NCBI RefSeq assembly: GCF_026683955.1
Contig: NZ_CP113343.1
Location: forward strand, 434,001-498,000
From: Arthrobacter sp. MMS18-M83
Lineage (GTDB): Bacteria; Actinomycetota; Actinomycetes; Actinomycetales; Micrococcaceae
Length of the DNA: 64,000 nucleotides
Direction: 5' to 3'
Below the pieces are notes generated by a model that saw nothing but the letters and a program-made list of their open reading frames with translations, did not search any database and was not told where the DNA came from. Position 1 is the first letter of the stretch. Each line of letters starts with the position of its first letter. The position numbers and the translations under genes were made by a program. Of the stretch, positions 1 through 64,000 are shown one piece after another.

Positions 1-179
1 ATCCGGGTGCGGTACGCACTGCGGTGGTCCGGACCGCCGCCGGACGCTGGCTGCTGGACACCGGCTCCGGAAGCTACCCGATCGAAGAGCCGGCCGGCCG
101 CAAGGTGGTTGGTGACGCACCGGCGAGCGGGGCCGATACGGCGACCGTGCTGCGGTCCCTCGGAATCGGCGTCCCGTGA
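1..179 (+). CDS. C-terminal end of a protein, possibly a family III CoA-transferase (partial)
   Basis: An open frame enters from the left edge and ends at the TGA at 177-179. About 58 residues are visible. The last part, GADTATVLRSLGIG, resembles the end of CaiB/BaiF CoA-transferases, which often finish with a 'G.HTD.VL.ELG' type sequence. That is a weak basis for a call. The next gene starts at a GTG that overlaps this stop (GTGA), so the two are probably co-transcribed and translationally coupled. The N-terminal part is outside the window, so neither length nor active site can be judged. Confidence 0.4.
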   Translation, partial: PGAVRTAVVRTAAGRWLLDTGSGSYPIEEPAGRKVVGDAPASGADTATVLRSLGIGVP

Positions 180-1612
180 CCGCGCTGCTGATCCGCAACG
201 TCGCCATCTATGGCACCCGGGGCACGGATGAGCGCACGGACGTGCGCATCGCCGGCGGCAGGGTCAGCGAACTGGGCACCAATCTGGCCGCTGCGGGCGA
301 CGATGTTATCAACGGACGCGGGGGCACCTTGCTGCCGGGCCTGTGCGACCACCACCTACATTTGCACGCGATGGCCGCGGCAGCCTCCTCGGTGTCGTGC
401 GGTCCACCCAACGTGCGCACCGCCGTCGAACTGGCGCAGGCACTGGGAGCCGCCGGCGGCAGGCAGCAGGGCTGGATCCGCGGCACCGGCTATTTTGAAT
501 CGGTCGCCGGTGACCTGGACGCCGTTGCCCTCGACCGTCTGCATGATGCCGGGCCCGTACGGATCCAGCACCGCAGCGGCGCCCTCTGGATGCTCAATAC
601 GGCCGCGGTAGCAGCAGTCGGGCTGGACGCCGGGGAGCACCCCGGCATTGAACGGGACGCAAGCGGCCGCGCCACCGGCCGGCTTTGGCGCGCGGACGAG
701 TGGCTGCGTTCCCGCCTGCCCGCTGCCGACCCGCCCTCTCTGGCCGGTGTCGGGGAGGCCCTGTCCAGGTTCGGGATTACTTCGGTCACCGATGCGACGC
801 CAGAGCTCTCCGCATCCTCCGCCGCCGTCATCGCGGCGGACATGGCCGCAGGCAGGCTGCCGCAGCGGGTCCAGTTATTGGGCTCACCCGTGGCTGCCTC
901 CACATCAGGCGCGGGCGCATTCCCGCCGCGACGAACGCCAACCCCCGGGCCTTACAAGATTGTCATCGCGGATTCCCAACTTCCGGCACTGGATGACCTT
1001 GCCGCACTTATTGCGCGTGCGCACGCTGCCGACCGGCCGGTCGCTGTGCATTGCGTCAGCCGCGTCGCGCTATTGCTGTTGCTGGCCGCGTTGGACGCAT
1101 CAGGCGTCATGCCCGGGGATCGGCTGGAACATGCTGCCGTGGTGCCGGCAGAGACCATAGTGTCCCTGCGGCGGCGCGGACTCCGTGTAGTGACCCAGCC
1201 GGGCTTCATCGCCCAGCGTGGGGATGACTATCGGCGGCTGATGGAGCCCGAAGACCTTCCCGATCTATACCGCTTCCGGACCCTGCTGGCAGGTGGAGTG
1301 CGCGTTGGCCTCTCGAGCGACGCACCCTATGGGCCGCTGGACCCCTGGGCCGTCATGCAGGCTTCTGTCGACCGTCTGCCGTTGGGCGGCGGTCGCCCCC
1401 TTGGGCCCCACGAGCGGGTCACCGCTTCTGAAGCGCTTACAGGCTATCTTTCCGGACCTGCGGATCCGGGCGGCGCCCCGCGGCAGATCCGGGTCGGCAG
1501 CGCCGCGGATCTGGTCCTGCTTCACTGTTCTGAGCAGGAGCTGCTTGCCGGGCCGGATGCGGCCATGGTGCGGATGACCATCATCGCCGGAGAACCGGTC
1601 TTCGGACAGTAA
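176..1612 (+). CDS. metal-dependent amidohydrolase (amidohydrolase family 3 type)
   Basis: The 478-residue protein has the layout of cyclic amidohydrolases: an N-terminal beta-sandwich segment, then the metal motif HHLHLH near residue 60 after GTLLPGLCD. Further ligand-like motifs are AVHC near 287, RLEHAAVV near 320 and SSDAPYGP near 383, and a C-terminal beta segment (GSAADLVLL) closes the fold. Such enzymes hydrolyse C-N bonds of amides, ureas or cyclic imides in the cytoplasm; the substrate is unknown. The GTG start overlaps the upstream stop. The gene is convergent with the RibD-type reductase gene. Family assignment is firm, function is not. Confidence 0.8.
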   Translation: MTALLIRNVAIYGTRGTDERTDVRIAGGRVSELGTNLAAAGDDVINGRGGTLLPGLCDHHLHLHAMAAAASSVSCGPPNVRTAVELAQALGAAGGRQQGWIRGTGYFESVAGDLDAVALDRLHDAGPVRIQHRSGALWMLNTAAVAAVGLDAGEHPGIERDASGRATGRLWRADEWLRSRLPAADPPSLAGVGEALSRFGITSVTDATPELSASSAAVIAADMAAGRLPQRVQLLGSPVAASTSGAGAFPPRRTPTPGPYKIVIADSQLPALDDLAALIARAHAADRPVAVHCVSRVALLLLLAALDASGVMPGDRLEHAAVVPAETIVSLRRRGLRVVTQPGFIAQRGDDYRRLMEPEDLPDLYRFRTLLAGGVRVGLSSDAPYGPLDPWAVMQASVDRLPLGGGRPLGPHERVTASEALTGYLSGPADPGGAPRQIRVGSAADLVLLHCSEQELLAGPDAAMVRMTIIAGEPVFGQ

Positions 1613-1631
1613 CAAGGTTGTGCCGGCAGCG

Positions 1632-2339
1632 TCAGCGGCTGCGCACATAGCGGAGCATCAACATATCCCCGGCGGTGAGGACATGGGCCAGCCGCATGGC
1701 GTGCAGCCCGGGCTCTGAACCTGCGGTGATCCGCCCGGCTCCTCCCCCGGCGAGGACCGGCGATAGGGTCAGGCACAGCTCATCCACCGCATCGGCCGCC
1801 ACGAGGGAACCGAACAGGTGCGGGCCGCCTTCTGTTAGCACCTGGGTCAGGCCCCGGCGGATCAGGACAGCCCACATCGCAGCCACATCCAGGCTGCGCT
1901 CACCGCAGATCTCGACATCCGCGACAGCAGCCAGCCCCTCAGGGGGCCCATCGTGGAAGCCGCCCTGCGTGAAAACTAAAGGGCGGACCGGAGCCCGGCT
2001 GAAAACATCCGAGCTGTGATCCAGCTCCAGCCGGGCGGAAACGATCGCAAGCACAGGCTGCGGCGCCAGGCCATGCTCCACACGCCAGGCAACGGCGTCG
2101 TTGTCGAGGATCAGCGGACCGTAATCTTCCGTCCGCAACGTTCCCGCCCCGACCAGGACCACGTCGCTGAGCATCCGGAGCGTGTCAAAAACCTGTTTGT
2201 CGGCGGTATCGTTCAGTGGGCCGCTCACGCCGTCGAAGCTGGCCGCTCCATCCAAACTGGCGATGAAGTTGGCGCGCAGGTGGGGGGTGCCGCGGTCAAC
2301 TACGATGTAGTTGCGGATCAGTTGCGAACGGTCGAACAT
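1632..2339 (-). CDS. RibD C-terminal domain / dihydrofolate-reductase-fold NADPH reductase
   Basis: This 235-residue protein has the RibD_C fold: NFIASLDGAASFDG near the N-terminus, then VLVGAGTLRTEDYGPL (NADPH-binding loop region) and VLTEGGPHLFGSL near the C-terminus. Enzymes of this family reduce pyrimidine-type substrates such as the riboflavin intermediate; stand-alone copies are usually of unknown substrate. The chosen ATG (2339) has a strong GAGAGGGG ribosome binding site seven bases upstream; a longer frame reading further upstream lacks one. It has no linked riboflavin genes. Confidence 0.75.
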   Translation of the reverse strand: MFDRSQLIRNYIVVDRGTPHLRANFIASLDGAASFDGVSGPLNDTADKQVFDTLRMLSDVVLVGAGTLRTEDYGPLILDNDAVAWRVEHGLAPQPVLAIVSARLELDHSSDVFSRAPVRPLVFTQGGFHDGPPEGLAAVADVEICGERSLDVAAMWAVLIRRGLTQVLTEGGPHLFGSLVAADAVDELCLTLSPVLAGGGAGRITAGSEPGLHAMRLAHVLTAGDMLMLRYVRSR

Positions 2340-2453
2340 GTGGTCCCCTCTCGATGCAGTTACGTTATACGCGGAGCGCTTTACCCAAGACATCCTCCCT
2401 GAAGTCAGGATGGATCTAAGACAGCGATTTCCGGTGGAAGGTCAGTAATTCAA

Positions 2454-3125
2454 ATGTCACATATGCAGGGTTCCCCGAGCCTGCGCAGGCTTGTCCTCTG
2501 GCGGCACGGGCAGACCGATTGGAATGCACAGGATCGCGCGCAGGGGCATGCGGACATCACCCTCAATGAAACCGGCAGACAGCAGGCGAGGGAAGCGGCT
2601 CCGCTGCTGGCTAGCTACGCACCCGCTTTCGTCTGGTCCAGCGACCTGGCGCGGGCATGCCATACGGCCATGGAGCTGGTGGCCCTTACCGGGAGTCCGC
2701 TCGTACTCGACCGAAGGCTGCGCGAGTACAACGTGGGCATACGGCAAGGGAAGACCCTGGAGGAATTCCGGAACGAACATCCCGATCTGCATCAGCTGTT
2801 TTTCGCCGGGGACGATTTCCGAATGCCCGGCGCGGAGCTGCCCTCAGAAGTCAGTGCCCGCATGGGCTCTGTCATGCGGGACGCCGTTGACGCATTGGGC
2901 GAAGGGGAAACGGGTGTTCTGGTCGGCCACGGCGCGTCCCTCGCCAGCGGTCTCCTCGCATTCTTCGACGCCCCCGCACATATGCGTGAGATGTTCGCGG
3001 GGATGGCGAATTGCGCTTGGACAGTACTGGCGGAAAGCCCGGAGCGGGGCTGGCAGATCGTCGACTTCAATGCGCAGACCCTGACGAATTTTTCCGCACT
3101 GTCCGCCGACCGGCCGTCCGGCTAA
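2454..3125 (+). CDS. histidine phosphatase family protein (phosphoglycerate-mutase-like)
   Basis: The 223-residue protein carries the phosphohistidine motif RHGQTDWN at about residue 18, which also contains the Arg of the active site, and the second catalytic region LVGHGASL near residue 160. These cytosolic enzymes remove phosphate from small molecules; paralogues are too varied to assign a substrate. ATG 2454 follows GGAAGG with a longish spacer, and ATG 2463 is an alternative. The gene is convergent with the aminotransferase gene downstream. Confidence 0.8.
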   Translation: MSHMQGSPSLRRLVLWRHGQTDWNAQDRAQGHADITLNETGRQQAREAAPLLASYAPAFVWSSDLARACHTAMELVALTGSPLVLDRRLREYNVGIRQGKTLEEFRNEHPDLHQLFFAGDDFRMPGAELPSEVSARMGSVMRDAVDALGEGETGVLVGHGASLASGLLAFFDAPAHMREMFAGMANCAWTVLAESPERGWQIVDFNAQTLTNFSALSADRPSG

Positions 3126-3196
3126 GGATTTCACCGGGCGGTTCCCACCCGGGCTCCATCCCGCGGCGCCCGCGCCCGCTGTCCATACCGGTGGCG

Positions 3197-4570
3197 CTAC
3201 ACAGTGTGCGCATCGGCAATGTCCAGGACTTCATCCAGAATATCCAGGCCCTGCTGTGCCTCCGCCTCGGAGATGTTGCACGGGGGGACCACATGAATCC
3301 GGTTGACGTTGGAGAAAGGCAGCAGACCCCTGGCCTTGCATTCGGCGACCAGTTCGTCCATGACCGGGCTGGAGCTTCCATAAGGCGCCATCGGTTCCTT
3401 GGTCAAGCGATTCCTGACAAGCTCAACGGCCCAGAAAACACCGGTTCCGCGGACCTCACCTACCGATATGTGACGATCAGCGAAACGCCCCAGGGCGGGG
3501 CCGATGACAGACTCACCAATGCCGGCCGCGTTCTCCACCATTTTCTCGTCCCGCATCGTATTTATGGTAGCTACGGCTGCGGCCGTCGCCAACGGGTGCC
3601 CGGAGTACGTCAGGCCGCCGGGATAGATCCTTTTGCTGAAGGTTGCTGAAATCTCCGGGGAGATGGCGACGCCGCCCAACGGCACGTAGCCGGAGTTGAC
3701 TCCCTTGGCAAAAGTCAACAAGTCCGGCACTACGTTGGAATGCTCGACGGCGAACCATTTTCCACTGCGTCCGAAGCCCGACATCACCTCGTCGGCGATG
3801 AAGACGATGCCGTGTCTTGTGGCCAGTTCACGCACACCGGCCAAATATCCGGGTGGGGGGATCATGATGCCGGCAGTGCCGGGGATGGCCTCAAGAATGA
3901 TGGCCGCGATGTTGTCCGGACCTTCAAAAGCGATCAGCTGCTCCAGATGCTCAAGCGCACGGTCGGATTCCTCCCGCTCAGTCCCGGCGTGGAATGCAGT
4001 CCGGTACAGGAATGGGGCAAAGAAATGGACGGCCCCAGAATCGCCGTGGTCATTGGGCCAACGGCGTGGATCCCCGGTCAGATTAACGGCAAGGTGCGTC
4101 CCTCCGTGGTAGGACCTGAACGCGGACAAGACCTTGTAACGTCCCGTGTGAAGCCGTGCCATCCGCACGGCGTGCTCGACGGCGTCGGCCCCACCATTAG
4201 TGAAGAAGATTTTATTGAGATCGCCGGGCGTGACTTCGGCAATCAGTCTGGCTGCCTCGGACCGCGCATCATTGACGTACTCCGGCGCAATGGTGCACAG
4301 TTTTGCCGCCTGGTCCTGAATCGCTTGGACTACATGCGGGTGTTGGTGCCCAATGTTGGTATTGACGAGCTGTGACGAAAAATCAAGGAGCCGGTTCCCC
4401 CCGCCGTCCCAGACATATGAGCCCTGCGCCGCGGTTATGGTCATCGGCGTGATCAGGTCTTGCGCTGCCCAGGCGTGGAAGACATGCTGGCGGTCCAGCT
4501 CATAGGCTTGCGCTGCCGCGCGCAGGCTCGCTTCGCTGAGGGGCACGGCATCTGCCGTGGGAGAAGTCAT
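3197..4570 (-). CDS. class III pyridoxal-phosphate aminotransferase
   Basis: A 457-residue fold-type I, class III transaminase. The FTNGGADAVEHAVRMAR segment (about 125-141), the FIADEVMSGFGRSGKW segment (about 250) with the cofactor Asp, and LTFAKGVNSGYVPLGG with the Schiff-base Lys (about 283) are all intact. Such enzymes move amino groups between omega-amines and 2-oxoacids such as pyruvate or 2-oxoglutarate. ATG 4570 is preferred because AAGGAA lies six bases upstream; the in-frame ATG at 4576 would leave no spacer. It sits downstream of, and overlaps, the DUF59 gene, so both are probably one transcript. Confidence 0.87.
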   Translation of the reverse strand: MTSPTADAVPLSEASLRAAAQAYELDRQHVFHAWAAQDLITPMTITAAQGSYVWDGGGNRLLDFSSQLVNTNIGHQHPHVVQAIQDQAAKLCTIAPEYVNDARSEAARLIAEVTPGDLNKIFFTNGGADAVEHAVRMARLHTGRYKVLSAFRSYHGGTHLAVNLTGDPRRWPNDHGDSGAVHFFAPFLYRTAFHAGTEREESDRALEHLEQLIAFEGPDNIAAIILEAIPGTAGIMIPPPGYLAGVRELATRHGIVFIADEVMSGFGRSGKWFAVEHSNVVPDLLTFAKGVNSGYVPLGGVAISPEISATFSKRIYPGGLTYSGHPLATAAAVATINTMRDEKMVENAAGIGESVIGPALGRFADRHISVGEVRGTGVFWAVELVRNRLTKEPMAPYGSSSPVMDELVAECKARGLLPFSNVNRIHVVPPCNISEAEAQQGLDILDEVLDIADAHTV

Positions 4571-4976
4571 GGTCATTTCCTTCTGATCCGTCCCTTTGGA
4601 TCCAGGCAGGCGCTGCTACGTCGTACGAGACGGCGCGCATCTGGTCGAGGCCGTCGTCGGTGATCCGATCAGGACCCCACGGAGGCATCCACACCCAATT
4701 CAGCCGCCACTCGTTGACAATCCCCGCGAGGGCCCGTGCGGCCTGCTCCCCGATGACATCGGTGAGTTCGCATGCCGCCGTGGTGAGCGTCATATCGATC
4801 AGCAGTGTTCCGTCCTCACCAAAGCGGAGGCCATAGATCAGCCCTAGGTCGACAACGTTGACGCCGAGTCCGGGATCAACCACATCCCTCAGGGCCTCTT
4901 CGACATCCCCGAGGCTGGCTCGGACCGGGTCCGCGGCATTCACGACGTTTGACGCTGTCTCACCGGTATCGTTCAT
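4500..4976 (-). CDS. DUF59 / SufT- or PaaD-like metal-sulfur cluster assembly factor
   Basis: The first 105 residues match the MIP18/DUF59 family: ALRDVVDPGLGVNVVDLGLIYGL, then TLTTAACELTDVIGEQ, then VWMPPWGPDRITDDGLDQMRAV. These proteins help mature Fe-S proteins. The family normally ends just after the last motif. Here the frame runs on for about 45 residues, the last 71 bases lying inside the downstream aminotransferase gene in another frame (tail rich in Arg, Ser and Pro). That tail looks non-native and suggests a lost stop or a small indel near 4600. ATG 4976 has GGGGGA just upstream. Confidence 0.75.
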   Translation of the reverse strand: MNDTGETASNVVNAADPVRASLGDVEEALRDVVDPGLGVNVVDLGLIYGLRFGEDGTLLIDMTLTTAACELTDVIGEQAARALAGIVNEWRLNWVWMPPWGPDRITDDGLDQMRAVSYDVAAPAWIQRDGSEGNDHDFSHGRCRAPQRSEPARGSASL

Positions 4977-5475
4977 GATTCCCCCGAAGCTTGGGACTCG
5001 GCAGATTTTCAACTAGTCATTGCACCGTATCCGGCGCCCCGACGGCTCACTACACATCGCCAACGGACTGAGGGGCCGCCGCGGTATCCGGTGCCGTGGC
5101 TCGTTCCGTGCCACCTCCGTGACAAAGAAGCCAGCCCAACTGCCATACTTGCGATATCTATTATCGTAGACCAAACAGTAACACTTACTAGCGACATGTT
5201 AGTAGCCTCCTAAGTTGTGCCCCACCCCGTTGCCATGTGGATTCCAGCGACGCCGAGTGGCATGGTGGCTTGCAGGTCCAAGACGGACCACCACGAGCTG
5301 CGGCACGAAGGACTCATGCAGATCATGGGAATGGCAGCAGCGAATGCCGCGAGCCCGTCATCTCCGGCGGAGGGTGGCAGTTTCTGTCATAGCCTGCTAG
5401 ATTTGCGCGTGAGCTACACCACACCGACGTGGAAGGGCGGTTTACTGCCAGTAGCAAGTGCCGAGAGGAACAGGG
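4977..5475. other. non-coding stretch between divergent genes
   Basis: No convincing gene is seen. The stretch separates the DUF59 gene (leftward) from the TetR gene (rightward) and should hold both promoters. The only structure noted is a short imperfect operator-like repeat near 5190. Confidence 0.5.
5186..5204. promoter_or_regulatory. possible TetR operator (short inverted repeat)
   Basis: TACTA and TAGTA form five-base inverted arms separated by nine bases, in an AT-rich patch between divergent genes. The position is suitable for an operator of the TetR regulator encoded to the right, but the arms are short and chance is a real alternative. Confidence 0.25.
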
Positions 5476-6084
5476 TTGAACATTCAGGCAGCCCCCGCAG
5501 TCCCGTTTCTGCCAGCTATCCGGGAGCAGACCGTGCTTCAGGTCTCAAAATCCGTCATAGAGCTGTTCCTTCACAGTAGAGGGACGGCCTTCACTGTCAA
5601 GGAACTTGCCACCTATGCCGGTATCTCCGAACGCTCCTTCTATCGGTACTTCCCTCGGAAAGAGGACGCCGTCAAGCCCTTCCTGACAGCCGGCGTTGAA
5701 ATGATGGTGCAGGAAGTATCCGAACGGCCGATCGACGAACCCTTCGAGACGTCGCTGGCGATGGTCTGGGAAGGTTCATGGTCGGCAGACAATATGGAGC
5801 GCGTGCAGGTTCTGCATCGAGTCCTGGGCAAAACAGACAGATTTCGGTCCATTTGGATGCAGGTGATTACCGAAACCGAAGCCGCGTGGACGCAGATAGT
5901 TGCTCAGCGCCTGGGCATTGAGCCATCATCGCGCCAGGCGGCCCTCGCCGGGGCAGCCATCGTCGCCGTCCTACGGCTTTCCACGGAAACCTTTTGCGAT
6001 GCCGAACCCGATGAGGACCCGGCCACGATCCTCGCCGCCAATCTCGACCTCCTGGGCAATCGGCTCTTTACCGTTCGCCACTAG
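5476..6084 (+). CDS. TetR family transcriptional regulator
   Basis: A 202-residue protein with a typical TetR DNA-binding N-terminus: FTVKELATYAGISERSFYRYFPRKEDAV at about residues 42-70 is the helix-turn-helix with its conserved FYRYF. The rest is an all-helical ligand-binding domain of normal length. I prefer the TTG at 5476 because AGAGGA lies eight bases upstream; a GTG at 5458 in the same frame is the alternative. No neighbouring target is obvious; the divergent DUF59/aminotransferase unit is the natural candidate. Confidence 0.82.
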   Translation: MNIQAAPAVPFLPAIREQTVLQVSKSVIELFLHSRGTAFTVKELATYAGISERSFYRYFPRKEDAVKPFLTAGVEMMVQEVSERPIDEPFETSLAMVWEGSWSADNMERVQVLHRVLGKTDRFRSIWMQVITETEAAWTQIVAQRLGIEPSSRQAALAGAAIVAVLRLSTETFCDAEPDEDPATILAANLDLLGNRLFTVRH

Positions 6085-6581
6085 AGATTTAAGGCAGCCG
6101 GGTCGCTGGAGCTGGAACCTCCTTTTCAAAACTTCACGGGGTTGCCTGCCACTTTTGGACCGGTAGGACCACAATTGAATTTTGAGGTTCTAGCTATGTT
6201 CGAGCGAGCAGGCGCCGGCCTGGATGTCCATGCCGGCTCCGGAGCCGCATGCGCTGAACGCGTAGACCGGCGAAATCATCGCATACCGGATAGCTCCGAC
6301 CACGCCGAGATTCCTGCCTGGATCGCATCCATTCCCTCGCCGGCGCGGGGTGTCAGTGCCGCCCGGTTTCGGGTTGCGCAGGTTCCTCGAAGTACCGGCA
6401 ACGGAAACCTCCAAGATCGGAGACGTTGCCACATAGAGCGCGGCCCCTGTTGTGGCCAGAATTCTTTTGGAGAGACTGCGAGAGAGTCCCCGCGAAGGCT
6501 CGTCGTCGTCAGGACTTGGCCCATTAGGGGCGGCACCGTGGGATGAATTGCCCACTAGAGCGTGCCCGCCATTTGGAATCT
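6085..6581. other. non-coding stretch, no feature recognised
   Basis: About 500 bases between the TetR gene and the propionate operon promoter. The open frames here have atypical composition and no family resemblance on either strand. It may be decayed DNA. Confidence 0.4.
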
Positions 6582-6591
6582 ATGTATACAC
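6582..6591. promoter_or_regulatory. GntR operator candidate, distal copy
   Basis: Contains the perfect eight-base palindrome TGTATACA inside ATGTATACAC. A second copy lies 62 bases downstream, about six helical turns, on the same face of the DNA. Short palindromes of TNTANACA type are typical of FadR/VanR-class GntR regulators, and a GntR gene starts about 95 bases downstream. Confidence 0.6.
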
Positions 6592-6643
6592 AGCACCCCA
6601 CTTTCTCCTTAAACTAGAGTCATCTTGGATGATATCGCGATGC

Positions 6644-6653
6644 ATGTATACAC
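6644..6653. promoter_or_regulatory. GntR operator candidate, proximal copy
   Basis: Second ATGTATACAC copy, 32 bases before the GntR start codon. Both copies share all ten bases. Occupation of this site would cover the promoter or start region of the regulator and the prp genes behind it, which suggests autoregulation. Confidence 0.6.
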
Positions 6654-6683
6654 TGAGGACGTCCACCCAGCGAAGGAGGGTCC

Positions 6684-7325
6684 ATGCGTGCCAGCGAGAG
6701 AGCCTATGCTGCCCTGCGCGAGGACATCATTGAGTGGCGTCTGGCACCCGGAACGGTCCTCGCGGAAGTGGAACAATCCGAACGCCTGGGCGTGTCCCGC
6801 ACGCCGGTCCGGGAGGCGCTGGGCCGGCTCAGCGCGGAAGGGTTGACGACGGCGGCAGGCGGCCGCGGCGTCGTCGTGACCGATATCTCGCTGGAGGACA
6901 TCGACGAACTGTTCGAGCTGCGCGAAACCCTGGAAGGCAAAGCCGCCGCCCTCGCCGCGGAACGCGGTGAACGCCCGGTGTTCGAGCGACTCCACGCCGA
7001 GCTCCTCCGGGCCCCGGAGATGCTCAACGACAGCGATCCCGCACGGCACGACTATTACGCCCTGGTGGGAAGGCTCGACGAAGCGATCGACGAGGCCATC
7101 TCCAATTCCTACCTCGCCCAGGCCATGCGCAGCCTGCGCGTCCACCTGGTGCGGGTCCGCCGCCTCGCGGCCGACGACGCCGAACGCCTCCACGCTGCCG
7201 CGGCCGAGCACGCCGCGATCGCCGAGGCCATCGCGGCGGGCAACCCCCGGCTCGCCGAAGCCGCCACCACCCTCCACCTCCACCGCAGCCTTTCCCACGT
7301 CAAAGCCACCCACACACCTCACTAG
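6684..7325 (+). CDS. GntR family regulator with FCD domain, likely controls the prp genes
   Basis: 213 residues. The winged helix is at the N-terminus ([20 protein letters not shown], then [23 protein letters not shown], the signature GntR helix-turn-helix). An all-helical FCD ligand domain follows, with [24 protein letters not shown] and a C-terminal [12 protein letters not shown] metal/ligand His region. ATG 6684 has AAGGAGG five to six bases upstream. It is followed after only 10 bases by prpD, so it is the first gene of the operon, and it probably senses a propionate-derived acid such as 2-methylcitrate (inference). Confidence 0.87.
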
Positions 7326-7335
7326 AAGGAGCACC

Positions 7336-8856
7336 ATGGTGAAGAACAACCACGTCCGCGTCTACAAGAGCGAAGAGAACCTTGCCCGCGAGGAGCAGCT
7401 GGCTCACAAGATCGCCACGGTCGCCGCCGACCCCGTCGAGGTCCTTCCCCTGGTCACGGAGATGGTCATCAACCGCGTCATCGACAATGCCTCCGTCGCC
7501 ATTGCCTCCCTTAACCGTGCTCCGATCATCGCGGCCCGGGCACAGGCCCTGACGCACGCGCCGACCACCAACGGCAAGGGCTCCAGTGTTTTCGGGATCA
7601 GCGACAAGGTCTCGACCGAGTGGGCTGCCTGGGCCAACGGCGTCGCCGTACGCGAACTCGACTACCACGACACCTTCCTTGCCGCGGACTACTCCCACCC
7701 GGGCGACAACATCCCGCCGATCCTCGCCGTGGCCCAGCACGTCGGTGCCAGCGGCAAGGACCTGATCCGCGGCATCGCCACCGGCTACGAGATCCAGGTG
7801 GACCTGCTCAAGGCCATCTGCCTGCACAAGCACAAGATCGACCACGTAGCCCACCTCGGCCCCTCCGCCGCCGCCGGCATCGGCACCCTCCTGGGCCTGG
7901 ACGTCGAGACGATCTTCCAGTCGGTCGGCCAGGCCCTGCACACCACCACGGCCACGCGCCAGTCCCGCAAGGGCGAAATCTCCACCTGGAAAGCCCACGC
8001 CCCGGCGTTCGCCGGCAAGATGGCCGTGGAGGCAGTGGACCGGTCCATGCGCGGCCAGACCTCCCCCGTGCCGATCTACGAAGGCGAAGACGGCGTCATC
8101 GCCTGGATGCTGGATGGCCCGGACGCCTCCTACGAGGTCCCGCTGCCCGAAGCCGGGGAGCCCAAGCGGGCCATCCTGGACACCTACACCAAAGAGCACT
8201 CCGCCGAGTACCAGGCCCAGGCCTGGATCGACCTCGCCCGCAAACTGAACAACGAGCACCCCGAAGCCACGGACCCGGCCAACGTGGCCTCCGTCCTGAT
8301 CAAGACCAGCCACCACACGCACTACGTGATCGGCTCCGGCGCCAACGACCCCCAAAAATACAGCCCCACTGCGTCCCGGGAGACCCTGGACCACTCCATC
8401 CCGTACATCTTCACCGTCGCCCTGCAGGACGGTTCCTGGCACCACGTCGACTCCTACAGCCCGGAGCGCGCCGGACGCCCCGACACCGTGGAACTATGGC
8501 ACAAGGTCACCACCGTGGAAGACCCCGAATGGACCCGCCGCTACCACTCCCTGGACATCGCGGAAAAGGCCTTCGGCGGCACTGTTGTCATCACGCTCAA
8601 CGACGGCACCGTCATCACGGATGAGATCGCCGTGGCCGACGCCCACCCGCTCGGTGCCCGGCCGTTCGCCCGCCAGCAATACATCGACAAGTTCCGCACC
8701 CTCGCCGCGGGGCTCGTCGAGGAAGCCGAGATCGAAAGGTTCCTCGCCGCCGCCGAAGCCCTTCCGGACCTGGGCCCGGGCGAGCTGGACCAGCTGAACA
8801 TCACCGCCGCGCCCGGCATCATCGACCTCGCCGCCGCACCGAAGGGACTCTTCTAG
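7336..8856 (+). CDS. prpD: 2-methylcitrate dehydratase PrpD
   Basis: A 506-residue MmgE/PrpD family protein, full length. Recognisable stretches include [24 protein letters not shown] and [26 protein letters not shown] sequence in the first half, and the C-terminal [13 protein letters not shown] [13 protein letters not shown]. It converts 2-methylcitrate to 2-methyl-cis-aconitate in the methylcitrate cycle that burns propionyl-CoA. ATG 7336 follows AGAAGGAGCACC. The gene lies between the GntR regulator and prpB, whose ATG follows the prpD stop directly, so translation is coupled. Confidence 0.93.
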
Positions 8857-9762
8857 ATGCTCTACTCCAAGACCACCCCGGAACAGAAGCGCCTCGCCCT
8901 GCGCGGGATGCTCGCTTCCGGAACGATCCAGCAGTTCCCCGGCGCGTTCAACCCGCTCTCGGCACGCCTGATCGAGGAGAAGGGCTTCCCCGGCGTCTAC
9001 ATCTCCGGCGCCGTCCTCGCCAACGACCTCGGCCTGCCGGACATCGGACTCACCACCCTCACCGAGGTCGCCACCCGCGCCGGACAGATCGCCCGCATGA
9101 CCGAACTGCCCTGCCTGGTGGACGCGGACACCGGCTTCGGCGAACCGATGAACGTGGCCCGCACCATCCAGGAACTCGAAAACGCCGGACTCGCCGGCTG
9201 CCACATCGAGGACCAGTTCAACCCGAAACGCTGCGGGCACCTGGACGGCAAGAACGTGGTCGACACCGACACCGCCGCCAAGCGCATCCGCGCGGCAGCC
9301 GACGCCCGCCGGGACCCGAACTTCCTCATCATGGCCCGCACCGACATCCGCGCCGTCGACGGCATCGAGGCCGCCCAGGAACGCGCCCGGGCCCTCGTGG
9401 AAGCCGGCGCCGATGCCATCTTCCCGGAAGCCATGAAGGACCTGTCCGAGTTCCAAGCCATCCGTGATGCAGTGGATGTGCCGATCCTGGCCAACATGAC
9501 CGAGTTCGGCAAAAGCGAGCTATTCACCGTCGAGCAGCTCCAGGGCGTCGGCGTGAACATGGTGATCTACCCCGTCACCCTGCTCCGCATTGCCATGGGG
9601 GCTGCGGAATCCACCCTCGAGACGATCAAGAGGCTGGGCATCCAGGAAGTCCGGGTCCCGGCGATGCTCACCCGTGCGCGCCTCTATGACCTCGTGGACT
9701 ACGAGGCCTACAACCACTTCGATACAAGCGTTTTCAACTTTGTGGTCCCAGGTGTCCGCTAA
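8857..9762 (+). CDS. prpB: methylisocitrate lyase PrpB
   Basis: 301 residues, the normal length of this isocitrate-lyase superfamily enzyme. It shows LVDADTGFGEP (metal-binding Asp), HIEDQFNPKRCGHLDGK with the active-site Cys in the KRCGH signature, ARTDIRAVDG, and PILANMTEFGK. It cleaves 2-methylisocitrate to pyruvate and succinate. The ATG abuts the prpD stop codon. Confidence 0.94.
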   Translation: MLYSKTTPEQKRLALRGMLASGTIQQFPGAFNPLSARLIEEKGFPGVYISGAVLANDLGLPDIGLTTLTEVATRAGQIARMTELPCLVDADTGFGEPMNVARTIQELENAGLAGCHIEDQFNPKRCGHLDGKNVVDTDTAAKRIRAAADARRDPNFLIMARTDIRAVDGIEAAQERARALVEAGADAIFPEAMKDLSEFQAIRDAVDVPILANMTEFGKSELFTVEQLQGVGVNMVIYPVTLLRIAMGAAESTLETIKRLGIQEVRVPAMLTRARLYDLVDYEAYNHFDTSVFNFVVPGVR

Positions 9763-9801
9763 AGCCGTTGCCACTCCCTCAATCCCAGACAAGGACGTCT
9801 T

Positions 9802-10959
9802 ATGAACACTGCAACCGTCGAAATCCGCAAGGGCCTGGCCGGCGTCGTCGTGGACTACACCGCCATCTCCAAGGTCAACCCCGACACCAACTCGCTGCTC
9901 TACCGCGGCTACCCCGTGCAGGAACTCGCCGCCAAGTGCAGCTTCGAGGAAGTCGCCTACCTGCTCTGGCACGGCGAACTTCCCACCGCGGAAGAGCTGG
10001 AGCAGTTCCGGACGGCCGAACGTGCCGGCCGCGCCCTGGACCCCAGCGTGAAAGCCGTGATCGACGCCCTCCCCGTCACCGCCCACCCCATGGACGTCTG
10101 CCGGACCGCAGCCTCAGTGCTCGGAGCACGACACCCGCTGGCCGAGGTATCCTCCCCCGAAGCCAACCTGGCCAAAGCGAAAGACCTCTTCGCTGCCTTC
10201 CCCGCCGTGGTCGCCTACGACCAGCGCCGCCGCCGCGGCCAGGAACTCGTCGAACCCCGCGGCGACCTTGGCTACTCCGCGAATTTCCTCTGGATGACCT
10301 TCGGCGAAGAACCCGCCGCCGAGGTCGTGGAAGCCTTCGATGTCTCGATGATCCTCTACGCCGAGCACTCCTTCAACGCCTCCACCTTCACCGCCCGGGT
10401 CATCACGTCCACCCTTTCGGACCTGCATTCCGCGGTCACCGGAGCGATCGGCGCCCTCAAGGGCCCGCTGCACGGCGGCGCCAACGAGGCCGTCATGCAC
10501 ACCTTCGAGGAAATCGGCATCCGCACCGAGGAATCCCTCGAGGAAGCCGCTGGCCGGGCGAAGACCTGGATGGAACACGCCCTGGCGCAGAAGAAGAAGG
10601 TCATGGGCTTCGGTCACCGCGTCTACAAGCACGGCGACTCCCGCGTGCCCACCATGAAGGCAGCACTCGACAAGATGATCGCCCACTACGGCCGGCCCGA
10701 GATCCTGGGCCTGTACAACGGGCTCGAACAGGCCATGGACGAGGCCAAGGCGATCAAGCCCAACCTCGACTACCCCGCCGGGCCCACGTACCACCTCATG
10801 GGCTTTGACACCCCGACCTTCACCCCGCTGTTCGTGGCCAGCCGCATCACCGGCTGGACGGCCCACATCATGGAACAGGCTGCTTCCAACTCCCTTATCA
10901 GGCCCCTCAGCGCCTACAACGGCACCGAAGAACGTTCGTTGGAGCGGGAACGAAACTGA
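9802..10959 (+). CDS. prpC: 2-methylcitrate synthase PrpC (citrate synthase family)
   Basis: 385 residues with all citrate synthase landmarks: EHSFNASTFTARVI (about 190), GPLHGGANEAVM (about 225) with its catalytic His, and GFGHRVYKHGDSRV (about 270) with the second catalytic His. It condenses propionyl-CoA with oxaloacetate. Context with prpD and prpB makes methylcitrate synthase much more likely than housekeeping citrate synthase. ATG 9802 follows a weak GGACG site. No prpE (propionyl-CoA synthetase) is present. Confidence 0.92.
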   Translation: MNTATVEIRKGLAGVVVDYTAISKVNPDTNSLLYRGYPVQELAAKCSFEEVAYLLWHGELPTAEELEQFRTAERAGRALDPSVKAVIDALPVTAHPMDVCRTAASVLGARHPLAEVSSPEANLAKAKDLFAAFPAVVAYDQRRRRGQELVEPRGDLGYSANFLWMTFGEEPAAEVVEAFDVSMILYAEHSFNASTFTARVITSTLSDLHSAVTGAIGALKGPLHGGANEAVMHTFEEIGIRTEESLEEAAGRAKTWMEHALAQKKKVMGFGHRVYKHGDSRVPTMKAALDKMIAHYGRPEILGLYNGLEQAMDEAKAIKPNLDYPAGPTYHLMGFDTPTFTPLFVASRITGWTAHIMEQAASNSLIRPLSAYNGTEERSLERERN

Positions 10960-10972
10960 CGCCGCCCTAATC

Positions 10973-11038
10973 TGCGGTGGAGCACTGGATGGTCACACGG
11001 ATCATCAATTATCGCAACGCTAGAGGTGCTCCACCGCA
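10973..11038. repeat. 13-bp perfect inverted repeat between prpC and adk
   Basis: TGCGGTGGAGCAC at 10973-10985 is repeated in reverse complement at 11026-11038 with 40 bases between. A transcript would form a strong long-looped hairpin. No U-run follows, so it is not a classical terminator. It could be an attenuating or mRNA-stabilising element, or the remains of an insertion. Confidence 0.55.
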
Positions 11039-11142
11039 CCCCCGTCAATCCAAGGGTCACCCTGCGGGCCCGGATGCCTACTGGCTCAAGATGGTTCGGC
11101 CACTCGATCCCCGCAGCAACTCAACAGCGAAAGGCATCTACT

Positions 11143-11724
11143 ATGACGAGAATGTTGATCATCGGACCTCCGGGTTCAGGCAAAGGTACGCAGGCGGAAC
11201 GCATTTCTGCACGCTTGGGCGTCGTTGCCATTTCCACCGGCGACATCTTCCGAGCCCACGTCGAAGGTGCGAGCCCGCTCGGCGTCAAAGCCAAGAAGTA
11301 TATGGATTCCGGGGACTTCGTCCCGGATAGCGTCACCAACAAGATGGTCCGTGACCGCCTGAGCCAGAGCGACGTCAGCGGAGGCTTCCTACTGGACGGC
11401 TACCCGCGCACCGCTGCGCAGGTTGATTACCTTGACGAGGTTTTGGCCGAAGCCTGCCAGAAACTCGATGCCGTCCTCCAGTTGACGACCGAGGACGAGG
11501 AACTGGTTACACGCCTGCTCCGCCGCGCCAAGGAAACCGGCCGCAGCGACGACACCGAAACCGTTATCCGCCACCGCCTCGACCTGTACCACGAACAAAC
11601 CGAAGCCGTTGTGGCCAGGTACGCCGAGCGCGGCATCCTCACTACAGTGGATGGCATGGGTTCTGTAGACGAAGTCACAAACCGAGCTGTCCTGGCGGGT
11701 CCAAGGCAGTTGTCCCGGGACTGA
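11143..11724 (+). CDS. adk: adenylate kinase (short LID type)
   Basis: 193 residues. The P-loop GPPGSGKGTQ is at residues 7-16, the AMP-binding ISTGDIFR follows, then LLDGYPRTAAQVDYLDE and RRAKETGRSDDTETVIRHRL. It is the short form lacking the Cys-containing zinc LID insert. It interconverts ATP + AMP and 2 ADP. ATG 11143 has AAAGG upstream; upstream in-frame codons lack a site. The usual adk partners (secY, map, infA) are absent, so this is probably a second copy. A role in recycling AMP made by AMP-forming propionate activation is an inference. Confidence 0.9.
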   Translation: MTRMLIIGPPGSGKGTQAERISARLGVVAISTGDIFRAHVEGASPLGVKAKKYMDSGDFVPDSVTNKMVRDRLSQSDVSGGFLLDGYPRTAAQVDYLDEVLAEACQKLDAVLQLTTEDEELVTRLLRRAKETGRSDDTETVIRHRLDLYHEQTEAVVARYAERGILTTVDGMGSVDEVTNRAVLAGPRQLSRD

Positions 11725-12195
11725 GAAACGGAACGTCGCTGATTCCTCCCCAATCAACGGCTGTGCCTACTGCCGGCCTGATCCACCGGAATGCGCTACA
11801 GGGACACTGTGGCCGGTAACCGCTCAGGAGACAGCGGCCTGCACGGCGTTCGTGGGCATATTCACGCCAGTCGTGGAGGGCCTTCCGTTCGACTCGACGG
11901 AGCCGGGAAATTTGCGACCCCGTGGGATGAGGGCGGTGCCAAGTGCGTTCTTCAGCGGCCGAGAATTCAGATGAAACCCCAGCGGGCCATCACATGCCGA
12001 GCCTCGAGTCGAAGGCACGCCGTATCCCATAGAACCTGCAAACGAAACCTTTGAAAACTCGTTGGCCCCCGGACACGGTCCAAATTCTGCTGGGCTGCCG
12101 TCCTCAGCCCGGCCGTCATGGTCGCCGCCATCTGGCTGGTACAGGCCCGCCGCCGTCGTGCGTGGCTTCTGGAAGCCAACGCCAAGTGGGGTCTC
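11725..12195. other. non-coding or decayed stretch left of the catabolic island
   Basis: No intact gene is supported. Around 12085-12190 one frame gives a hydrophobic segment followed by Arg-rich sequence (AAIWLVQARRRRAWLLEA), which may be a membrane-protein relic. The rest has no recognisable homology. Confidence 0.4.
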
Positions 12196-12493
12196 TTCGA
12201 CGGAGGCTTTGCCGAGTATTGCCCATTGCCCGCCGGCAAGCTGGTGCGAGTACCCTTACAACGTCGACATTGCCTGTGCCGCAGTCGCGGCTGATTCAAT
12301 TAAGACCGCCTATCCCACGGTGACACCTGCCGTGCGGGTGCGGTCAGGAGAGAGCGTAGCCATCATCGGCTTGGGCGAACTCGGGACGGGATATCGAAGT
12401 CATACCTTTGCAGACGTCAACGCTGGATATGATCGCCTGCGCAAAGGAGAAGTTAGGGGTCGACTCGTGGTTCATCCTTCGACGCTTGTCTGA
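12196..12493 (+). pseudogene. zinc-type alcohol dehydrogenase remnant
   Basis: Three pieces of a medium-chain alcohol dehydrogenase can be read. The first is GGFAEYCPLPAGKLVRVP. After a frameshift near 12255 comes NVDIACAAVAADSIKTAYPTV, then VRVRSGESVAIIGLGELG (nucleotide-binding start). Most of the Rossmann domain is deleted, and the family's C-terminal end (FADVNAGYDRLRKGEVRGR) follows directly. The N-terminal catalytic zinc domain is absent. This is a dead gene at the left border of the island. Confidence 0.7.
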
Positions 12494-13316
12494 GCAGGAT
12501 GTTCTTGGCGCGCTCAGTCACCGGTCGGTCGACGAGCTGCCCTCGCACTTGCGCCGCCCCACCCTCGCTGTTCAGCACCTCGACCGCCCAGGCTATTTCT
12601 TCAGCCGACGGGGCGAAGCCCGTTACGATCGGGCCAATCTGCGCCGGATGGATCGCGAGCATCCCTCCGAAGCCGTTGCGCCTGGCGCGCCTTGCGGCCG
12701 AGAGCACCTTGTCTGCGTCTGCGATCTCCGTCGAGGGCGAGTCGATTGGGGCCGAGCCGCTACCGACGCGTGCCGCGATGACGAGGCTGGCGCGCGCATA
12801 ATCGAGTATTTCAGCACCTAGCTCGGCGCCGACATCGAGCGAGAAGTCTACGGCCCCGAAAGCCAGCCTGGTGACACCTGGCAGTGCCGCGATGCTCTTG
12901 GCTGCTCGCAGTCCGCGGGCACTTTCGACCAGCGGGATGAGCGCGAGTCCGCCGGGCAACCGCCGTCGAACCCCACGTATCGCCACAGGATCCTCGGCCT
13001 TCGCCACCATGAGTCCCAGCAAACCGTGGCCGGTGACGCAAGACAGGCTGAGCAGAGCTGATAGCTGCGGCTCGAACATTTCCGAGTCGGTCGAGTGCAC
13101 GCGAACCACCGCACGCACGTCGCCGCCTGGAACCAGCGCAGACAGGGCATTTGCAAGGGCCGCTTCGGTGTTTCCCGGTGCGACGGCGTCTTCGAGGTCG
13201 ATAATGACCTCGTCCGCACCGGCAGCCATGGCCTTGCCGAAGCGCTCGGGCCGATCTCCGGGCACGAACAGAAAAGTTGTAGCATCGCGCGGTTGCGGAC
13301 CAAATGAATGCTTCAC
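12453..13316 (-). CDS. HpcH/HpaI-CitE family CoA-ester lyase
   Basis: About 287 residues with the CitE/malyl-CoA lyase pattern: TFLFVPGDRPERFGKAMAAGADEVIIDLEDAV near the N-terminus (metal-binding LEDAV), RVHSTDSEM, ALIPLVESARGLRAA with the second metal Glu, and GFGGMLAIHPAQI near the C-terminus. Such Mg-dependent enzymes cleave or form 3-hydroxyacyl-CoA or malyl/citramalyl-CoA esters. An ATG at 13331 lies inside the promoter, so I prefer GTG 13316, seven bases after TATAGT, as a leaderless start. Its 3' end overlaps the alcohol dehydrogenase remnant on the other strand. Confidence 0.8.
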   Translation of the reverse strand: MKHSFGPQPRDATTFLFVPGDRPERFGKAMAAGADEVIIDLEDAVAPGNTEAALANALSALVPGGDVRAVVRVHSTDSEMFEPQLSALLSLSCVTGHGLLGLMVAKAEDPVAIRGVRRRLPGGLALIPLVESARGLRAAKSIAALPGVTRLAFGAVDFSLDVGAELGAEILDYARASLVIAARVGSGSAPIDSPSTEIADADKVLSAARRARRNGFGGMLAIHPAQIGPIVTGFAPSAEEIAWAVEVLNSEGGAAQVRGQLVDRPVTERAKNILLRQASKDEPRVDP

Positions 13317-13320
13317 ACAA

Positions 13321-13338
13321 CTACTATACATGGCTAAC
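13321..13338 (-). promoter_or_regulatory. island motif copy A (promoter/operator of the HpcH gene)
   Basis: Reads GTTAGCCATGTATAGTAG on the minus strand. Bases 11-16 (TATAGT) form a near-perfect -10 box, placing transcription start at or near GTG 13316. It is one of eight related 18-mers in the island. Confidence 0.7.
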
Positions 13339-13429
13339 TATTTTTACTAGATTACAAGGTGGTACTGCTCTGCAGTCCGGATGCTCCAGCGCCGGTGCAT
13401 TCAAACGGATACAAAGAGGGTGAGCCGCA

Positions 13430-14533
13430 GTGGCACAATCTGTCGTCGTAGTGGGGGCCAGCGGGCTGATTGGTTCAACGACCGTTCAGGAGTTCGCCGA
13501 TCACGGCTGGCACGTTACCGCAATTTCGCGGCGCCGGCCGAACGTAGCTCCGGGGACTCCCTTCACCCACCTGCCGATAGACCTGCTCGATTCAGGCGCG
13601 ACCACCGAGGCGCTCGAGCGGCTGGCACCGGTCACTCATGTCGTCTACGCCGCGGCTTTCGAAAAGCCGGGGCTGGTTGCTGGATGGTCGGACCCCGAGC
13701 AGATGGAGACGAACCTGCTCATGCTGCGAAACGTTCTCGAACCCCTCGCCCGATCGGGAAGTCTCGAACACGTCACGACAATGCAAGGCACGAAGGCGTA
13801 TGGCGTGCATCTGCACCCTATCCCCATCCCCGCTCGAGAACGCTATCCTCGCGACGACCACCCGAACTTTTATTGGTTGCAAGAAGACTTTCTGAAACAA
13901 TCGGCCGAGCAGTACGGCTACAACTGGACCATCTTCCGACCGGTTCAGGTCGTTGGGAGCGCATACGGCGTCGCGTATAGCACCCCGTCGGTCATCGGCG
14001 CGTACGCCGCGGTCTGCCGCCAGGAGAACTTGCCGTTCGGGTTTCCCGGCGGCCAAATCAACCCTGTGAGACAGTCAGTGGACGTCGCCCTGGTCGCCGC
14101 GGCGATACGGTGGGCAACCCACGCGCCGTCGGCCTGGGGAGAGCATTTCAACCTGACCAATGGCGAGGTGTTCTCGTGGCAGGAGTTGTGGCCGACATTC
14201 GCCGATATATTTCGGATAAAGGCGGCCGAACCGACTCCCGTCAGCCTCGCGCGCTTTCTGCCCGAGCACGATCAGACGTGGAAGCGCATCGTTGAGCAGT
14301 ACGATCTTCTGCCCTTGTCAATACTCGATGTCGTTGGCAAATCCCACATGTACGCCGACTACACGTTCGGGTACGGCGTGGAGACACCCCCACCGCCCAC
14401 ACTCGTGAGCACTATCAAGGTGAAGCAGGCAGGCTTTACCGAAGTCCGCGATACCGAGGCCACCTACCGAAAAGCGATCGAATCGCTGATCGATCAGAGG
14501 GTTTTGCCTGGCGTCTCGCATCGTTCTGCGTAA
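13430..14533 (+). CDS. PRISE-like NADPH-dependent short-chain reductase (progesterone 5-beta-reductase/iridoid synthase type)
   Basis: 367 residues. It begins VVVVGASGLIGSTTVQEF, an extended-SDR dinucleotide site. It then shows THVVYAAAFEKP, TMQGTKAYGVH and FYWLQEDFL; these match the diagnostic PRISE patterns (NxxMLxN, MxxGxKxY, FYYxQED with the catalytic Tyr). The family reduces 1,4-enones and enals, including monoterpenoid and steroid enones. GTG 13430 has AAGAGGG nine bases upstream. It is followed two bases later by an MFS transporter, so the two are one unit, divergent from the HpcH gene. Confidence 0.8.
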   Translation: MAQSVVVVGASGLIGSTTVQEFADHGWHVTAISRRRPNVAPGTPFTHLPIDLLDSGATTEALERLAPVTHVVYAAAFEKPGLVAGWSDPEQMETNLLMLRNVLEPLARSGSLEHVTTMQGTKAYGVHLHPIPIPARERYPRDDHPNFYWLQEDFLKQSAEQYGYNWTIFRPVQVVGSAYGVAYSTPSVIGAYAAVCRQENLPFGFPGGQINPVRQSVDVALVAAAIRWATHAPSAWGEHFNLTNGEVFSWQELWPTFADIFRIKAAEPTPVSLARFLPEHDQTWKRIVEQYDLLPLSILDVVGKSHMYADYTFGYGVETPPPPTLVSTIKVKQAGFTEVRDTEATYRKAIESLIDQRVLPGVSHRSA

Positions 14534-14535
14534 CG

Positions 14536-15765
14536 ATGGCCGAGGCTGAAGGGTTCGCATCGCCTGACACTCCGCCATCGCCGCTCGGACCGATCTTGCG
14601 TCAGCTAACACCGTCGGTATTTCTGCCCGCCATGATCTACGAGATCGGGAACGGCGCAATCGCCCCAATCATCGCGCTGACAGCGATCGGACTCGGTGCC
14701 TCTCCCGCACTCGCGGCGCTGCTCGTGGGGCTTCTTGGTATCGGCCGCGTACTCGGCGACATTCCCGCCTCGTGGCTTGCGGAGCGCTTCGGCGACCGTC
14801 GGGCAATGGTGATGGCGGCAGGGCTCGAAACCGTGGCTCTGCTGGGCTGCTATTTCAGTCCATCGATTGCGATCTTCGCTGTCGCTCTGTTGCTCTCGGG
14901 CATGTCAACGGCGACATTCTATTTGGCCAGACAGTCGTACCTGGCCGACGTAGTGGCTCTCGCCCACCGGGCACGCGCGATGTCGACCCTCGGAGGATCT
15001 CATCGTATCGGCCTCTTCGTCGGACCGTTCATCGGTGCTTTGGTCGTGAGAGCAGTAGGCCTGAACGGCGCCTATCTCGTGGCCATCGCCGCGACGGTGT
15101 GCGCCGCTGTGCTGTTGCTGACGATCGCAGACATCGCCCCTCCACGAGGCCAGGGGGCAGCGATTCGGGGCGAGAAGTCCAGTCGAGCCGTTCTCGTCGA
15201 GCATCGAATCATCTTCTCCACCCTCGGCGTGACGATGATCGGCTGCGGCGCGGTGCTGGCTGCCCGGCAGACGGTTGTTCCCTTGTGGGCCGAGCATCAG
15301 GGAATCGGGGCCGCTGAGACGAGCCTGATCTTCGGCACGGCGGGAGCAGTGGAGATGCTCCTTTTCTATCCGGCCGGCAAGATCGCCGACCGTTTCGGCA
15401 GGCTAGCCGTCGCACTGCCTTGGATGCTCGTGCTCGGCGGCGCCATCGCGGCTGTTCCTTTCACCTCTGATCCCCCTTCTCTCACCGCCGTGGCGATCAT
15501 CATGAGCATTGGCAGCGGCATAGGAGCGGGAACCCTCATGACGCTCGGCGCCGACGCGGCCCCTCTCGTGGGTCGCCTCCGCTTCTTGGGAATCTGGCGC
15601 GTGCTCAGCGATTCCGGATATGCAGCCGGGCCGGCTGTCCTGTCAGCCATCGCGGTCGGCACATCGCTCTCCGTCGGAATCACGGCGCTCGGCGCCATGG
15701 GCCTCGGCGCCGCCGCGGCCCTGAAGGTGTTCGTGCCGAAACACGCGGCCACTCGACCGAACTAA
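14536..15765 (+). CDS. MFS transporter
   Basis: 409 residues, about 12 hydrophobic segments. The loop after helix 2 reads GIGRVLGDIPASWLAERFGDRRAM, a good version of the MFS motif A, and AGKIADRFGRLAVAL repeats it in the second half. The N-terminus is cytoplasmic. It probably imports or exports a substrate or intermediate of the pathway encoded around it. It begins two bases after the PRISE-like gene. Confidence 0.82.
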   Translation: MAEAEGFASPDTPPSPLGPILRQLTPSVFLPAMIYEIGNGAIAPIIALTAIGLGASPALAALLVGLLGIGRVLGDIPASWLAERFGDRRAMVMAAGLETVALLGCYFSPSIAIFAVALLLSGMSTATFYLARQSYLADVVALAHRARAMSTLGGSHRIGLFVGPFIGALVVRAVGLNGAYLVAIAATVCAAVLLLTIADIAPPRGQGAAIRGEKSSRAVLVEHRIIFSTLGVTMIGCGAVLAARQTVVPLWAEHQGIGAAETSLIFGTAGAVEMLLFYPAGKIADRFGRLAVALPWMLVLGGAIAAVPFTSDPPSLTAVAIIMSIGSGIGAGTLMTLGADAAPLVGRLRFLGIWRVLSDSGYAAGPAVLSAIAVGTSLSVGITALGAMGLGAAAALKVFVPKHAATRPN

Positions 15766-15885
15766 GGGCTATATCCCGATCCCCCACCCGTCGAAATCAC
15801 CAGCGCGAGCGACTCCTAGTGTCGAGATGAGTCGGTTCGGGATGCACCCTCCCTCGATTGACCCCTATTGGAAAGTCGAGAGACG

Positions 15886-16790
15886 TCAGAAGGAGTGCTC
15901 GGGGCCGGGGAACTGGCCCGAACGCACTTCTTCTCCGTACGCCTTGGCGGCGTCGCTGAGTGCGGTCCGAACGTCCGCGTATTGCTTGACGAATTTGGCC
16001 ATCTTTCCGCCGCGCAGGCCGGCCATGTCCGGCCACACCAGAACCTGCCCCGTGGTCGCATTCCCGGCGCCGATGCCGATCGTCGGAACCGGGACGGCGG
16101 CATCAACGGCCGCGGCGGTTTCCGCCGGCACCATTTCCATGAGTACACCGAAAGCGCCCGCCTCCGCCAAGGCCACGGCGTCCTCGATCAACCGCTGAGA
16201 GTCGTCCCCCGGCCCTGAACGCGGTAGCCGCCAAGAGCATGTTCGCTTTGCGGAGTGAAGCCGATGTGTGCCATGACCGGGATGCCGGCCTGGACCATTG
16301 CCCTGACCGTCTCCGCGTAAAAGCCGCCGCCCTCGATCTTCACCGCGTGGGCGAGACCCTCCTTCAGGAACCGGACACCCGTGGCCACTGCCTGTTGCGC
16401 GGAGACCTCATAGCTGCCAAACGGCAGGTCGGCGACCACGAGGGCGCGCTTTGCCGAACGCGCAACGGACCGGCACAACGGAAGCAACTCATCGACGGTG
16501 ACGGGCAGGCTGGTCTCGTTTCCGAACACGTTGTTGGACGCCGAATCGCCAACGAGCAACACCTCAATGCCCGCCTGGTCGAAGATCTCGGCACTGTACT
16601 GTTCGTAGGCCGTGAGCATGGCAAAGCGCTTCCCGTCGGCCTTTGCCTGCTGCAGGTGATGGATGCGGATCCTGCCCACCGGCTTCTTAGCCTCATCCGG
16701 CCCAGGAAGGCCGGCCCCGGAAGGACCGTTTCCATAGGGGGCCGGAACTTCGGCGGACGGGCTTGGGCGAGGGTTGTTCCTTATCTCCAT
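15886..16790 (-). pseudogene. panB: panB, ketopantoate hydroxymethyltransferase, frameshifted
   Basis: The reading frame from 16790 gives a good Pan[76 protein letters not shown]. It stops early after VQGRG at about 16188. The rest continues in another frame ([40 protein letters not shown]) to 15886. The break is a one-base loss in a C run at 16206-16210. Repaired, the protein would be about 300 residues, slightly long for PanB because of an N-terminal extension. It may be a real mutation or a sequencing slip. It lies just downstream of panD (coenzyme A synthesis). Confidence 0.85.
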
Positions 16791-16792
16791 GA

Positions 16793-17221
16793 TTAGTTCA
16801 CCGAGCCGTTGTCTAGAGCGAAGGGCGGACGCATCATTCCTGGGGTGATGGCTTCGGCAGGGTCGGTGCCAAGCTGGACGATCCTGTTGTGATGATCAAC
16901 GTGGACCACTCTGGGGTCGTAGGCCCCGGCTTCTTCGGTGGTCATGCTGGCGTAGCTGATGAGGATGACGACGTCGTTTACGTCGACTAGGTGTGCGGCG
17001 GCGCCGTTGATGCCAATCACACCGGAGCCGCGTTCACCGGGAATGGTGTAGGTCTCCAGACGGTTGCCGTTGGTGACGTCCACGATCGCGACGAGCTCGC
17101 CGGCCAGGATATCGGCCGCTTCCAGCAGATCCAGGTCCACTGTGACTGAGCCGACGTAATGCAGGTCCGCGTGAGTGACGGTGGCACGGTGGATTTTGGA
17201 CTTGAACATTGTGCGGTTCAT
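16793..17221 (-). CDS. panD: aspartate 1-decarboxylase PanD
   Basis: 142 residues, the usual size. The self-processing site is at HYVGSV: cleavage before the Ser gives the pyruvoyl group. [21 protein letters not shown] is the expected N-terminus, preceded here by three extra residues (MNR), so ATG 17209 is an alternative start. Catalytic-site stretches [18 protein letters not shown] and [11 protein letters not shown] are intact. It makes beta-alanine for pantothenate and CoA. It precedes panB by two bases. Confidence 0.93.
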
Positions 17222-17246
17222 TTGCTGCTCCAGATCGAGATTTCGT

Positions 17247-17459
17247 TCATAGTCTTAGGAAGGCACGATCAGTGACTGCTTCTATGGGCACGCCGCCATC
17301 AATCGAAACGATAATGCCTCGCGTTGGAGTTCGTGTCAGCCGCTGCATCGCTCCAGTGTCCACTGTGCCGCTGGATTCACGGACAGTCTTTCCGCCAAGT
17401 CGTATCTCAACGTACTGCCCAAGGGCACGTTGCCAGTCCGGTTGCAGATGAAGGTCCAT
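17247..17459 (-). CDS. small hypothetical protein upstream of panD
   Basis: 70 residues, starting [23 protein letters not shown] 17459 has GAAGGGGAT nine bases upstream and the frame ends 26 bases before panD, so it is probably co-transcribed with panD and panB. No family is recognised; the sequence is soluble and basic/polar, with no membrane segment. Confidence 0.5.
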
Positions 17460-17562
17460 GCTTGATCCCCTTCTGTTCCCCGTGGCTCCTCGCCACCCCG
17501 CCATGTCCGGGCCCGCGTGGGCACCGGCGGCGGTCGCTGTCAGGCCGTTCACGCCACTCGTG

Positions 17563-18510
17563 TCATTCGGGCACCCTGTCTGATACCTCGCCGAGCCGAC
17601 GGAGCTCGTCGGCCGTGAGTTCGATGTCAGCCGCCGCCAGCAGATCGGGCAGCTGTTCGACCGTGCGCGCCGAGGCAATCGGTGCCGCGATGTCCGGCTG
17701 GGCCAGCAGCCACGCGAGCGCGATCGAGCTGAGTGCGCACTCGCGCTCCGTGGCGATCTTGCGTAGTTCCGACACCACCATGAACGATTCGTCGCTGACG
17801 TAGCCGTTCAGGAAGCTTTGCCGCGATGTGCCGTGGATGTCGTCGGCGTTTCTGTATTTGCCGGTGAGCAGCCCGGCTGCGAGGGCGAAGTACGGGGTGA
17901 CCGCGAGGTGATGCTGCGCCACGCGAGGCGCCAGTTCTCGCTCGTAGGGCACCCGTCTGACCAGGTTGTATTGCGGCTGCAGGACCACCGGCCGAGCGAA
18001 CCCGTTCGCCTCCGCAACGGCGAACCACTCGTCGATTCTGTCGCCGCTGTAGTTCGACAACCCGATATAACGCACCGCGCCGCGCCTGACCAGCTCATCG
18101 AACGCGCCTGCCGTTTCCTCGAGTGGCACCGTAGGGTCGTCGTAATGCGCGTAGTAGATGTCGATGTAATCGGTGCCGAGCCGTGTGAGAGACGCGGCAG
18201 CGGCGGCGAGAACGTTGCTGCGGGACAGCCCTGGGAATGACGGGTGTCTGCTGACTTTAGTTCCGATGACAACGCTTTTTCTGTTGATCCGCTGCGCCAT
18301 CCATTCGCCGATGATCGTCTCGGATTCACCGCCGGAATGCCCCGGCGGCCAGGCCGAATACACGTCGGCAGTATCGATGAAGTCGCCGCCGGCCTCTCGA
18401 TAAGCATCGAGTACCTCGAACGATTGTTCTCGATCAGCGGTCCAGCCGAAGACATTGCCACCGAGAGATAAGGGAAATACGTCGAGCGTGCTCGAACCGA
18501 CCAGCGCCAT
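17563..18510 (-). CDS. aldo/keto reductase
   Basis: 315 residues, a standard AKR barrel. The catalytic Asp and Tyr are in DTADVYSAW (about 43-51), the catalytic Lys in VIGTKVSRHP (about 82), and a His in YYAHYDDPTVP (about 120). The NADPH site AAPIASARTVEQL is near the C-terminus. It reduces an aldehyde or ketone, probably a pathway intermediate. ATG 18510 has AGGG upstream and motif copy B in its promoter. Divergent from the hydrolase gene. Confidence 0.85.
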   Translation of the reverse strand: MALVGSSTLDVFPLSLGGNVFGWTADREQSFEVLDAYREAGGDFIDTADVYSAWPPGHSGGESETIIGEWMAQRINRKSVVIGTKVSRHPSFPGLSRSNVLAAAAASLTRLGTDYIDIYYAHYDDPTVPLEETAGAFDELVRRGAVRYIGLSNYSGDRIDEWFAVAEANGFARPVVLQPQYNLVRRVPYERELAPRVAQHHLAVTPYFALAAGLLTGKYRNADDIHGTSRQSFLNGYVSDESFMVVSELRKIATERECALSSIALAWLLAQPDIAAPIASARTVEQLPDLLAAADIELTADELRRLGEVSDRVPE

Positions 18511-18532
18511 TTTGCCCTGCTTTCTTCCGAAA

Positions 18533-18550
18533 ATATTACACGTAGCTAAC
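18533..18550 (-). promoter_or_regulatory. island motif copy B (between divergent AKR and hydrolase genes)
   Basis: Reads GTTAGCTACGTGTAATAT on the minus strand, with TGTAAT as probable -10 for the aldo/keto reductase. On the plus strand TACACT at 18560-18565 is a likely -10 for the hydrolase, about seven bases before its ATG, so that transcript may be leaderless. Confidence 0.65.
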
Positions 18551-18572
18551 TAATTTCTGTACACTGACTTAC

Positions 18573-19388
18573 ATGCCATTCCTCAACACCCACGGCGCCG
18601 AGCTCTACTACGAGACAGCCGGAAACACCCACCACCCGGTACTCGTTCTGCTCCACGCGGGCGTGGCGACGCTTCGCATGTGGGATGCCCAGATCGATGC
18701 ACTGGCGACCGACCATTTCGTCGTCAGGTTCGACGCGCGCGGGTATGGCCTCACGACGAGCGACGGCACCCCGTTCACGAACCATGGTGACGTCGTCGCT
18801 CTGCTCGATCACCTCGGCATGCCGGCCGCAACTCTGGTCGGATCGTCAAGGGGCGGCATGATCGCCGTCAATACGGCTCTGGAGCACGCTGACCGGGTTG
18901 ACGGCGTCGTTACGATCGGATCGGGCATCGAGGGTTTCCCACCCACCACCCCGACCGATTCCGAGAGCGCCCTCTTCGCAGGAATATCCGAACTGACTGC
19001 CGTCGGAGACAGGCCGCAAGCGAAGCGGCTCGAGGTGGAGCTGTGGGTCTTCGGGCCCCAGCGTGATGCGAAGGACCTCGACCCCGCGTTCGTCGCGCGC
19101 GCTTTCGAACTCAACCAGCCCAACGTCGAGCTGGGCGAGGAGCCTCCGAACTCAGTGCCGCTCCACCCTTCGGCATATAGCCGGCTCGCCACGATGACCG
19201 CACCGGCGCTGATCACGGTGGGTGACTTTGACGTGTCGCGCATGACGATCATCGCTGATGCTCTCGTCGATGCCCTTCCGTATGCTGAAGGGCATCGGTT
19301 CGCGAATTCCGCGCACTTGCCGAACGTCGAGGAGCCGCACGAGTTTCTCCGTGTGCTCAGGTCGTGGCTCGGGCGCCACTCCTTATGA
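18573..19388 (+). CDS. alpha/beta hydrolase
   Basis: 271 residues. The oxyanion region VLVLLHAGVATLRMWD is at about 26-40, the nucleophile elbow GSSRGG at about 91-96, an acid in TVGDFDVSRM, and the catalytic His in FANSAHLPNVEEP near residue 247. It cleaves an ester, lactone or C-C bond; lactonase or enol-lactone hydrolase activity would fit a ring-degradation route. No ribosome binding site precedes ATG 18573, consistent with a leaderless mRNA. Confidence 0.85.
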   Translation: MPFLNTHGAELYYETAGNTHHPVLVLLHAGVATLRMWDAQIDALATDHFVVRFDARGYGLTTSDGTPFTNHGDVVALLDHLGMPAATLVGSSRGGMIAVNTALEHADRVDGVVTIGSGIEGFPPTTPTDSESALFAGISELTAVGDRPQAKRLEVELWVFGPQRDAKDLDPAFVARAFELNQPNVELGEEPPNSVPLHPSAYSRLATMTAPALITVGDFDVSRMTIIADALVDALPYAEGHRFANSAHLPNVEEPHEFLRVLRSWLGRHSL

Positions 19389-19410
19389 ACGGAGCGTTCG
19401 CCTGGCCAGG

Positions 19411-20227
19411 TCACCGCGCCTGCCAGACTGGCTGGCGCTTCTCGACGAATGCTTGCGCACCCTCGCCGGCATCCTCCGAGTCGAAGATCTCTGCCACCGT
19501 GGCACCGATATTCAGCCACGACTCATCCATCGTTCCAGACAGACTGATTGACGTTCTCATAGACCAATCGCTTCGACGCCTGCACGGCGAGCGGTGCATT
19601 GCCGGCGATGCCACGGGCGAGGTTCATCGCCACGTCCACGTGGGTTCCCGCGGGCGCAACCTTGTTCACTAGCCCCCAGCTCTCGGCGGTCTCGGCCGAA
19701 ATGGGCTCGCCCGTGAGCAAGAGGTGAAGGGCTACCTTCTGCGGCAGCTGCTGCGCTATGCGCGGTGCCCCGCCTCCGGCAGCGAACAATCCGCGTGTCA
19801 CTTCGGGCAGACCGAGTCGCGTGCCCTCTTCGGCAACGATCAGGTCGCAGGCGAGTGCGATTTCGAGCCCTCCGCCGAGGGCGAAGCCATGCACCGCGGC
19901 GATGATCGGCTTCGCTGAGAAATGCCGGACGAAGCCGGCGAAACCCCACTCGGGATGCTCGGGCAAAACCAGGCCCTCTCCGGCCGTGAGGGCCTTGAGA
20001 TCTTGGCCGGCGCAGAACGCCTTGCCGGCGCCGGTGATGACGGCGACGCGAAGCTCATCGGTGTTGTTCAGCAGCTCGATGGCAGAGCCGAGTGCCGCAG
20101 CAAGCTCGAAGTTCACCGCGTTGCGTGCCTCGGGGCGGTTCAGGGTGATGAGCAGTACGTGACCGAGGTTCTCGGCTCGAACCACCCCGTCGAGCAAGAC
20201 GGTCGAATCCGGAGTCTGGTCAGGCAT
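19411..20227 (-). pseudogene. enoyl-CoA hydratase/isomerase with a C-terminal frameshift
   Basis: The crotonase is canonical: AGKAFCAGQDLKAL, AAVHGFALGGGLEIALACDL with the catalytic Glu, and LGLPEVTRGLFAAGGG with the second Glu. The frame closes at 19523 after NQSVWNDG. The expected end (ESWLNIGATVAEIFDSEDAG to WQAR) is in another frame, ending at 19411. The break is a four-base GATG duplication near 19540-19550. About 40 residues, normally part of the oligomer-forming C-terminus, are lost or replaced. ATG 20227 overlaps the thiolase stop. It could retain activity. Confidence 0.8.
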
Positions 20228-21419
20228 GTTCGGCTTGTTTCGGGACTCGTATGATGAGCGCATCACCTTGGCCGCCTCCGCCGCAGAGCGCGGCGGCGCC
20301 GATTCCGCCGCCGCGTCGTTTGAGCTCGAGGGCGAGCGTGAGCAGAATGCGGGCTCCTGACATTCCGATGGGGTGACCGATCGCAATCGCTCCCCCGTTC
20401 ACATTCACCCGGTCCAGGCCGATGCCGAGCTCGGCGGCGGAAGCAAGTGCGACGGCGGCGAACGCCTCGTTGATTTCGATGAGATCGAGATCGGCCGGTT
20501 TGATTCCCTCGCGTTTGCACGCCAGCGCTATCGCATTCGCAGGCTGTGACTGCAGGCTCGAATCCGGGCCGGCAACCATGCCGTGGGAGCCGATCTCGGC
20601 GAGCCAGGTGATTCCGGCGGCCTCCGCCTTGTCTTTGTCCATGATGATCAGCGCGCATGCGCCGTCAGAAATCGGCGAAGCGTTGCCTGCGGTGATGGTG
20701 CCGTCTGCCCTGAATGCCGGGCGCAGCTCTCCCAGCGTGGCGGTTGTGGTGTCGGGCCGGATGCTCTCGTCTCTGCTGAGGAGGATGGGTTCGCCCTTTC
20801 GCTGCGGTATCTTCACCGACACCACCTCGTCATCGAAGAGTCCGTTCTGCCACGCGGCTGCCGCACGCTGATGCGAGGCGGCCGCGAAGGCGTCTTGTGA
20901 TTCGCGGCTCATCGGGTCCTCGTCGTTCACCCGCTCCGTGAGCAGCCCCATCGCTTCGGCCGTGAATGCGTCTTCGAGACCGTCGACGGCCATGTGGTCG
21001 ACCATCGTGATCGGGCCGAACTTCGTGCCCTGGCGGGAGCCTGTCAGCAAGTGCGGCGCCTTTGTCATCGACTCCTGCCCACCTGCGACGATAACTCCGA
21101 AGTCTCCTGTACGAATGAACTGGTCTGCCATGATCACCGCCTGGATGCCCGAAAGGCACACCTTGCTCACCGTGGTGGAGGCGACCGACATGCTCACGCC
21201 GCCTTTGTTGGCTGCCTGTCGCGCGGGCAATTGACCCGCCCCTGCGGTGAGAACCTGGCCCAGGATGACATAGTCCACGGCTGAGGCCGGCACGGCTGCC
21301 CGCTCGAGGGCTGCAGCGATGGCAATCCCGCCCAGGTCGGCCGCGTCGAACGACGACAGGCCGCCGAGGAGTTTTCCGATGGGAGTCCTCGCTCCCGCCA
21401 CAATGACCGAGCTGCTCAT
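20220..21419 (-). CDS. thiolase (acetyl-CoA C-acyltransferase)
   Basis: 399 residues, full-length thiolase. The nucleophilic Cys is in [11 protein letters not shown] at residue 88. [20 protein letters not shown] carries the catalytic His, and [14 protein letters not shown] carries the second Cys. It cleaves a 3-oxoacyl-CoA with CoA at the end of the beta-oxidation branch. It follows the HSD10-like dehydrogenase gene by about 60 bases and overlaps the crotonase gene behind it. Confidence 0.92.
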
Positions 21420-21480
21420 GCACGTACCTCTTTCACGTCTTGCGTTGATTCCCCTTGGGGCCTGACCGGTGACCCGAAGC

Positions 21481-22245
21481 TCACTGCGGCGCCATGCGCA
21501 GTGCGCCGTCCATGCGAATGGTCTCGCCGTTGAGGTAGTCGTGCTGCGCGATCATGACCACGAGTTGTGCGTACTCATCAGGGCGGGCGAGACGGTGCGG
21601 AAAGGGCACCCCGGCCGCGAGCGAGGCGTTGACCTCTTCGCCGAGCGCGGCCAGCAGCGGAGTGTCGACGATTCCCGGTGCGATCGTATTCACGCGAATT
21701 CCGTAACGGGAGAGGTCGCGCGCGGCGGGCAGCGTCATCGCGACGACGCCGCCCTTCGACGCCGCGTAGGCGATCTGTCCGATCTGGCCCTCATAGGCAG
21801 CCACCGATGCGGTGTTCACGATCAGCCCGCGTTGCCCCGTGTCGTCCGGCTCGGTGCCCGCGATCACCTCGGCCGCGAGTCGAAGCACGTTGAACGTACC
21901 GATGAGGTTGATCGAAATGGTCTTCTCGAAGAGGCCGAGTTCGTGGGCGCCCTTCGATGAGATGATCCGCCGGGCGGGTGCAATGCCCGCGCAGTTGACG
22001 GCAAGCCGGAGTGGTGGGTCGTCGTCGCGTATGGTCGATAATGCAGCGAGAACCGCTTCTTCGCTCGTGACGTCAGCCCCGACCATCCTGATGCCGGGTC
22101 GATCTTCACCAGCGTTCGCTTCGACCGCTCTCGGCAAGTCGAGGCCGATGACCGATGCGCCCTGTTTGGCGAGGGCCGAGGCTGTCGCCGCGCCCAGTCC
22201 TGATGCCGCACCTGTGACCAGCGCAGTGATTCCCGAGATCTGCAT
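21481..22245 (-). CDS. SDR dehydrogenase, HSD10-like 3-hydroxyacyl-CoA dehydrogenase
   Basis: 254 residues. The NAD site [15 protein letters not shown] is at about 11-25, followed by [11 protein letters not shown], the Ser of [11 protein letters not shown] and the YAASKGG catalytic pair. The C-terminal [19 protein letters not shown] and [16 protein letters not shown] are typical of the HSD10 type rather than FabG. It oxidises a 3-hydroxyacyl-CoA, feeding the thiolase gene downstream. Confidence 0.88.
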
Positions 22246-22257
22246 TTCTTCTCCATT

Positions 22258-23121
22258 TCAGTTCAGTGGTGTCACGTCGCCGCGAGCCACAAGGGTGCCC
22301 AGTGCATCCACGACCCGCACGCAACCGCTGCCGTGCTCGCCGGGCGGCTCGCCGATCGTGAGCGTCTGCGAAGCTGTCGCCGGCTTCAGCAGCCGATACG
22401 AGAACTCAGCACCGAATACATCTGTGCCGCGAGCACGGAGGGCCTCCGCCATCAGCAGAATCTGCAACGGACCGTGGATCACCAGGCCTGCATGCCCCTC
22501 CGATAACGCAAACGCCTCGTCGTAGTGGATTCGATGCGAGTTCGAGGTGTACATCGAGAAGAGGAACAGGGCAACCGGGTCGGCGGCGAAGTGCAGCTCG
22601 GGCGTGATCGATTCGTCAGGCGGCGCGGATGGGGCTGGCCGCGTGAGCTGCGGCGACGCGGCCGGCGTTGAGTCCCCCGGTTTCGAATCGACCGGCTTCG
22701 ACGTCAGCGGCCTGTATACGATGTCGTGCTCCTCGCTGACCGCGAGTTCGCCGTTTTGCTCGAAGTCGTGCCGAACGGTCACGAATGTCAGCGGGCCCGA
22801 GGAGCCAACCTTCTGGGCCGTCCTTACCACCTGGCTCATCTTGGTGGTCTCGACGCCGAGTGCCAACGGCCGCAGGTTCCGCGTGCGGCCGCCGGCAAAC
22901 ATGCGCGAATGAGCTCCAAGCGGCGGTTCGGGCATTCCGTGCAGCGGATGTCCGTCGACCCCGAGCTCGTCTCTGCGCCACCTTTCGAGCAAATACACCG
23001 CGTGCCACATCGGCGGCAACCCCTTGCCGAAACCGCCCGGTTCGACACCGAGCAGTGCGCCAAGAGCGACAGCAGGCCCTTCCTCGAGCACCGCGTGGCG
23101 CGTCACAACCCGCGAGTGCAT
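22258..23121 (-). CDS. MaoC/FAS1-like dehydratase domain protein (hydroxyacyl-CoA dehydratase, HTD2-like)
   Basis: 287 residues. The N-terminal half contains LPPMWHAVYLLERW and the C-terminal hot-dog half contains TSNSHRIHYDEAFA, the R-x-H-Y-D hydratase pattern, then GLVIHGPLQILLMAEAL. This layout matches mesaconyl-C4-CoA hydratase/HTD2-type proteins, which hydrate or dehydrate acyl-CoAs. Its ATG directly follows the TAA of the P450 gene (TAAATG), so translation is coupled. The linker around residues 150-185 is rich in Pro, Asp and Ser. Confidence 0.8.
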   Translation of the reverse strand: MHSRVVTRHAVLEEGPAVALGALLGVEPGGFGKGLPPMWHAVYLLERWRRDELGVDGHPLHGMPEPPLGAHSRMFAGGRTRNLRPLALGVETTKMSQVVRTAQKVGSSGPLTFVTVRHDFEQNGELAVSEEHDIVYRPLTSKPVDSKPGDSTPAASPQLTRPAPSAPPDESITPELHFAADPVALFLFSMYTSNSHRIHYDEAFALSEGHAGLVIHGPLQILLMAEALRARGTDVFGAEFSYRLLKPATASQTLTIGEPPGEHGSGCVRVVDALGTLVARGDVTPLN

Positions 23122-24363
23122 TTACAGCACGACACGCATCTCTAGGGGGGCACGCATTTTCACGCCTTCTTCGACGGGAACGAACCCGTCGGCGAGACGC
23201 ATGCCGGGAAAGCGGTCGAGCAGCGCATTCATACCGATCTCGAGCTCGTTTTTCGCCAGCATCGCACCGACGCAGGCGTGCACACCGAACCCGAACGCGA
23301 AATGCTCCCCGGAGCCGCTGAAGGCCTTGTCGTGCTTGAAATCGGTGCGGTAGGGGTCGAAGGTCTCCGAGTGCGCGAAGCGGCGTTCGTCACGATTCGC
23401 TGATGCAATGACGAGGTGAACCAGCGAGCCGGCGGGAATGTGGATTCCCGACACCTCGACGTCTTCGGAGACGACCCGGCCGTTCATCTGCGACGGCGGG
23501 GTGACCCGCAGCGTCTCACTGATGACCGGGGTCACGAGGGAACGGTCATCCCGAACCGCTTCGAAGAACGAACGCTCAGAGAGAATGTGCCGAAAAATAC
23601 TTCCGAAGGTCTTGTCGGTGGTTTCGGCGCCAGCGTTGAGCAATTGCGTCACGTGCGTCTTGACCTCCTCGTCTTCGAGCCTTTCTCCCTCGACCTCAGC
23701 GGTGGCCAGTGTCGAGATGAGATCGGTGCCGGGATTCGCGCGGCGCTCCTGGATGATCGGATCGAGGTATTCGCGCAATTCGACCCGTGCCTCGATGCCC
23801 TTGCGGTGCACCTCAGGATCTTTCGTGAGGTTCGCCAAGAAGGCGATCATGTGTCCGTACCAGTTGAGAAACCGGCTCTCGTCTTCCTTGGGCAGATCGA
23901 GCATCGCCGTGATCACCGAAACGGGCAGGTGGTGCGCGAAGACCTCGAGCAGATCGACTTCGTCGCCTGGTTTGAGCGGTTCGATCAGGCCGTCGACGCT
24001 CTTCTGAACGCCGCCGTCAAGGATCTGCCTGACATTCTGCCTGATCAGTGGCATCCAGCTCTCGAGGCCTTCGCCACGAAAGTTGGGGCTCACAAGGGCG
24101 CGCTTTCGGGCGTGCTCGCGGCCCTCGAGCTGCAGCAGGCTGCGACCGAAAACGGGCTCGAGTTGCCATTCGTAGTTTCTCGAAGTGAAAAGGGGATTTC
24201 GGTAGGCGGCGGCGACGTCTGCGTGCCGTGTGATGAGGTAGGACTCGGTGCTCTCGTCATAGTGCACGGGGTCCTCGGCCCGTAGCACGCGGTAAACGGC
24301 ATACGGATCGGCCGACCCCTCAGGCGAGAGCAGCAGTGGAACGTTCGAAGCAGTGTTTGCCAT
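23122..24363 (-). CDS. cytochrome P450 (first of two)
   Basis: 413 residues, soluble bacterial type. The I-helix reads LLNAGAETTDKTF (acid-alcohol pair E-T), the K-helix ExxR is SETLR, and the haem loop is FGFGVHACVG with the haem-ligating Cys at about 364. It mono-oxygenates a hydrophobic substrate using electrons from a reductase. ATG 24363 has GGGGGAT upstream; a longer in-frame start lacks a site. It lies in an operon with the two NTF2-like genes, MaoC-like, SDR, thiolase and crotonase genes. No ferredoxin gene is adjacent. Confidence 0.93.
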   Translation of the reverse strand: MANTASNVPLLLSPEGSADPYAVYRVLRAEDPVHYDESTESYLITRHADVAAAYRNPLFTSRNYEWQLEPVFGRSLLQLEGREHARKRALVSPNFRGEGLESWMPLIRQNVRQILDGGVQKSVDGLIEPLKPGDEVDLLEVFAHHLPVSVITAMLDLPKEDESRFLNWYGHMIAFLANLTKDPEVHRKGIEARVELREYLDPIIQERRANPGTDLISTLATAEVEGERLEDEEVKTHVTQLLNAGAETTDKTFGSIFRHILSERSFFEAVRDDRSLVTPVISETLRVTPPSQMNGRVVSEDVEVSGIHIPAGSLVHLVIASANRDERRFAHSETFDPYRTDFKHDKAFSGSGEHFAFGFGVHACVGAMLAKNELEIGMNALLDRFPGMRLADGFVPVEEGVKMRAPLEMRVVL

Positions 24364-24374
24364 GATCCCCCGAT

Positions 24375-24851
24375 TCAGAATGCGGGAAGGAGCTTGATGT
24401 CTTCGCCCGAGCTGACGAACCACCGCGTGACGTGACGCTTGGAGAAGCGCCATTTGCCGTCGGCGCGGCGCTCGTACTCGTCGTCGTACGTTGCAGCTAC
24501 GAAGCTGACCTTGCCGTCGTGGTGCTCACAGATCGCGAAGCAGTCGCTGCGGCCGGTCGCCGCGTCAGCCGACGTGAACTGGACCACGTGATTCGTCGTC
24601 CAATGGTTTGTGCTCTTCCAGGCCGCGTCGATGACGACCAGCGACTGGCGAATGCCATCGGTGTTGAAGAAGTCACCCCGGCCGCCCGGAATCAAGTAGG
24701 AGGCGTCATCGTGCCAGAGTGTCATGAATTTCTCGACGTTCTGGCGATCGACTCCCTCACAGTATGCCGCCACCAATTCGCTCAGTTCGGTGCGGCTCTC
24801 GAGCTCATCGAGGCGCTGTTCGAGGGTCTTCTGTACTGTCGTGCTGCTCAT
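24375..24851 (-). CDS. SnoaL/NTF2-like protein
   Basis: 158 residues, cone-shaped NTF2-like fold: an N-terminal helix (LEQRLDELESRTELSELVAAYCEGVDR), then FMTLWHDDASYLIPGG, TNHWTTNHVVQF and YDDEYERRADGKWRFSKRHVTRWF. Relatives include cyclases, isomerases and dehydratases of terpenoid, steroid and polyketide routes, and the small subunits of ring-hydroxylating oxygenases. ATG 24851 has AAGGGAG upstream. It precedes the P450 gene by 11 bases. Confidence 0.75.
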   Translation of the reverse strand: MSSTTVQKTLEQRLDELESRTELSELVAAYCEGVDRQNVEKFMTLWHDDASYLIPGGRGDFFNTDGIRQSLVVIDAAWKSTNHWTTNHVVQFTSADAATGRSDCFAICEHHDGKVSFVAATYDDEYERRADGKWRFSKRHVTRWFVSSGEDIKLLPAF

Positions 24852-24894
24852 CTCATGCTCCCTTGTACTTTGCCGTGGTCCGCGGTGCGAGGAT

Positions 24895-25452
24895 TCAGCG
24901 CAGACGGTCCGGGTAATCCGCCGGAAGGTCTTCGGCGTCGAGTGGTTCGATGCGACGATCGACCACGTAGCGGTCCTCACCGAGAGCCTTTTCCTCGTCG
25001 TCGAACTTCCAGAACACAACCGTTCGGCCCGACAGCATGTAGTGCCGGCTGCTCTCGTCGTCTTCTGCGACGAAGCCCAGTTCTTTGGCCACGGCCGAAG
25101 TGAGAATCTGACGGTAACTTCCATCAGACATGATCTCGTCGTCGGAGATCATGAGCCGGTCTTTGATCGACTCGATCACGTACGACCCGCTCTCGACCAT
25201 GTGCTCATAGTTTGCCACGACCGCTTCCATACCCTTGGGCCCGGTGTCCCCGAGCACATTGGCGAACACGCCGTACTCGTGGTACTGGGGGTCGGCGCAC
25301 AGCGACGGGATGACGAGTGACAAGTCCGCGAGGACCTCGCCCTTCGCGTGCAGAACGACGGCGTCGAGCTGGCGCCGTTGCCGCTCGTTCTGTGCCTTGT
25401 GCATGTGTGGTTCATAGCTCGTGTAGGTCAGACTTGCGTCAAAATTCATCAT
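24895..25452 (-). CDS. NTF2/SnoaL-like protein, divergent, first gene of the P450 operon
   Basis: 185 residues. The core HAKGEVLADLSLVIPSLCADPQYHEYGVFANVLGDTGPKGMEAVVANY followed by SDDEIMSDGSYRQIL and a late VFWKFDDEEKALGED stretch suggests a SnoaL-like fold with an N-terminal extension. No catalytic residue can be assigned. ATG 25452 has GGAAG eight bases upstream; a second ATG lies next to it. Motif copy G lies about 90 bases upstream. Confidence 0.6.
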   Translation of the reverse strand: MMNFDASLTYTSYEPHMHKAQNERQRRQLDAVVLHAKGEVLADLSLVIPSLCADPQYHEYGVFANVLGDTGPKGMEAVVANYEHMVESGSYVIESIKDRLMISDDEIMSDGSYRQILTSAVAKELGFVAEDDESSRHYMLSGRTVVFWKFDDEEKALGEDRYVVDRRIEPLDAEDLPADYPDRLR

Positions 25453-25543
25453 TGAACACTTCCATTAGAGGAGAAACCCAGGTGGTTTCTCGAACCGGAA
25501 CTTACGGGGCCACATTCTCGCCTTGAGAACCTGGCTTCGATAA

Positions 25544-25561
25544 ATACATTACGATGTAAAC
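25544..25561 (-). promoter_or_regulatory. island motif copy G (promoter of the P450/thiolase operon)
   Basis: Reads GTTTACATCGTAATGTAT on the minus strand. It keeps the invariant bases GTT, C and GT at positions 1-3, 6 and 10-11 but is otherwise more divergent. TAATGT may be the -10 box. Confidence 0.55.
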
Positions 25562-25591
25562 TAATTTTCATCAAGCCATTTGCATAGATTT

Positions 25592-26461
25592 TTATCGCAA
25601 TTCAGCACGATCCCCTCGCGACGATTCCAGCGCCGATTCAACTCCTTCAGAGCGGAGCTCGCGCAAGAAGTTGTACTCGCCAGGCTGGAAGTGGATGTTG
25701 CTGAGCGAGGCACTCACGACCGTCGTGGCCGCGAACGAAAGGTCGACACCCATCTTCGCCAGCGAGGCGAAAACGGCGTACTTCTCACTCACGATTCCGT
25801 CGCGCATGATCGACGCGCACATGGTCGCAAGTTCTTCGACCTTGCCACTGCGGTCGGCCGACGAACCTGTCCAGTCGATCAGACCGTAGGCCAGGGCATC
25901 CTGAGCCGGCCAGTTCAGACCGAGAAACATGAGGTCTTTGGCGCGCTTGAGCCCGACCAGGGCGATCAACAGCGACAAGTCGCCATCGGCACCGATATTG
26001 CGCCACCTCGGGTTGCCGAACCGCGCATCGTGTGAGGCGACCACCAGATCACAGCACAGAGCAAAGTACAACCCTGTCTCGAGGCAATCTCCCTTCGCCT
26101 CGAGAATGGTGACCTTGCGACATTTCAGCAGCCGGGAGTAGAGCCCCTTCGGCCCCCACCAGTTCTCGTCGAGCGCAATGAGCCTGGCGCGCTGACTGGG
26201 GTGCTTGCGGACCGAGCCGCCCGGCGCGTCGAGGTACTGCCGCCAGACCTCCTCGACATCCCACCCCGTGCTCAGGTGATCGCCTTCTCCGCTCAGAACG
26301 ACGACCTTGATGTCGTCTTCGCTCTCGACCTCATCGAGGTAGGTGCAGATTGCGGCAGCCATCTGTGCGTCGATGGCATTGCCCGCCTCCGGCCGGCGCA
26401 GAGTGATGCGCGCGATGTGCGATTCCCGGTCCAGATCAAGGGTGACGCGCGACTCACTCAT
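25592..26461 (-). CDS. crotonase superfamily protein lacking the usual catalytic Glu (1 of 3 in tandem)
   Basis: 289 residues. The crotonase framework is clear (ARITLRRPEAGNAIDAQM, DIKVVVLSGEGDHLSTGWDVEEVW, ALCCDLVVASHDARFGNPRW). The oxyanion loop reads KGDCLETGLYFALCCD, so the residue matching the hydratase Glu144 is a Tyr. It may therefore catalyse something other than enoyl hydration, such as isomerisation or C-C cleavage. It overlaps the upstream crotonase gene by eight bases and ends the operon that starts at 31583. Confidence 0.8.
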   Translation of the reverse strand: MSESRVTLDLDRESHIARITLRRPEAGNAIDAQMAAAICTYLDEVESEDDIKVVVLSGEGDHLSTGWDVEEVWRQYLDAPGGSVRKHPSQRARLIALDENWWGPKGLYSRLLKCRKVTILEAKGDCLETGLYFALCCDLVVASHDARFGNPRWRNIGADGDLSLLIALVGLKRAKDLMFLGLNWPAQDALAYGLIDWTGSSADRSGKVEELATMCASIMRDGIVSEKYAVFASLAKMGVDLSFAATTVVSASLSNIHFQPGEYNFLRELRSEGVESALESSRGDRAELR

Positions 26462-27164
26462 GGGTTTCTCCGTGGCTCACGAGCAGGCCCGCCGAATAGA
26501 AGCTCGCCATATCAAATTCCCTTCCTACGCCCGATGCATCGAGCACCGCCTGTTGCAGCATTTTTGTCATGACCACGCCGTCGAGCGGCATCAGCGCCAC
26601 CGAGGCGGCCATACCGAGCGCCGTTGCGCTCAGGTCATCGCGGTCGACGACCCGGTTGACCAGCCCGAACGCATCGGCTTGGGCCGCGTCGATCCCATAG
26701 TCGCGAATCACCCAGGCTTTGGCCCTGTTCAAACGAATGGTGAGCGCCGCCAGCACGAAGTTGGCTTCCGGATGATCTGCGAACGGCGAAGCGAACCGCG
26801 CGTCGCTGGCTGCCACCGTGAGGTCCGACGAGAGCACCAGCAGGCTGCCCGCCCCCGCGCATTCCCCCGCGACCTCGGTGAGAATCACCTTCTTCGAGAA
26901 GGTCATGCTCTGGTACAGCGCGGCCGCACCCGCGAAGTTGCGGCTCCACTCCGTGAAGATCACGGCGGCGCCAGGGTCGGGCGCCGGCTGGAAGGGAGCG
27001 AAGTCACCGCGGGCGCGCAGAACGATGACCTTCACCAAGTCGTCGTCGGAAAGGTCGACCACGGCGTTGCGCAGTGCGGCCGCGAAGGCCGCGTCGCCAC
27101 GTGAGAGCGGTGAGAAGTCCTCAACCTCGATGACGCCCACCCAATTCTTGATCGTGATGTCCAC
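26454..27164 (-). CDS. crotonase superfamily protein lacking the usual catalytic Glu (2 of 3 in tandem)
   Basis: 236 residues, short for the family. DDDLVKVIVLRARGDFAPFQ is the first CoA-binding segment and TEVAGECAGAGSLLVLSSDLTVAASDARFASPF the second. The Glu144 position is Leu and the usual GGG of the oxyanion loop is GAG. The C-terminal region after residue 180 is shortened. It is closely packed between two paralogues, which suggests a multi-step or hetero-oligomeric role. Confidence 0.75.
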   Translation of the reverse strand: MDITIKNWVGVIEVEDFSPLSRGDAAFAAALRNAVVDLSDDDLVKVIVLRARGDFAPFQPAPDPGAAVIFTEWSRNFAGAAALYQSMTFSKKVILTEVAGECAGAGSLLVLSSDLTVAASDARFASPFADHPEANFVLAALTIRLNRAKAWVIRDYGIDAAQADAFGLVNRVVDRDDLSATALGMAASVALMPLDGVVMTKMLQQAVLDASGVGREFDMASFYSAGLLVSHGETHE

Positions 27165-27167
27165 GGC

Positions 27168-28115
27168 TCAGCTCCTCTCTGCTGCGGTGGTTGTGGCGGA
27201 CGCGGCAGGTGCCGCCTTCGTGACCCGGGGATCGGCCGCCCCTTGCCGCTTCTTGTCGGCGTCGAGCGCGCCGCCCACACCGACCTCCTTCGCCGTTTTC
27301 CAGAAATCCAGCTCGTCAGGTGCGGTCTGCAGAAAGTGCGACACCAGAAGGCCCGTAATCGATGGCACGCTCGTGTCCATCACTCCCTCGGCGGCCTTGA
27401 TTCGTGCCTTCAAATAGAGCAACTTCTGCAGAGGGTTCTGGGCAATCTCTTCGGCAACGCTCTGCGCGGCCGAGCCGAGGTCAGCCGCGGCGGCCGTCTG
27501 GTGCACCAAGCCGAGGCTTTTTGCCTCGATACCGGACATCGGCATGGCTGTGAATCCCGTGCGCCTGGCGGCCTTCGTGCCCAGAATACGGTTGATGTGC
27601 ACACTCGCGACCGCGCCGGCCGGACCGAGAAAACGGGCCTCAAGAGCACCGATTTTCGCATCGTCGCTCGCAACCACCACGTCGCACTTGCAGGCGATCA
27701 TGAAGTAAGCGGCAGCGGCGCAAAAGCCGTGGATCTGGGCGATCGTCACCTTCGACGAGCGCGATATCGCCTGGCTGAAACCGAGACGCCCCCACGCCAT
27801 GTCTGCTCCGTATCGGTAGCCGACATTCAGCGTTCGACGCCGTTCGTGCGGCCGACGCTGGCCCCACTCTTCGTTGATCTCGTTGCCACTGCAGAACGAC
27901 CGGCCATTGCCCCGAAAGATGATGACCTTGACGTCGGTATCGGTCTCGGCCTCTGCCATCAGGTCGACGATTCGATCACGCATCGGCACACTCATCGCGT
28001 TGTGCTTCTCGGGCCGGTTGAGCGTGATCGTCGCCACGCCGGTTCGTCGGTCAACCTCATAGAGCACAAGCTGCGGCGCGGCCGCGATACTCTCTTTTGT
28101 GCCGTAACGCGTCAT
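27168..28115 (-). CDS. crotonase superfamily protein lacking the usual catalytic Glu (3 of 3 in tandem)
   Basis: 315 residues. VATITLNRPEKHNAMSVPMRDRIVDL and DVKVIIFRGNGRSFCSGNEINEEWGQRR are standard. The second loop reads QIHGFCAAAAYFMIACKCDVVVASDDAKIG, with Phe in place of Glu144 and Ala replacing the Gly run. A C-terminal extension of about 30 Ala-rich residues is present. ATG 28115 overlaps the stop of the CoA-transferase gene (ATGA). Confidence 0.8.
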   Translation of the reverse strand: MTRYGTKESIAAAPQLVLYEVDRRTGVATITLNRPEKHNAMSVPMRDRIVDLMAEAETDTDVKVIIFRGNGRSFCSGNEINEEWGQRRPHERRRTLNVGYRYGADMAWGRLGFSQAISRSSKVTIAQIHGFCAAAAYFMIACKCDVVVASDDAKIGALEARFLGPAGAVASVHINRILGTKAARRTGFTAMPMSGIEAKSLGLVHQTAAAADLGSAAQSVAEEIAQNPLQKLLYLKARIKAAEGVMDTSVPSITGLLVSHFLQTAPDELDFWKTAKEVGVGGALDADKKRQGAADPRVTKAAPAASATTTAAERS

Positions 28116-29401
28116 CTGCCTTCTCCTGTTTCATTATCGTGTGAATGGATCTCGACGACGCCACGGGCCGCAAGGTCCGCGATCTGCTCGCGGGTCAGCC
28201 CGGCAATGAGGAGTTCCTCAATCGTGTCTTCACCGAGTTCAGGCGTCACGGTTCCCACCCTGCCCGGCGTTCGCTCGAGATGGAATGGCAGTCCCACCGT
28301 TTTGACGGAGCCCCATTTTCTGTCTTCTTGTTCCACGATGTACCCGTTGGCCAGGGCATCCGGGTCATCGGCAAGGTCGAGAAAGCTGTTCACGGGAGCC
28401 ACTGGAACGTTGTTCGCCCGCAAGATCTTGACCCACTCGTCACGACTCTTGGTCAGAAATGTCTCTTCGATCATCGGTTCGAGAATGTCGCGTTGCTTTT
28501 CACGCACCCGGCTCTTCGCGAACCTCTCGTCGTCGAACAGGTCTTGGCGGCCGAGCGCCGCGGTGAGATGCACCCACAGCTTCTGGTCGGTCGCCGCGAT
28601 CACCAGCCATTTGCCGTCGCCGGCCTTGAACGCGCCCGATGTGGAAGTGACTCGGCTGCCACCGAGCCTGAATACCTTGTTCTGGTCCAGTGCAATCGTC
28701 ACTTCGGCCGTGTGCAGGCCGATCGCCGCACCCATCAGCGACGCATCCACTCGCTGGCCTTGCCCCGTTCGTTCGCGCACGAACAAGGCGGTGAGCACCG
28801 CCATGGCGAGAAACATGCCACCGGCTGTGTCGGCGAGGCCCCTGGTAGCGAGCCGGGGCTCGCCCTCGGTCCCGCGGTTGAAATCGGAGACCCCCGAAAC
28901 CGCCTGTGCGACCATGTCAAACATCGGCTCGGCTGCGTTCGGCCCGTGCGGACCGTAACCCGATGCCGCGGCGAAAATGACCTTCGGATTCACGGCCCGC
29001 ACCTGCTCGTAACCGAGCCCGAGCCGCTCCATCACACCAGGGCGAAAATTCTCGATCACGACATCGCAGGTGGCCGCCAACTTCAGAATGAGTTCACGCC
29101 CCTCGTCGGTGGTGATATCGACCGCCATCGAACGCTTACCCCGGTTGAGGCTGTGGAAGAACCCGCCGAAGCCGGCCGGTGAAAGGCGAAGGCGCCTGTC
29201 CCACTCGCCACCCGGGCGCTCTACTTTCACGACTTCGGCACCGAGGTCTGCGAAGATGCGCGTCGCATAGGGCCCCTGCATGAAGCGCGTGAAGTCGAGA
29301 ACCCGGACGCCGTCGAGTGCCCCGGCAGGCAGCGAGCCGATTTTCGGGGCCTCGGTCGTTTCTTCAGTGGCCCCTTCGGCGATCTGTTCAGGCCTGGACA
29401 C
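28112..29401 (-). CDS. family III CoA-transferase (CaiB/BaiF type)
   Basis: 429 residues. LDGVRVLDFTRFMQGPYATRIFADLGAEVVKVERPGG is the family's N-terminal signature. NRGKRSMAVDITTDEGRELILKL and DVVIENFRPGVMERLGLGYEQV contain the segment with the catalytic Asp region, and the interlocked C-terminal domain is complete. It moves CoA between acids and would activate a pathway acid. GTG 29401 has GGAGGTCGACC directly upstream and overlaps the synthetase gene by 14 bases; the upstream ATG at 29440 has no such site. Confidence 0.88.
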   Translation of the reverse strand: MSRPEQIAEGATEETTEAPKIGSLPAGALDGVRVLDFTRFMQGPYATRIFADLGAEVVKVERPGGEWDRRLRLSPAGFGGFFHSLNRGKRSMAVDITTDEGRELILKLAATCDVVIENFRPGVMERLGLGYEQVRAVNPKVIFAAASGYGPHGPNAAEPMFDMVAQAVSGVSDFNRGTEGEPRLATRGLADTAGGMFLAMAVLTALFVRERTGQGQRVDASLMGAAIGLHTAEVTIALDQNKVFRLGGSRVTSTSGAFKAGDGKWLVIAATDQKLWVHLTAALGRQDLFDDERFAKSRVREKQRDILEPMIEETFLTKSRDEWVKILRANNVPVAPVNSFLDLADDPDALANGYIVEQEDRKWGSVKTVGLPFHLERTPGRVGTVTPELGEDTIEELLIAGLTREQIADLAARGVVEIHSHDNETGEGR

Positions 29402-31583
29402 GGTCGACCTCCACGGCCTCGATCGTCGAAACCAACACATCGAGCCCCTCGACCCCGCGACTTGTGATGCGCAGCGGATTGACCTCGAGCGCCTCGAGCT
29501 GGTCGCCCAGGCAGAGGCCGGCGCGGCTGATCGCGAGAATGGCCTCGCTAAGCGCCTCGAGGTCGACCGGCGCCGTTCCCCGAGCGCCCTTCAGCAGAGC
29601 AGACCCCTTGAGTTCGTCGAGCATCTCGACGATGTCAGAGGCGACCACGGGAAGAACCCGGATGCTGCTGTCTTTAAGTGTCTCGACCCAGATACCGCCC
29701 AGGGCCACCGTGAGGACCGGGCCGAACGTCGGATCTGCCGTGACACCGACCAGCAGTTCGAGCCCCGGTTCGCGCATCGGTGACACCAGCACACCCCGGA
29801 TGTCGGAGCCCGGTACGTTGACTGAAGACGACTCGATGATGCGGCCGAAAGCCGAGCGCGCGGCATCGGCATCTGTCACCCCGAGCACGACACCGCCGAC
29901 GTCAGACTTGTGCGGAATGTCGCTCGAGCATACCTTCATCGCGACGGAACCGGTCATTTCCGCGACGGCCGACGCCGCCTCATCTGCGGTCGTCACGAGT
30001 CGCGCGGGCACCATCGGCACACCGGCCGATTCGAGAAGGGCACGCCCCGCCGCTTCGTCCCACGGGCCAACCGGGAAGACCTGCTGCGGGCGTTCGGGAA
30101 CGGCGTCTGGAGCCTGCCGCCCGAGAATGCGCGCGCTCTGGTCGATCCAGCGCATCATGTAGCCGATCGAGGACATCGCCAGATCGACTCCCGGCAGAAG
30201 GTAGATGCCGTTCTTCTGCAGGAGGTCGCGCGGATACTCGTGAACATCGAGCGCGGTGTTCGAGGAGAAAAAGATGGGTACGGGCGATGCCTTCGCGATC
30301 TGTCCGATGATCTCCATGCGACTCTCGATGAAGACAGGATCACTGGGTTTCACCTGCGGCAGAGGCGTCATCATGGTGAAAATGAAGTCCATTCCGGGGT
30401 CTTCGGCAGCGATCTCCATCAGATCGTCTTCGGCTTTGGTGTGCCGCGGCCGTTCGCGAGCATGCCCGAAACCGGTCGTGTCCAGCGGATTGAGGGTCGA
30501 GGCGAACGGCGGAAGCATTTCCCTTAGACCGTCGACCGTCTCTTGCCCCCATGCGGGCAGGACCAGGTCATGGTTGCTCGCCAGGTCAGCGATCACGTTG
30601 CAGCCGCCGCCCGAGGACGTGACGACGCCCATGCGCCTGCCCTTGGGTCGACGGTCGGTGTAACCCAATAGCCCGACTGTTGAGACGAGCTGTTCGAGAC
30701 TCTCGACACGCACGATTCCCGCCTGCTTGAAGGCAGCATCGACGACCGCATCATTCGTCGCCATCGCGCCCGTGTGGGCCATGGCCGAGCGCATCCCCTC
30801 TTCGCTTCGACCCGCCTTGTAGACCACGACCGGTTTACCCGCCTCGAGCGCCCGGTGAGCGACCTTGATGAAACGGTCGGGGTCGCGCACGGTCTCGAGA
30901 AAGAGCGCGATGGATTTCGTCGATTCATCGTCGATGAGGTAGTCGAGAACGTCCAGGGTGTTCATGACTGCGGAGTTGCCGAGCGAAGCCCATGTGCTGA
31001 TGCCGACGGCATGCGCCTGAGCGAACTCGTAGGTGGCCCGTGAGATGGAGCCGCTTTCGAATACGGCGCTCACCGGCCCGGCGACCGGCGCATAGTGCGA
31101 GGCCACCGCCCAGGGCGCGATGCCGAGGGTGCCGTTGATGAAGCCGATGGTGTTCGGGCCCATGATCGTGATGTCGAGCTGTTCGGCCGTGCGCTGCAGT
31201 TCGAGCTGGCGCAGCCGGCCTTCTTCGCCGGTTTCGCCGTACCCGGCGGCGAGAACCACGGCATTGTGGATGCCCGCGACCGCCGCGTCTTCGAGAATCT
31301 CGATGACCCGGCCCGGCCCCACCATGATGAACGCCATGTCGACCGGTTCGGTCAGATCGCGCAGCGTCGGCACTGTGCGGTGCCCGAAGAGTTCAGGGTA
31401 TTTCGGATGCACGAAAACAAGCTTTTCCACCCCGCCTCCGAGACGGAGGCTGTTCATCAGATTGATGGCCCAGCTTGAGCTGTTCGAAGCGCCGACGATG
31501 GCGATGCTGCGAGGCTCGAGGAACGCTCGAATGCGATCGGGGGTGACAAGTGCTCGGCGTGCGGTGAGTTCAGCGATGGCCAT
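29388..31583 (-). CDS. ADP-forming acyl-CoA synthetase (acetate-CoA ligase-like, fused subunits)
   Basis: 731 residues. Order: CoA-binding domain (IAIVGASNSSSWAINLMNSL, about 22-150), succinyl-CoA-ligase-like flavodoxin domains (about 155-470) with MAHTGAMATNDAV, where the His is the expected phosphohistidine, then an ATP-grasp domain (about 500-730; VAMKVCSSDIPHKSDVGGVVLGV). It makes acyl-CoA with ATP giving ADP and phosphate. Only one subunit fusion is present. ATG 31583 has AAGGAGG upstream. First gene of the operon down to 25592. Confidence 0.85.
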   Translation of the reverse strand: MAIAELTARRALVTPDRIRAFLEPRSIAIVGASNSSSWAINLMNSLRLGGGVEKLVFVHPKYPELFGHRTVPTLRDLTEPVDMAFIMVGPGRVIEILEDAAVAGIHNAVVLAAGYGETGEEGRLRQLELQRTAEQLDITIMGPNTIGFINGTLGIAPWAVASHYAPVAGPVSAVFESGSISRATYEFAQAHAVGISTWASLGNSAVMNTLDVLDYLIDDESTKSIALFLETVRDPDRFIKVAHRALEAGKPVVVYKAGRSEEGMRSAMAHTGAMATNDAVVDAAFKQAGIVRVESLEQLVSTVGLLGYTDRRPKGRRMGVVTSSGGGCNVIADLASNHDLVLPAWGQETVDGLREMLPPFASTLNPLDTTGFGHARERPRHTKAEDDLMEIAAEDPGMDFIFTMMTPLPQVKPSDPVFIESRMEIIGQIAKASPVPIFFSSNTALDVHEYPRDLLQKNGIYLLPGVDLAMSSIGYMMRWIDQSARILGRQAPDAVPERPQQVFPVGPWDEAAGRALLESAGVPMVPARLVTTADEAASAVAEMTGSVAMKVCSSDIPHKSDVGGVVLGVTDADAARSAFGRIIESSSVNVPGSDIRGVLVSPMREPGLELLVGVTADPTFGPVLTVALGGIWVETLKDSSIRVLPVVASDIVEMLDELKGSALLKGARGTAPVDLEALSEAILAISRAGLCLGDQLEALEVNPLRITSRGVEGLDVLVSTIEAVEVDRVQA

Positions 31584-31625
31584 CAAGGCCTCCTTAGTGT
31601 GAATGCGCTTGTTCAATGGAATTTA

Positions 31626-31643
31626 GTTTACCATGTTCAGTAT
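31626..31643 (+). promoter_or_regulatory. island motif copy H, inverted relative to its gene
   Basis: Reads GTTTACCATGTTCAGTAT on the plus strand, about 45 bases upstream of the leftward CoA synthetase gene. On the minus strand TAAACT at 31631-31626 is a plausible -10. The opposite orientation of the motif argues for a protein-binding site rather than a mere promoter signature. Confidence 0.55.
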
Positions 31644-31654
31644 TTTTGTAAAGG

Positions 31655-31689
31655 AAAGCCCGCCCAGTGTTCGAGCGGAGGCGGGCTTT
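31655..31689. terminator. bidirectional intrinsic terminator after the ABC transporter operon
   Basis: Perfect ten-base arms AAAGCCCGCC and GGCGGGCTTT with a 15-base loop. A-run and T-run at the two ends allow termination in both directions. It lies just past the stop of the substrate-binding protein gene and separates that operon from the CoA synthetase operon. Confidence 0.85.
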
Positions 31690-31704
31690 CCGTTTGGGGG
31701 CTGG

Positions 31705-32907
31705 TTACGGCTTGAAAGCGACCAGCAATTGTGTCGACGGGTCGTATTTCAGCGTGACCATTTCGTCTTTGAACGCCTGCGGACTGTTCGCGAACGACAT
31801 GGTGCCGCCCGCTTTTCCGGAGACACCTTCGAACGGGGCGATCCCCTTGAGTGCGGCACTCAGGGCGTCGCCGTCAGTGACGCCCTTCGTCACATCGAGC
31901 GCCTTGGCGAGTGAGATGAATCCGTCGTAGGTTTGGCCCGCGGCTTCGGAAAGTCCCCCCGCCGCCTGGGCTGCGGTTCCACCGTACGCAGCAGCGTACT
32001 TCGCGGCGAAGTCGGCATAGAGCGGCTTGTCGGGCTGCTTGTTCTGGATGCTGTAGACGGGAACGGTGTTGTACGCGGCACCACCGATTCGAAGCGCATC
32101 GGGTGCAACGGGCGATGAAAAACCGATGAGGGGCACGACGAGTCCCTGTTCGTTCATCGTCTTCACCATCAGCCCGGCATCGGCGGCCGACGATCCGATG
32201 ATGATCACTCCATCGGGCTTTTCAGCCTGCATGGCCGCCACCGTCGACGCGAGATCAGTCGCGTTCAGCTTGTAGCCGACAGGCGCCGCGGCGGTGATGC
32301 CCTTCGCCGTCAGAGCCTTGTCCACCGAATCGAACAGGGTCGACCCCGACGGTGAATCATCGTGTACGACGAGAACGTTCTTCAGCTTCAGGTCTGACGC
32401 CGCCTGGGCCATTTGGTTCGGATAGTCGGACTGGAGGTGCGTCGTACGGAAAACGTACTTCGATCCGTCAGTCAACGCAGGCGAAATGGTCGAGGTCGAC
32501 ATGTAGATGATTTTGCGCGGGTCGGTCAATTGCCGAATGGCCAGACCTTCGATTGTCGTGTACGCACCCGCGAAGATTTCGGCGCGATCGACAGTGAGGG
32601 CGCGCTGGGCCACCTGGGCTGAGGCGTCGGCGGTGAGCTGGTCGTCGTAGACCTTCAACTGCAGCTCACGACCACCAGCGCCGCCACCGGCGTTAATTTT
32701 GGAGACCGCAAGGTTGGCCGCGTTGACCATTTGCTGTGCCGTTGCCTTGTTTCCGCTCGTCAGCGGAACGGGGAACGCCACGACGAGAGGTTTACCCGTG
32801 AATGCAACGCCCCCGGATGAGCTCGATGCAGGGCTTCCCCCGCCGCAGCCGGCGAGCATCAACGCAGCAGCGACTGCCATCGCTGCTGGTACGAATGACT
32901 TCTTCAT
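31705..32907 (-). CDS. ABC transporter substrate-binding lipoprotein (branched-chain amino acid type)
   Basis: 400 residues. The N-terminus is a lipoprotein signal (MKKSFVPAAMAVAAALMLAGC), with the acylated Cys in the LAGC lipobox. The mature part is a two-lobed Leu/Ile/Val-binding type protein (IPLTSG-like VPLTSGNKATAQQMVNAANLAV; RQLTDPRKIIYMSTSTISPALTDG). Relatives bind amino acids, aromatic acids or other carboxylates. It is the last gene of the importer operon, unusually placed after the ATPase. Confidence 0.9.
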   Translation of the reverse strand: MKKSFVPAAMAVAAALMLAGCGGGSPASSSSGGVAFTGKPLVVAFPVPLTSGNKATAQQMVNAANLAVSKINAGGGAGGRELQLKVYDDQLTADASAQVAQRALTVDRAEIFAGAYTTIEGLAIRQLTDPRKIIYMSTSTISPALTDGSKYVFRTTHLQSDYPNQMAQAASDLKLKNVLVVHDDSPSGSTLFDSVDKALTAKGITAAAPVGYKLNATDLASTVAAMQAEKPDGVIIIGSSAADAGLMVKTMNEQGLVVPLIGFSSPVAPDALRIGGAAYNTVPVYSIQNKQPDKPLYADFAAKYAAAYGGTAAQAAGGLSEAAGQTYDGFISLAKALDVTKGVTDGDALSAALKGIAPFEGVSGKAGGTMSFANSPQAFKDEMVTLKYDPSTQLLVAFKP

Positions 32908-32964
32908 GTTCTCTCTTTTCTGAATGTGCAGTGCGGTGGTGGCGCGAGGTGAAGTTCTGGGGAA

Positions 32965-33687
32965 TCAGCCGAAATAGGCTTTGTTCAGCGCGGCGCCGGT
33001 CAGGGTCTCGGGACTTCCTTCAGTCGAAATGCGGCCATCGCGCAGAACGATCAACCGCGAGCAGGCACGGGCGACCCGCTCGCTGTTCTGCTCGACGATC
33101 AACATCGACATGCCTCGTTCCCGGAGCGCTCCAAGGGATTGGTATATGCGGTCGATGATGAGGGGTGCGAGTCCCAGTGACGGCTCGTCGAGCAACAGCA
33201 GTTTCGGGTTCTGGACGATTGCCCGCGAAACCGAGAGCATCTGCTGTTCTCCGCCGGAAAGGAGGCCGGCGAGTTGGTTCCTGCGCTCAAGAAGCACTGG
33301 GAACAACTCATAGATGAGGTCGCGCACTTCGGAGAGGCGCTTTCGCACCTCGGCCGGGCGAAGCAACATCGTGGAAATCTGCAAATTCTCATCAACCGTC
33401 AATGGGCGGATGACGCGGTGCCCCTCTGGCAGAAGAACGATGCCTTTGCGCGCGAGCGCCGCCGTGCCCTTGCCCGCGATGTCTGTTCCCTCGAACAAGA
33501 TCTGGCCCGAACTCGGCTTCAGTGCCCCGCTGATCGATGACATGAGCGTCGACTTGCCAGCCCCGTTCATCCCGACCAGGCCAACGACATCGCCGGCATT
33601 GACGGACAGCGAAATTTCTTTGAGCACGGGACTGTGCCGCCCGTACGCGACGGTGATGTTCTGAACGTCAAGCAACGGCGCGTTCAC
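32965..33687 (-). CDS. ABC transporter ATP-binding protein (LivF type)
   Basis: 240 residues. Walker A GMNGAGKSTLM, the signature LLSGGEQQMLSVSRAI, Walker B LLLLDEPSLGLAP and a late His-free switch region MLIVEQNSE define it. It powers import together with the fused permease-ATPase. GTG 33687 overlaps the stop of the preceding gene (GTGA); longer in-frame starts lie inside that gene. Confidence 0.92.
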   Translation of the reverse strand: MNAPLLDVQNITVAYGRHSPVLKEISLSVNAGDVVGLVGMNGAGKSTLMSSISGALKPSSGQILFEGTDIAGKGTAALARKGIVLLPEGHRVIRPLTVDENLQISTMLLRPAEVRKRLSEVRDLIYELFPVLLERRNQLAGLLSGGEQQMLSVSRAIVQNPKLLLLDEPSLGLAPLIIDRIYQSLGALRERGMSMLIVEQNSERVARACSRLIVLRDGRISTEGSPETLTGAALNKAYFG

Positions 33688-35531
33688 TTGGGCACTCCTA
33701 GGTAGGCAGAAATGACTTCGTCCTGCGCGAAGACCTTGGCGGGCACTCCGTGAGCGATGATCTTGCCCGTCTGCAACACGTAGATGCGGTCGCACGCTGC
33801 AGTGATGAGCGGCAAATTGTGGTCGACGAGCAGAACACCGATCTCTCGTTCCGAAAGCAACCTCACAATGGCGGCGACTTCGTCTCGTTCGAACTCAGTG
33901 AGCCCTGCCCCTGGCTCGTCAAGAAGCAGGAACGACGGCTCGAGCATCAGGTTGCGCGCGATCTCGATCATGCGCAGAACACCGTACGGCTGCGCGCCTG
34001 CCGGATGTTCGGCTCTGCCGGCGATGTTGAAGTCGGCGAGCAGTTCCATCGCCCGTGCCTGGATTCTCTTGTCATCGCGCCTTGCCTGGGGCGAATAGAC
34101 CGTCTGGCCGAGCGCACCCGCCTTTGCCCGCCCGTCGCCACCCAGCATCACGTTCTCGATGACAGAGAGGTCGGGAATGTACTTCGGACTCTGGAAGGTT
34201 CGCCCGATGCCACGCCGGACGATGTCCGCCTGGCGTCTGCCGATCAGTTCCATTCCGTCGAGTTCGATCGAACCGCTCGAGGTGGGTACATCACCGGTGG
34301 CGGTGTTGAGAAGAGTGGTCTTGCCCGCTCCGTTCGGGCCGATGAGCCCAACGACCTCGCCGGTCGAGACTTGAATACTGGCATGATCGACAGCAGTGTT
34401 GCCACCGAACTTGACGCTGATGTCTGTCAGTTTGAGTTGCCGAACCGTGCTCGCTCGCTCGGTGAGAATCAAGCGCTCCACCCGCTCGATGACTGAAGCA
34501 GCCGCAGTCGCCAACCCCGCCGGTGTATCCGACGCGGTCACAACGGGTTCGACCAACCCGATCCTGCCCTTGATTCGCGCCCATTGATCGCTGAATGCAC
34601 CGGCTATGCCGCCACGCGTCAAGATCACGAGAACGAGGATGCCGATGCCATATACGAGGTCTTGCGCAGAACTCGTCGCAAGTGAGACTTCATCCATCAC
34701 CACCAGCGCAACGACGCCGAAGAGCGGCCCCCAGAAATAGCCGGCACCGCCGAGAATGACTGCCAGAAGCAAGGCGATGAGGCGGGTGAAGCTGAAGGTG
34801 TCCAGATCCATGACGAGCTGGAAGTGGGCGAAGAGCACTCCTGCAAGTCCGGCGAGTGCACCGGAGATCGCGAATGCGACGAGGCGGGTCGAACTCGATG
34901 AGATTCCGACTGCTGACAGGATGCGCGGCCCTTCCCGAAGGGCTGTGAACTTGCGTCGCATCGCCGAGCGCTGGATGCGCAGCATCAGCTCGAACACCAA
35001 CCAGGCGAAGACAGCGATCAGCCAGTAGTACGTCGGCAGTCCGCCGATCAGCAGAACCCCGAAGAAATCCGGCGGCGGAATGAGAAAGATGCCGATCGTT
35101 CCGCCGCTGAAATCCTTCCAGTTCACAAGGACCTCCGCCAGCGCGAGGGCGAAGGCAAGAGTCTGGATGGCAAGAAAGACTTCGCTCAGGCGCCGGGTCG
35201 GCAGGGCGACCAACACCGACAGAATCGTCGTGGCCACCACGGCAACGACTAGCGCGATCCAGAAATTGAAACCGAATTTGACTTCAAGGAACACACTGGT
35301 GAACGCGCCAAGGCCATATGTCATGACCAGAGCCATGTTGAAGATTCCGGCGTAGCCATAGGTCAGGTTGAAGGACACGGTCAGGATGTAGGCGATCAGG
35401 CCCGCCGACGCGATGTGCATCAGATAGGCATCGCCCGAAACGCTCAAGCCGAGCAGCGCGAGGACAATCGGTGCGGCGATGCGCAGAGTCGCGGGGCCTG
35501 CCAGACGACGGGTGAACCTTGCGGTTTTCAT
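33684..35531 (-). CDS. fused LivM-type permease and LivG-type ATPase
   Basis: 615 residues. Residues about 1-320 form a LivM-like permease with 8-10 membrane segments (IAYILTVSFNLTYGYAGIFNMA; the GGAGYFWGPLFGVVAL loop). A linker follows, then from about 365 an ATPase: Walker A LIGPNGAGKTTLL, Q-loop region, IGRTFQSPKYI, and Walker B SFLLLDEPGAGLT. The usual LSGG signature is replaced by AGAQPYGVLRMIEIAR. Fusion fixes the stoichiometry. It overlaps the genes on both sides by four bases. Confidence 0.9.
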   Translation of the reverse strand: MKTARFTRRLAGPATLRIAAPIVLALLGLSVSGDAYLMHIASAGLIAYILTVSFNLTYGYAGIFNMALVMTYGLGAFTSVFLEVKFGFNFWIALVVAVVATTILSVLVALPTRRLSEVFLAIQTLAFALALAEVLVNWKDFSGGTIGIFLIPPPDFFGVLLIGGLPTYYWLIAVFAWLVFELMLRIQRSAMRRKFTALREGPRILSAVGISSSSTRLVAFAISGALAGLAGVLFAHFQLVMDLDTFSFTRLIALLLAVILGGAGYFWGPLFGVVALVVMDEVSLATSSAQDLVYGIGILVLVILTRGGIAGAFSDQWARIKGRIGLVEPVVTASDTPAGLATAAASVIERVERLILTERASTVRQLKLTDISVKFGGNTAVDHASIQVSTGEVVGLIGPNGAGKTTLLNTATGDVPTSSGSIELDGMELIGRRQADIVRRGIGRTFQSPKYIPDLSVIENVMLGGDGRAKAGALGQTVYSPQARRDDKRIQARAMELLADFNIAGRAEHPAGAQPYGVLRMIEIARNLMLEPSFLLLDEPGAGLTEFERDEVAAIVRLLSEREIGVLLVDHNLPLITAACDRIYVLQTGKIIAHGVPAKVFAQDEVISAYLGVPK

Positions 35532-36394
35532 ACTCGTTCCGCCGTTCCTCTAAAGGTGAAAAGTCCATTGGGTCTGAACGTGAGCACGACGGTCAGAACG
35601 ATGAAGAGGCCCGTCAGCTGCAGCCCGGGGCCGATGAATGTGTCCATCGCGGTGGCCGCGGCTCCCGCGACCACCGCCCCGCCCACGGCGCTGAACAATG
35701 AGCCGAGACCACCGATCACCGCACCCACCAGCGAGAAGAGCAACAGGGTCGGGGCTACTTCGACGGAGACGCTGGCCAGGCTGGCCTGAAACATTCCCCC
35801 GATGGCGAGGCAGATGCCCGCAACCACCCAGGCGAGCAGTTGGAACCGCTGGCCGTGAAGGCCGTAGATCGCGGCGAGTTCTTTGTCGTGCGAAACGGCC
35901 GTCAGCGAACGCCCGACAAGCGTGCGGTCGAGAAGGAACCAGAGCACCAGCAGCAGCAGCACTGCCAGTACGATCACGAGAATTCGTTGGGTGGCGGTCC
36001 GGTACCCAAAGATGTCGGTCGTGCCCGAAATCCACGGTTGTACGACCGTCGGCGCTCCGCCGAAGATCGAGCGGGTCACGAAATTCAGAATGAGACCCAC
36101 TCCGAGCGACGCGAGCGTCAACCCGATCGGGGAGACGCCGCGCTTCTGCGCGGGCCGGATGGCGAGGTAGTAGGTAACCGCCCCGACGACGGCGCCCGCG
36201 ATGAGGGTCATCAGAGCCCCGACGAGCGAATTGGTCGCCGTCGTCCATGACGCGCAGGCCGCCGCGGCGAAAACAGCGACATAGCCTGCGCCGAAATTGA
36301 CGACGCCACCAACTCGATAGACGAGGCTCACAGATGCCACCAACGGCACCAGTACCGCCGAAACCGACAGCACGGCGATCACAAAAACGACCAT
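35528..36394 (-). CDS. ABC transporter permease (LivH type)
   Basis: 288 residues with about eight membrane helices (VVFVIAVLSVSAVLVPLVASVSLVYRV at the start, then GVVNFGAGYVAVFAAAACA). The LivH-type EAA-like loop reads AVSHDKELAAIYGLHGQRFQLLAWVV. ATG 36394 has AAAGGAG nine bases upstream; GTG 36400 is too close to it. First gene of the importer operon, divergent from the CoA-transferase/oxidoreductase operon. Confidence 0.88.
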   Translation of the reverse strand: MVVFVIAVLSVSAVLVPLVASVSLVYRVGGVVNFGAGYVAVFAAAACASWTTATNSLVGALMTLIAGAVVGAVTYYLAIRPAQKRGVSPIGLTLASLGVGLILNFVTRSIFGGAPTVVQPWISGTTDIFGYRTATQRILVIVLAVLLLLVLWFLLDRTLVGRSLTAVSHDKELAAIYGLHGQRFQLLAWVVAGICLAIGGMFQASLASVSVEVAPTLLLFSLVGAVIGGLGSLFSAVGGAVVAGAAATAMDTFIGPGLQLTGLFIVLTVVLTFRPNGLFTFRGTAERV

Positions 36395-36439
36395 TGACAC
36401 TCACTCCTTTGTAAGTTCAAAACACTCTCCGACAAAACA

Positions 36440-36457
36440 GTTAGCGTCGTTAAGTGT
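36440..36457 (+). promoter_or_regulatory. island motif copy I (importer/transferase intergenic region)
   Basis: Reads GTTAGCGTCGTTAAGTGT on the plus strand, 46 bases upstream of the LivH-type gene and oriented away from it. All invariant positions of the motif are kept. Confidence 0.5.
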
Positions 36458-36565
36458 TTGAGCAAATCTACATCAAAAAGATCCGGAGTCAATAGCCTTG
36501 GCGAAGGATTTTCGATATCAATCCGGGGGCAAATTCATGTCGACAGCCGCGTCGATCCATGTATA

Positions 36566-36583
36566 GTTAACCTAGTATACGAA
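36566..36583 (+). promoter_or_regulatory. island motif copy E (promoter of the rightward CoA-transferase operon)
   Basis: Reads GTTAACCTAGTATACGAA. TATACG serves as likely -10, giving a leader of about 25 bases to GTG 36613. Flanking GTATA and TATAC arms make this copy the most palindromic. Confidence 0.65.
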
Positions 36584-36612
36584 CGGTTCAGCGCGACACA
36601 AGGAGGTATCTC

Positions 36613-37860
36613 GTGGACTCATCCCAACGGGCCGCGGACGGACCCCTCGCCGACCTGCACATCGTCGATCTGTCGAGTTATGTAGCCGGCCCCTCCGCGA
36701 CGATGACGCTGGCCCAACTCGGTGCCGACGTCATTCGCATCGACCCGCGAGGCGGCGCTCCCGACACCCGGCGCATGCCGCTCGCTCCCGACGGGAGCAG
36801 CCTCTACTGGGCCGGCCTCAACCGGGGAAAGAGGTCACTCGAACTCGACCTACGTTCAGAAGAGGGCAAGTCCACCGTGCGCCGGCTCTTGGCCGTCGGC
36901 GGGCAGGGCCATGGCATCGTCGTCACCAACGCGGTAGGGCAGAACTGGCTCTCGTACGAGGAGCTGCGCCGGGTTCGCCCCGATCTCATCCACGTTCACC
37001 TCGCCGGCCGAAGCGATGGATCCTCGGCAGTCGACTACACCATCAACGCCGAAACTGGCCTGCCCTTCATCACCGGCCCCGTGAACATGAAAGAGCCGGT
37101 CAACCATGTTCTACCCGCTTGGGATCTGCTCGCCGGGCTGCATGCCGCCCTCGCAGTTCTCACCGCTGAGCGAATGCGGCGCGCTACCGGACTCGGCCAA
37201 TCGGTGAGCCTAAACCTCGCAGACGTCGCCGCGACCACCCTCGCCCAGCTCGGCTATGTGGCCGATGTGGTCGTGAACGGGGCCCACCGGCGTCGCGAAG
37301 GGAATTCCTTGTACGGCTCCTACGGCTGCGACTTCGCGGCGAGCGATGGCGGCCGATTCATGATCGTCGCCCTCACCGCTCGGCACTGGAAGGCGCTCGT
37401 TGCATTGACGGGTACTCAGCATGCCATCGCCGGCATCGAATCGAGTCTCGGCATCAACTTCGCCGACGAAGCCGTTCGGTACAAGTACCGCGATCTCGCC
37501 TCCGCGCTCTTTGCGCCTTGGTTCGCCCGCCTGAACAGCGACGAGACCCGCGCGCAGCTCAAGGCGAGCTCGGTGCTCTGGAGCGAGTACCGTTCGGTGG
37601 AACAGATGGCGACAGCCCCAGACGGCATCGTGCGGCAAAGCGCCCTTTTCGACGATGTCGACCACCCCGGCATCGGTGTCTACCCGGCGCCTCGCTCGGC
37701 CACCACGATGAGTGGATGGTCGGCCCCCGCCAGTCGCCCGGCGCCGCTGCTCGGCCAGCACTCCGACGAGATTCTTGCCGAGTGGCTCGGCACAATGACA
37801 ACCGAAGCCGCAGCCGCATCCGATGCGCTGCAACTCAGCGCTGACGGATCCGGGAGATGA
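36613..37860 (+). CDS. family III CoA-transferase (second copy)
   Basis: 415 residues. LHIVDLSSYVAGPSATMTLAQLGADVIRIDPRGG and LNRGKRSLELDLRSEEGKS mark the family. In the catalytic region the usual 'ENFRPG' is changed to VVTNAVGQNWLSYEELRRVRPDLIHVHLAG, as in a racemase- or specialised transferase-like subgroup. It probably activates or transfers CoA to a pathway acid. GTG 36613 has AAGGAGGT upstream. It overlaps the next gene by four bases. Confidence 0.83.
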   Translation: MDSSQRAADGPLADLHIVDLSSYVAGPSATMTLAQLGADVIRIDPRGGAPDTRRMPLAPDGSSLYWAGLNRGKRSLELDLRSEEGKSTVRRLLAVGGQGHGIVVTNAVGQNWLSYEELRRVRPDLIHVHLAGRSDGSSAVDYTINAETGLPFITGPVNMKEPVNHVLPAWDLLAGLHAALAVLTAERMRRATGLGQSVSLNLADVAATTLAQLGYVADVVVNGAHRRREGNSLYGSYGCDFAASDGGRFMIVALTARHWKALVALTGTQHAIAGIESSLGINFADEAVRYKYRDLASALFAPWFARLNSDETRAQLKASSVLWSEYRSVEQMATAPDGIVRQSALFDDVDHPGIGVYPAPRSATTMSGWSAPASRPAPLLGQHSDEILAEWLGTMTTEAAAASDALQLSADGSGR

Positions 37861-38768
37861 GTCCAATGTACGCCGTGCAATTCGACTTTCCGGGCGGCCG
37901 TGAAACGCTCAGCTACAGAGAGGCGCCTGAGCCGACCCTGGGCGCCGGTGAGGTGATGATTGGCTTCGAAGCCTCGAGTATCAACCCTGCCGATTTGAAA
38001 ATCAGCGGCGGCCGCATCGCACCTCGGGCCGGAACGTCACCGTTCACGCTGGGCTGGGACGTGGCGGGAATCGTTGACCAGGTGGCGCCCGGCGTCGAAG
38101 GATTCAGGGTGGGCGACCGGGTCATCGGAATGTCGACGATGGCCTCGACCGGTCGGGGAACCTGGTCGCAGCTCGTCTCGCTGCCCGCGACCTCACTCGC
38201 CCTGGCACCCACAAGGATCGACCCCACCGTGCTCGCCCAGCTGCCCCTGGTTGGTCTGACCGCGCTGAAGGCGGTGGACGAACTCGGACCCCTGCCGGAT
38301 CAGACTGTCCTGGTCGTCGGCGCGGCCGGGGCGGTCGGCAGTTGTGTCGTGCAACTGTTGGCAAGGCTCGGCGTCGAGGTTCATGCTCTGGTTCGAACCC
38401 GCGAGCGGGCCGACGCGCTCGCTTCGGAAGGACAGGTTACGGCGGTCTACACAGGCGAAGCTCCGACATCCACTTTCGACGCGATTATCGACGCGGCTGG
38501 AATCGACGCCGCCTATGCCCTTCGGCCGGGCGGAAGCTACGTGACCTGCGTTCCCGGCACGCTGCCCGAGAGCGTCGGAGCGGGCGGATCGATTGGCGCG
38601 ACCGCGATCGTGCCGGAGTCGGGCGCGAACCTCGCCACGCTTCTCGGTTTCCTGGCCGACGGAAGCCTAAGCCTCGGCGAACCCTCCGTGTTCAGGCTCA
38701 GCGACATCGACGCCGCCTTGACAGCGTTCGAGAACCGACGCGCGCGTCGAACGGTGCTGATCGCATGA
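37857..38768 (+). CDS. zinc-independent MDR oxidoreductase (quinone oxidoreductase-like)
   Basis: 303 residues. Residues 1-120 are a GroES-like domain (PGAGEVMIGFEASSINPADLKI-type sequence, GWDVAGIVDQVAPGVEGFRVGDRVIG). The Rossmann part has VLVVGAAGAVGSCVVQLLARLG. No zinc ligands are seen. Such NADPH enzymes reduce enones or quinones. It is coupled by ATGA overlaps on both sides. Confidence 0.87.
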   Translation: MSPMYAVQFDFPGGRETLSYREAPEPTLGAGEVMIGFEASSINPADLKISGGRIAPRAGTSPFTLGWDVAGIVDQVAPGVEGFRVGDRVIGMSTMASTGRGTWSQLVSLPATSLALAPTRIDPTVLAQLPLVGLTALKAVDELGPLPDQTVLVVGAAGAVGSCVVQLLARLGVEVHALVRTRERADALASEGQVTAVYTGEAPTSTFDAIIDAAGIDAAYALRPGGSYVTCVPGTLPESVGAGGSIGATAIVPESGANLATLLGFLADGSLSLGEPSVFRLSDIDAALTAFENRRARRTVLIA

Positions 38769-39250
38769 GCGGCGTTTCGCCGGCGTCACTGGAGTGGGGT
38801 ATAAGGCGCACGTTCATCGAATACGTCTCGGGCCTCGACGACGGCGAGATCACCGCCGAGGAGCCAGCCACCGTTTCCGGGCTGGGCCGCTTTTCGTTCC
38901 CCGCGCAGCCCGGTTCAGAGCTCGACCCCAAAACTGGATTTGGTGTGCTCAAGTTCAGCGGCACGGCGCACGCCAGCGGCCATTTCGGCCTGATGAGCGT
39001 GACCATCACCGACCCTTGGATCGAAATCGGCCTCGATTGCGCGGCGCTGACTATTCCCGATCCCGACCGCGATCCCGTATCAGGAAAGCGCATCGCCTTG
39101 GCCACTCTGACTCTCAAGACGGAAGACGGATCAAACGTCTGGGTAGACATCGCCTCGACCCTGGCAGTCGAGGCGATCGGCATCTTCAATCGGCAATACG
39201 AAAGCGGCAGCGCGATGGACCCGGTCACCGTGGTCTACCCCCAGCGCTGA
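38765..39250 (+). CDS. HtaA-domain protein without signal peptide
   Basis: 161 residues covering a single HtaA-like domain: LEWGIRRTFIEYVSGLDDGEI at the start, then FGVLKFSGTAHASGHFGLMSVTITDPWIEI, and a late VDIASTLAVEA. In corynebacteria HtaA domains bind haem at the cell surface through Tyr and His; the FIEY Tyr and SGHFG His may be equivalent. Here there is no signal peptide or membrane anchor, so it would be cytoplasmic. It lies between an oxidoreductase gene and the P450 reductase gene, so a haem-related role next to P450s is an inference. Confidence 0.65.
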   Translation: MSGVSPASLEWGIRRTFIEYVSGLDDGEITAEEPATVSGLGRFSFPAQPGSELDPKTGFGVLKFSGTAHASGHFGLMSVTITDPWIEIGLDCAALTIPDPDRDPVSGKRIALATLTLKTEDGSNVWVDIASTLAVEAIGIFNRQYESGSAMDPVTVVYPQR

Positions 39251-39286
39251 ACTCACCACGAAACACCAGTCACATAGGAAGTAGGA

Positions 39287-40282
39287 ATGATGGCAACTCT
39301 GGCAGAACACAGCACAGAGCGAGAGGCTCCGAACGACCCCAACGCCCGACTCACGCTCGTCGTAGCGGCCCGAACGGTCGAAGCAGACGGCGTCGTCTCG
39401 CTCACCCTCGTCGACCCCGAGAGGGGGGCCCTGCCAACGTGGACTCCGGGGTCGCACATCGATCTGCACCTCAGCGACGACTTGGTTCGGCAGTATTCGC
39501 TGTCGTCGAGTTCGGGCGACACTGAGAAGTGGCGGGTAAGCATCCTCAAGGAGAGTGAAGGACGCGGGGGTTCGCACGCCGCGCACGAGCGCATCGCCGT
39601 GGGCTCGCCGGTGACGGTCAGCATGCCGCGCAACCACTTCGTTTTGCATCCCTCAAAGAACTACGTCTTCGTCGCCGGCGGCATCGGCATCACGCCGATC
39701 GTTTCGATGATCGAAGCGGCCCAGCAGAGCGCCTCAAGCTGGAACCTCGTCTACGCGGGCCGCTCACGTTCGTCGATGGCGTTCGTCGAAGAGCTCGCCC
39801 ACCACGGCGACAGAGTAAAGGTCGTGGCCGGTGACACCGATGGCCGCATGGACTTCGCCGCCTACTTCGCCGAGGTGCAGCCCGACACCCTAGTGTATGC
39901 CTGTGGCCCCGAGTCACTTCTCACCGCCCTTGAGGCCGCGATCACCCACTGGCCGGTCGATAGCCTGCACACCGAGCGCTTCGTAGGCAAAGGGGTCGAC
40001 GAGTCAGCTGACGTCGACTTCGAGGTTGAATTCGCCGACAGCCACCTGAAACTGACCATTCCCGCCGGAAAGTCGATTCTCGAAATCGCCGAGGAGAATG
40101 ACCTGCCGGTGATCTCGTCGTGCGGCGAGGGTACCTGCGGCACCTGCGAGACCGTCGTTCTGGCCGGGTTGCCCGACCATCGCGACTCGATTTTGACCGA
40201 CAGCGAAAAGGCCGCCAACAAATCGATGTTCATCTGTGTGTCACGTTCGATCGCGGGATGCCCACTGAAGCTCGACCTATAG
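39287..40282 (+). CDS. flavin oxidoreductase with C-terminal 2Fe-2S domain (phthalate dioxygenase reductase type)
   Basis: 331 residues. Order: flavin-binding barrel (GSHIDLHL, RQYSLSSS, about 25-120), NAD(P)-binding domain (VFVAGGIGITPIVSMI, about 125-235) and a plant-type ferredoxin domain (SCGEGTCGTCETVVL, then SMFICVSRS, about 240-331) with four Cys. This self-contained chain passes electrons from NAD(P)H to an oxygenase and resembles the reductase part of CYP116B fusions. It can serve both P450s. ATG 39287 follows GGAAGTAGGA; a second ATG is adjacent. Confidence 0.9.
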   Translation: MMATLAEHSTEREAPNDPNARLTLVVAARTVEADGVVSLTLVDPERGALPTWTPGSHIDLHLSDDLVRQYSLSSSSGDTEKWRVSILKESEGRGGSHAAHERIAVGSPVTVSMPRNHFVLHPSKNYVFVAGGIGITPIVSMIEAAQQSASSWNLVYAGRSRSSMAFVEELAHHGDRVKVVAGDTDGRMDFAAYFAEVQPDTLVYACGPESLLTALEAAITHWPVDSLHTERFVGKGVDESADVDFEVEFADSHLKLTIPAGKSILEIAEENDLPVISSCGEGTCGTCETVVLAGLPDHRDSILTDSEKAANKSMFICVSRSIAGCPLKLDL

Positions 40283-40315
40283 GGATTGGACAGACGATGG
40301 ACATCTTCATATATT

Positions 40316-40337
40316 GTGGCCATAGCTACGCGGCCAC
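40316..40337. promoter_or_regulatory. inverted repeat before the MarR gene, likely operator
   Basis: GTGGCC and GGCCAC form perfect six-base arms with a ten-base spacer that includes CATAGCTACG, a partial match to the island motif (TAGCTATG on the minus strand). It lies 13 bases before the MarR start, a good place for autoregulation. Confidence 0.5.
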
Positions 40338-40349
40338 GCGGGCACAAAA

Positions 40350-40877
40350 GTGAGTAAAACACCTTATGAACTATGGCGTGATCCAATGACACCCGACGCT
40401 CCGACCAGTGCGCACCCCGTCTCGCAGACGAACCTGATTCGCCTGCGCATGGCCCTCGGGCGGCTCGGCAGACTGCTACGCCAGCAGAACAACGACGGGC
40501 TACCCTACGCCCTGATCTCGCTGATCATGACCATTCACCGCCTGGAACCGGTCACAGCGAAAGAACTCGCCGAAAGCGAAGGTGTCACCCCACCCGCCGT
40601 CACGCGCTCCCTCAACCGCCTCTTCGAACTCGGCCTCATCTCACGCGAGGAGCAGGCCACGGACCGCCGCGCGCAGTCGATCCGCTTGGCAGACCTGGGC
40701 GAAGCCAAACGCATCGAACTGCTGCAGAAGCGCGAGATCTGGCTCACCGAACACATCGATCAACTCACTCCCGACGAGGTCGACAAACTCATCCAGGCTC
40801 TCCCCGCCCTCGAAAAGCTGACGACACTTCAGGTGAGTTCCCCGCCCTCCTCTGACGATTTACCGAAGACGGCATAA
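40350..40877 (+). CDS. MarR family regulator, candidate regulator of the island
   Basis: 175 residues. The winged helix is well kept: TIHRLEPVTAKELAESEGVTPPAVTRSLNRLFELGLISREEQATDRRAQSIRLADLGEAKRIELL. N- and C-terminal helices form the dimer interface. MarR proteins usually bind aromatic or acyl-CoA effectors and repress catabolic genes. GTG 40350 and ATG 40386 are both possible starts; neither has a strong ribosome binding site. It lies between the reductase gene and a broken copy of itself. Confidence 0.85.
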   Translation: MSKTPYELWRDPMTPDAPTSAHPVSQTNLIRLRMALGRLGRLLRQQNNDGLPYALISLIMTIHRLEPVTAKELAESEGVTPPAVTRSLNRLFELGLISREEQATDRRAQSIRLADLGEAKRIELLQKREIWLTEHIDQLTPDEVDKLIQALPALEKLTTLQVSSPPSSDDLPKTA

Positions 40878-41286
40878 CGACGATTACCGAAGATGGCATA
40901 ACCCTCATTTGGCGTTATGTCTTCATCTCGCTGATCATGACCATTCACCGCCTCGAACCGGTCACAGCGAAAAACTCGCCGAAAGCGAAGGTGTCACCCC
41001 ACCCGCCGTCACGCGCTCCCTCAATCGCCTCTTCGAACTCGGCCTCATCTCACGCGAGGAGCAGGCCACGGACCGCCGCGCGCAGTTGATCTGCTTGGCA
41101 GACTTGGGCGAAGCCAAACGCATCGAACTGCTCGAGAAGCGCGAGATTTGGCTCACCGAACACATCGATCAACTCACGCCCGACGAGGTCGACAAACTCA
41201 TCCAGGCTCTCCCCGCCCTCGAAAAGCTGACGACACTTCAGGTGAGTTCCCCGCCCTCCTCTGACGATTTGCCGAGGATGGCATAA
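40515..41286 (+). repeat. direct tandem repeat, about 360 bp, offset about 410 bp
   Basis: The 3' two-thirds of the MarR gene and its tail at 40515-40877 reappear at 40925-41286 with only scattered differences. The near identity implies a recent event. Confidence 0.85.
40911..41286 (+). pseudogene. truncated, frameshifted tandem copy of the MarR gene
   Basis: From about 40925 to 41286 the DNA repeats 40515-40877 almost base for base. About the first 55 codons are missing and one base is lost in GCGAAA(G)AACTC near 40969, which breaks the frame. A few substitutions are present (for example Gln-Ser to Gln-Leu after DRRA). The short tail ACCGAAGA-GGCATAA occurs a third time between the copies. 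It is a partial tandem duplication, not a working gene. Confidence 0.85.
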
Positions 41287-41289
41287 CCC

Positions 41290-42573
41290 TCATTTAGCGT
41301 TCAGCACCAGCGGCAGCGTCAGGGGCGTCCTCAGCGATCGGCCGCCCCATTCGAACGAGTCTTCGGCCAGCGTCGCGTCGGGGAAGCGTTCCGCCATCTG
41401 GCGGAACAATGCGACGGCCTCCATGCGGGCCAGACCCGCCCCGAGGCAAGAGTGCGTTCCCATACCGAACCCGATGTGCATCCGGCTCTCTTTTCGCTGG
41501 ATGTCGAGCGAATCCGGGTCAGTGAACACAGAGGGATCGCGGTTCGCCGCCGCGAGTACTCCAATGACCGTATCGCCGACCTCGATCTGCACCCCGTCGA
41601 TGACCCTCGACTGCGCAGCAACGTACGGCAAGAAGTGGGCGGGTGTGACGAACCGGGTCAGCTCTTCGACTGCTTTCACGGCCAGGTCGGGTTCTGCGAC
41701 GAGGGCGTCCCACTGGTCGCGGTGGGTCAGCAGGCTCAGCATGCCGATTGTCAGCAGATTGCTGGTTGTTTCGTGGCCGGCGAAGATCATCAACGCGACC
41801 ATCGCCTTCGATTCGTCGTGGCTCATCAGACCCGAACGCTCGGAATCGATCAGCGCGGCGATGAGACCGGTGGTTGCCCCTGATTCCCTCTGGCGCTCGA
41901 GCAGTACCTCGATGTAATCCATCAGCCCCGCATACGCCTGGGCCCCCTCGATCGCCGACTCTTCCGAATCGGCGTTGAACTTGTTCTCTGCGATCCGCTT
42001 CGCCCACTCATGAATCTGCTCGAGATCGCCAAGCGGGATGCCCAGGAGGTCGCCAAGCACGGTGAGGGGCAGCGTGTACGCGAATCGTTTGAAGTCGACG
42101 ACGCCATCGACAACAGCGAGTTCGTCGAGACCCTGCATGACGCGCGCCGTTACTTTCCCATCCATCTCAGCCTTCAGCGAGCGAATCGCGAACGGCGGCT
42201 GAACGAGCGCCTTGATGCGCGGATGATCGGGCGGGTCGAGTCGCACCAGCTGCTGGAACTCCTGGTCGAGCACGGAGTCGAATGCTTCACGCCCCTCAGG
42301 CGAGAACCGCTCGCGAGCCTCTTCGTACCGTCGCGAGTGCTTGGTCGCCGCCCTGCTGTAGAGCACGTTGTCGTCACCCAGCAGCTCACGTACATCCTTG
42401 TATCGACTCAAGACCACCGCATCGTGGAGTCGCCAGACCGGATGCTCCTCACGAAGCTGGTTCCAGGTGGGAAAGGGGTCGGCGAGCATTTCGGAGTCGC
42501 CAGCCAGGAGCAACTGGACTCGTTCGAGAAGCGGCAGACCTGATTTGGGAGTCATCCCTGACTTGAGTGTCAT
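41290..42573 (-). CDS. cytochrome P450 (second)
   Basis: 427 residues. I-helix IFAGHETTSNLL, K-helix ExxR in EELTR, and haem loop FGMGTHSCLG with the haem Cys at about 376. The N-terminus has no membrane anchor. It is not close to the first P450 in sequence, so each probably has its own substrate or position. ATG 42573 has GAGG upstream; the longer frame to 42954 overlaps the upstream gene and has no such site. Confidence 0.93.
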   Translation of the reverse strand: MTLKSGMTPKSGLPLLERVQLLLAGDSEMLADPFPTWNQLREEHPVWRLHDAVVLSRYKDVRELLGDDNVLYSRAATKHSRRYEEARERFSPEGREAFDSVLDQEFQQLVRLDPPDHPRIKALVQPPFAIRSLKAEMDGKVTARVMQGLDELAVVDGVVDFKRFAYTLPLTVLGDLLGIPLGDLEQIHEWAKRIAENKFNADSEESAIEGAQAYAGLMDYIEVLLERQRESGATTGLIAALIDSERSGLMSHDESKAMVALMIFAGHETTSNLLTIGMLSLLTHRDQWDALVAEPDLAVKAVEELTRFVTPAHFLPYVAAQSRVIDGVQIEVGDTVIGVLAAANRDPSVFTDPDSLDIQRKESRMHIGFGMGTHSCLGAGLARMEAVALFRQMAERFPDATLAEDSFEWGGRSLRTPLTLPLVLNAK

Positions 42574-42583
42574 CGCCTGAACC

Positions 42584-43111
42584 TCATGCCGTCTTCGCGG
42601 GCAACGCAAACGGGTCTTGGAAGGGAACGCCGTTCGCCTCGGCTGCCTCGCGGATCCAGTCGCCGATCTCTGCGGCGATCTCGTGGGAAACGAGCTCGAT
42701 CCACATACCGGGCGCTTCGTCGTTGTAGTGGAATGTCGCTCTGGCGATTCCGCCGTTCTCGTCGACGCCCGACAGCTCGCGACGGTATCCGCGGCGCTCG
42801 AGATCCGCGGCCGCACCCACCAGGTCATCGGTGAAGTAGCCGAGGTGGTGAACGCGCCGACCACCGGTGAGATTGAGGTAGGGTGTTGCGTCGATCTGCT
42901 CGAGAAGCTCGATGTAATGCGGGCCCTGCAGTGAATAAGTGAACCGCACCTCACGCCCGACGACGCCGTCAGGGCAGAGCATCGGGACCGTCGATGTGCG
43001 CGGCGGCGCCCACATCAGATCGAGTGCCGGTCCCATCGTGTCCATCGCATTCTGCAGATTGTCGACGATGATTCCGGTGTGATAGAGCTTCAGCATCGGC
43101 TTTGATGACAT
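42584..43111 (-). CDS. VOC (glyoxalase/extradiol dioxygenase fold) protein
   Basis: 175 residues with two beta-alpha-beta-beta-beta units: KLYHTGIIVDNLQNAMDTM (first metal His), HYIELLEQI (Glu), VHHLGYFTDDLVGAAADL (second His) and MWIELVSHE (last Glu). The fold supports isomerases, epimerases and lyases; metal-ligand positions look complete. It may act as an epimerase such as methylmalonyl-CoA type. ATG 43111 follows AGGAGGAA. It heads the operon ending in the second P450. Confidence 0.8.
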   Translation of the reverse strand: MSSKPMLKLYHTGIIVDNLQNAMDTMGPALDLMWAPPRTSTVPMLCPDGVVGREVRFTYSLQGPHYIELLEQIDATPYLNLTGGRRVHHLGYFTDDLVGAAADLERRGYRRELSGVDENGGIARATFHYNDEAPGMWIELVSHEIAAEIGDWIREAAEANGVPFQDPFALPAKTA

Positions 43112-43156
43112 TGCTTCCTCCTGTGAAAAGCGCACGCTTAGTGGAGCGATAGACAA

Positions 43157-43174
43157 ATACTACACATAGCTAAC
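43157..43174 (-). promoter_or_regulatory. island motif copy C (promoter of the VOC/P450 operon)
   Basis: Reads GTTAGCTATGTGTAGTAT on the minus strand, matching copy B at 16 of 18 bases. TGTAGT or the overlapping TAGTAT may be the -10. Leader to ATG 43111 is about 40 bases. Confidence 0.7.
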
Positions 43175-43200
43175 TAATACTTCCAGAGTGAGATTGCCGA

Positions 43201-43640
43201 TCATCCGCGCACCAGCTGATTGAACGGCAGCCGGCGGTTGTCGTCCTTGTCGGCGGGCAACCCGAGAATCCGTTCGGTAATGATGTTTCGCTGACTCTCT
43301 GGGCGACCCTCGCGCGCCAACCCGACAAGCCGAGCAGCCTCGAGCCCCGGTTCGGCGCCGATCGAAACCCGCTCATTGCTGAGGGTATCGCTCACAACGC
43401 TCCATCCGCCCCCACACAACGCCGTCGAGGGGCAGTACAACGTCGTCGAGGAAGACTTCGGGGAAGTGTGAATCGCCCGTCATCTGGCGAAGCGGTCGAA
43501 GGGCCACCCCCGGAGCGGCCATGTCGACACCCCGCAAAATAGCGGACAATACGCGCGTTTCTACTCGGCGGCGCCATGGGCCAGAAGCACAGGGCCTATG
43601 CGAACGTGAACCACATGCACGCCGTGCGCCACGATCAGGG
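43201..43640 (-). pseudogene. acyl-CoA dehydrogenase remnant
   Basis: Fragments in two frames match the middle of an acyl-CoA dehydrogenase: GVDMAAPGVALRPLRQMTGDSHFPEVFLDDVVLPLD, then, after a shift near 43420, GWSVVSDTLSNERVSIG. Sequence further along to 43201 is divergent (ITERILGLPADKDDNRRLPFNQLVRG). Both the N-terminal domain and the C-terminal catalytic part are missing and a stop lies near 43560. The dead gene is on the same strand as its neighbours. Confidence 0.75.
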
Positions 43641-43783
43641 TTGGTGGGGTTCGCGAGCTTCGCGGCATCCGTCGTAGTCATCGCTGCAGCATGGGCCAGA
43701 CTGCGACCAATCACCCTGCGGTGACTGGATTCGCTCGGGGCAAGGTCTCGCGCTGACCCCGAGACTCCGCAACCGCGGTGCGC

Positions 43784-44284
43784 CTAAGACCGCAACTCGG
43801 CGAATGCCGCATACGACGGATCGTCTGCGGTACGAGAGCTGCTCTCACCAATGGTGATGTCAGCGACCTTCTGTTCGTAGAAGAAGTCGCGGCGGTAGAA
43901 GCGACTGTCGATAGCCCAGCGACCATCGCGCTTGGAAAGCTTGTCGATGTAGCGGCCATAGACGCTGCGCACCATGTAGTCCCCGCCCTCCTGGCGAATG
44001 AGAGTGGCATTGACGTAGGTCTCACTCGCAGCAAGGTCGCCATTCACCTCAATCGTCGAGTTCGACATCTGATGATGACTCGTAATGAGGGTGCGGTTGT
44101 AAACATTCAGCCATTCGATGAGCTCGCGGCCAGGCCCCGAGAAGATACCCGGCCCGTAATCTCCAACCCCGTCATCGTGAAAGATCGAGTAACCGATCTC
44201 ATTGCCCACGCGGTCCATGGCCCGAAAATAACGGAGCAGCACATTCTGAATTTCCTGCTGTGCGATCACATCGTCGAGAGTCAT
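43784..44284 (-). CDS. SnoaL/NTF2-like protein (third in the island)
   Basis: 166 residues. LDDVIAQQEIQNVLLRYFRAMDRVGNEIGYSIFHDDGVGDYG is the NTF2-like start. ITSHHQMSNSTIEVNGDLAASETYVNATL and RYIDKLSKRDGRWAIDSRFYRRDFF complete the fold. The double His (SHHQ) is common in this group and may line the active cavity. ATG 44284 has GAAAGGA seven bases upstream. Confidence 0.8.
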   Translation of the reverse strand: MTLDDVIAQQEIQNVLLRYFRAMDRVGNEIGYSIFHDDGVGDYGPGIFSGPGRELIEWLNVYNRTLITSHHQMSNSTIEVNGDLAASETYVNATLIRQEGGDYMVRSVYGRYIDKLSKRDGRWAIDSRFYRRDFFYEQKVADITIGESSSRTADDPSYAAFAELRS

Positions 44285-44332
44285 CACAGAATCCTTTCAT
44301 CATTGTAAGGAGAGATGGTTCAGATCACACAA

Positions 44333-44350
44333 CTACTTTACCTAGCTAAC
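44333..44350 (-). promoter_or_regulatory. island motif copy D (between divergent SnoaL-like and MBL genes)
   Basis: Reads GTTAGCTAGGTAAAGTAG on the minus strand; TAAAGT is the likely -10 for the SnoaL-like gene. The rightward MBL-fold gene starts 88 bases away and may share the site. Confidence 0.65.
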
Positions 44351-44437
44351 TACTGTCGGTAGAGTTATCTCCACACGCAAGTGGGACAACTGAGTTGCCT
44401 GGGTCGGCACGGGCGACAGAACGAGGAGACTACCCTA

Positions 44438-45478
44438 ATGGGTTTGTGCGACAATTTTCCGGCTGAGGTAATAGCGATGGGCTTCCCCGGCTTGAGCGAT
44501 CGCACGTCGAACGCGTATCTCGTCGAAGGCAGTCGATCGGAATATCACCTGATCGACTGCGGACCGGACACCGACGCAAATTGGGCACGGCTGGAGTCCA
44601 CTCTTGCACGCCGTGGGGCGAGCGTCGCGAATGTCGGCAGCGTGACGGTCACCCACGGTCACTTCGATCACTCCGGCATGGCCACTCGGATCAGCAGAGC
44701 CTCGGGCGGGACGATCCGCGTCCACGAGGCCGATCTCACGCTCATGACACTGGGCCGGAGCTACGGCGGCAAGGACCCCGAGCGACTCTTGCGCGACTGG
44801 GGAGTCCCCTCCGACCGGCTCGCTGAGCTGATCTCTGTGAGCTCTTCGCATATCCCCCAGGGACCACCTGCTAACATAAAGCTGCTCCGCGACGGCGAGG
44901 ATCTCGGAATCTCCGGTCGGACCCTCATCGTCCTCGCCACCCCCGGGCACACGCCCGGCCACGTATGCGTGATCGACCGTGAACATTCCATCGCATTTGT
45001 AGGCGACCACGTGTTGCCGGAAGAGAACCCGGGCGTCGGATTGGGAGGCATCTCGGACCGCAATCCCATGGTCGACTATCTCCGCGCTCTCGACGCTCTG
45101 GATGCTGAGAATGTGCGTCTTGGCCTGCCGGGCCACGGTTCGCCCATCAACGATCTCCCGGAGCGGACAGAAGCGATCCGCGCCCACCACTTGCGTCGAG
45201 GACGAGAGGTGGCGGCAGCATCGAAAACAACGGCCTCCGTATGGGAGATAGCACAGCGAGTGAGATGGTCTCGCGGCTGGTCGGCGCTTGGCGGCGTTCA
45301 TCTGTTCTCCGCACTTCACCAGATCGCACAGCATATGGCAAGGAGCTCCGGAAACGCAGACGTCTACAACGCCACGCCAGCTTTGGACGAATTCTCGGAT
45401 CTCGTCTCCCGGCGCACGCAAAATTTCTCTGATCAGCGCAAGTTTAACCGAAGTACCTCAGCAACCAGCGCGGACTGA
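44438..45478 (+). CDS. MBL-fold metallo-hydrolase
   Basis: 346 residues. The metal motif THGHFDHSG (HxHxDH) is near residue 73, with VLATPGHTPGHVCVID near 167, the bridging Asp in FVGDHVL, and the last His in GLPGHGSP near 230. A helical C-terminal region of about 80 residues follows, as in glyoxalase-II or lactamase-like hydrolases. It probably hydrolyses a thioester or lactone. ATG 44438 follows GAGGAG. Right-most intact gene of the island. Confidence 0.85.
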   Translation: MGLCDNFPAEVIAMGFPGLSDRTSNAYLVEGSRSEYHLIDCGPDTDANWARLESTLARRGASVANVGSVTVTHGHFDHSGMATRISRASGGTIRVHEADLTLMTLGRSYGGKDPERLLRDWGVPSDRLAELISVSSSHIPQGPPANIKLLRDGEDLGISGRTLIVLATPGHTPGHVCVIDREHSIAFVGDHVLPEENPGVGLGGISDRNPMVDYLRALDALDAENVRLGLPGHGSPINDLPERTEAIRAHHLRRGREVAAASKTTASVWEIAQRVRWSRGWSALGGVHLFSALHQIAQHMARSSGNADVYNATPALDEFSDLVSRRTQNFSDQRKFNRSTSATSAD

Positions 45479-46812
45479 CGGTGCTGCCGACAGTGCACTC
45501 GCGCACGGAGCCGCTCCGGCTTTTCACCGCTGGGCCCAAGATCAATTGGGTTCCAGCGGCCTCCGTCGACTCGAGCACGCGCCCGTATCGCCATGCCTAG
45601 ACTGCTTCACGAGCTCGCTCGAGCCGTCAATGAGGCCAGATACACACCGGTAGTCGCAATCCCCCACCCGTATGGGGCGTGACCGTCCCAACGTTCGCGA
45701 CACTCTTTACCAATGAACTCGCACTCGGCTCGGGCAGCACCTCGGGCGCAAGCTCCTGAGGCTGGGCGGGGCGGAAATATTCCGTTTTTCGCAGCGCAGA
45801 GCTTCAGATTCGTCCAACGTGTTTTGCGGTGCGTCCTACCAAATCCTGGTAGCCGGCAACTAACATCGAGTCATTGGAACCGGATTTCCGAGGGAAAACC
45901 CTGTCGTCTTGCGCCAGCTCCGGCCGGACGCAAAGTCTGGCTGCTCCAATATTGGCCAACGCGGGCGCCGATATTTATGGACGTAGATGGAGTTCTGAAG
46001 TGGTCAGAAAGCAGTGCACGACTTACTCGTAGCTCGTCCCGGCGCCAGCCACGAAGCAGACAGCCAATGTCACGCGGGGAGCTTGCCAAGATGCATGGGC
46101 TATTGCAGCCGGACAGCAACCAGCCTCATCCCGCGGACGGATTAGTCAATCGATCCTCGACGCCCACTCTGCGGGCAAACACCCAAGTTTTCGCGGAAGG
46201 CCCGATCTGTGCAAGGCCGCTATCTCCGATTGCTACCAGAGTGAGCCCTGCGCCGGTACAGTCTCGACGTAGGCAGCCCTGCCGGGCGAGGGCAGAAGCC
46301 GGTCCAAGGGCAGGGACCCGATAAGTTTACCCGCAATCATTCCCAGCCCGTCTGCAGCACCCCGGTGTGACGCGAGAGAACGGCGCTCAAAGGATGCATC
46401 GTTTGCGCCGCTTTGCCCAGAGACCCGACGCCTCCCATATGCCAGCACCCCACCGCTGCACATTCTGGCGGCTCCCGCTCCTCTACAAAATGTCAGTTTT
46501 CGAAGTCGTCTGCATGGAATGTCCGAAGCCGACTGCACAACTTCGACACCCCTCAGCAGGTTCCTTTTTGGGACCCTTAGCTTCGATCCACCCGCGAGGC
46601 CGTGGCTGAGCGGCCACCGGTGCGTGGACCGCAGGCAGCGCACGACGGCGCTCCCGTCACCTGACCGACAGCACCCTGGTTTTTGTCGGCGTGTCGTTGA
46701 CCGGCCGGCGATTACCAGCTTCTCTGTATCCACTGGTGTGTGCCGCGGCGGGCGTACCTCAACCGGCGGGCGTTCGTGATGCATCTGCGGCCTGGCGGCC
46801 TGTGGCAACCCC
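45479..46812. other. 1.3-kb stretch with no supported gene
   Basis: Open frames on both strands have atypical composition and match no family I know. The stretch marks the right border of the catabolic island and is probably decayed DNA. Confidence 0.5.
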
Positions 46813-46837
46813 AGTTATATAACCAACTTATATAACT
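46813..46837. promoter_or_regulatory. perfect palindromic operator before the MarR-MFS pair
   Basis: AGTTATATAA and TTATATAACT are perfect ten-base arms with a five-base spacer. The right arm contains TATAAC, a probable -10 box, so repressor binding would block transcription. Classical MarR autoregulation layout. Confidence 0.85.
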
Positions 46838-46853
46838 GTGGTATGTTGTGTTC

Positions 46854-47276
46854 ATGCCTGCAGAAGATGCCGCCCTGATCACCCAGCTCATCAGCACCAC
46901 CCACCGGGTGACCCGCATGGCCGCAACGCTCACGGGCGAGCCACGCAACTCCACGCACTACCGCACCTTGGGCCTCCTGCGCCAGTTCGGCCCCTCGCGC
47001 ATTGGTGAAATAGCAGCCTACGAACGGATCACCCAGCCCGGCGCCACGAAGATTGTCACAGCACTCGAGGCGGAAGGTTTCGTCGCCCGTGAGAACGACC
47101 CCGAGGACGGCCGCGCCTCGGTGATTTCGATCACGCCCGCCGGAAACACCGCGGTAGAGGCCTGGCAGGAGCAAATCTCCGCCGTCCTCGTCCCGCGCTT
47201 CGGCAAATTCTCCGATGAAGACCGGGCCGCAATCGCACGGACCCTCATGCTTCTCGAATCCAGCCTCCAGAACTAA
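46854..47276 (+). CDS. MarR family regulator of a drug-pump-like unit
   Basis: 140 residues. Helix-turn-helix and wing: SRIGEIAAYERITQPGATKIVTALEAEGFVARENDPEDGRASVISITPAG. The start may be ATG 46854 or GTG 46848; TATGTT at 46842-46847 would make the ATG leaderless. The palindrome ten to forty bases upstream is the likely binding site. It is followed after 41 bases by an MFS transporter gene. Confidence 0.9.
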   Translation: MPAEDAALITQLISTTHRVTRMAATLTGEPRNSTHYRTLGLLRQFGPSRIGEIAAYERITQPGATKIVTALEAEGFVARENDPEDGRASVISITPAGNTAVEAWQEQISAVLVPRFGKFSDEDRAAIARTLMLLESSLQN

Positions 47277-47317
47277 TCCGGTCCCACTAACACCTCCCAA
47301 GAATTAAGGAAGCCCGA

Positions 47318-48558
47318 GTGAAATCAGCCCAGCTAGAAACACACCCCGACAAGGGATCCATCTTCCAGCAGCCCAAGGCCGTGTGGGCCCTGGCCTTCGC
47401 CTCGGTCATCGCCTTCATGGGGATCGGCCTGGTCGGCCCGATCCTCCCGTCGGTGACGAAGTCCCTGGGCGCCACCCAGACCCAGACCTCGTTCCTCTTC
47501 ACGAGCTATCTGGTGATCACCGGCATCGCGATGTTCTTCACCAGCTGGGTGTCATCGCGCATCGGGGCCCGCAAGACCCTGCTCCTGGGCCTGGTCATCA
47601 TCGTGGTCTCCTCCGGGCTGGCCGGCTTCGCCTCCTCCATCGAGGCGCTCATCCTTTACCGCGCCCTGTGGGGCCTGGGAAATGCCCTCTTCATTTCCAC
47701 GGCTTTGGCCGCCATGATCAGCGCCGCCCGCGGCAGCACCGGCACCGCCATCATCATCTACGAGGCGGCCCTCGGCCTTGGTATCGCGGTGGGACCGCTG
47801 GTCGGCGGCCTGCTCGGCCAGATCGGCTGGCAGGCTCCATTCTTCGGCACCGCCACCTTGATCTTCATCGCCTTCATCTCAATCCTTGCCTTCATGCCCA
47901 AGCAGGAGATTCGTCCGGCCCGCGCCTCGGTCTCCGCCGCCTTCCGGGCCCTGGCGAACCCGGCGATCCTCGTTTTCGCCCTCGTGGCGTTCTGCTACAA
48001 CATCGGTTTCTTCGTCCTGATGTCATACACGCCGTACGCGCTTGGCTTCACGGCCCTTGGTATCGGCATGGTCTTCACCGGCTGGGGCATCAGCGTGGCC
48101 ATCACCAGCGTTGTCGGGGCACCTGTGCTCACTAGGCGCTTCCCCCGCGCCGGGTGCTCTGGATTCTCCTCATTCTGTTCGCCTCCGCCCTGGTGACCGC
48201 AGGCCTTGTGGTGCACAGCCCCACGGCCCTCGTGGTGATGGTGGTGGTCGGTGGCCTGATCATCGGCATGATCAACACCGTGCTGACCGAGTGCGTCATG
48301 GAGGCCAGCGATCTTCCGCGAGCGGTGGCTTCCTCGGCCTATTCGGGCGTGCGCTTCATCGGCGGCGCCATCGCACCGCCGATTGCCGCCTCGCTGGCCG
48401 CCACGTTCTCGCAGACCGCGCCCTTCCTCTTCGGCGCGTTCGGCGTGCTGGTTGCGGCGGTACTCGTGATCACCTTCGCCAGGCTCCTGAACAGGGCGGA
48501 CCGCCGTTTCACCGAAGGCGCGGAGGTTGAAGCAGAGGCAATTACGCTCGGCGAGTAA
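47318..48558 (+). pseudogene. MFS efflux transporter, frameshifted
   Basis: The first part (47318 to about 48140) gives nine or so membrane helices: ALAFASVIAFMGIGLVGPILPSV, SSRIGARKTLLLGLVIIVVSS, IIIYEAALGLGIAVGPLVGG (antiporter-type motif C). After APVLTRRFP the frame is lost at a C run near 48142 and the last helices (LWILLILFASALVTAGL to the C-terminal LLNRADRRF) are read in another frame to 48558. Repaired, it is a normal 12-helix exporter of about 413 residues. GTG 47318 has AAGGAAG upstream. Either a mutation or a homopolymer sequencing error. Confidence 0.82.
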
Positions 48559-48778
48559 GCTCCCGCCAGGGCGAGTGAATTGGTCCAGCGATTAAGGTCC
48601 GTCGACACCTCAAGGTGTCTGTTTGAAGACAACGCCAATATCAGTTCCGGTTGTCGGCCGTAGTGCGCAGTTTTCGTGCCACAAGAGGTCGGTAGATGCC
48701 CGCGTCAGCAACACACCTGGGTTCCTTACCGCGGGCTGGGTTGCATCCCGGAAAGCATCCCGTCCGTGCCATACGTGC

Positions 48779-48808
48779 GGCACGGACGGCACGGACGGCA
48801 CGGACGGC
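48779..48808. repeat. short tandem repeat, 9-bp unit
   Basis: The unit CGGCACGGA is repeated slightly more than three times, in the gap between the MFS remnant and the convergent sugar porter gene. It may vary in copy number between strains. Confidence 0.6.
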
Positions 48809-48831
48809 CCCAGCATGCCGCCGGAATCCGT

Positions 48832-50283
48832 CTACTTCGTCTTGTGAACGAGGTAGATGGCGCCGGTGGTGACGTCTTCCTCAAGCGCTTCGAGCGTGCG
48901 CCCGCGGGTCTCGGGTACCTGCGTGTAGATGAACACGAGGGCAAGGATGCCGACCACGCCGAACATGAAGAAGGATCCGGTGATGCCGACGGCTGCGACG
49001 AGAGTGGGGAAATAGAGGCCCAGGAAGGCGTTAACGATCCAGAGGCAGAAGACCGAGACGCCGATCGCAAACCCGCGGATGTGAAGGGGAAAGATCTCGG
49101 ACAGCATGACCCACACGGCGATGTTGGGGAAAGTCTGCACGGATCCGACGAACGCGACCACGAGGAAGAGGATAACGAAGGGACGGGCCGGGTTCCCGAC
49201 GGGCAATGCAATTGAGGCGATACCGATAAGGAAATGGCAAACGGTGGTCAGAGCGAACCCTGTCAACAGGGTCCTACGGCGGTTCATGGTCTGCATAAGT
49301 CGAAGTGCGATCAGGCCGCCAATGACTGCAATGACGCCGGGAGCAATGTTGGCGACAAGCGCGGCGCTGGAGCTGAAGCCTGCCTCGACCAGCACGGACT
49401 GGCCGTAGTACATGATCGAGTTGATGCCGGTGAGCTGCTGGGCGACGCCGAGGCCGATACCGACGAGCAGGATGCGCAGCAGCCACTTGCTCCGAAGCGC
49501 ACTCCAGCCCGACCACTTGATTTCCTTCTCCTCGTCGGCGAGGTGCTTGACGTCGGCAAGCTCAGCAGCCGCCCGCTCAGCAGAGCGGATCGACCTGAGG
49601 ACGGCAAGGGCCTCCTGAGAGCGGCCTTGGGAGATGAGCCAACGAGGCGATTCCGGCATCCGCAGCATGCCGAAGAACAGCGCGAGAGCAGGCAGAGCTG
49701 CGACGGCGAGCATGATGCGCCAGACGCCGCCGAACTCGCTCCAGACATTGCCGATGATCGCGTTCAAGACGAATGCGGCCAGCTGGCCGATGACGATCAT
49801 AAGTTCGTTGCGGCCCGCGAGCGAGCCGCGGATCTCGTAGGGAGCAAGCTCGGCGAGGAACACGGGAACAACGGTGGACGCGCCGCCAACGGCAAGGCCG
49901 AGGATAATACGGCCGAGGACCATTACCTCGAAGTTCGGTGAGAAAACGCACGATAGAGTTCCGACGAGGAACATGAGGGCAAGAAGGATTATGGTCTTTC
50001 GGCGCCCCCAGACGTCGGATAGCCGGCCGCCCCCGATTGCACCGACGGCAGCACCGAACAGGAGTGAACTGGTCACTATCCCCTCGGTGAGAGGGGTAAG
50101 GCCGAGTTCCGTGGTCATCGGCCGGAGTGCACCGTTGATGACACCGGTGTCGTAGCCGAAGAGCAGGCCGCCGAACGTCGCAGTGAGGGCCACCAGACCC
50201 AAGCGCTTGCGGTGTGGCCCGTCGGTCAGGGGCGGGAGCGGTGCCGGATTGGGTGCTCCGCGGTGAGCTTGGACAGTTGCCAT
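48832..50283 (-). CDS. sugar/polyol MFS symporter (sugar porter family, inositol-type)
   Basis: 483 residues, 12 membrane helices. It has the sugar-porter signatures GRLSDVWGRRKTIIL (loop 2-3), LGRIILGLAVGGASTVVPVFLAELAPYEIRG, PESPRWLISQGR, QQLTGINSIMYYG and the end VPETRGRTLEALEED. These point to proton-coupled sugar or inositol uptake. The downstream-transcribed neighbour is an inositol-dehydrogenase remnant, which supports inositol. ATG 50283 has AAAGGAG seven bases upstream. Confidence 0.9.
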   Translation of the reverse strand: MATVQAHRGAPNPAPLPPLTDGPHRKRLGLVALTATFGGLLFGYDTGVINGALRPMTTELGLTPLTEGIVTSSLLFGAAVGAIGGGRLSDVWGRRKTIILLALMFLVGTLSCVFSPNFEVMVLGRIILGLAVGGASTVVPVFLAELAPYEIRGSLAGRNELMIVIGQLAAFVLNAIIGNVWSEFGGVWRIMLAVAALPALALFFGMLRMPESPRWLISQGRSQEALAVLRSIRSAERAAAELADVKHLADEEKEIKWSGWSALRSKWLLRILLVGIGLGVAQQLTGINSIMYYGQSVLVEAGFSSSAALVANIAPGVIAVIGGLIALRLMQTMNRRRTLLTGFALTTVCHFLIGIASIALPVGNPARPFVILFLVVAFVGSVQTFPNIAVWVMLSEIFPLHIRGFAIGVSVFCLWIVNAFLGLYFPTLVAAVGITGSFFMFGVVGILALVFIYTQVPETRGRTLEALEEDVTTGAIYLVHKTK

Positions 50284-50428
50284 GAAGACTCCTTTGTCGG
50301 GTGGGGCAGGTGATGCTCGCAGTGTCGAAAACAATGCGCAAATTCAGGAATGAAGGCGGGATTCGCTGATCGCTGGATAAAGGTCGACTGGTCCGAGGGG
50401 CGATTACCGTCCCTCCCCGGTCCGGTGG

Positions 50429-50990
50429 TCAGCGGTAAAGGTCAGGTTTAGCTTGCAGTTTCACGGTGACCTTTTCGCCCGACTTCTGGGCTTCGACGCC
50501 GGCTTCGCAGCAAACAGCGGTGGCGTAGCCATCCCAGGCGGTGGGGCCGCCGATTTCGCCGCGGCGGGCGGCGTCAACCCAGGCCTGGACCTCGACGTCG
50601 TACGCGGCACCGAAGCGCTCCTCGAAACCAGGGGTGACCTTGCCGCCCCAGCGGCCGGCGCTGCGGACGTAAGGACCGCCGTCGCCACCGATGCTCACGA
50701 TGCCGTCCTCGAAGGACGCCTGGGTGGCGACTTCGTAGCCGAACTTGGCGTTCACGTAGATTTCGACGTCGGCCAGGACACCGGACTCGGTCTCGATCAG
50801 GACGTGCTGGGGATCGTGCTGGCTGTTCGGGGCGTTGCGCGTCGCCTTGCCCAGACGGACCTGCACGGAGGTGATTTCCTCGCCGGTGAAGAAACGGATG
50901 GCATCGAACTCGTGGACCACGGAGTCGTTGATGAGCATCTCGTTCGTGAAACCCTGGGGCGTGTCCGGGTTGCGGTGACATTTGACGCCG
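50429..50990 (-). pseudogene. inositol 2-dehydrogenase-like (Gfo/Idh/MocA), 5'-truncated
   Basis: Only the C-terminal half is present: VKCHRNPDTPQGFTNEM, then LINDSVVHEFDAIRFFTGEEITSVQVRLG (the active-site DxxxH region), QHDPQHVLIETESGV, and the end GVEAQKSGEKVTVKL. The NAD-binding domain is missing. The homology stops abruptly near 50990, where unrelated sequence begins, so a deletion or recombination joined two genes here. No plausible start remains. Confidence 0.8.
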
Positions 50991-51958
50991 CGCTAGAACA
51001 GGCTGAACAGCTATCTACCGCCGCATCGACCGTCGGGACAGCTACCCAACCGATACTTCTGTTTTACGGGTTGTCGCAGCTGGGAAGGGCGATCGCCGCG
51101 GTGTCGCCCAAAATCGGGAATGACGAGTACCGACTGAGCGGACACGGAATAAAGGACGGGGATCTGCAGGGGGTGGCCTCGCAGGGCCTGGCTTCGCTCA
51201 TGGTCCATGGGGAGCCTACGGGCGCGTTTCCCGTTGTGGCTCAAGCGCTTGAGTCCTCTCCTATGAGCGAGCCGGTTCCTCTCGGCACCATCTGGGGTCT
51301 ACTTCCCGAGGCTGAGAAATTCCGTTTATCTGGCGGTGGCGGTCTGCAGCGTCTCATACTCGTTCCGGAGGATTCATACATTGTGGGGCCCCGGCGCCGG
51401 CCCGTGACAGACTTTACCCCCTCCCCGTCGACTTGCAGGTGAGCGCCAACGATCCTTCCGCGACCCGCGGCGTGGTCGAAGGCGAAGGCATCGAGAAAGA
51501 AAGAGAACTTCTCCGAGAGCACCTGGCCGATTACCCTCTCTAGCTGGATGGAGTCTGATAAATCCGGTCCAACCCATCCCGTACCAACATGGGTTCAACG
51601 GTTCGGAAAGGTGGCTGGACGTCCCACTCCAATTCCCCAAACCCGACACCGTGGCCGAAACAGTTACCTTGGCCGAGCGGGCTTCGGAATATCACGGGGT
51701 TCGCTATCTCTACCCCAAACTCGACGACACCGGTCTGCCCGCTCACCCGTTTCTGTTGTGGTGGGCCGTCTTGTTCAGCTCTCCCGTCTGGCCAGGTACG
51801 AGCCGAATGGATGGATGCAGCTCACATCTGTTTCGAGAGACGCCAGTGCTGTACCCGTCGAATACATTCTCGGCGAAGCAATCAAGGCGGTGCCGGAACT
51901 CGCACTTCACGCCATCACCCGCTCTGTCCGCGAGAAGATGACGTCTAACCATGGGTAG
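50991..51958 (+). pseudogene. YaaC-like protein gene, decayed
   Basis: Several frames together give a YaaC-type protein. The pieces are LEQAEQLSTAASTVGTATQPILLFYGLSQLGRAIAAV and LASLMVHGEPTGAFPVVAQALESS (one frame). Next is AETVTLAERASEYHGVRYLYPKLDDTGLPAHPFLLWWAVLFS (second frame). Last is LSRLARYEPNGWMQLTSVSRDASAVPVEYILGEAIKAVPELALHAITRSV (first frame again). There are in-frame stops near 51541 and two or more frameshifts, and the 5' end is cut at the junction with the inositol dehydrogenase remnant. Identification rests on recognised patterns and is tentative. Confidence 0.6.
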
Positions 51959-52248
51959 TCCGGTGCTGACTACGCTGGCAAACTACCCCACTTGCGGACA
52001 AGGGACATGCGCTCTTTCTGCGAAACACGATTCCGATAAGGCTGTGAGCCCGATGGCCATGGCTTGGCTCGCCCAGGCGCTCGGCGATAGCTACCTCAAC
52101 GAATGGGGCTTTCAATACGCCGATCTATTTCGCAGACCTCCGCCTGGGACCCCCAAGCCATCCCAGCTCCCGAAAATCTGTACCCCTCGTTCTAGAATTG
52201 TCCTTGTGCGGAACACCGCCCAAGATCGCCGAGGAAAGGACCATCCAG
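51959..52248. other. gap with no supported gene
   Basis: A frame running through here (AMAWLAQALGDSYLNEWGFQYADLF) has no recognised homology and its end overlaps the small gene downstream in another frame. It may be another relic. Confidence 0.35.
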
Positions 52249-52419
52249 ATGGCCGACGAAGAGACCCGCCCTGCCCCGACTTTCGGACTCATCGAAAAGG
52301 GCTTCCTCACCGTCTCCTCCCATACGGAGATAGCGTCAAACCAGTCAGTCGCGGATATTATCGCCACCCTGACCAGCACCGCAGACACGAGCACCTCGGC
52401 GGGCTCTGACAACGACTAG
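52249..52419 (+). CDS. small protein paired with DUF6338
   Basis: 56 residues, acidic and Ser/Thr-rich (GLIEKGFLTVSSHTEIASNQSVADIIATLTS). ATG 52249 has AAAGGA about ten bases upstream. The stop codon shares one base with the GTG of the following DUF6338 gene, so the pair is translationally coupled. No family is recognised. Confidence 0.6.
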   Translation: MADEETRPAPTFGLIEKGFLTVSSHTEIASNQSVADIIATLTSTADTSTSAGSDND

Positions 52420-53198
52420 TGCCAACTTCGGCATTCGGCGTCCTCGTATTCATCCTGGCCGTCGCACCCGGATTCTACTACGAACTGGTCCGCGGCCGGC
52501 GATACACTCGGACTAAAGAATCAGCCTTCTACGAGGCCAGCCGGGCAGTTGTCGCCTCCGTTGTTCTTGGTGTCTTCGCAGGAGCGCTGGCGTTCTTGTT
52601 TTGGCTCTATATCCTGAGCCCGGAAGACCCTCCCGACGTCACCGCCCTACTTAAACGCGACCCCCAGTACCTAGGCGCCCACACTCGACAACTAGTCGGC
52701 GGTCTGGCCGTCTACCTAGTGGCAAGCTTCCTATTTGCCCGCCTCTGGATGAAACTCCACGGGCTATACGACCGGGCCAAGGCAAAGTTCCCTTGGCTTT
52801 CCCAAGGGGTCACATCCTCTCACTCCCTTTGGACCGAAGTCCTCCAATCACGCGCGCCGAAAGGCCACATTTCGGTGGCAAGGGTCCGAATGAAGTCGGG
52901 TGAGATCTGGGTCGGCCCCGTCTTAGGTTTCAGTACTGAGCACGAGTTGGCTGATCGGGAACTGGTCCTCCACCAACCGATCCATTTCGCCAGCTCAAAG
53001 ACCCCTACCGCTCTCTCCCCAACACCGTTTAGCTCCATCATTCTTAAGGGTCCCGAAATCGAGATGATCGCCGTCGTAGGTTGCGCGCTAGACGAAAAGC
53101 TTCCCAAAAGCCATCGGCGAAAACGCGGCAGAGCCAACCTACAGACTCCAGCTGCGGCGGCAAACGAAGCCTCCAATACTGCGGCCAACACACCTTGA
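52419..53198 (+). CDS. DUF6338 family membrane protein
   Basis: 259 residues. Membrane segments at about 6-22 (VLVFILAVAPGFYYELV), 43-66 (AVVASVVLGVFAGALAFLFWLYIL) and 92-110 (QLVGGLAVYLVASFLFARLW). A soluble C-terminal domain follows from about 125 (HISVARVRMKSGEIWVGPVLGFST; IILKGPEIEMIAVVG), which has a beta-rich, SH3-like feel. The FYYELVRGRR motif after the first helix is typical of DUF6338. Function is unknown. The Ala-rich tail ends about 95 bases before the IS1380 element. Confidence 0.75.
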   Translation: MPTSAFGVLVFILAVAPGFYYELVRGRRYTRTKESAFYEASRAVVASVVLGVFAGALAFLFWLYILSPEDPPDVTALLKRDPQYLGAHTRQLVGGLAVYLVASFLFARLWMKLHGLYDRAKAKFPWLSQGVTSSHSLWTEVLQSRAPKGHISVARVRMKSGEIWVGPVLGFSTEHELADRELVLHQPIHFASSKTPTALSPTPFSSIILKGPEIEMIAVVGCALDEKLPKSHRRKRGRANLQTPAAAANEASNTAANTP

Positions 53199-53247
53199 CT
53201 CATGCCAATCCCGTTAACCGCTGCCGCGACCGTCGGATGAATAACAA

Positions 53248-53265
53248 CCTTGAACATATTCAAGG
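53248..53265. repeat. palindrome, possible terminator of the DUF6338 pair
   Basis: CCTTGAA and TTCAAGG flank a four-base loop. It lies 50 bases after the DUF6338 stop, with no clear T-run, so termination is uncertain. Confidence 0.4.
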
Positions 53266-53344
53266 GCTCCGAGCTTGCTGATAGTCGCGAGCCCTAACCC
53301 GGGGTTTTCGTGGCCAGCTGGCGCGAGTGGCGCGTTAAAGCAGT

Positions 53345-53417
53345 GAAAGGGTGCTCTGAGCTGGGAAAATAGTGGTATTCGACGCCATATTTTCCTGATC
53401 GTGAGGAGCACCCTTTC
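53345..53417. promoter_or_regulatory. nested hairpins over the transposase translation start
   Basis: GAAAGGGTGCTC (53345-53356) pairs perfectly with GAGCACCCTTTC (53406-53417), next to the ATG at 53419 and covering part of the GAGGAG ribosome binding site. Inside the loop GGAAAATA (53364-53371) pairs with TATTTTCC (53388-53395). Transcripts reading in from outside would fold and hide the start. Confidence 0.65.
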
Positions 53418-53418
53418 G

Positions 53419-54855
53419 ATGCATCATTTTACCCGGCTTTTCCCTGCTGCAGCGGTTGGCTTCACCGGCCAGTCACTGGTGTCCCACGCCGGAACGAAGA
53501 TTCTGACGGAATTGATCGACGCGCTGGGTTTCCGCGGACTCTGCGAGGACCGGCTTGGCCAGTTCGCTCCTTCCGGCGCCCGACACCGGCCCGGCCGGCT
53601 CATCGCTTCCCTGGCCCTGATGCTCGCTGGCGGCGGCGAGCACGTCAGCGACCTGGACATGCTGCGTTCCTCGCCCGGGATCTTCGGGCCGGTGCCCTCG
53701 AACGCGACCGTGTCCCGGTTTTTCGAACGCACCGTCGCCAACCCCGAACTGTTCAGCTACGGCTTCGAGACCCTGACCCGGGAACTGCGGTCCAGGGCCT
53801 GGGACGCTGCAGGGAACTTCGAACCCGGCGGCCAGGCAACCGCCGCCGATCCCTTGATCGTTGACTTGGATGCCACGTTGGTGACCTCGCACAGTGACAA
53901 GGAACTGGCCGCGGGCACGTACAAAGGCGGGTACGGTTTCTCCCCGTTCATCGCCAGCATCGATTACGGCACGGGCAACGGCACCGGGGAAATCCTCGCC
54001 TGCGTGTTGCGGCCCGGCAGCGCGGGGGCGAACAGCGCCGATGACCATATCCGTGTCTTCGAGACCGCCACGGCCCAGTTGCCCGAGAGCTTCTTCCCCG
54101 ATGGGAAGCTGGACGGGCAGAGGATCCTGGTCCGCACCGACAGTGCCGGCGCCTCGCGGAAGTTCCTCTGGCACCTGCACTCCTTGGGCGTGCAGTTCTC
54201 CGTCTCGTATCCGGTCCCGGCAGCCAAAGCCCACATGATCGACTGGATCAACGACAAACAGTACTGGCAACCGGCCCTGGACCAGCACGGGACCGACCGC
54301 ACGAACGCGTGGGTCATCAACGCCACCGAAGTGATCCCGCTGAAGGACTACCCGCCGGGCACGAACATCTACCTGCGGGCCGAGCCGCTGCACCCCGGCG
54401 CGGCCCCGACCCTGCTGGATCTGGACGGGCACCGCATCACCGCGTTCCTGACGAACGCACCGCGCTGGCACGGACCGTTCCTGGATGCCCGGCACCGGGC
54501 CCGGGGCCGGTGCGAGAACCGGATCAAGACCCTGAAGAACACCGGCCTGGGCAAGCTGCCGTTCTACGATTTCGCCGCGAACCAGGCCTGGGCCAACATC
54601 GCCGCCCTGGCATTGAACCTCACCTCCTGGCTGCAGCTCACCGCCCTCCCGGAAGGCCACCACGCCAGGTCCTGGGACATCAAACGCTGGCGCTACCGGC
54701 TCTTCGCGACCGCCGGGAAAATCATCACCCGCGCCCGCCGGAGGACCTTGCTCCTGCCAGACAGGGCACCGGAGAAACAGCTCATCACCGTCCTGCTGGA
54801 CCGGATCAAAGACCTCCCAGCGCGACTGAAAAGCGCCCCGGCAAAGCCTACGTAG
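53419..54855 (+). CDS. IS1380 family transposase
   Basis: 478 residues, intact. LIVDLDATLVTSHSDKELAAGTYKGGYGFSPFIASIDYGTGNG contains the first catalytic Asp. LVRTDSAGASRKFLWHLHSLGVQFSVSYPV has the second, and RGRCENRIKTLKNTGLGKLPFYDFAANQAW the catalytic Glu. These define the DDE transposase of this family. ATG 53419 follows GAGGAGCACC. It appears functional. Confidence 0.93.
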   Translation: MHHFTRLFPAAAVGFTGQSLVSHAGTKILTELIDALGFRGLCEDRLGQFAPSGARHRPGRLIASLALMLAGGGEHVSDLDMLRSSPGIFGPVPSNATVSRFFERTVANPELFSYGFETLTRELRSRAWDAAGNFEPGGQATAADPLIVDLDATLVTSHSDKELAAGTYKGGYGFSPFIASIDYGTGNGTGEILACVLRPGSAGANSADDHIRVFETATAQLPESFFPDGKLDGQRILVRTDSAGASRKFLWHLHSLGVQFSVSYPVPAAKAHMIDWINDKQYWQPALDQHGTDRTNAWVINATEVIPLKDYPPGTNIYLRAEPLHPGAAPTLLDLDGHRITAFLTNAPRWHGPFLDARHRARGRCENRIKTLKNTGLGKLPFYDFAANQAWANIAALALNLTSWLQLTALPEGHHARSWDIKRWRYRLFATAGKIITRARRRTLLLPDRAPEKQLITVLLDRIKDLPARLKSAPAKPT

Positions 54856-55243
54856 CCAGGTCCAAGGTTCCAACCGCCACGACACAGAACAAACACCCAA
54901 CGGAGAAGTGGAAATCCGCGCCGATCCCGGCGGCACCAGGGCCACTCCAGCCCCGCCAAAATCCAGATCACAGCCGATCAGCGATCAACGCCGCCCCCGG
55001 CCGGCCCACCAGCGGCAGATGAAAAATCTGGGCTAATTCCCAAATGCAGACAATTGGATCCACCTTGTGCCAATCAATCAAAAATCTGGTCGACGCATCC
55101 AGTGAAATTCATGATTCTCGGGCTTTGGTCGTTCCAAGTTGCTCGACTACAGTCACCCAAGTCTCTTGCGAAACCCATTCCCCTCCCGGTCAAAGGCCCG
55201 AAGCGCCGCCGAGCGGAGTTGGTCATCGTGCCAAAATAGAGCC
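54856..55243. other. 3' end of the IS element and following gap
   Basis: Contains the IS1380 right end (to about 55035), then about 200 bases upstream of the SRPBCC gene, where no other feature is seen. Confidence 0.5.
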
Positions 55244-55756
55244 ATGTCCTCTCGCCTCTTCGACCTCAGTTCCAAATGGCACCTCCCCGCCACCCCTGAA
55301 GCCGTGTGGGCCATCATCGCAGACATCGACATGAGCTGGCCCAAGTGGTGGCCGCACTGCAGCTTCGCGGCACCGCTAGTCCGAACCGAGGCCAAGAGCA
55401 ACTCTCAGGAGGACATCCTCAAAGCAACTACCGCCTACCTCAACTTCAAGGCATCCCTGGGTTACACCCTCACCATCAGCATCCACCCAACTGAGGTCAC
55501 CGCCCCAAAGGAAATTGAGTTCGACGCCGGCGGCCATCTCGAGGGCACCGGCAAGGTCACCCTTATCCCGGAAGCAAACGACAAAGCCACGCGTTTGGAC
55601 ATCGAATGGCGGGTGCGCCCCACCCACCGTTGGATGCAGCTACTCACGCCGATCGCGGCCCCGGCCTTCACAGCAGCCCACACCCTCATGATGCGCCAGG
55701 GCGAAAAGGGCCTGCTCCGGGCCTTGGGCGAAGGTGCCCCAAAAAAGACAAAGTAG
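55244..55756 (+). CDS. SRPBCC (START/polyketide-cyclase-like) lipid-binding fold protein
   Basis: 170 residues. It starts MSSRLFDLSSKWHLPATPEAVWAIIADIDMSWPKWWP, the usual N-terminal strand and helix of this fold, followed by alternating strands and the long C-terminal helix (AAPAFTAAHTLMMRQGEKGLLRAL). Such proteins bind hydrophobic ligands. No ribosome binding site is seen before ATG 55244. It precedes the MpaB-like gene by 120 bases. Confidence 0.78.
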   Translation: MSSRLFDLSSKWHLPATPEAVWAIIADIDMSWPKWWPHCSFAAPLVRTEAKSNSQEDILKATTAYLNFKASLGYTLTISIHPTEVTAPKEIEFDAGGHLEGTGKVTLIPEANDKATRLDIEWRVRPTHRWMQLLTPIAAPAFTAAHTLMMRQGEKGLLRALGEGAPKKTK

Positions 55757-55878
55757 ACCCGTCTACACGTTAACTAGCCACGCGATAGCAACGGTTCTAC
55801 CATGGAATAGGTCCGCTTAGCTGGGGAGCTGGAGCCCAGCTTCGAACGCGGACTTCGGACACGGCGAACGGGGGCACT

Positions 55879-56772
55879 GTGAACATCAACACCACCCTCG
55901 CCGCGAGCCTCCACCGCCAGCAAACCGCCTCCCCCAGCGACTGGGAGACCACATTCCGCCAGGTGGCGCTCTTCGATCTCGCTGCGGACATGGAACTCGG
56001 GTTCTTCCTCGCGTACTACCGCAACTTCGCCATCCCAAGCATCGCAGCGACCCTCCATACCAATGCCGAGATCCAGCAGCGCCCCATGAAGCGCTCGTAC
56101 GACACGGCCATCGTCATCTACGAGCTCATCGCCAGCGGCCTGGACAGCGACCGCGGCCGCACCATGGCCGAGTTGCTCAACCGTGTGCACCGCAACGTAC
56201 CCGGAAGCAAGGACGACTTCCTCTACGTCCTCCTCACACTGCTGGTCGTACCGATCCGCTGGATCCAAAAACATGCCTGGCGTCAAGCCACAACAGCTGA
56301 GCTCGCGGCCGCCTCACACTTCTTCACGGAACTGGGCACCCGCATGAATATCACCGACATGCCGGCCACCTACGCGGAAGCCGAGGAATTCTTCGACCAC
56401 TACGAGGCCACCCATATCGCTCCGTCGGCCGAAGGCCAACTCCTCATGGACAGCACAGTCCGGGTTTTCCAGAGCCGGCTACCAGCTCCCCTGCGCCCCC
56501 TGGCGAAACCGCTCATAAGCACAATGCTCGACGACGACCGCCTCACCGACGCGCTCGGCCTCCCCCGAGCGGGCCGGATCTCCCGAACAGCCCTCAAAAC
56601 CGGACTCGCCGCACGCAACGCGATCCACCGCAGCCGTCCGCTGAAAACCAAACCACATTTCACCCCCGGTCACGCCGGCTCGAGCCTGTACCCCAGCGGG
56701 TACACACTGGACCAGATCGGCCCGGTCAACGTTCCGTCCTCACGTGTCCCGTCCGGCAATGAACTACCGTGA
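55879..56772 (+). CDS. MpaB/DUF2236-like oxygenase family protein
   Basis: 297 residues. The core shows ELGFFLAYYRNFAIPSIAATLHTNAEIQQRPMKRSYDTAIVIYELIASG, FLYVLLTLLVVPIRWIQKHAWR and EFFDHYEATHIAPS, which match the MpaB/rubber-oxygenase-type family whose characterised members include Lcp haem oxygenases. The His in LHTN and a later Arg-Trp may be haem- or substrate-linked (inference). GTG 55879 is the likely start. The 3' end overlaps the ImmA-like gene by 14 bases. Confidence 0.75.
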   Translation: MNINTTLAASLHRQQTASPSDWETTFRQVALFDLAADMELGFFLAYYRNFAIPSIAATLHTNAEIQQRPMKRSYDTAIVIYELIASGLDSDRGRTMAELLNRVHRNVPGSKDDFLYVLLTLLVVPIRWIQKHAWRQATTAELAAASHFFTELGTRMNITDMPATYAEAEEFFDHYEATHIAPSAEGQLLMDSTVRVFQSRLPAPLRPLAKPLISTMLDDDRLTDALGLPRAGRISRTALKTGLAARNAIHRSRPLKTKPHFTPGHAGSSLYPSGYTLDQIGPVNVPSSRVPSGNELP

Positions 56773-57244
56773 AGCCCGCAAAATAGCGAGGAAGGCAGAA
56801 CACGCGTTCAGCTTGCCCAACGACGCCACGCTGCAGCTCATCCACGAGAAACTTGAGCAAAAACGCGGCAGGACCATCACGGTGGAAGAGCTTCCCGAAT
56901 TAGCCGGTGAAGAACTCTGCGGGATCTGGCTTATCTGCGAGGACCAGGACATCGTCCTCCACGCACCGACTAGGTCCGACTGGCACCGGCAACAGATCAT
57001 CCTCCACGAATTCAGCCACATGATCCTCGACCACGATCTTGATGGCCAAAGCAGCGAATTGGCCAAAAGCCTCCTCCCCGACCTCGACCCCGAACGGGTG
57101 CTGCGCGCCCTCGCCCGTAGCAGCTACACCGACAACGCAGAACTCACCGCTGAAGCCCTCGCCGATCAGCTGGCAACACGCATCATCAACAGCGACGCCG
57201 GTACGCCGCCGGAGCCGTTGGCGTTCCGCAAAGTGTTCGGCTGA
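56759..57244 (+). CDS. ImmA/IrrE-like zinc metallopeptidase family protein
   Basis: 161 residues. The HExxH motif is in IILHEFSHMILDHD at about residues 84-97. LPNDATLQLIHEKLEQKRGRTITVEEL is a typical N-terminal stretch. Relatives cleave phage or stress repressors, or act as toxin components next to HTH regulators. No HTH gene is adjacent here. ATG 56759 lies inside the MpaB-like gene, and the TGA overlaps the ATG of the next gene. Confidence 0.78.
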   Translation: MNYREARKIARKAEHAFSLPNDATLQLIHEKLEQKRGRTITVEELPELAGEELCGIWLICEDQDIVLHAPTRSDWHRQQIILHEFSHMILDHDLDGQSSELAKSLLPDLDPERVLRALARSSYTDNAELTAEALADQLATRIINSDAGTPPEPLAFRKVFG

Positions 57245-58248
57245 TGGAGTACGTCCCGGCAGCCACCCTCTGGGTATTGACGATCCTCCGGCTGCCGGCA
57301 GCGCTCGATCCACACCGCGGCAGCGTCTTCCGTGCGACCATCCTCGCTGCAGTCGCCTGCACCCTGTACATCCCGGCGGTCTACTACGGCGTGGATCCGT
57401 TGCTCGGCGGCCGGAACCACGTCGGTCTGGTGACTCTTTTGTCTCTGCTCCTGGGATTCTGGCAATTCCGGACGGCCATCCTACTGGCGGCGGTTGAAGA
57501 CAGTGAAGTACGACGTCGGCAACTCGCCTTCGGTCGGTGGGCTGCGGTCATCTCGTGCTCGGCAGTGACGGCAGGATTTCTCACGAGCCGCGCCGACGCC
57601 ACTGATCCCAACTTGCCTCTGACCTACGGCGACCAACCAGGGATGGCGGTGTTCCTCTGGAGCGGGTCCGCGTTCATCATGTGGATTTGTCTCGATATCG
57701 CACGGGTGTGCCATGACAATGTCCCCAGCATGCGGGCGCGTGCATTCCGATCTGCCTTCGTCCTCATCGCCATCGGATGCGTCCTCTTTGCTTTGGTCCT
57801 CGTCGACCGTCTGGTCTATGGAGTCCTAACGAAGATCGACGGCGCTGCCAGCCCTTCTGCGGCCGTCCTGACCGTCCTCTATTGGGTGGGCGAAACGTTT
57901 GCAGTTCTCCTGGTGGGCCTCGGGCTGCTTCTCCCCCGGCTCGAAGGCCAGCTAAAACACGGCAGATTCCTACTCCATGTCCGGCTCTTGCTATTGGAAA
58001 TCGGGCCGATCTGGAACCGTGTGGCTTTCACCCACCACGACTTGATCCTCGAGAAGCGACGGGCCAGCGCGCTCATCGTCCTCAGCCGGCACGCCGAAAC
58101 ACAGCTCCATCGCCGACTGGTCGAAATCCGCGACTGTGAAATGGCCAGCCCCACGATAGACGGGCGCCTCGACGCACACGACCGCTCCGTCGTCGAACGC
58201 GCCGAACTCGCCCTCGAGAGACGCTCCGGCGCACGGCTCACACCATAG
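57244..58248 (+). CDS. MAB_1171c-type membrane protein (putative transporter, DUF6545)
   Basis: 334 residues with seven or so membrane helices in the first 230 residues (VPAATLWVLTILRLP to FAVLLVGLGLLLP). A helical cytoplasmic C-terminal domain follows: LLLLEIGPIWNRVAF, LHRRLVEIRDC, DAHDRSVVERAELALERR. The order ImmA-like, then MAB_1171c-like, is typical of this family in actinobacteria as I recall it. Its biochemical role is unknown. Confidence 0.75.
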   Translation: MEYVPAATLWVLTILRLPAALDPHRGSVFRATILAAVACTLYIPAVYYGVDPLLGGRNHVGLVTLLSLLLGFWQFRTAILLAAVEDSEVRRRQLAFGRWAAVISCSAVTAGFLTSRADATDPNLPLTYGDQPGMAVFLWSGSAFIMWICLDIARVCHDNVPSMRARAFRSAFVLIAIGCVLFALVLVDRLVYGVLTKIDGAASPSAAVLTVLYWVGETFAVLLVGLGLLLPRLEGQLKHGRFLLHVRLLLLEIGPIWNRVAFTHHDLILEKRRASALIVLSRHAETQLHRRLVEIRDCEMASPTIDGRLDAHDRSVVERAELALERRSGARLTP

Positions 58249-58570
58249 ATTCCGTTCGTACGTCACGAGGCTCGAGCGTCATGCCGCGCTGCCCCGACGC
58301 AGCTATGAATAGCCAGAAGATTCTTCGCTGTTTGTCATTCTGATGCTCGATCATTGCTGGGCGGGACCTCCGCGCAACCAGGGCGCCACGCGCCGCTCCC
58401 AATCCAAAACTTCGCTCGGCGCTCCGCTTATTTCCTCGCGAACTTTTGGATCGTTCCCGGTTCCCCAAGTTGCACTCCGGCCCCTCATGCCCAGCGGTGA
58501 ATCCTCTACCAGAACGACGCCGAAAGCTAACGCCCACGGCTGACGCTGCCGCCTCTGAAGGAGAAGGATC
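58249..58570. other. gap with no supported gene
   Basis: Nothing beyond the strong GAAGGAGAAGGA ribosome binding site of the following DUF4192 gene was recognised. Confidence 0.45.
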
Positions 58571-59608
58571 ATGGAAACGCTCACCATCAAAACCCCTGCC
58601 GATGTCCTCAGCTTCATCGGCCACACCCTCGGCTTCTGGCCGCAGGAAAGCCTCGTTTGCATCACCCTGGACACCAACCACATCGGCGTGACCCTCCGGG
58701 TGGACCTCCCCAAGCACGACGGCGGCGAACTCGCCTACGCGCGAACCGTCGCCGGCTACCTCGCCAACGACACGAACGCCACCAGTGCTTTGTTTGCCGT
58801 CTACACCTCGGCCGCGCCAACAGCCGGCCAGGACAAACCATATGCATCAGTCATCGCCGCCCTGACCGGCGCGCTGGCGGAGCGACACATCACCATCCGC
58901 GACGGCCTCCTCGTCGGAGACCAGAAAGTTTCACCGTACGACGACGAGCCAAGCCTTGATCGTGCCCTACCCCTGTCGATGGTCGACTCCAGCGAGATCA
59001 ACGCCGAGCTTGTCTACCGCGGAAGTGCGGTCGCACGAACCGGTCGGATCGTTTTGCCGGCATCGAACAAAAGGACAACAGCGTTTGATGCCGTTGAAGG
59101 CCACATTGAATCGATCGGAAGGTGCCACGACCACAGCGCAATCGAGAAGGCACGCACTCTCTGGGCAGGCATCCTCGGGGCCAAAACCTACCCGAGCGAC
59201 GACCAAACCATCGCCCTGATCGCTAACTTCCAGTTCGCCGCAATCCGCGACCAACTCATCGCCGACATCCCAGGCGTAGACGGCCCCATGGAACAAATCC
59301 TTCTGGCTCAGACTCCTGGCAAGCCGCAGTGGGACCGCGTCGAATGGGCACAGCAAATACTGCTTCACGCCTACACCCACAGCAGTACCAAACACTCAGC
59401 ACCTCTGCTCACCGCCATCGGCTACATCAACTGGTGGGAAGGCCGGGGAAGCAAAGCCCACCAATTCATGCAACTCGCCCTGGAAGCAGACCCCAGCTAC
59501 CGCTTGGCAAAGCTCAGCGACCAACTCCTCAGCTACGGAATGCTCGCCGGCTGGAATATGGACAAGAACACGGCCTACCGGACTCGGGGGCTGGGAACGT
59601 CGGATTGA
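58571..59608 (+). CDS. DUF4192 family protein
   Basis: 345 residues. IKTPADVLSFIGHTLGFWPQESLVCITLD is the family signature at the N-terminus; YINWWEGRGSKAHQFMQLALEADPSYRLAKLSDQLL near the C-terminus is the conserved end. DUF4192 proteins are common in Actinobacteria and of unknown function. The ATG at 58571 has an ideal ribosome binding site. Confidence 0.87.
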   Translation: METLTIKTPADVLSFIGHTLGFWPQESLVCITLDTNHIGVTLRVDLPKHDGGELAYARTVAGYLANDTNATSALFAVYTSAAPTAGQDKPYASVIAALTGALAERHITIRDGLLVGDQKVSPYDDEPSLDRALPLSMVDSSEINAELVYRGSAVARTGRIVLPASNKRTTAFDAVEGHIESIGRCHDHSAIEKARTLWAGILGAKTYPSDDQTIALIANFQFAAIRDQLIADIPGVDGPMEQILLAQTPGKPQWDRVEWAQQILLHAYTHSSTKHSAPLLTAIGYINWWEGRGSKAHQFMQLALEADPSYRLAKLSDQLLSYGMLAGWNMDKNTAYRTRGLGTSD

Positions 59609-60020
59609 CGAAAGGTCCATTACCGGGCCAGTTGACCAGGACGAGTTTCGTTTAATGCAAGAACTCGTGTCCGTTGTGGATTGCCACTCTAGTTGGCGAA
59701 GTGCCGGATGATTCTGCGGACCTTATCAGCTATCTGGCAACTCATCCTTGGATTGTCGGTCACATCTGGCACCGGCGGCTCTCTGTTGATCTCAACGAGC
59801 ATCTGAACTTCGACACCGTCGCTAGGACAGTTCCCCAATCGACGCGCCTGGGCGACCTGTTGACTTGGCAGAACGAGGGATACGTCGTCATCGCCGTCCG
59901 GCCACACGGGCCGATGCTGCGCCGCCTTGCCGATACCGACACCGTATGGGTGGACGTGCCCTCCCTTACCCACGAAATCACTGTGGCTGACCGACCTGAG
60001 CCCGGTGACCAAGACCGATT
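59609..60020. other. decayed sequence, partly open frame
   Basis: A frame from about 59680 encodes DSADLISYLATHPWIVGHIWHRRLSVDLNEHLNF and WQNEGYVVIAVRPHGPMLRRLADTDTVWVDVPSLTHEI. It may be the N-terminal part of the transposase remnant that follows, but no known family could be named. Confidence 0.35.
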
Positions 60021-60280
60021 TGGAAACCGCCTGCTGGTGGGTCGGACTCCGATGCATCGGGCGCAGTCCCCCGCCCCGGCTACGGTTCTGGCGCCTCCAA
60101 ACAAAGCCGCGAAGCCCTCAAGGTCAGCGAGCTATCTGTCGCCGGCTATAAGGCATCCGTGCGTAGCGTTCAGCGGAAACAGCAGCAATATGCGAGGCAC
60201 GGTGTCGACGGACTCACCGACCGCCGGATCCACACGCGGACTGATGATGGCCACGTCCACTCAAACAAGGGGCACCTGTA
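60021..60280 (+). pseudogene. Mu/TniA-type transposase N-terminal remnant
   Basis: One frame gives SELSVAGYKASVRSVQRKQQQYARHGVDGLTDRR, which resembles the N-terminal helix-turn-helix region of Mu/Tn552-like transposases ('...QRYARHGVDGLVDRR'). It is followed by unrelated sequence and a stop; the catalytic core is absent. Confidence 0.5.
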
Positions 60281-60499
60281 GAGCGTTCGGCCGGGCCGAT
60301 AATGGACCTCAGCGCCGGCCAGGAGGCCGGGACGCCGCGTTAGCCATCTGCCGCGGCGACGCACCCCTGCCGGGCGTCCCGGCCTGACCCGGCGACAAGG
60401 TACGCATCGGCAGGACCCGAACCTCTCACGACAGAACTGTCTGCCGAACCTCCCGCGAACCTTGCATCCTCGGCAGTAGCTGGAACTTCCACACCTTCA
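60281..60499. other. gap between transposase remnants
   Basis: No gene or strong repeat found; the junction between the Mu-type remnant and the IS110 remnant must lie here. Confidence 0.4.
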
Positions 60500-61219
60500 A
60501 ATGTGGCTCCAGGCCCTGATCGAGGGCCAGAACGACCCGGCAGCGCTGGCCGATCTCGCGAAACGGAGCACGCGACGGAAGATCCCCGCGCTGACGGAGG
60601 CGCTGACCGGCCGCTTCAACGCCCACCACGCATTCATGGCCCGGCTGTTCCTGAACCGGATCGACGCCCCCAGCAAGGACATCGCCACCCTCGACGCGCG
60701 GATCGATGAGCTCATGCAGCCTTTTAGCGCCGCCCGGGAACTGCTGGCGACAATCCCGGGCATCATCAGCCGAACCGCCGAGGTCATCATCGCCGAAACC
60801 GGGGCGGACATGTCCGTTTCCCCGCTGCTGCGCACCTGGCATCCTGGGCCGGCACCGCGCCGGGGGCCAACGAATCCGCCGGGCGGGTCAAATCGACCAA
60901 GACCAGGCCCGGGAACCGCTACCTGAAACGGGCCCTGGGCACCGCCGCAATGACCGCGGCCCGATCACAGACCACCTATCTCGGCGCGAAATACAGGCGC
61001 ATCAAGTCCCGGCGCGGGCCAATGAAAGCACTCGTCGCCGTCGAGCATTCCATCCTCATCGCCATCTGGCACATGCTCAACACCGGCGAATGCTACGCCG
61101 ATCCGGGCCCGGACTATTACACCCGACGCCAGCCCCTACGCAGCAAGGAAAGAGCCATCCAACAACTCGAAAGTCTCGGCTACCAGTTCACCCTCGAACC
61201 GCTCCAGCACACCGCATAA
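60500..61219 (+). pseudogene. IS110 family transposase remnant
   Basis: The C-terminal Transposase_20 part is recognisable: FSAARELLATIPGIISRTAEVIIAETGADM, then, after a one-base loss near 60817, HLASWAGTAPGANESAGRVKSTKTRPGNRYLKRAL and AARSQTTYLGAKYRRIKSRRG. The N-terminal DEDD nuclease domain is missing. The element cannot move by itself. Confidence 0.82.
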
Positions 61220-61273
61220 CCCGCACACTGACGTCCAACCCCGGGCCACAGCCGCGACCACACAATTTTCGCG

Positions 61274-62182
61274 TCAGCTGACGGGGCTCAATTCGCTCGA
61301 CAGGGCAGTGAATGCTTCGTGCCACTTGGCGACTGGTCGGCCGACCTCGTTGGCGACGTCAATGACCTGCTGCACCATCTCTGCGTTTGTCGTGCCGACT
61401 ACGCGGAGCGGGTCTTCCTGGCCGGTGCGGATGTTGCCACCCTTTTCGATGGCGTACTTCAGCAGGTCGCTCTTCAGTATTTCTCCGCCCATTAAAGAGA
61501 CGAACCAGGGGATGTTTGCTCCATCGATAAGGTCGAGGTAAAGGTCCAGGGCCTCTTTGGTGGGCGGCAGTCCGAAGGTTGATCCGGACCCCTTGGCGCC
61601 CCAGGCGGGCCCTCCCGCAAAGTAGAACTTCGCCACGGTACCAGGGGTGAATTTGCCGGCGGCTCCCAGCGAGCGTACCCAGGTCAGGAATCCTGGGTTG
61701 AAGATGCCGAGAGAGACCGGGACGCCGAACTTATGGGATAGTTCGACCATCTTGGTGGCTTGGCTGAATGTGGTTCCGCTGACGATGGACCCCGTCATTA
61801 GCCCTTCCTTATCGGCCCTGCCGTGTTCGGTGGTGCCTGGGTCGAAGGCAAACATGGTCATCTGTCCCGACTCGTGAAGCGGGCGCAGGTGGCGCATCTG
61901 TTCCTCGACTTTGTGTCCAGGCATGTACGCGGGGTAGAGCAGGGCGCCGGGGTGCTCGGAGAGGACGCGTCGGTTGATATCGATAACCTGGGCAATCGCG
62001 TCGTCCAGGCCGAGGCTGAAGTCGTGATGGATGTGGACGATCCCGGCTCCGGCTGCCAAGCAGTTCTTGGCCTCGGTTACGATGCCCGCGGTGGTCTGTT
62101 CTTCGCCGCCGGTGTTGGCGACGACGCCTGACATTGCCGTTTCGATGACGAGCGGGCGCTCGAGTTGCACGTTCTTGGACAT
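61274..62182 (-). CDS. 3-keto-5-aminohexanoate cleavage (BKACE) family enzyme
   Basis: 302 residues, a zinc-dependent TIM barrel. The metal motif HIHHD is at about residues 50-54 after AAGAGIV. Other conserved parts are FDPGTTEHG, GIFNPGFL and VSLMGGEIL near the end, with the EDPL substrate loop after it. BKACE enzymes condense a beta-keto acid with acetyl-CoA to give a CoA ester and acetoacetate. Substrate unknown. It is probably transcribed with the M20 amidohydrolase gene upstream. Confidence 0.88.
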   Translation of the reverse strand: MSKNVQLERPLVIETAMSGVVANTGGEEQTTAGIVTEAKNCLAAGAGIVHIHHDFSLGLDDAIAQVIDINRRVLSEHPGALLYPAYMPGHKVEEQMRHLRPLHESGQMTMFAFDPGTTEHGRADKEGLMTGSIVSGTTFSQATKMVELSHKFGVPVSLGIFNPGFLTWVRSLGAAGKFTPGTVAKFYFAGGPAWGAKGSGSTFGLPPTKEALDLYLDLIDGANIPWFVSLMGGEILKSDLLKYAIEKGGNIRTGQEDPLRVVGTTNAEMVQQVIDVANEVGRPVAKWHEAFTALSSELSPVS

Positions 62183-62312
62183 GACTCATTCCTTACTTGT
62201 TATTCCGGGTGGACCGACGTTGGCCCATTATCGGGGTTGTTCTTATGGACAGGTTTGAGAGGTGGCGCCAGGTCCTGGTCGGCTGAGTCATCCAGCCCGA
62301 GCAGCTTGAGCC

Positions 62313-63752
62313 TCAGGCGTTAGCCAGCGCCCGCAGCGGGGGAGCGACCGTGCCCTCCGGGATGGGGCACAAGTATGGGGTACGGGCCGTACGTTCGGTG
62401 AACTCGTTTTGAGCCTGGGCCAATGCTTCGGGTGAGAGGAACAGCGTCAAAGCGGTTCCTGCCATAATCTTTGCCGCATGGATGAGGCCCTTGTGGGCGG
62501 CGGGGAGTTTGCCCTGCGCCACCGTTTGCCACGCATGGAACGGGGTGCCCACGGCACAGGTCGCGGAGTACATCTGCACAGTGGGGGCGATCCAGCTCAC
62601 ATCACCGACATCCGTGGAGGCAGTGACGATCCGTCGCGGGGAAGTGAACGACGGTGCAGGGAGCCCATCGTGCAGCGACTTCCCGGAGAGGGGGTCCATG
62701 CCGACAGCTTCCTTCTGAACCTGAATCTCGCGGGGTTCAAGGCTGGAGGCAATCACGGCGCCTCTCCTCTGATCCTCTGCGTCGAAGGGCACCGGGCCCA
62801 CTTCTCGGACTACGTCGTACTGGAGCAGCTCCAGGGCGTCATTGTGCAGGATCTCCGAGCAGGCTCCGTCGAACTCTACGGTGAGCTCTGTGTCAGTCAT
62901 CAAGGCTGCTCCTTGGGCGATTCGAAGTACACGTGCGTAGAGGTCGCGCATCTGTTCACCTTCCGGGGCGCGAACGATGTAGTAAACCGAGGCGTTGGCC
63001 TGGACCACGTTGGGGGAATGCCCGCCGCTGTCGGTGATGGCGTAGTGGATCCGCGCTGCATCCGGCATATGCTCGCGAAGGAAGTTCACGCCCACGTTCA
63101 GCAGTTCCACAGCATCGAGAGCGCTGCGTCCCAAGTGTGGCGAGACGCCGGCGTGGGCCGCGAGTCCCTTGAAGTGGAAGTACGCCTGGGTGTACGCGAG
63201 CGTCGAGTGCTGCCGGAACTTGGTGGCTGTGCCGGGGTGCCAGGAGATGGCCGCGTCGATTCCCTCGAAGGCTCCGCCCGCGACCATGTAGGTCTTGCCG
63301 GCAGCCGCTTCCTCGGCAGGGCAGCCGTAGAAGCGGACCCGGCCCGGCAGATTGTTCTCCTTCAGGTAGTTCGCAGTGGCGACTGCGGCCAGAAGGGAAC
63401 CGGCGCCGAGGAGGTTGTGCCCGCAGCCCTGACCGTTCCCTGTTTGGTTTGCGTCGTCGGGTTCCGGAACCGCCGAACCCGAGGATTGGCTCAGGCCAGC
63501 GAGGGCATCATATTCCCCGAGGAACGCAATCACCGGGCCTCCCGTGCCCGCCTCAGCGGTGAACGCCGTGGGGATGCCTCCCACACCCCGCGTGATTTCC
63601 AGGCCGTGCTGCTGGGCAAGGGCCGTTAGCTTGTCCACGGACTTGTATTCCTCCCAGCGGAGCTCGGGCTCGTCCCAGATGGAATCGGAGGCCGCGATGA
63701 ACTCGGGTGATAGCTCCTCCACTTGCCTGATGATGTCGCCGATGTGGGTCAT
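62313..63752 (-). CDS. M20 family amidohydrolase (AbgB-like)
   Basis: 479 residues. IAFLGEYDALAGLSQ, GCGHNLLGAGSLLAAVA (metal-binding His/Asp), CPAEEAAAGKTYMVAGGAFEG and SWHPGTATKF match AbgB/amidohydrolase-type M20 peptidases that hydrolyse N-acyl amino acids or aminobenzoyl-glutamate. The dimerisation domain is in the middle (about 190-310). It starts at ATG 63752. The transporter fragment upstream and BKACE gene downstream suggest a small uptake-and-degradation unit. Confidence 0.87.
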   Translation of the reverse strand: MTHIGDIIRQVEELSPEFIAASDSIWDEPELRWEEYKSVDKLTALAQQHGLEITRGVGGIPTAFTAEAGTGGPVIAFLGEYDALAGLSQSSGSAVPEPDDANQTGNGQGCGHNLLGAGSLLAAVATANYLKENNLPGRVRFYGCPAEEAAAGKTYMVAGGAFEGIDAAISWHPGTATKFRQHSTLAYTQAYFHFKGLAAHAGVSPHLGRSALDAVELLNVGVNFLREHMPDAARIHYAITDSGGHSPNVVQANASVYYIVRAPEGEQMRDLYARVLRIAQGAALMTDTELTVEFDGACSEILHNDALELLQYDVVREVGPVPFDAEDQRRGAVIASSLEPREIQVQKEAVGMDPLSGKSLHDGLPAPSFTSPRRIVTASTDVGDVSWIAPTVQMYSATCAVGTPFHAWQTVAQGKLPAAHKGLIHAAKIMAGTALTLFLSPEALAQAQNEFTERTARTPYLCPIPEGTVAPPLRALANA

Positions 63753-63797
63753 ATTGTTCCAATCTGTGAGATCGTTACCGCTGCTGGCCAGCCGGAG

Positions 63798-64000
63798 CTA
63801 GTGGCTGCTCTTCATCAATTCAGTGCTGTCGGATCTCTGGGGCTTGTTTCTGTAGATGACCATGGTGACGGCGACGGTTAGGACAACGCCGAAGAGCGGC
63901 ACGTAGGGGGAGAACAATGGAAAGTGGTCCAGCAGCCCGAAGACAACGAGGCAGCCAACTGCCGCGCCGGCAATGAGTATGGGGTAGTTCTTCAGGTTTG
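63798..64000 (-). CDS. C-terminal end of a membrane transporter (partial)
   Basis: The 66 visible residues include two membrane helices (YPILIAGAAVGCLVVFGLL and FGVVLTVAVTMVIY) and a basic tail (RNKPQRSDSTELMKSSH). The 5' part is beyond the window edge. Its place upstream of an M20 amidohydrolase gene suggests uptake of the enzyme's substrate, but no family can be named. Confidence 0.6.
   Translation of the reverse strand, partial: NLKNYPILIAGAAVGCLVVFGLLDHFPLFSPYVPLFGVVLTVAVTMVIYRNKPQRSDSTELMKSSH

Follow-up and report, generated by a model that had tools for sequence, protein, structure and literature searches.

A recurring pseudo-palindromic motif as probable operator of a local MarR regulon in a catabolic island of Arthrobacter sp. 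MMS18-M83

As described in the accessible portions of the cited papers, several MarR-family regulators resemble the one considered here. CouR of Rhodococcus jostii RHA1 is the MarR regulator of p-hydroxycinnamate catabolism and has a CoA thioester as its inducer (PMC4737184). Like the present locus, the CouR system combines an actinobacterial MarR protein, several promoters of one catabolic gene set and inverted repeats at the promoter, but the CouR box, cATTGA-N5-TCAATg, lies over the predicted -35 whereas the sites described here follow TAGTTARC-N3-GYTAACTA at the -10 or start, and the genes are different; a CouR-type regulon was rejected because the aligned sites have a different repeat. 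The SlyA site, TTAGCAAGCTAA, shares the half-site TTAGC with our sites, but its half-sites are 2 bp apart and those of the island 3 bp, and SlyA of E. coli antagonises H-NS at several operons (PMC5797941), whereas a single local island is concerned here. CrtR, which controls the carotenoid operon of Corynebacterium glutamicum, is likewise actinobacterial, with a divergent marR and a palindromic promoter site, but it serves one operon, its motif is TTAA and isoprenoid pyrophosphates influence its binding (PMC5401885). The available text on auxin-related MarR regulators (PMC9613470) gives no operator matching the island motif, and we found no description of the island, its pathway or the motif among the open-access titles listed by literature searches. 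The regulon proposed below would be of a known kind, with a regulatory logic ordinary for MarR proteins; its value is that it is concrete and testable, pairing one protein with eight sites in one island, and that the same pairing recurs in other actinobacteria.

The window, by which we mean the whole stretch of 64,000 nucleotides that was analysed (contig NZ_CP113343.1, positions 434,001 to 498,000), holds eight copies of a motif reported in the first-pass annotation, and all were found where it had placed them: at 13321, 18533, 25544, 43157 and 44333 on the minus strand and at 31626, 36440 and 36566 on the plus strand. From sequence comparison, we propose that all eight sites serve a single local regulon as its operators, bound by the island's MarR protein (MarR1) and repressing via the -10 region, and we put the probability of this reading at about 0.83. 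The features concerned are:

Catabolic island, 12453..45478: 33-kb block of breakdown genes with eight control regions; two P450s, a ferredoxin reductase, two CaiB-type proteins, an NDP-forming acyl-CoA synthetase, enoyl-CoA hydratases, a thiolase, a Liv-type ABC importer and others
Putative operator 1, 13322..13340, minus: flanked by the minus-strand CitE/HpcH-like lyase gene, with GTG 13316 as its likely start, and by the divergent SDR-MFS unit on the plus strand, whose ORF runs from 13430
Putative operator 2, 18534..18552, minus: between the aldo-keto reductase (start 18510, minus) and the alpha/beta hydrolase (start 18573, plus)
Putative operator 3, 25545..25563, minus: heads the P450a / SnoaL-like / thiolase unit, which starts at 25449 on the minus strand
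Putative operator 4, 31624..31642, plus: heads the acyl-CoA synthetase / CaiB / enoyl-CoA hydratase unit, which starts at 31583 on the minus strand; the site is inverted relative to that gene and overlaps the promoter-like match TTTACA-16-TAAACT
Putative operator 5, 36438..36456, plus: heads the Liv-type ABC transporter unit, which starts at 36394 on the minus strand; the site is inverted relative to that gene and lies 8 bases after the promoter-like match TTGACT-16-TAGATT
Putative operator 6, 36564..36582, plus: head of the CaiB2-to-marR unit (start 36613, plus); overlaps the -10 TATAGT; rejected by the window-trained matrix, accepted by the symmetric one trained on orthologue sites
Putative operator 7, 43158..43176, minus: heads the VOC / P450b unit, which starts at 43111 on the minus strand
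Putative operator 8, 44334..44352, minus: between the SnoaL_4 gene (start 44284, minus) and the MBL-fold hydrolase (start 44381, plus)
marR1, 40350..40877, plus: MarR-family regulator of 175 aa, the proposed binder of the operators
Weak dyad at the marR1 start, 40355..40373: possible autoregulatory site, proposed post hoc
marR1 tandem copy, 40909..41286, plus: frame-shifted; 350 of 363 aligned bases identical, with one 1-base gap

The motif was originally read as an asymmetric 18-mer; the shared motif stands, but it is better described as the 19-bp pseudo-palindrome TAGTTARC-N3-GYTAACTA. In the eight sites, 39 of 64 arm positions pair, as against a mean of 2.05 of 8 positions in the 2280 19-mers of the flanking sequence. 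Pairing is nearly as good between arms of different sites as between the two arms of a site (37.8 vs 39), so the symmetry belongs to the consensus and does not reflect covariation. When the columns of the seven window sites alone were permuted, which is a weak test, 766 of 10000 permutations gave a dyad as good. AGTT and the C of the left arm are among the columns that do not vary in the seven-site alignment, and the right arm reads TAGTAT or TAATAT in the directly oriented copies, where it may double as the -10 hexamer; such a double role would explain why the motif had looked asymmetric.

The right arm in these copies is also an argument for regarding the motif as mere promoter similarity, that is, a -10 region and spacer common to the island, and two of the sites do overlap a promoter-like match and a third lies 8 bases after one. 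We consider this explanation highly improbable. The genome scan found no such site at other promoters, and the inversion of two copies, the strictness of the left arm and the recurrence of the dyad in Phytohabitans and in a further genome of the class (G319) lead us to reject promoter similarity alone. A sequence-only covariance model of seven sites, run over the 5.11-Mb genome at E<=10, returned seven matches, exactly those seven sites, and 36566 was not among them; since the model was trained on its own sites, only the absence of further matches is informative. The first-pass annotation had named equally good sites at random across the genome as an outcome that would refute its reading; this outcome did not occur, as all seven matches are island sites and the scan reported no equally good one elsewhere. 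The pattern GTTAGCYAYGTRTARTAK, allowing up to three mismatches, matched seven times in the whole genome. Four of these matches lie in the island, three of them perfect and one with 2 mismatches, and the other three lie elsewhere, each with three mismatches; the backward control pattern matched 13 times; an extended 23-mer matched four times, always in the island, and its control not at all. In a leave-one-out test with a 24-bp matrix, seven sites scored 20.4-36.9 against control maxima of 15.0-16.4 (400 kb of the own genome). The remaining site, 36566, failed this test at 8.1, with seven control positions equal or higher.

Matrices built from Phytohabitans sites only were applied in the reverse direction; these sites had been chosen with the Arthrobacter matrix, which makes the forward and reverse tests partly dependent on each other. 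With the symmetric 19-bp matrix, seven of the eight sites exceeded the control maximum of 12.0, among them 36566 at 20.2; 36440 fell slightly under it at 11.7, and two further places in the window, 46816 (17.2) and 48833 (14.5), exceeded it as well. The 24-bp matrix ranked seven of the sites ahead of everything else in the window, with scores of 17.4-28.7; six of the seven surpassed its control maximum, 18.8. A covariance model trained on Phytohabitans recovered a single site in the own genome, operator 7 at E 2.25, and is too weak for genome-wide use. Taken by unit, every head has a site and the genome scan reported none as good elsewhere. The units, eight heads or divergent pairs, were recognised visually, with panD-panB (gap 17221-17563) and marR1 treated as internal genes that carry no separate site, and the eighth site was judged by the orthologue-trained matrix, run on the window and the 400-kb sample.

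The position of the sites relative to genes and promoters agrees in part with the first-pass annotation. Its distance of 20-100 bases before genes is corrected to 15-105 bp, counted from the site centres to the assigned start codons. It had noted one inverted copy; inversion does occur, but in two copies: 31626 and 36440 both run opposite to their likeliest genes on the minus strand. That the sites cover the likely -10 boxes is confirmed for 31626 and 36566 by a promoter scan of 31500-45000 but not for 36440, which begins 8 bases after the end of its -10; for the remaining five, coverage was judged by eye. As a model, a MarR1 dimer would bind the 19-bp pseudo-palindrome overlapping or following the -10 of each unit head and would block RNA polymerase at the -10/start region, and a pathway intermediate, perhaps a CoA thioester, may release it. 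Release would imply a joint rise of Liv-type ABC uptake, activation by acyl-CoA synthetase and CaiB, P450 oxidation and the beta-oxidation-like genes. A site over or after the -10 is the usual position of repressor sites, and wherever a promoter could be placed here the site covers or follows the -10, which argues against MarR1 acting as an activator or dual regulator. We regard that alternative as unlikely; it draws on the promoter scan, which called no promoter at 43157 or 44333, and on the activation known for some MarR proteins (PMC4737184, in its accessible part).

MarR1 is the well-supported best candidate for the regulator of these putative operators. It carries a MarR domain (Pfam PF01047, 45.7 bits vs a cut-off of 24.6), and among the 47 distinct ORFs scanned, a window-wide subset, no regulator other than MarR1 and its tandem copy was found inside the island. 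Its best match in a PDB sequence search is 9u7b (44 bits), followed by SlyA 3q5f (36.4 bits). Neither of two finer assignments was accepted: the Rv0880 equivalog NF052438 is the best NCBIfam match, but at 53.7 bits vs a cut-off of 220, and SlyA (NF002926) reaches 35.8 bits vs 120. Near its own gene in the window there are only operator 6 at the unit head and the weak dyad at 40355, which scores 12.0, and 10.2 in the symmetric Phytohabitans test against the control maximum of 12.0; the promoter-like match right before marR1 (40287-40315) has no strong site.

The distribution across genomes links motif and regulator. Two or more motif matches occur in two of 198 genus genomes, our own and AZCC_0090, and the island marker ECH3 (E<=1e-90) occurs in the same pair; AZCC_0090 is too close to the host to count as independent. 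Across 394 class genomes, ECH3 at this threshold is found in the own genome and G319, and MarR (E<=1e-25) is found in G319 alone of the five genomes of its family. When 54 P450a loci were scanned with up to 10 kb per side, the rest of the island was present only in AZCC_0090 and two Phytohabitans loci, and tblastn for MarR (E<=1e-3) was positive only in the latter; the AZCC_0090 locus stops short of its marR, which was found by a separate search. The pairing of MarR1 with the motif recurs in four genomes besides our own: AZCC_0090, P. suffuscus, P. maris and G319. In these orthologous islands the MarR protein is 52-53% identical in P. suffuscus and P. maris and 47% in G319, and the stretch aligned to the SlyA recognition helix reads EGVTPPAVTRS here, EGVSPPSVTRS in Phytohabitans and EGVTPPSVTRS in G319. 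The best-scoring sites in all three lie upstream of the marR orthologue. In P. suffuscus, the Arthrobacter 24-bp matrix gives its highest scores, 33.0 and 24.6, to the two sites lying between marR and the P450a unit (control maximum 12.7 over 200 kb of the P. suffuscus genome), and with the symmetric matrix the G319 site beside marR scores 28.8, the P. suffuscus control maximum being 9.6. The suggestion of a single regulon operator, perhaps of the MarR protein at 40350, is thus supported by the co-occurrence and by the orthologue-linked sites.

The highest-scoring site falls no more than 300 bp upstream of marR at 22 of the 24 MarR-homologue loci tested; loci L086, L087 and L090-L095 and matches without a returned locus stood outside this test. 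Of 300 symmetric column-permuted matrices, five reached 22 and one reached the mean upstream score; permuted matrices also favour AT-rich upstream regions, with a mean of 11.1 of 24 loci. The best sites score 25.2-28.2 in three close orthologues and only 2.1-14.1 in the others.

Binding of the sites by a second MarR protein, MarR2 (46848-47276), which lies beyond the range covered by the first-pass annotation, or by some regulator from another part of the genome, is distinctly unlikely. MarR2 has a MarR domain (47.1 bits), lies ~1.4 kb beyond the last listed gene of the island and is preceded by 13 bases by an AT-rich palindrome that scores 17.0 and 17.2 with two symmetric matrices. However, this palindrome, TATATAACCAACTTATATA, differs from the island sites, and MarR2 is unrelated to MarR1 (25% identical over 91 residues). 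In the stretches fetched from AZCC_0090, P. suffuscus and P. maris, no MarR2 orthologue was found at E<=1e-3, its only matches there being the MarR1 orthologues (32%). A remote regulator would leave the sites beside marR1 orthologues in other lineages unexplained.

Tentatively, the MarR1 regulon may belong to an undescribed catabolic pathway, present in at least three separate actinobacterial lineages, with its own MarR sensor of a CoA-thioester intermediate and an operator half-site that serves as the -10. The regulon marks the pathway genes and thereby helps the search for the substrate, and the inducer of the sensor could be screened for. For AZCC_0090, public RNA-seq exists (GSE309279), according to the accessible part of its report (PMC13011423). 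The candidate pathway, with its P450, NDP-forming acyl-CoA synthetase, CaiB and enoyl-CoA hydratases, would have its own importer in Arthrobacter.

All eight 18-bp sites that the first-pass annotation had placed before the transcription units of the catabolic island (12453..45478), at 13321, 18533, 25544, 31626, 36440, 36566, 43157 and 44333 (operators 1-8), were present at these positions. The window spans C1:434001-498000 of the 5.11-Mb genome. With up to three mismatches, the pattern proposed there matched this genome four times in the island and three times elsewhere, the latter with three mismatches each, while the control gave 13 matches; a 23-mer including flanks matched in the island only. 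The genome scan suggested as a check was borne out, as a model built from seven sites reported exactly those seven island places at E ≤ 10. In leave-one-out scoring, seven of the eight sites exceeded the entire 400-kb control sample of the same genome, the exception being 36566. The sites almost certainly constitute one operator class.

Judged by eye from the arrangement of the ORFs, each operator heads one of eight units or divergent pairs, with 15 to 105 bp between site centers and assigned start codons; the distances to the divergent partners at 18573, 44381 and 13430 are 30, 38 and 99 bp, respectively. One copy had been described as inverted relative to its gene; inversion does occur, but in two copies, 31626 and 36440, both relative to the minus-strand genes that they most likely serve. 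Between 31500 and 45000 we found five promoter-like matches versus 1.9 expected in shuffles, of which two overlap sites, one ends 8 bases ahead of a site and a fourth is in front of marR1. By eye, the right arm can be read as a -10 hexamer in the directly oriented copies. At 13316-13340, the likely GTG start of a CitE-like gene follows the operator by ~5 bases, and for this reason its mRNA may be leaderless.

We scanned 47 distinct ORFs, a subset of all ORFs with some in the wrong frame, 40 of them against NCBIfam and 20 against Pfam (seven of these new), and the only regulators among the 47 were the following.

40350..40877, plus strand: marR1, MarR-family regulator (MarR1)
40909-41286: tandem, frame-shifted marR1 copy, 350 of 363 bases identical
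46816-47276: second MarR gene (MarR2, ORF from 46848), with the palindrome TATATAACCAACTTATATA 13 bases upstream of this ORF

It is conceivable that the tandem copy yields a short product without the N-terminal part; Arthrobacter sp. AZCC_0090 has a single marR1 match above 90% identity. Behind MarR2 lies an MFS efflux-type gene (47318). The enzymes of the island include two P450s (best PDB relatives CypX, 268 bits, and CYP125MRCA, 186 bits), a protein resembling 2-methylfumaryl-CoA isomerase (8apq, 352 bits), an acyl-CoA synthetase (ACS), hydratases and a thiolase, and there is a Liv-type importer.

A search of 84,980 species' genomes with the island gene P450a returned 54 loci. In three of them, from AZCC_0090, Phytohabitans suffuscus and P. 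maris, the remainder of the island is shared as well. AZCC_0090 keeps seven strong sites plus a weak counterpart of 36566. Among 198 genus genomes, at least two motif matches occurred only in our genome and AZCC_0090, three others having one match with three mismatches each; a backward control pattern gave scattered matches, none in these two. The marker ECH3, an enoyl-CoA hydratase gene, was again confined to these two among the matches listed. In both Phytohabitans, a MarR 52-53% identical to MarR1 is divergent to the P450a unit with the two best sites in between. Both also have sites between the genes for P450 and VOC, and P. suffuscus has the motif ahead of ACS as well. A class sample of 394 genomes added one genome with a related island (MarR 47% identical; P450a 55%, VOC 52%, ECH3 74%, CaiB1 64% and ACS 54% on the same contig), whose best site, TAGTTAACGTCGTAAACTG, is between ACS and marR and a weaker one between P450 and VOC.

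The motif grows to 24 bp with flanks TTA and TTTG, and several sites also score on the opposite strand at a 3-bp offset, which sets the center of symmetry at position 8 of the 18-mer and gives the form TAGTTARC-N3-GYTAACTA. The first-pass reading was right in substance and missed the dyad. Complementary bases occupy 39 of the 64 arm positions. A permutation test on the seven window sites alone was weak (766 of 10000); the case for the dyad rests on recurrence of the same axis in other lineages. A symmetric matrix trained on seven window and eight Phytohabitans sites (15 in all) ranked all eight sites first in the window, including 36566 (21.0), which was outside the training set; the next was 46816 at 17.0, just under 36440 at 17.7. 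A match at 48833-48851, where a sugar-porter ORF ends, scored 14.5 with the Phytohabitans symmetric matrix, exceeding the 400-kb control, and 46816 exceeded it too, making two additional window places above this control.

We also examined 24 MarR loci from 24 genomes, the best matches with a locus returned (21 below 45% identity): two from one search, eleven from the class sample (ten from one family) and eleven from another search. The best site lay within 300 bp upstream of marR in 22 of them. Best-site scores were 25.2-28.2 for the three close orthologues and 2.1-14.1 for all other loci. Permuted symmetric matrices likewise favor upstream regions (mean 11.1 of 24), with 5 of 300 reaching 22 loci and 1 of 300 the observed mean score. 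This placement, with scores rarely matched by permutation, suggests that TTAGC/TTAAC may be an ancient half-site within this MarR subfamily, consistent with the SlyA site TTAGCAAGCTAA (PMC5797941). Alignment to SlyA, whose recognition residues are named in PMC4737184, predicts EGVTPPAVTRS of MarR1 as the recognition helix; Phytohabitans has EGVSPPSVTRS at this place and the class-sample genome EGVTPPSVTRS, while the stretch differs in four more distant homologues and in MarR2.

We put the probability that MarR1 binds these sites at roughly 0.85. MarR1 would be a local repressor, which we regard as the likely mode, acting at eight operators over the -10/start regions until a pathway intermediate releases it. 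That the inducer is a CoA thioester is a tentative idea, modeled on CouR (PMC4737184) and drawn also from the acyl-CoA synthetase and CaiB genes. The system is most likely a MarR-type local catabolic regulon, of a kind already known.

Three further features were noted.

16188-17221: panD and a short panB-like gene (200 aa), behind an aldo-keto reductase gene
38342-39250: HtaA-domain ORF (79.7 bits), overlapping a quinone-reductase-like gene (37857-38768)
43373-43714: acyl-CoA dehydrogenase-like fragment (weak match, 19.8 bits) between a SnoaL_4 gene and operator 7

The fragment is probably a gene remnant, and matches of the panB-like gene stop at about position 160 in panB models of 259-267 positions.
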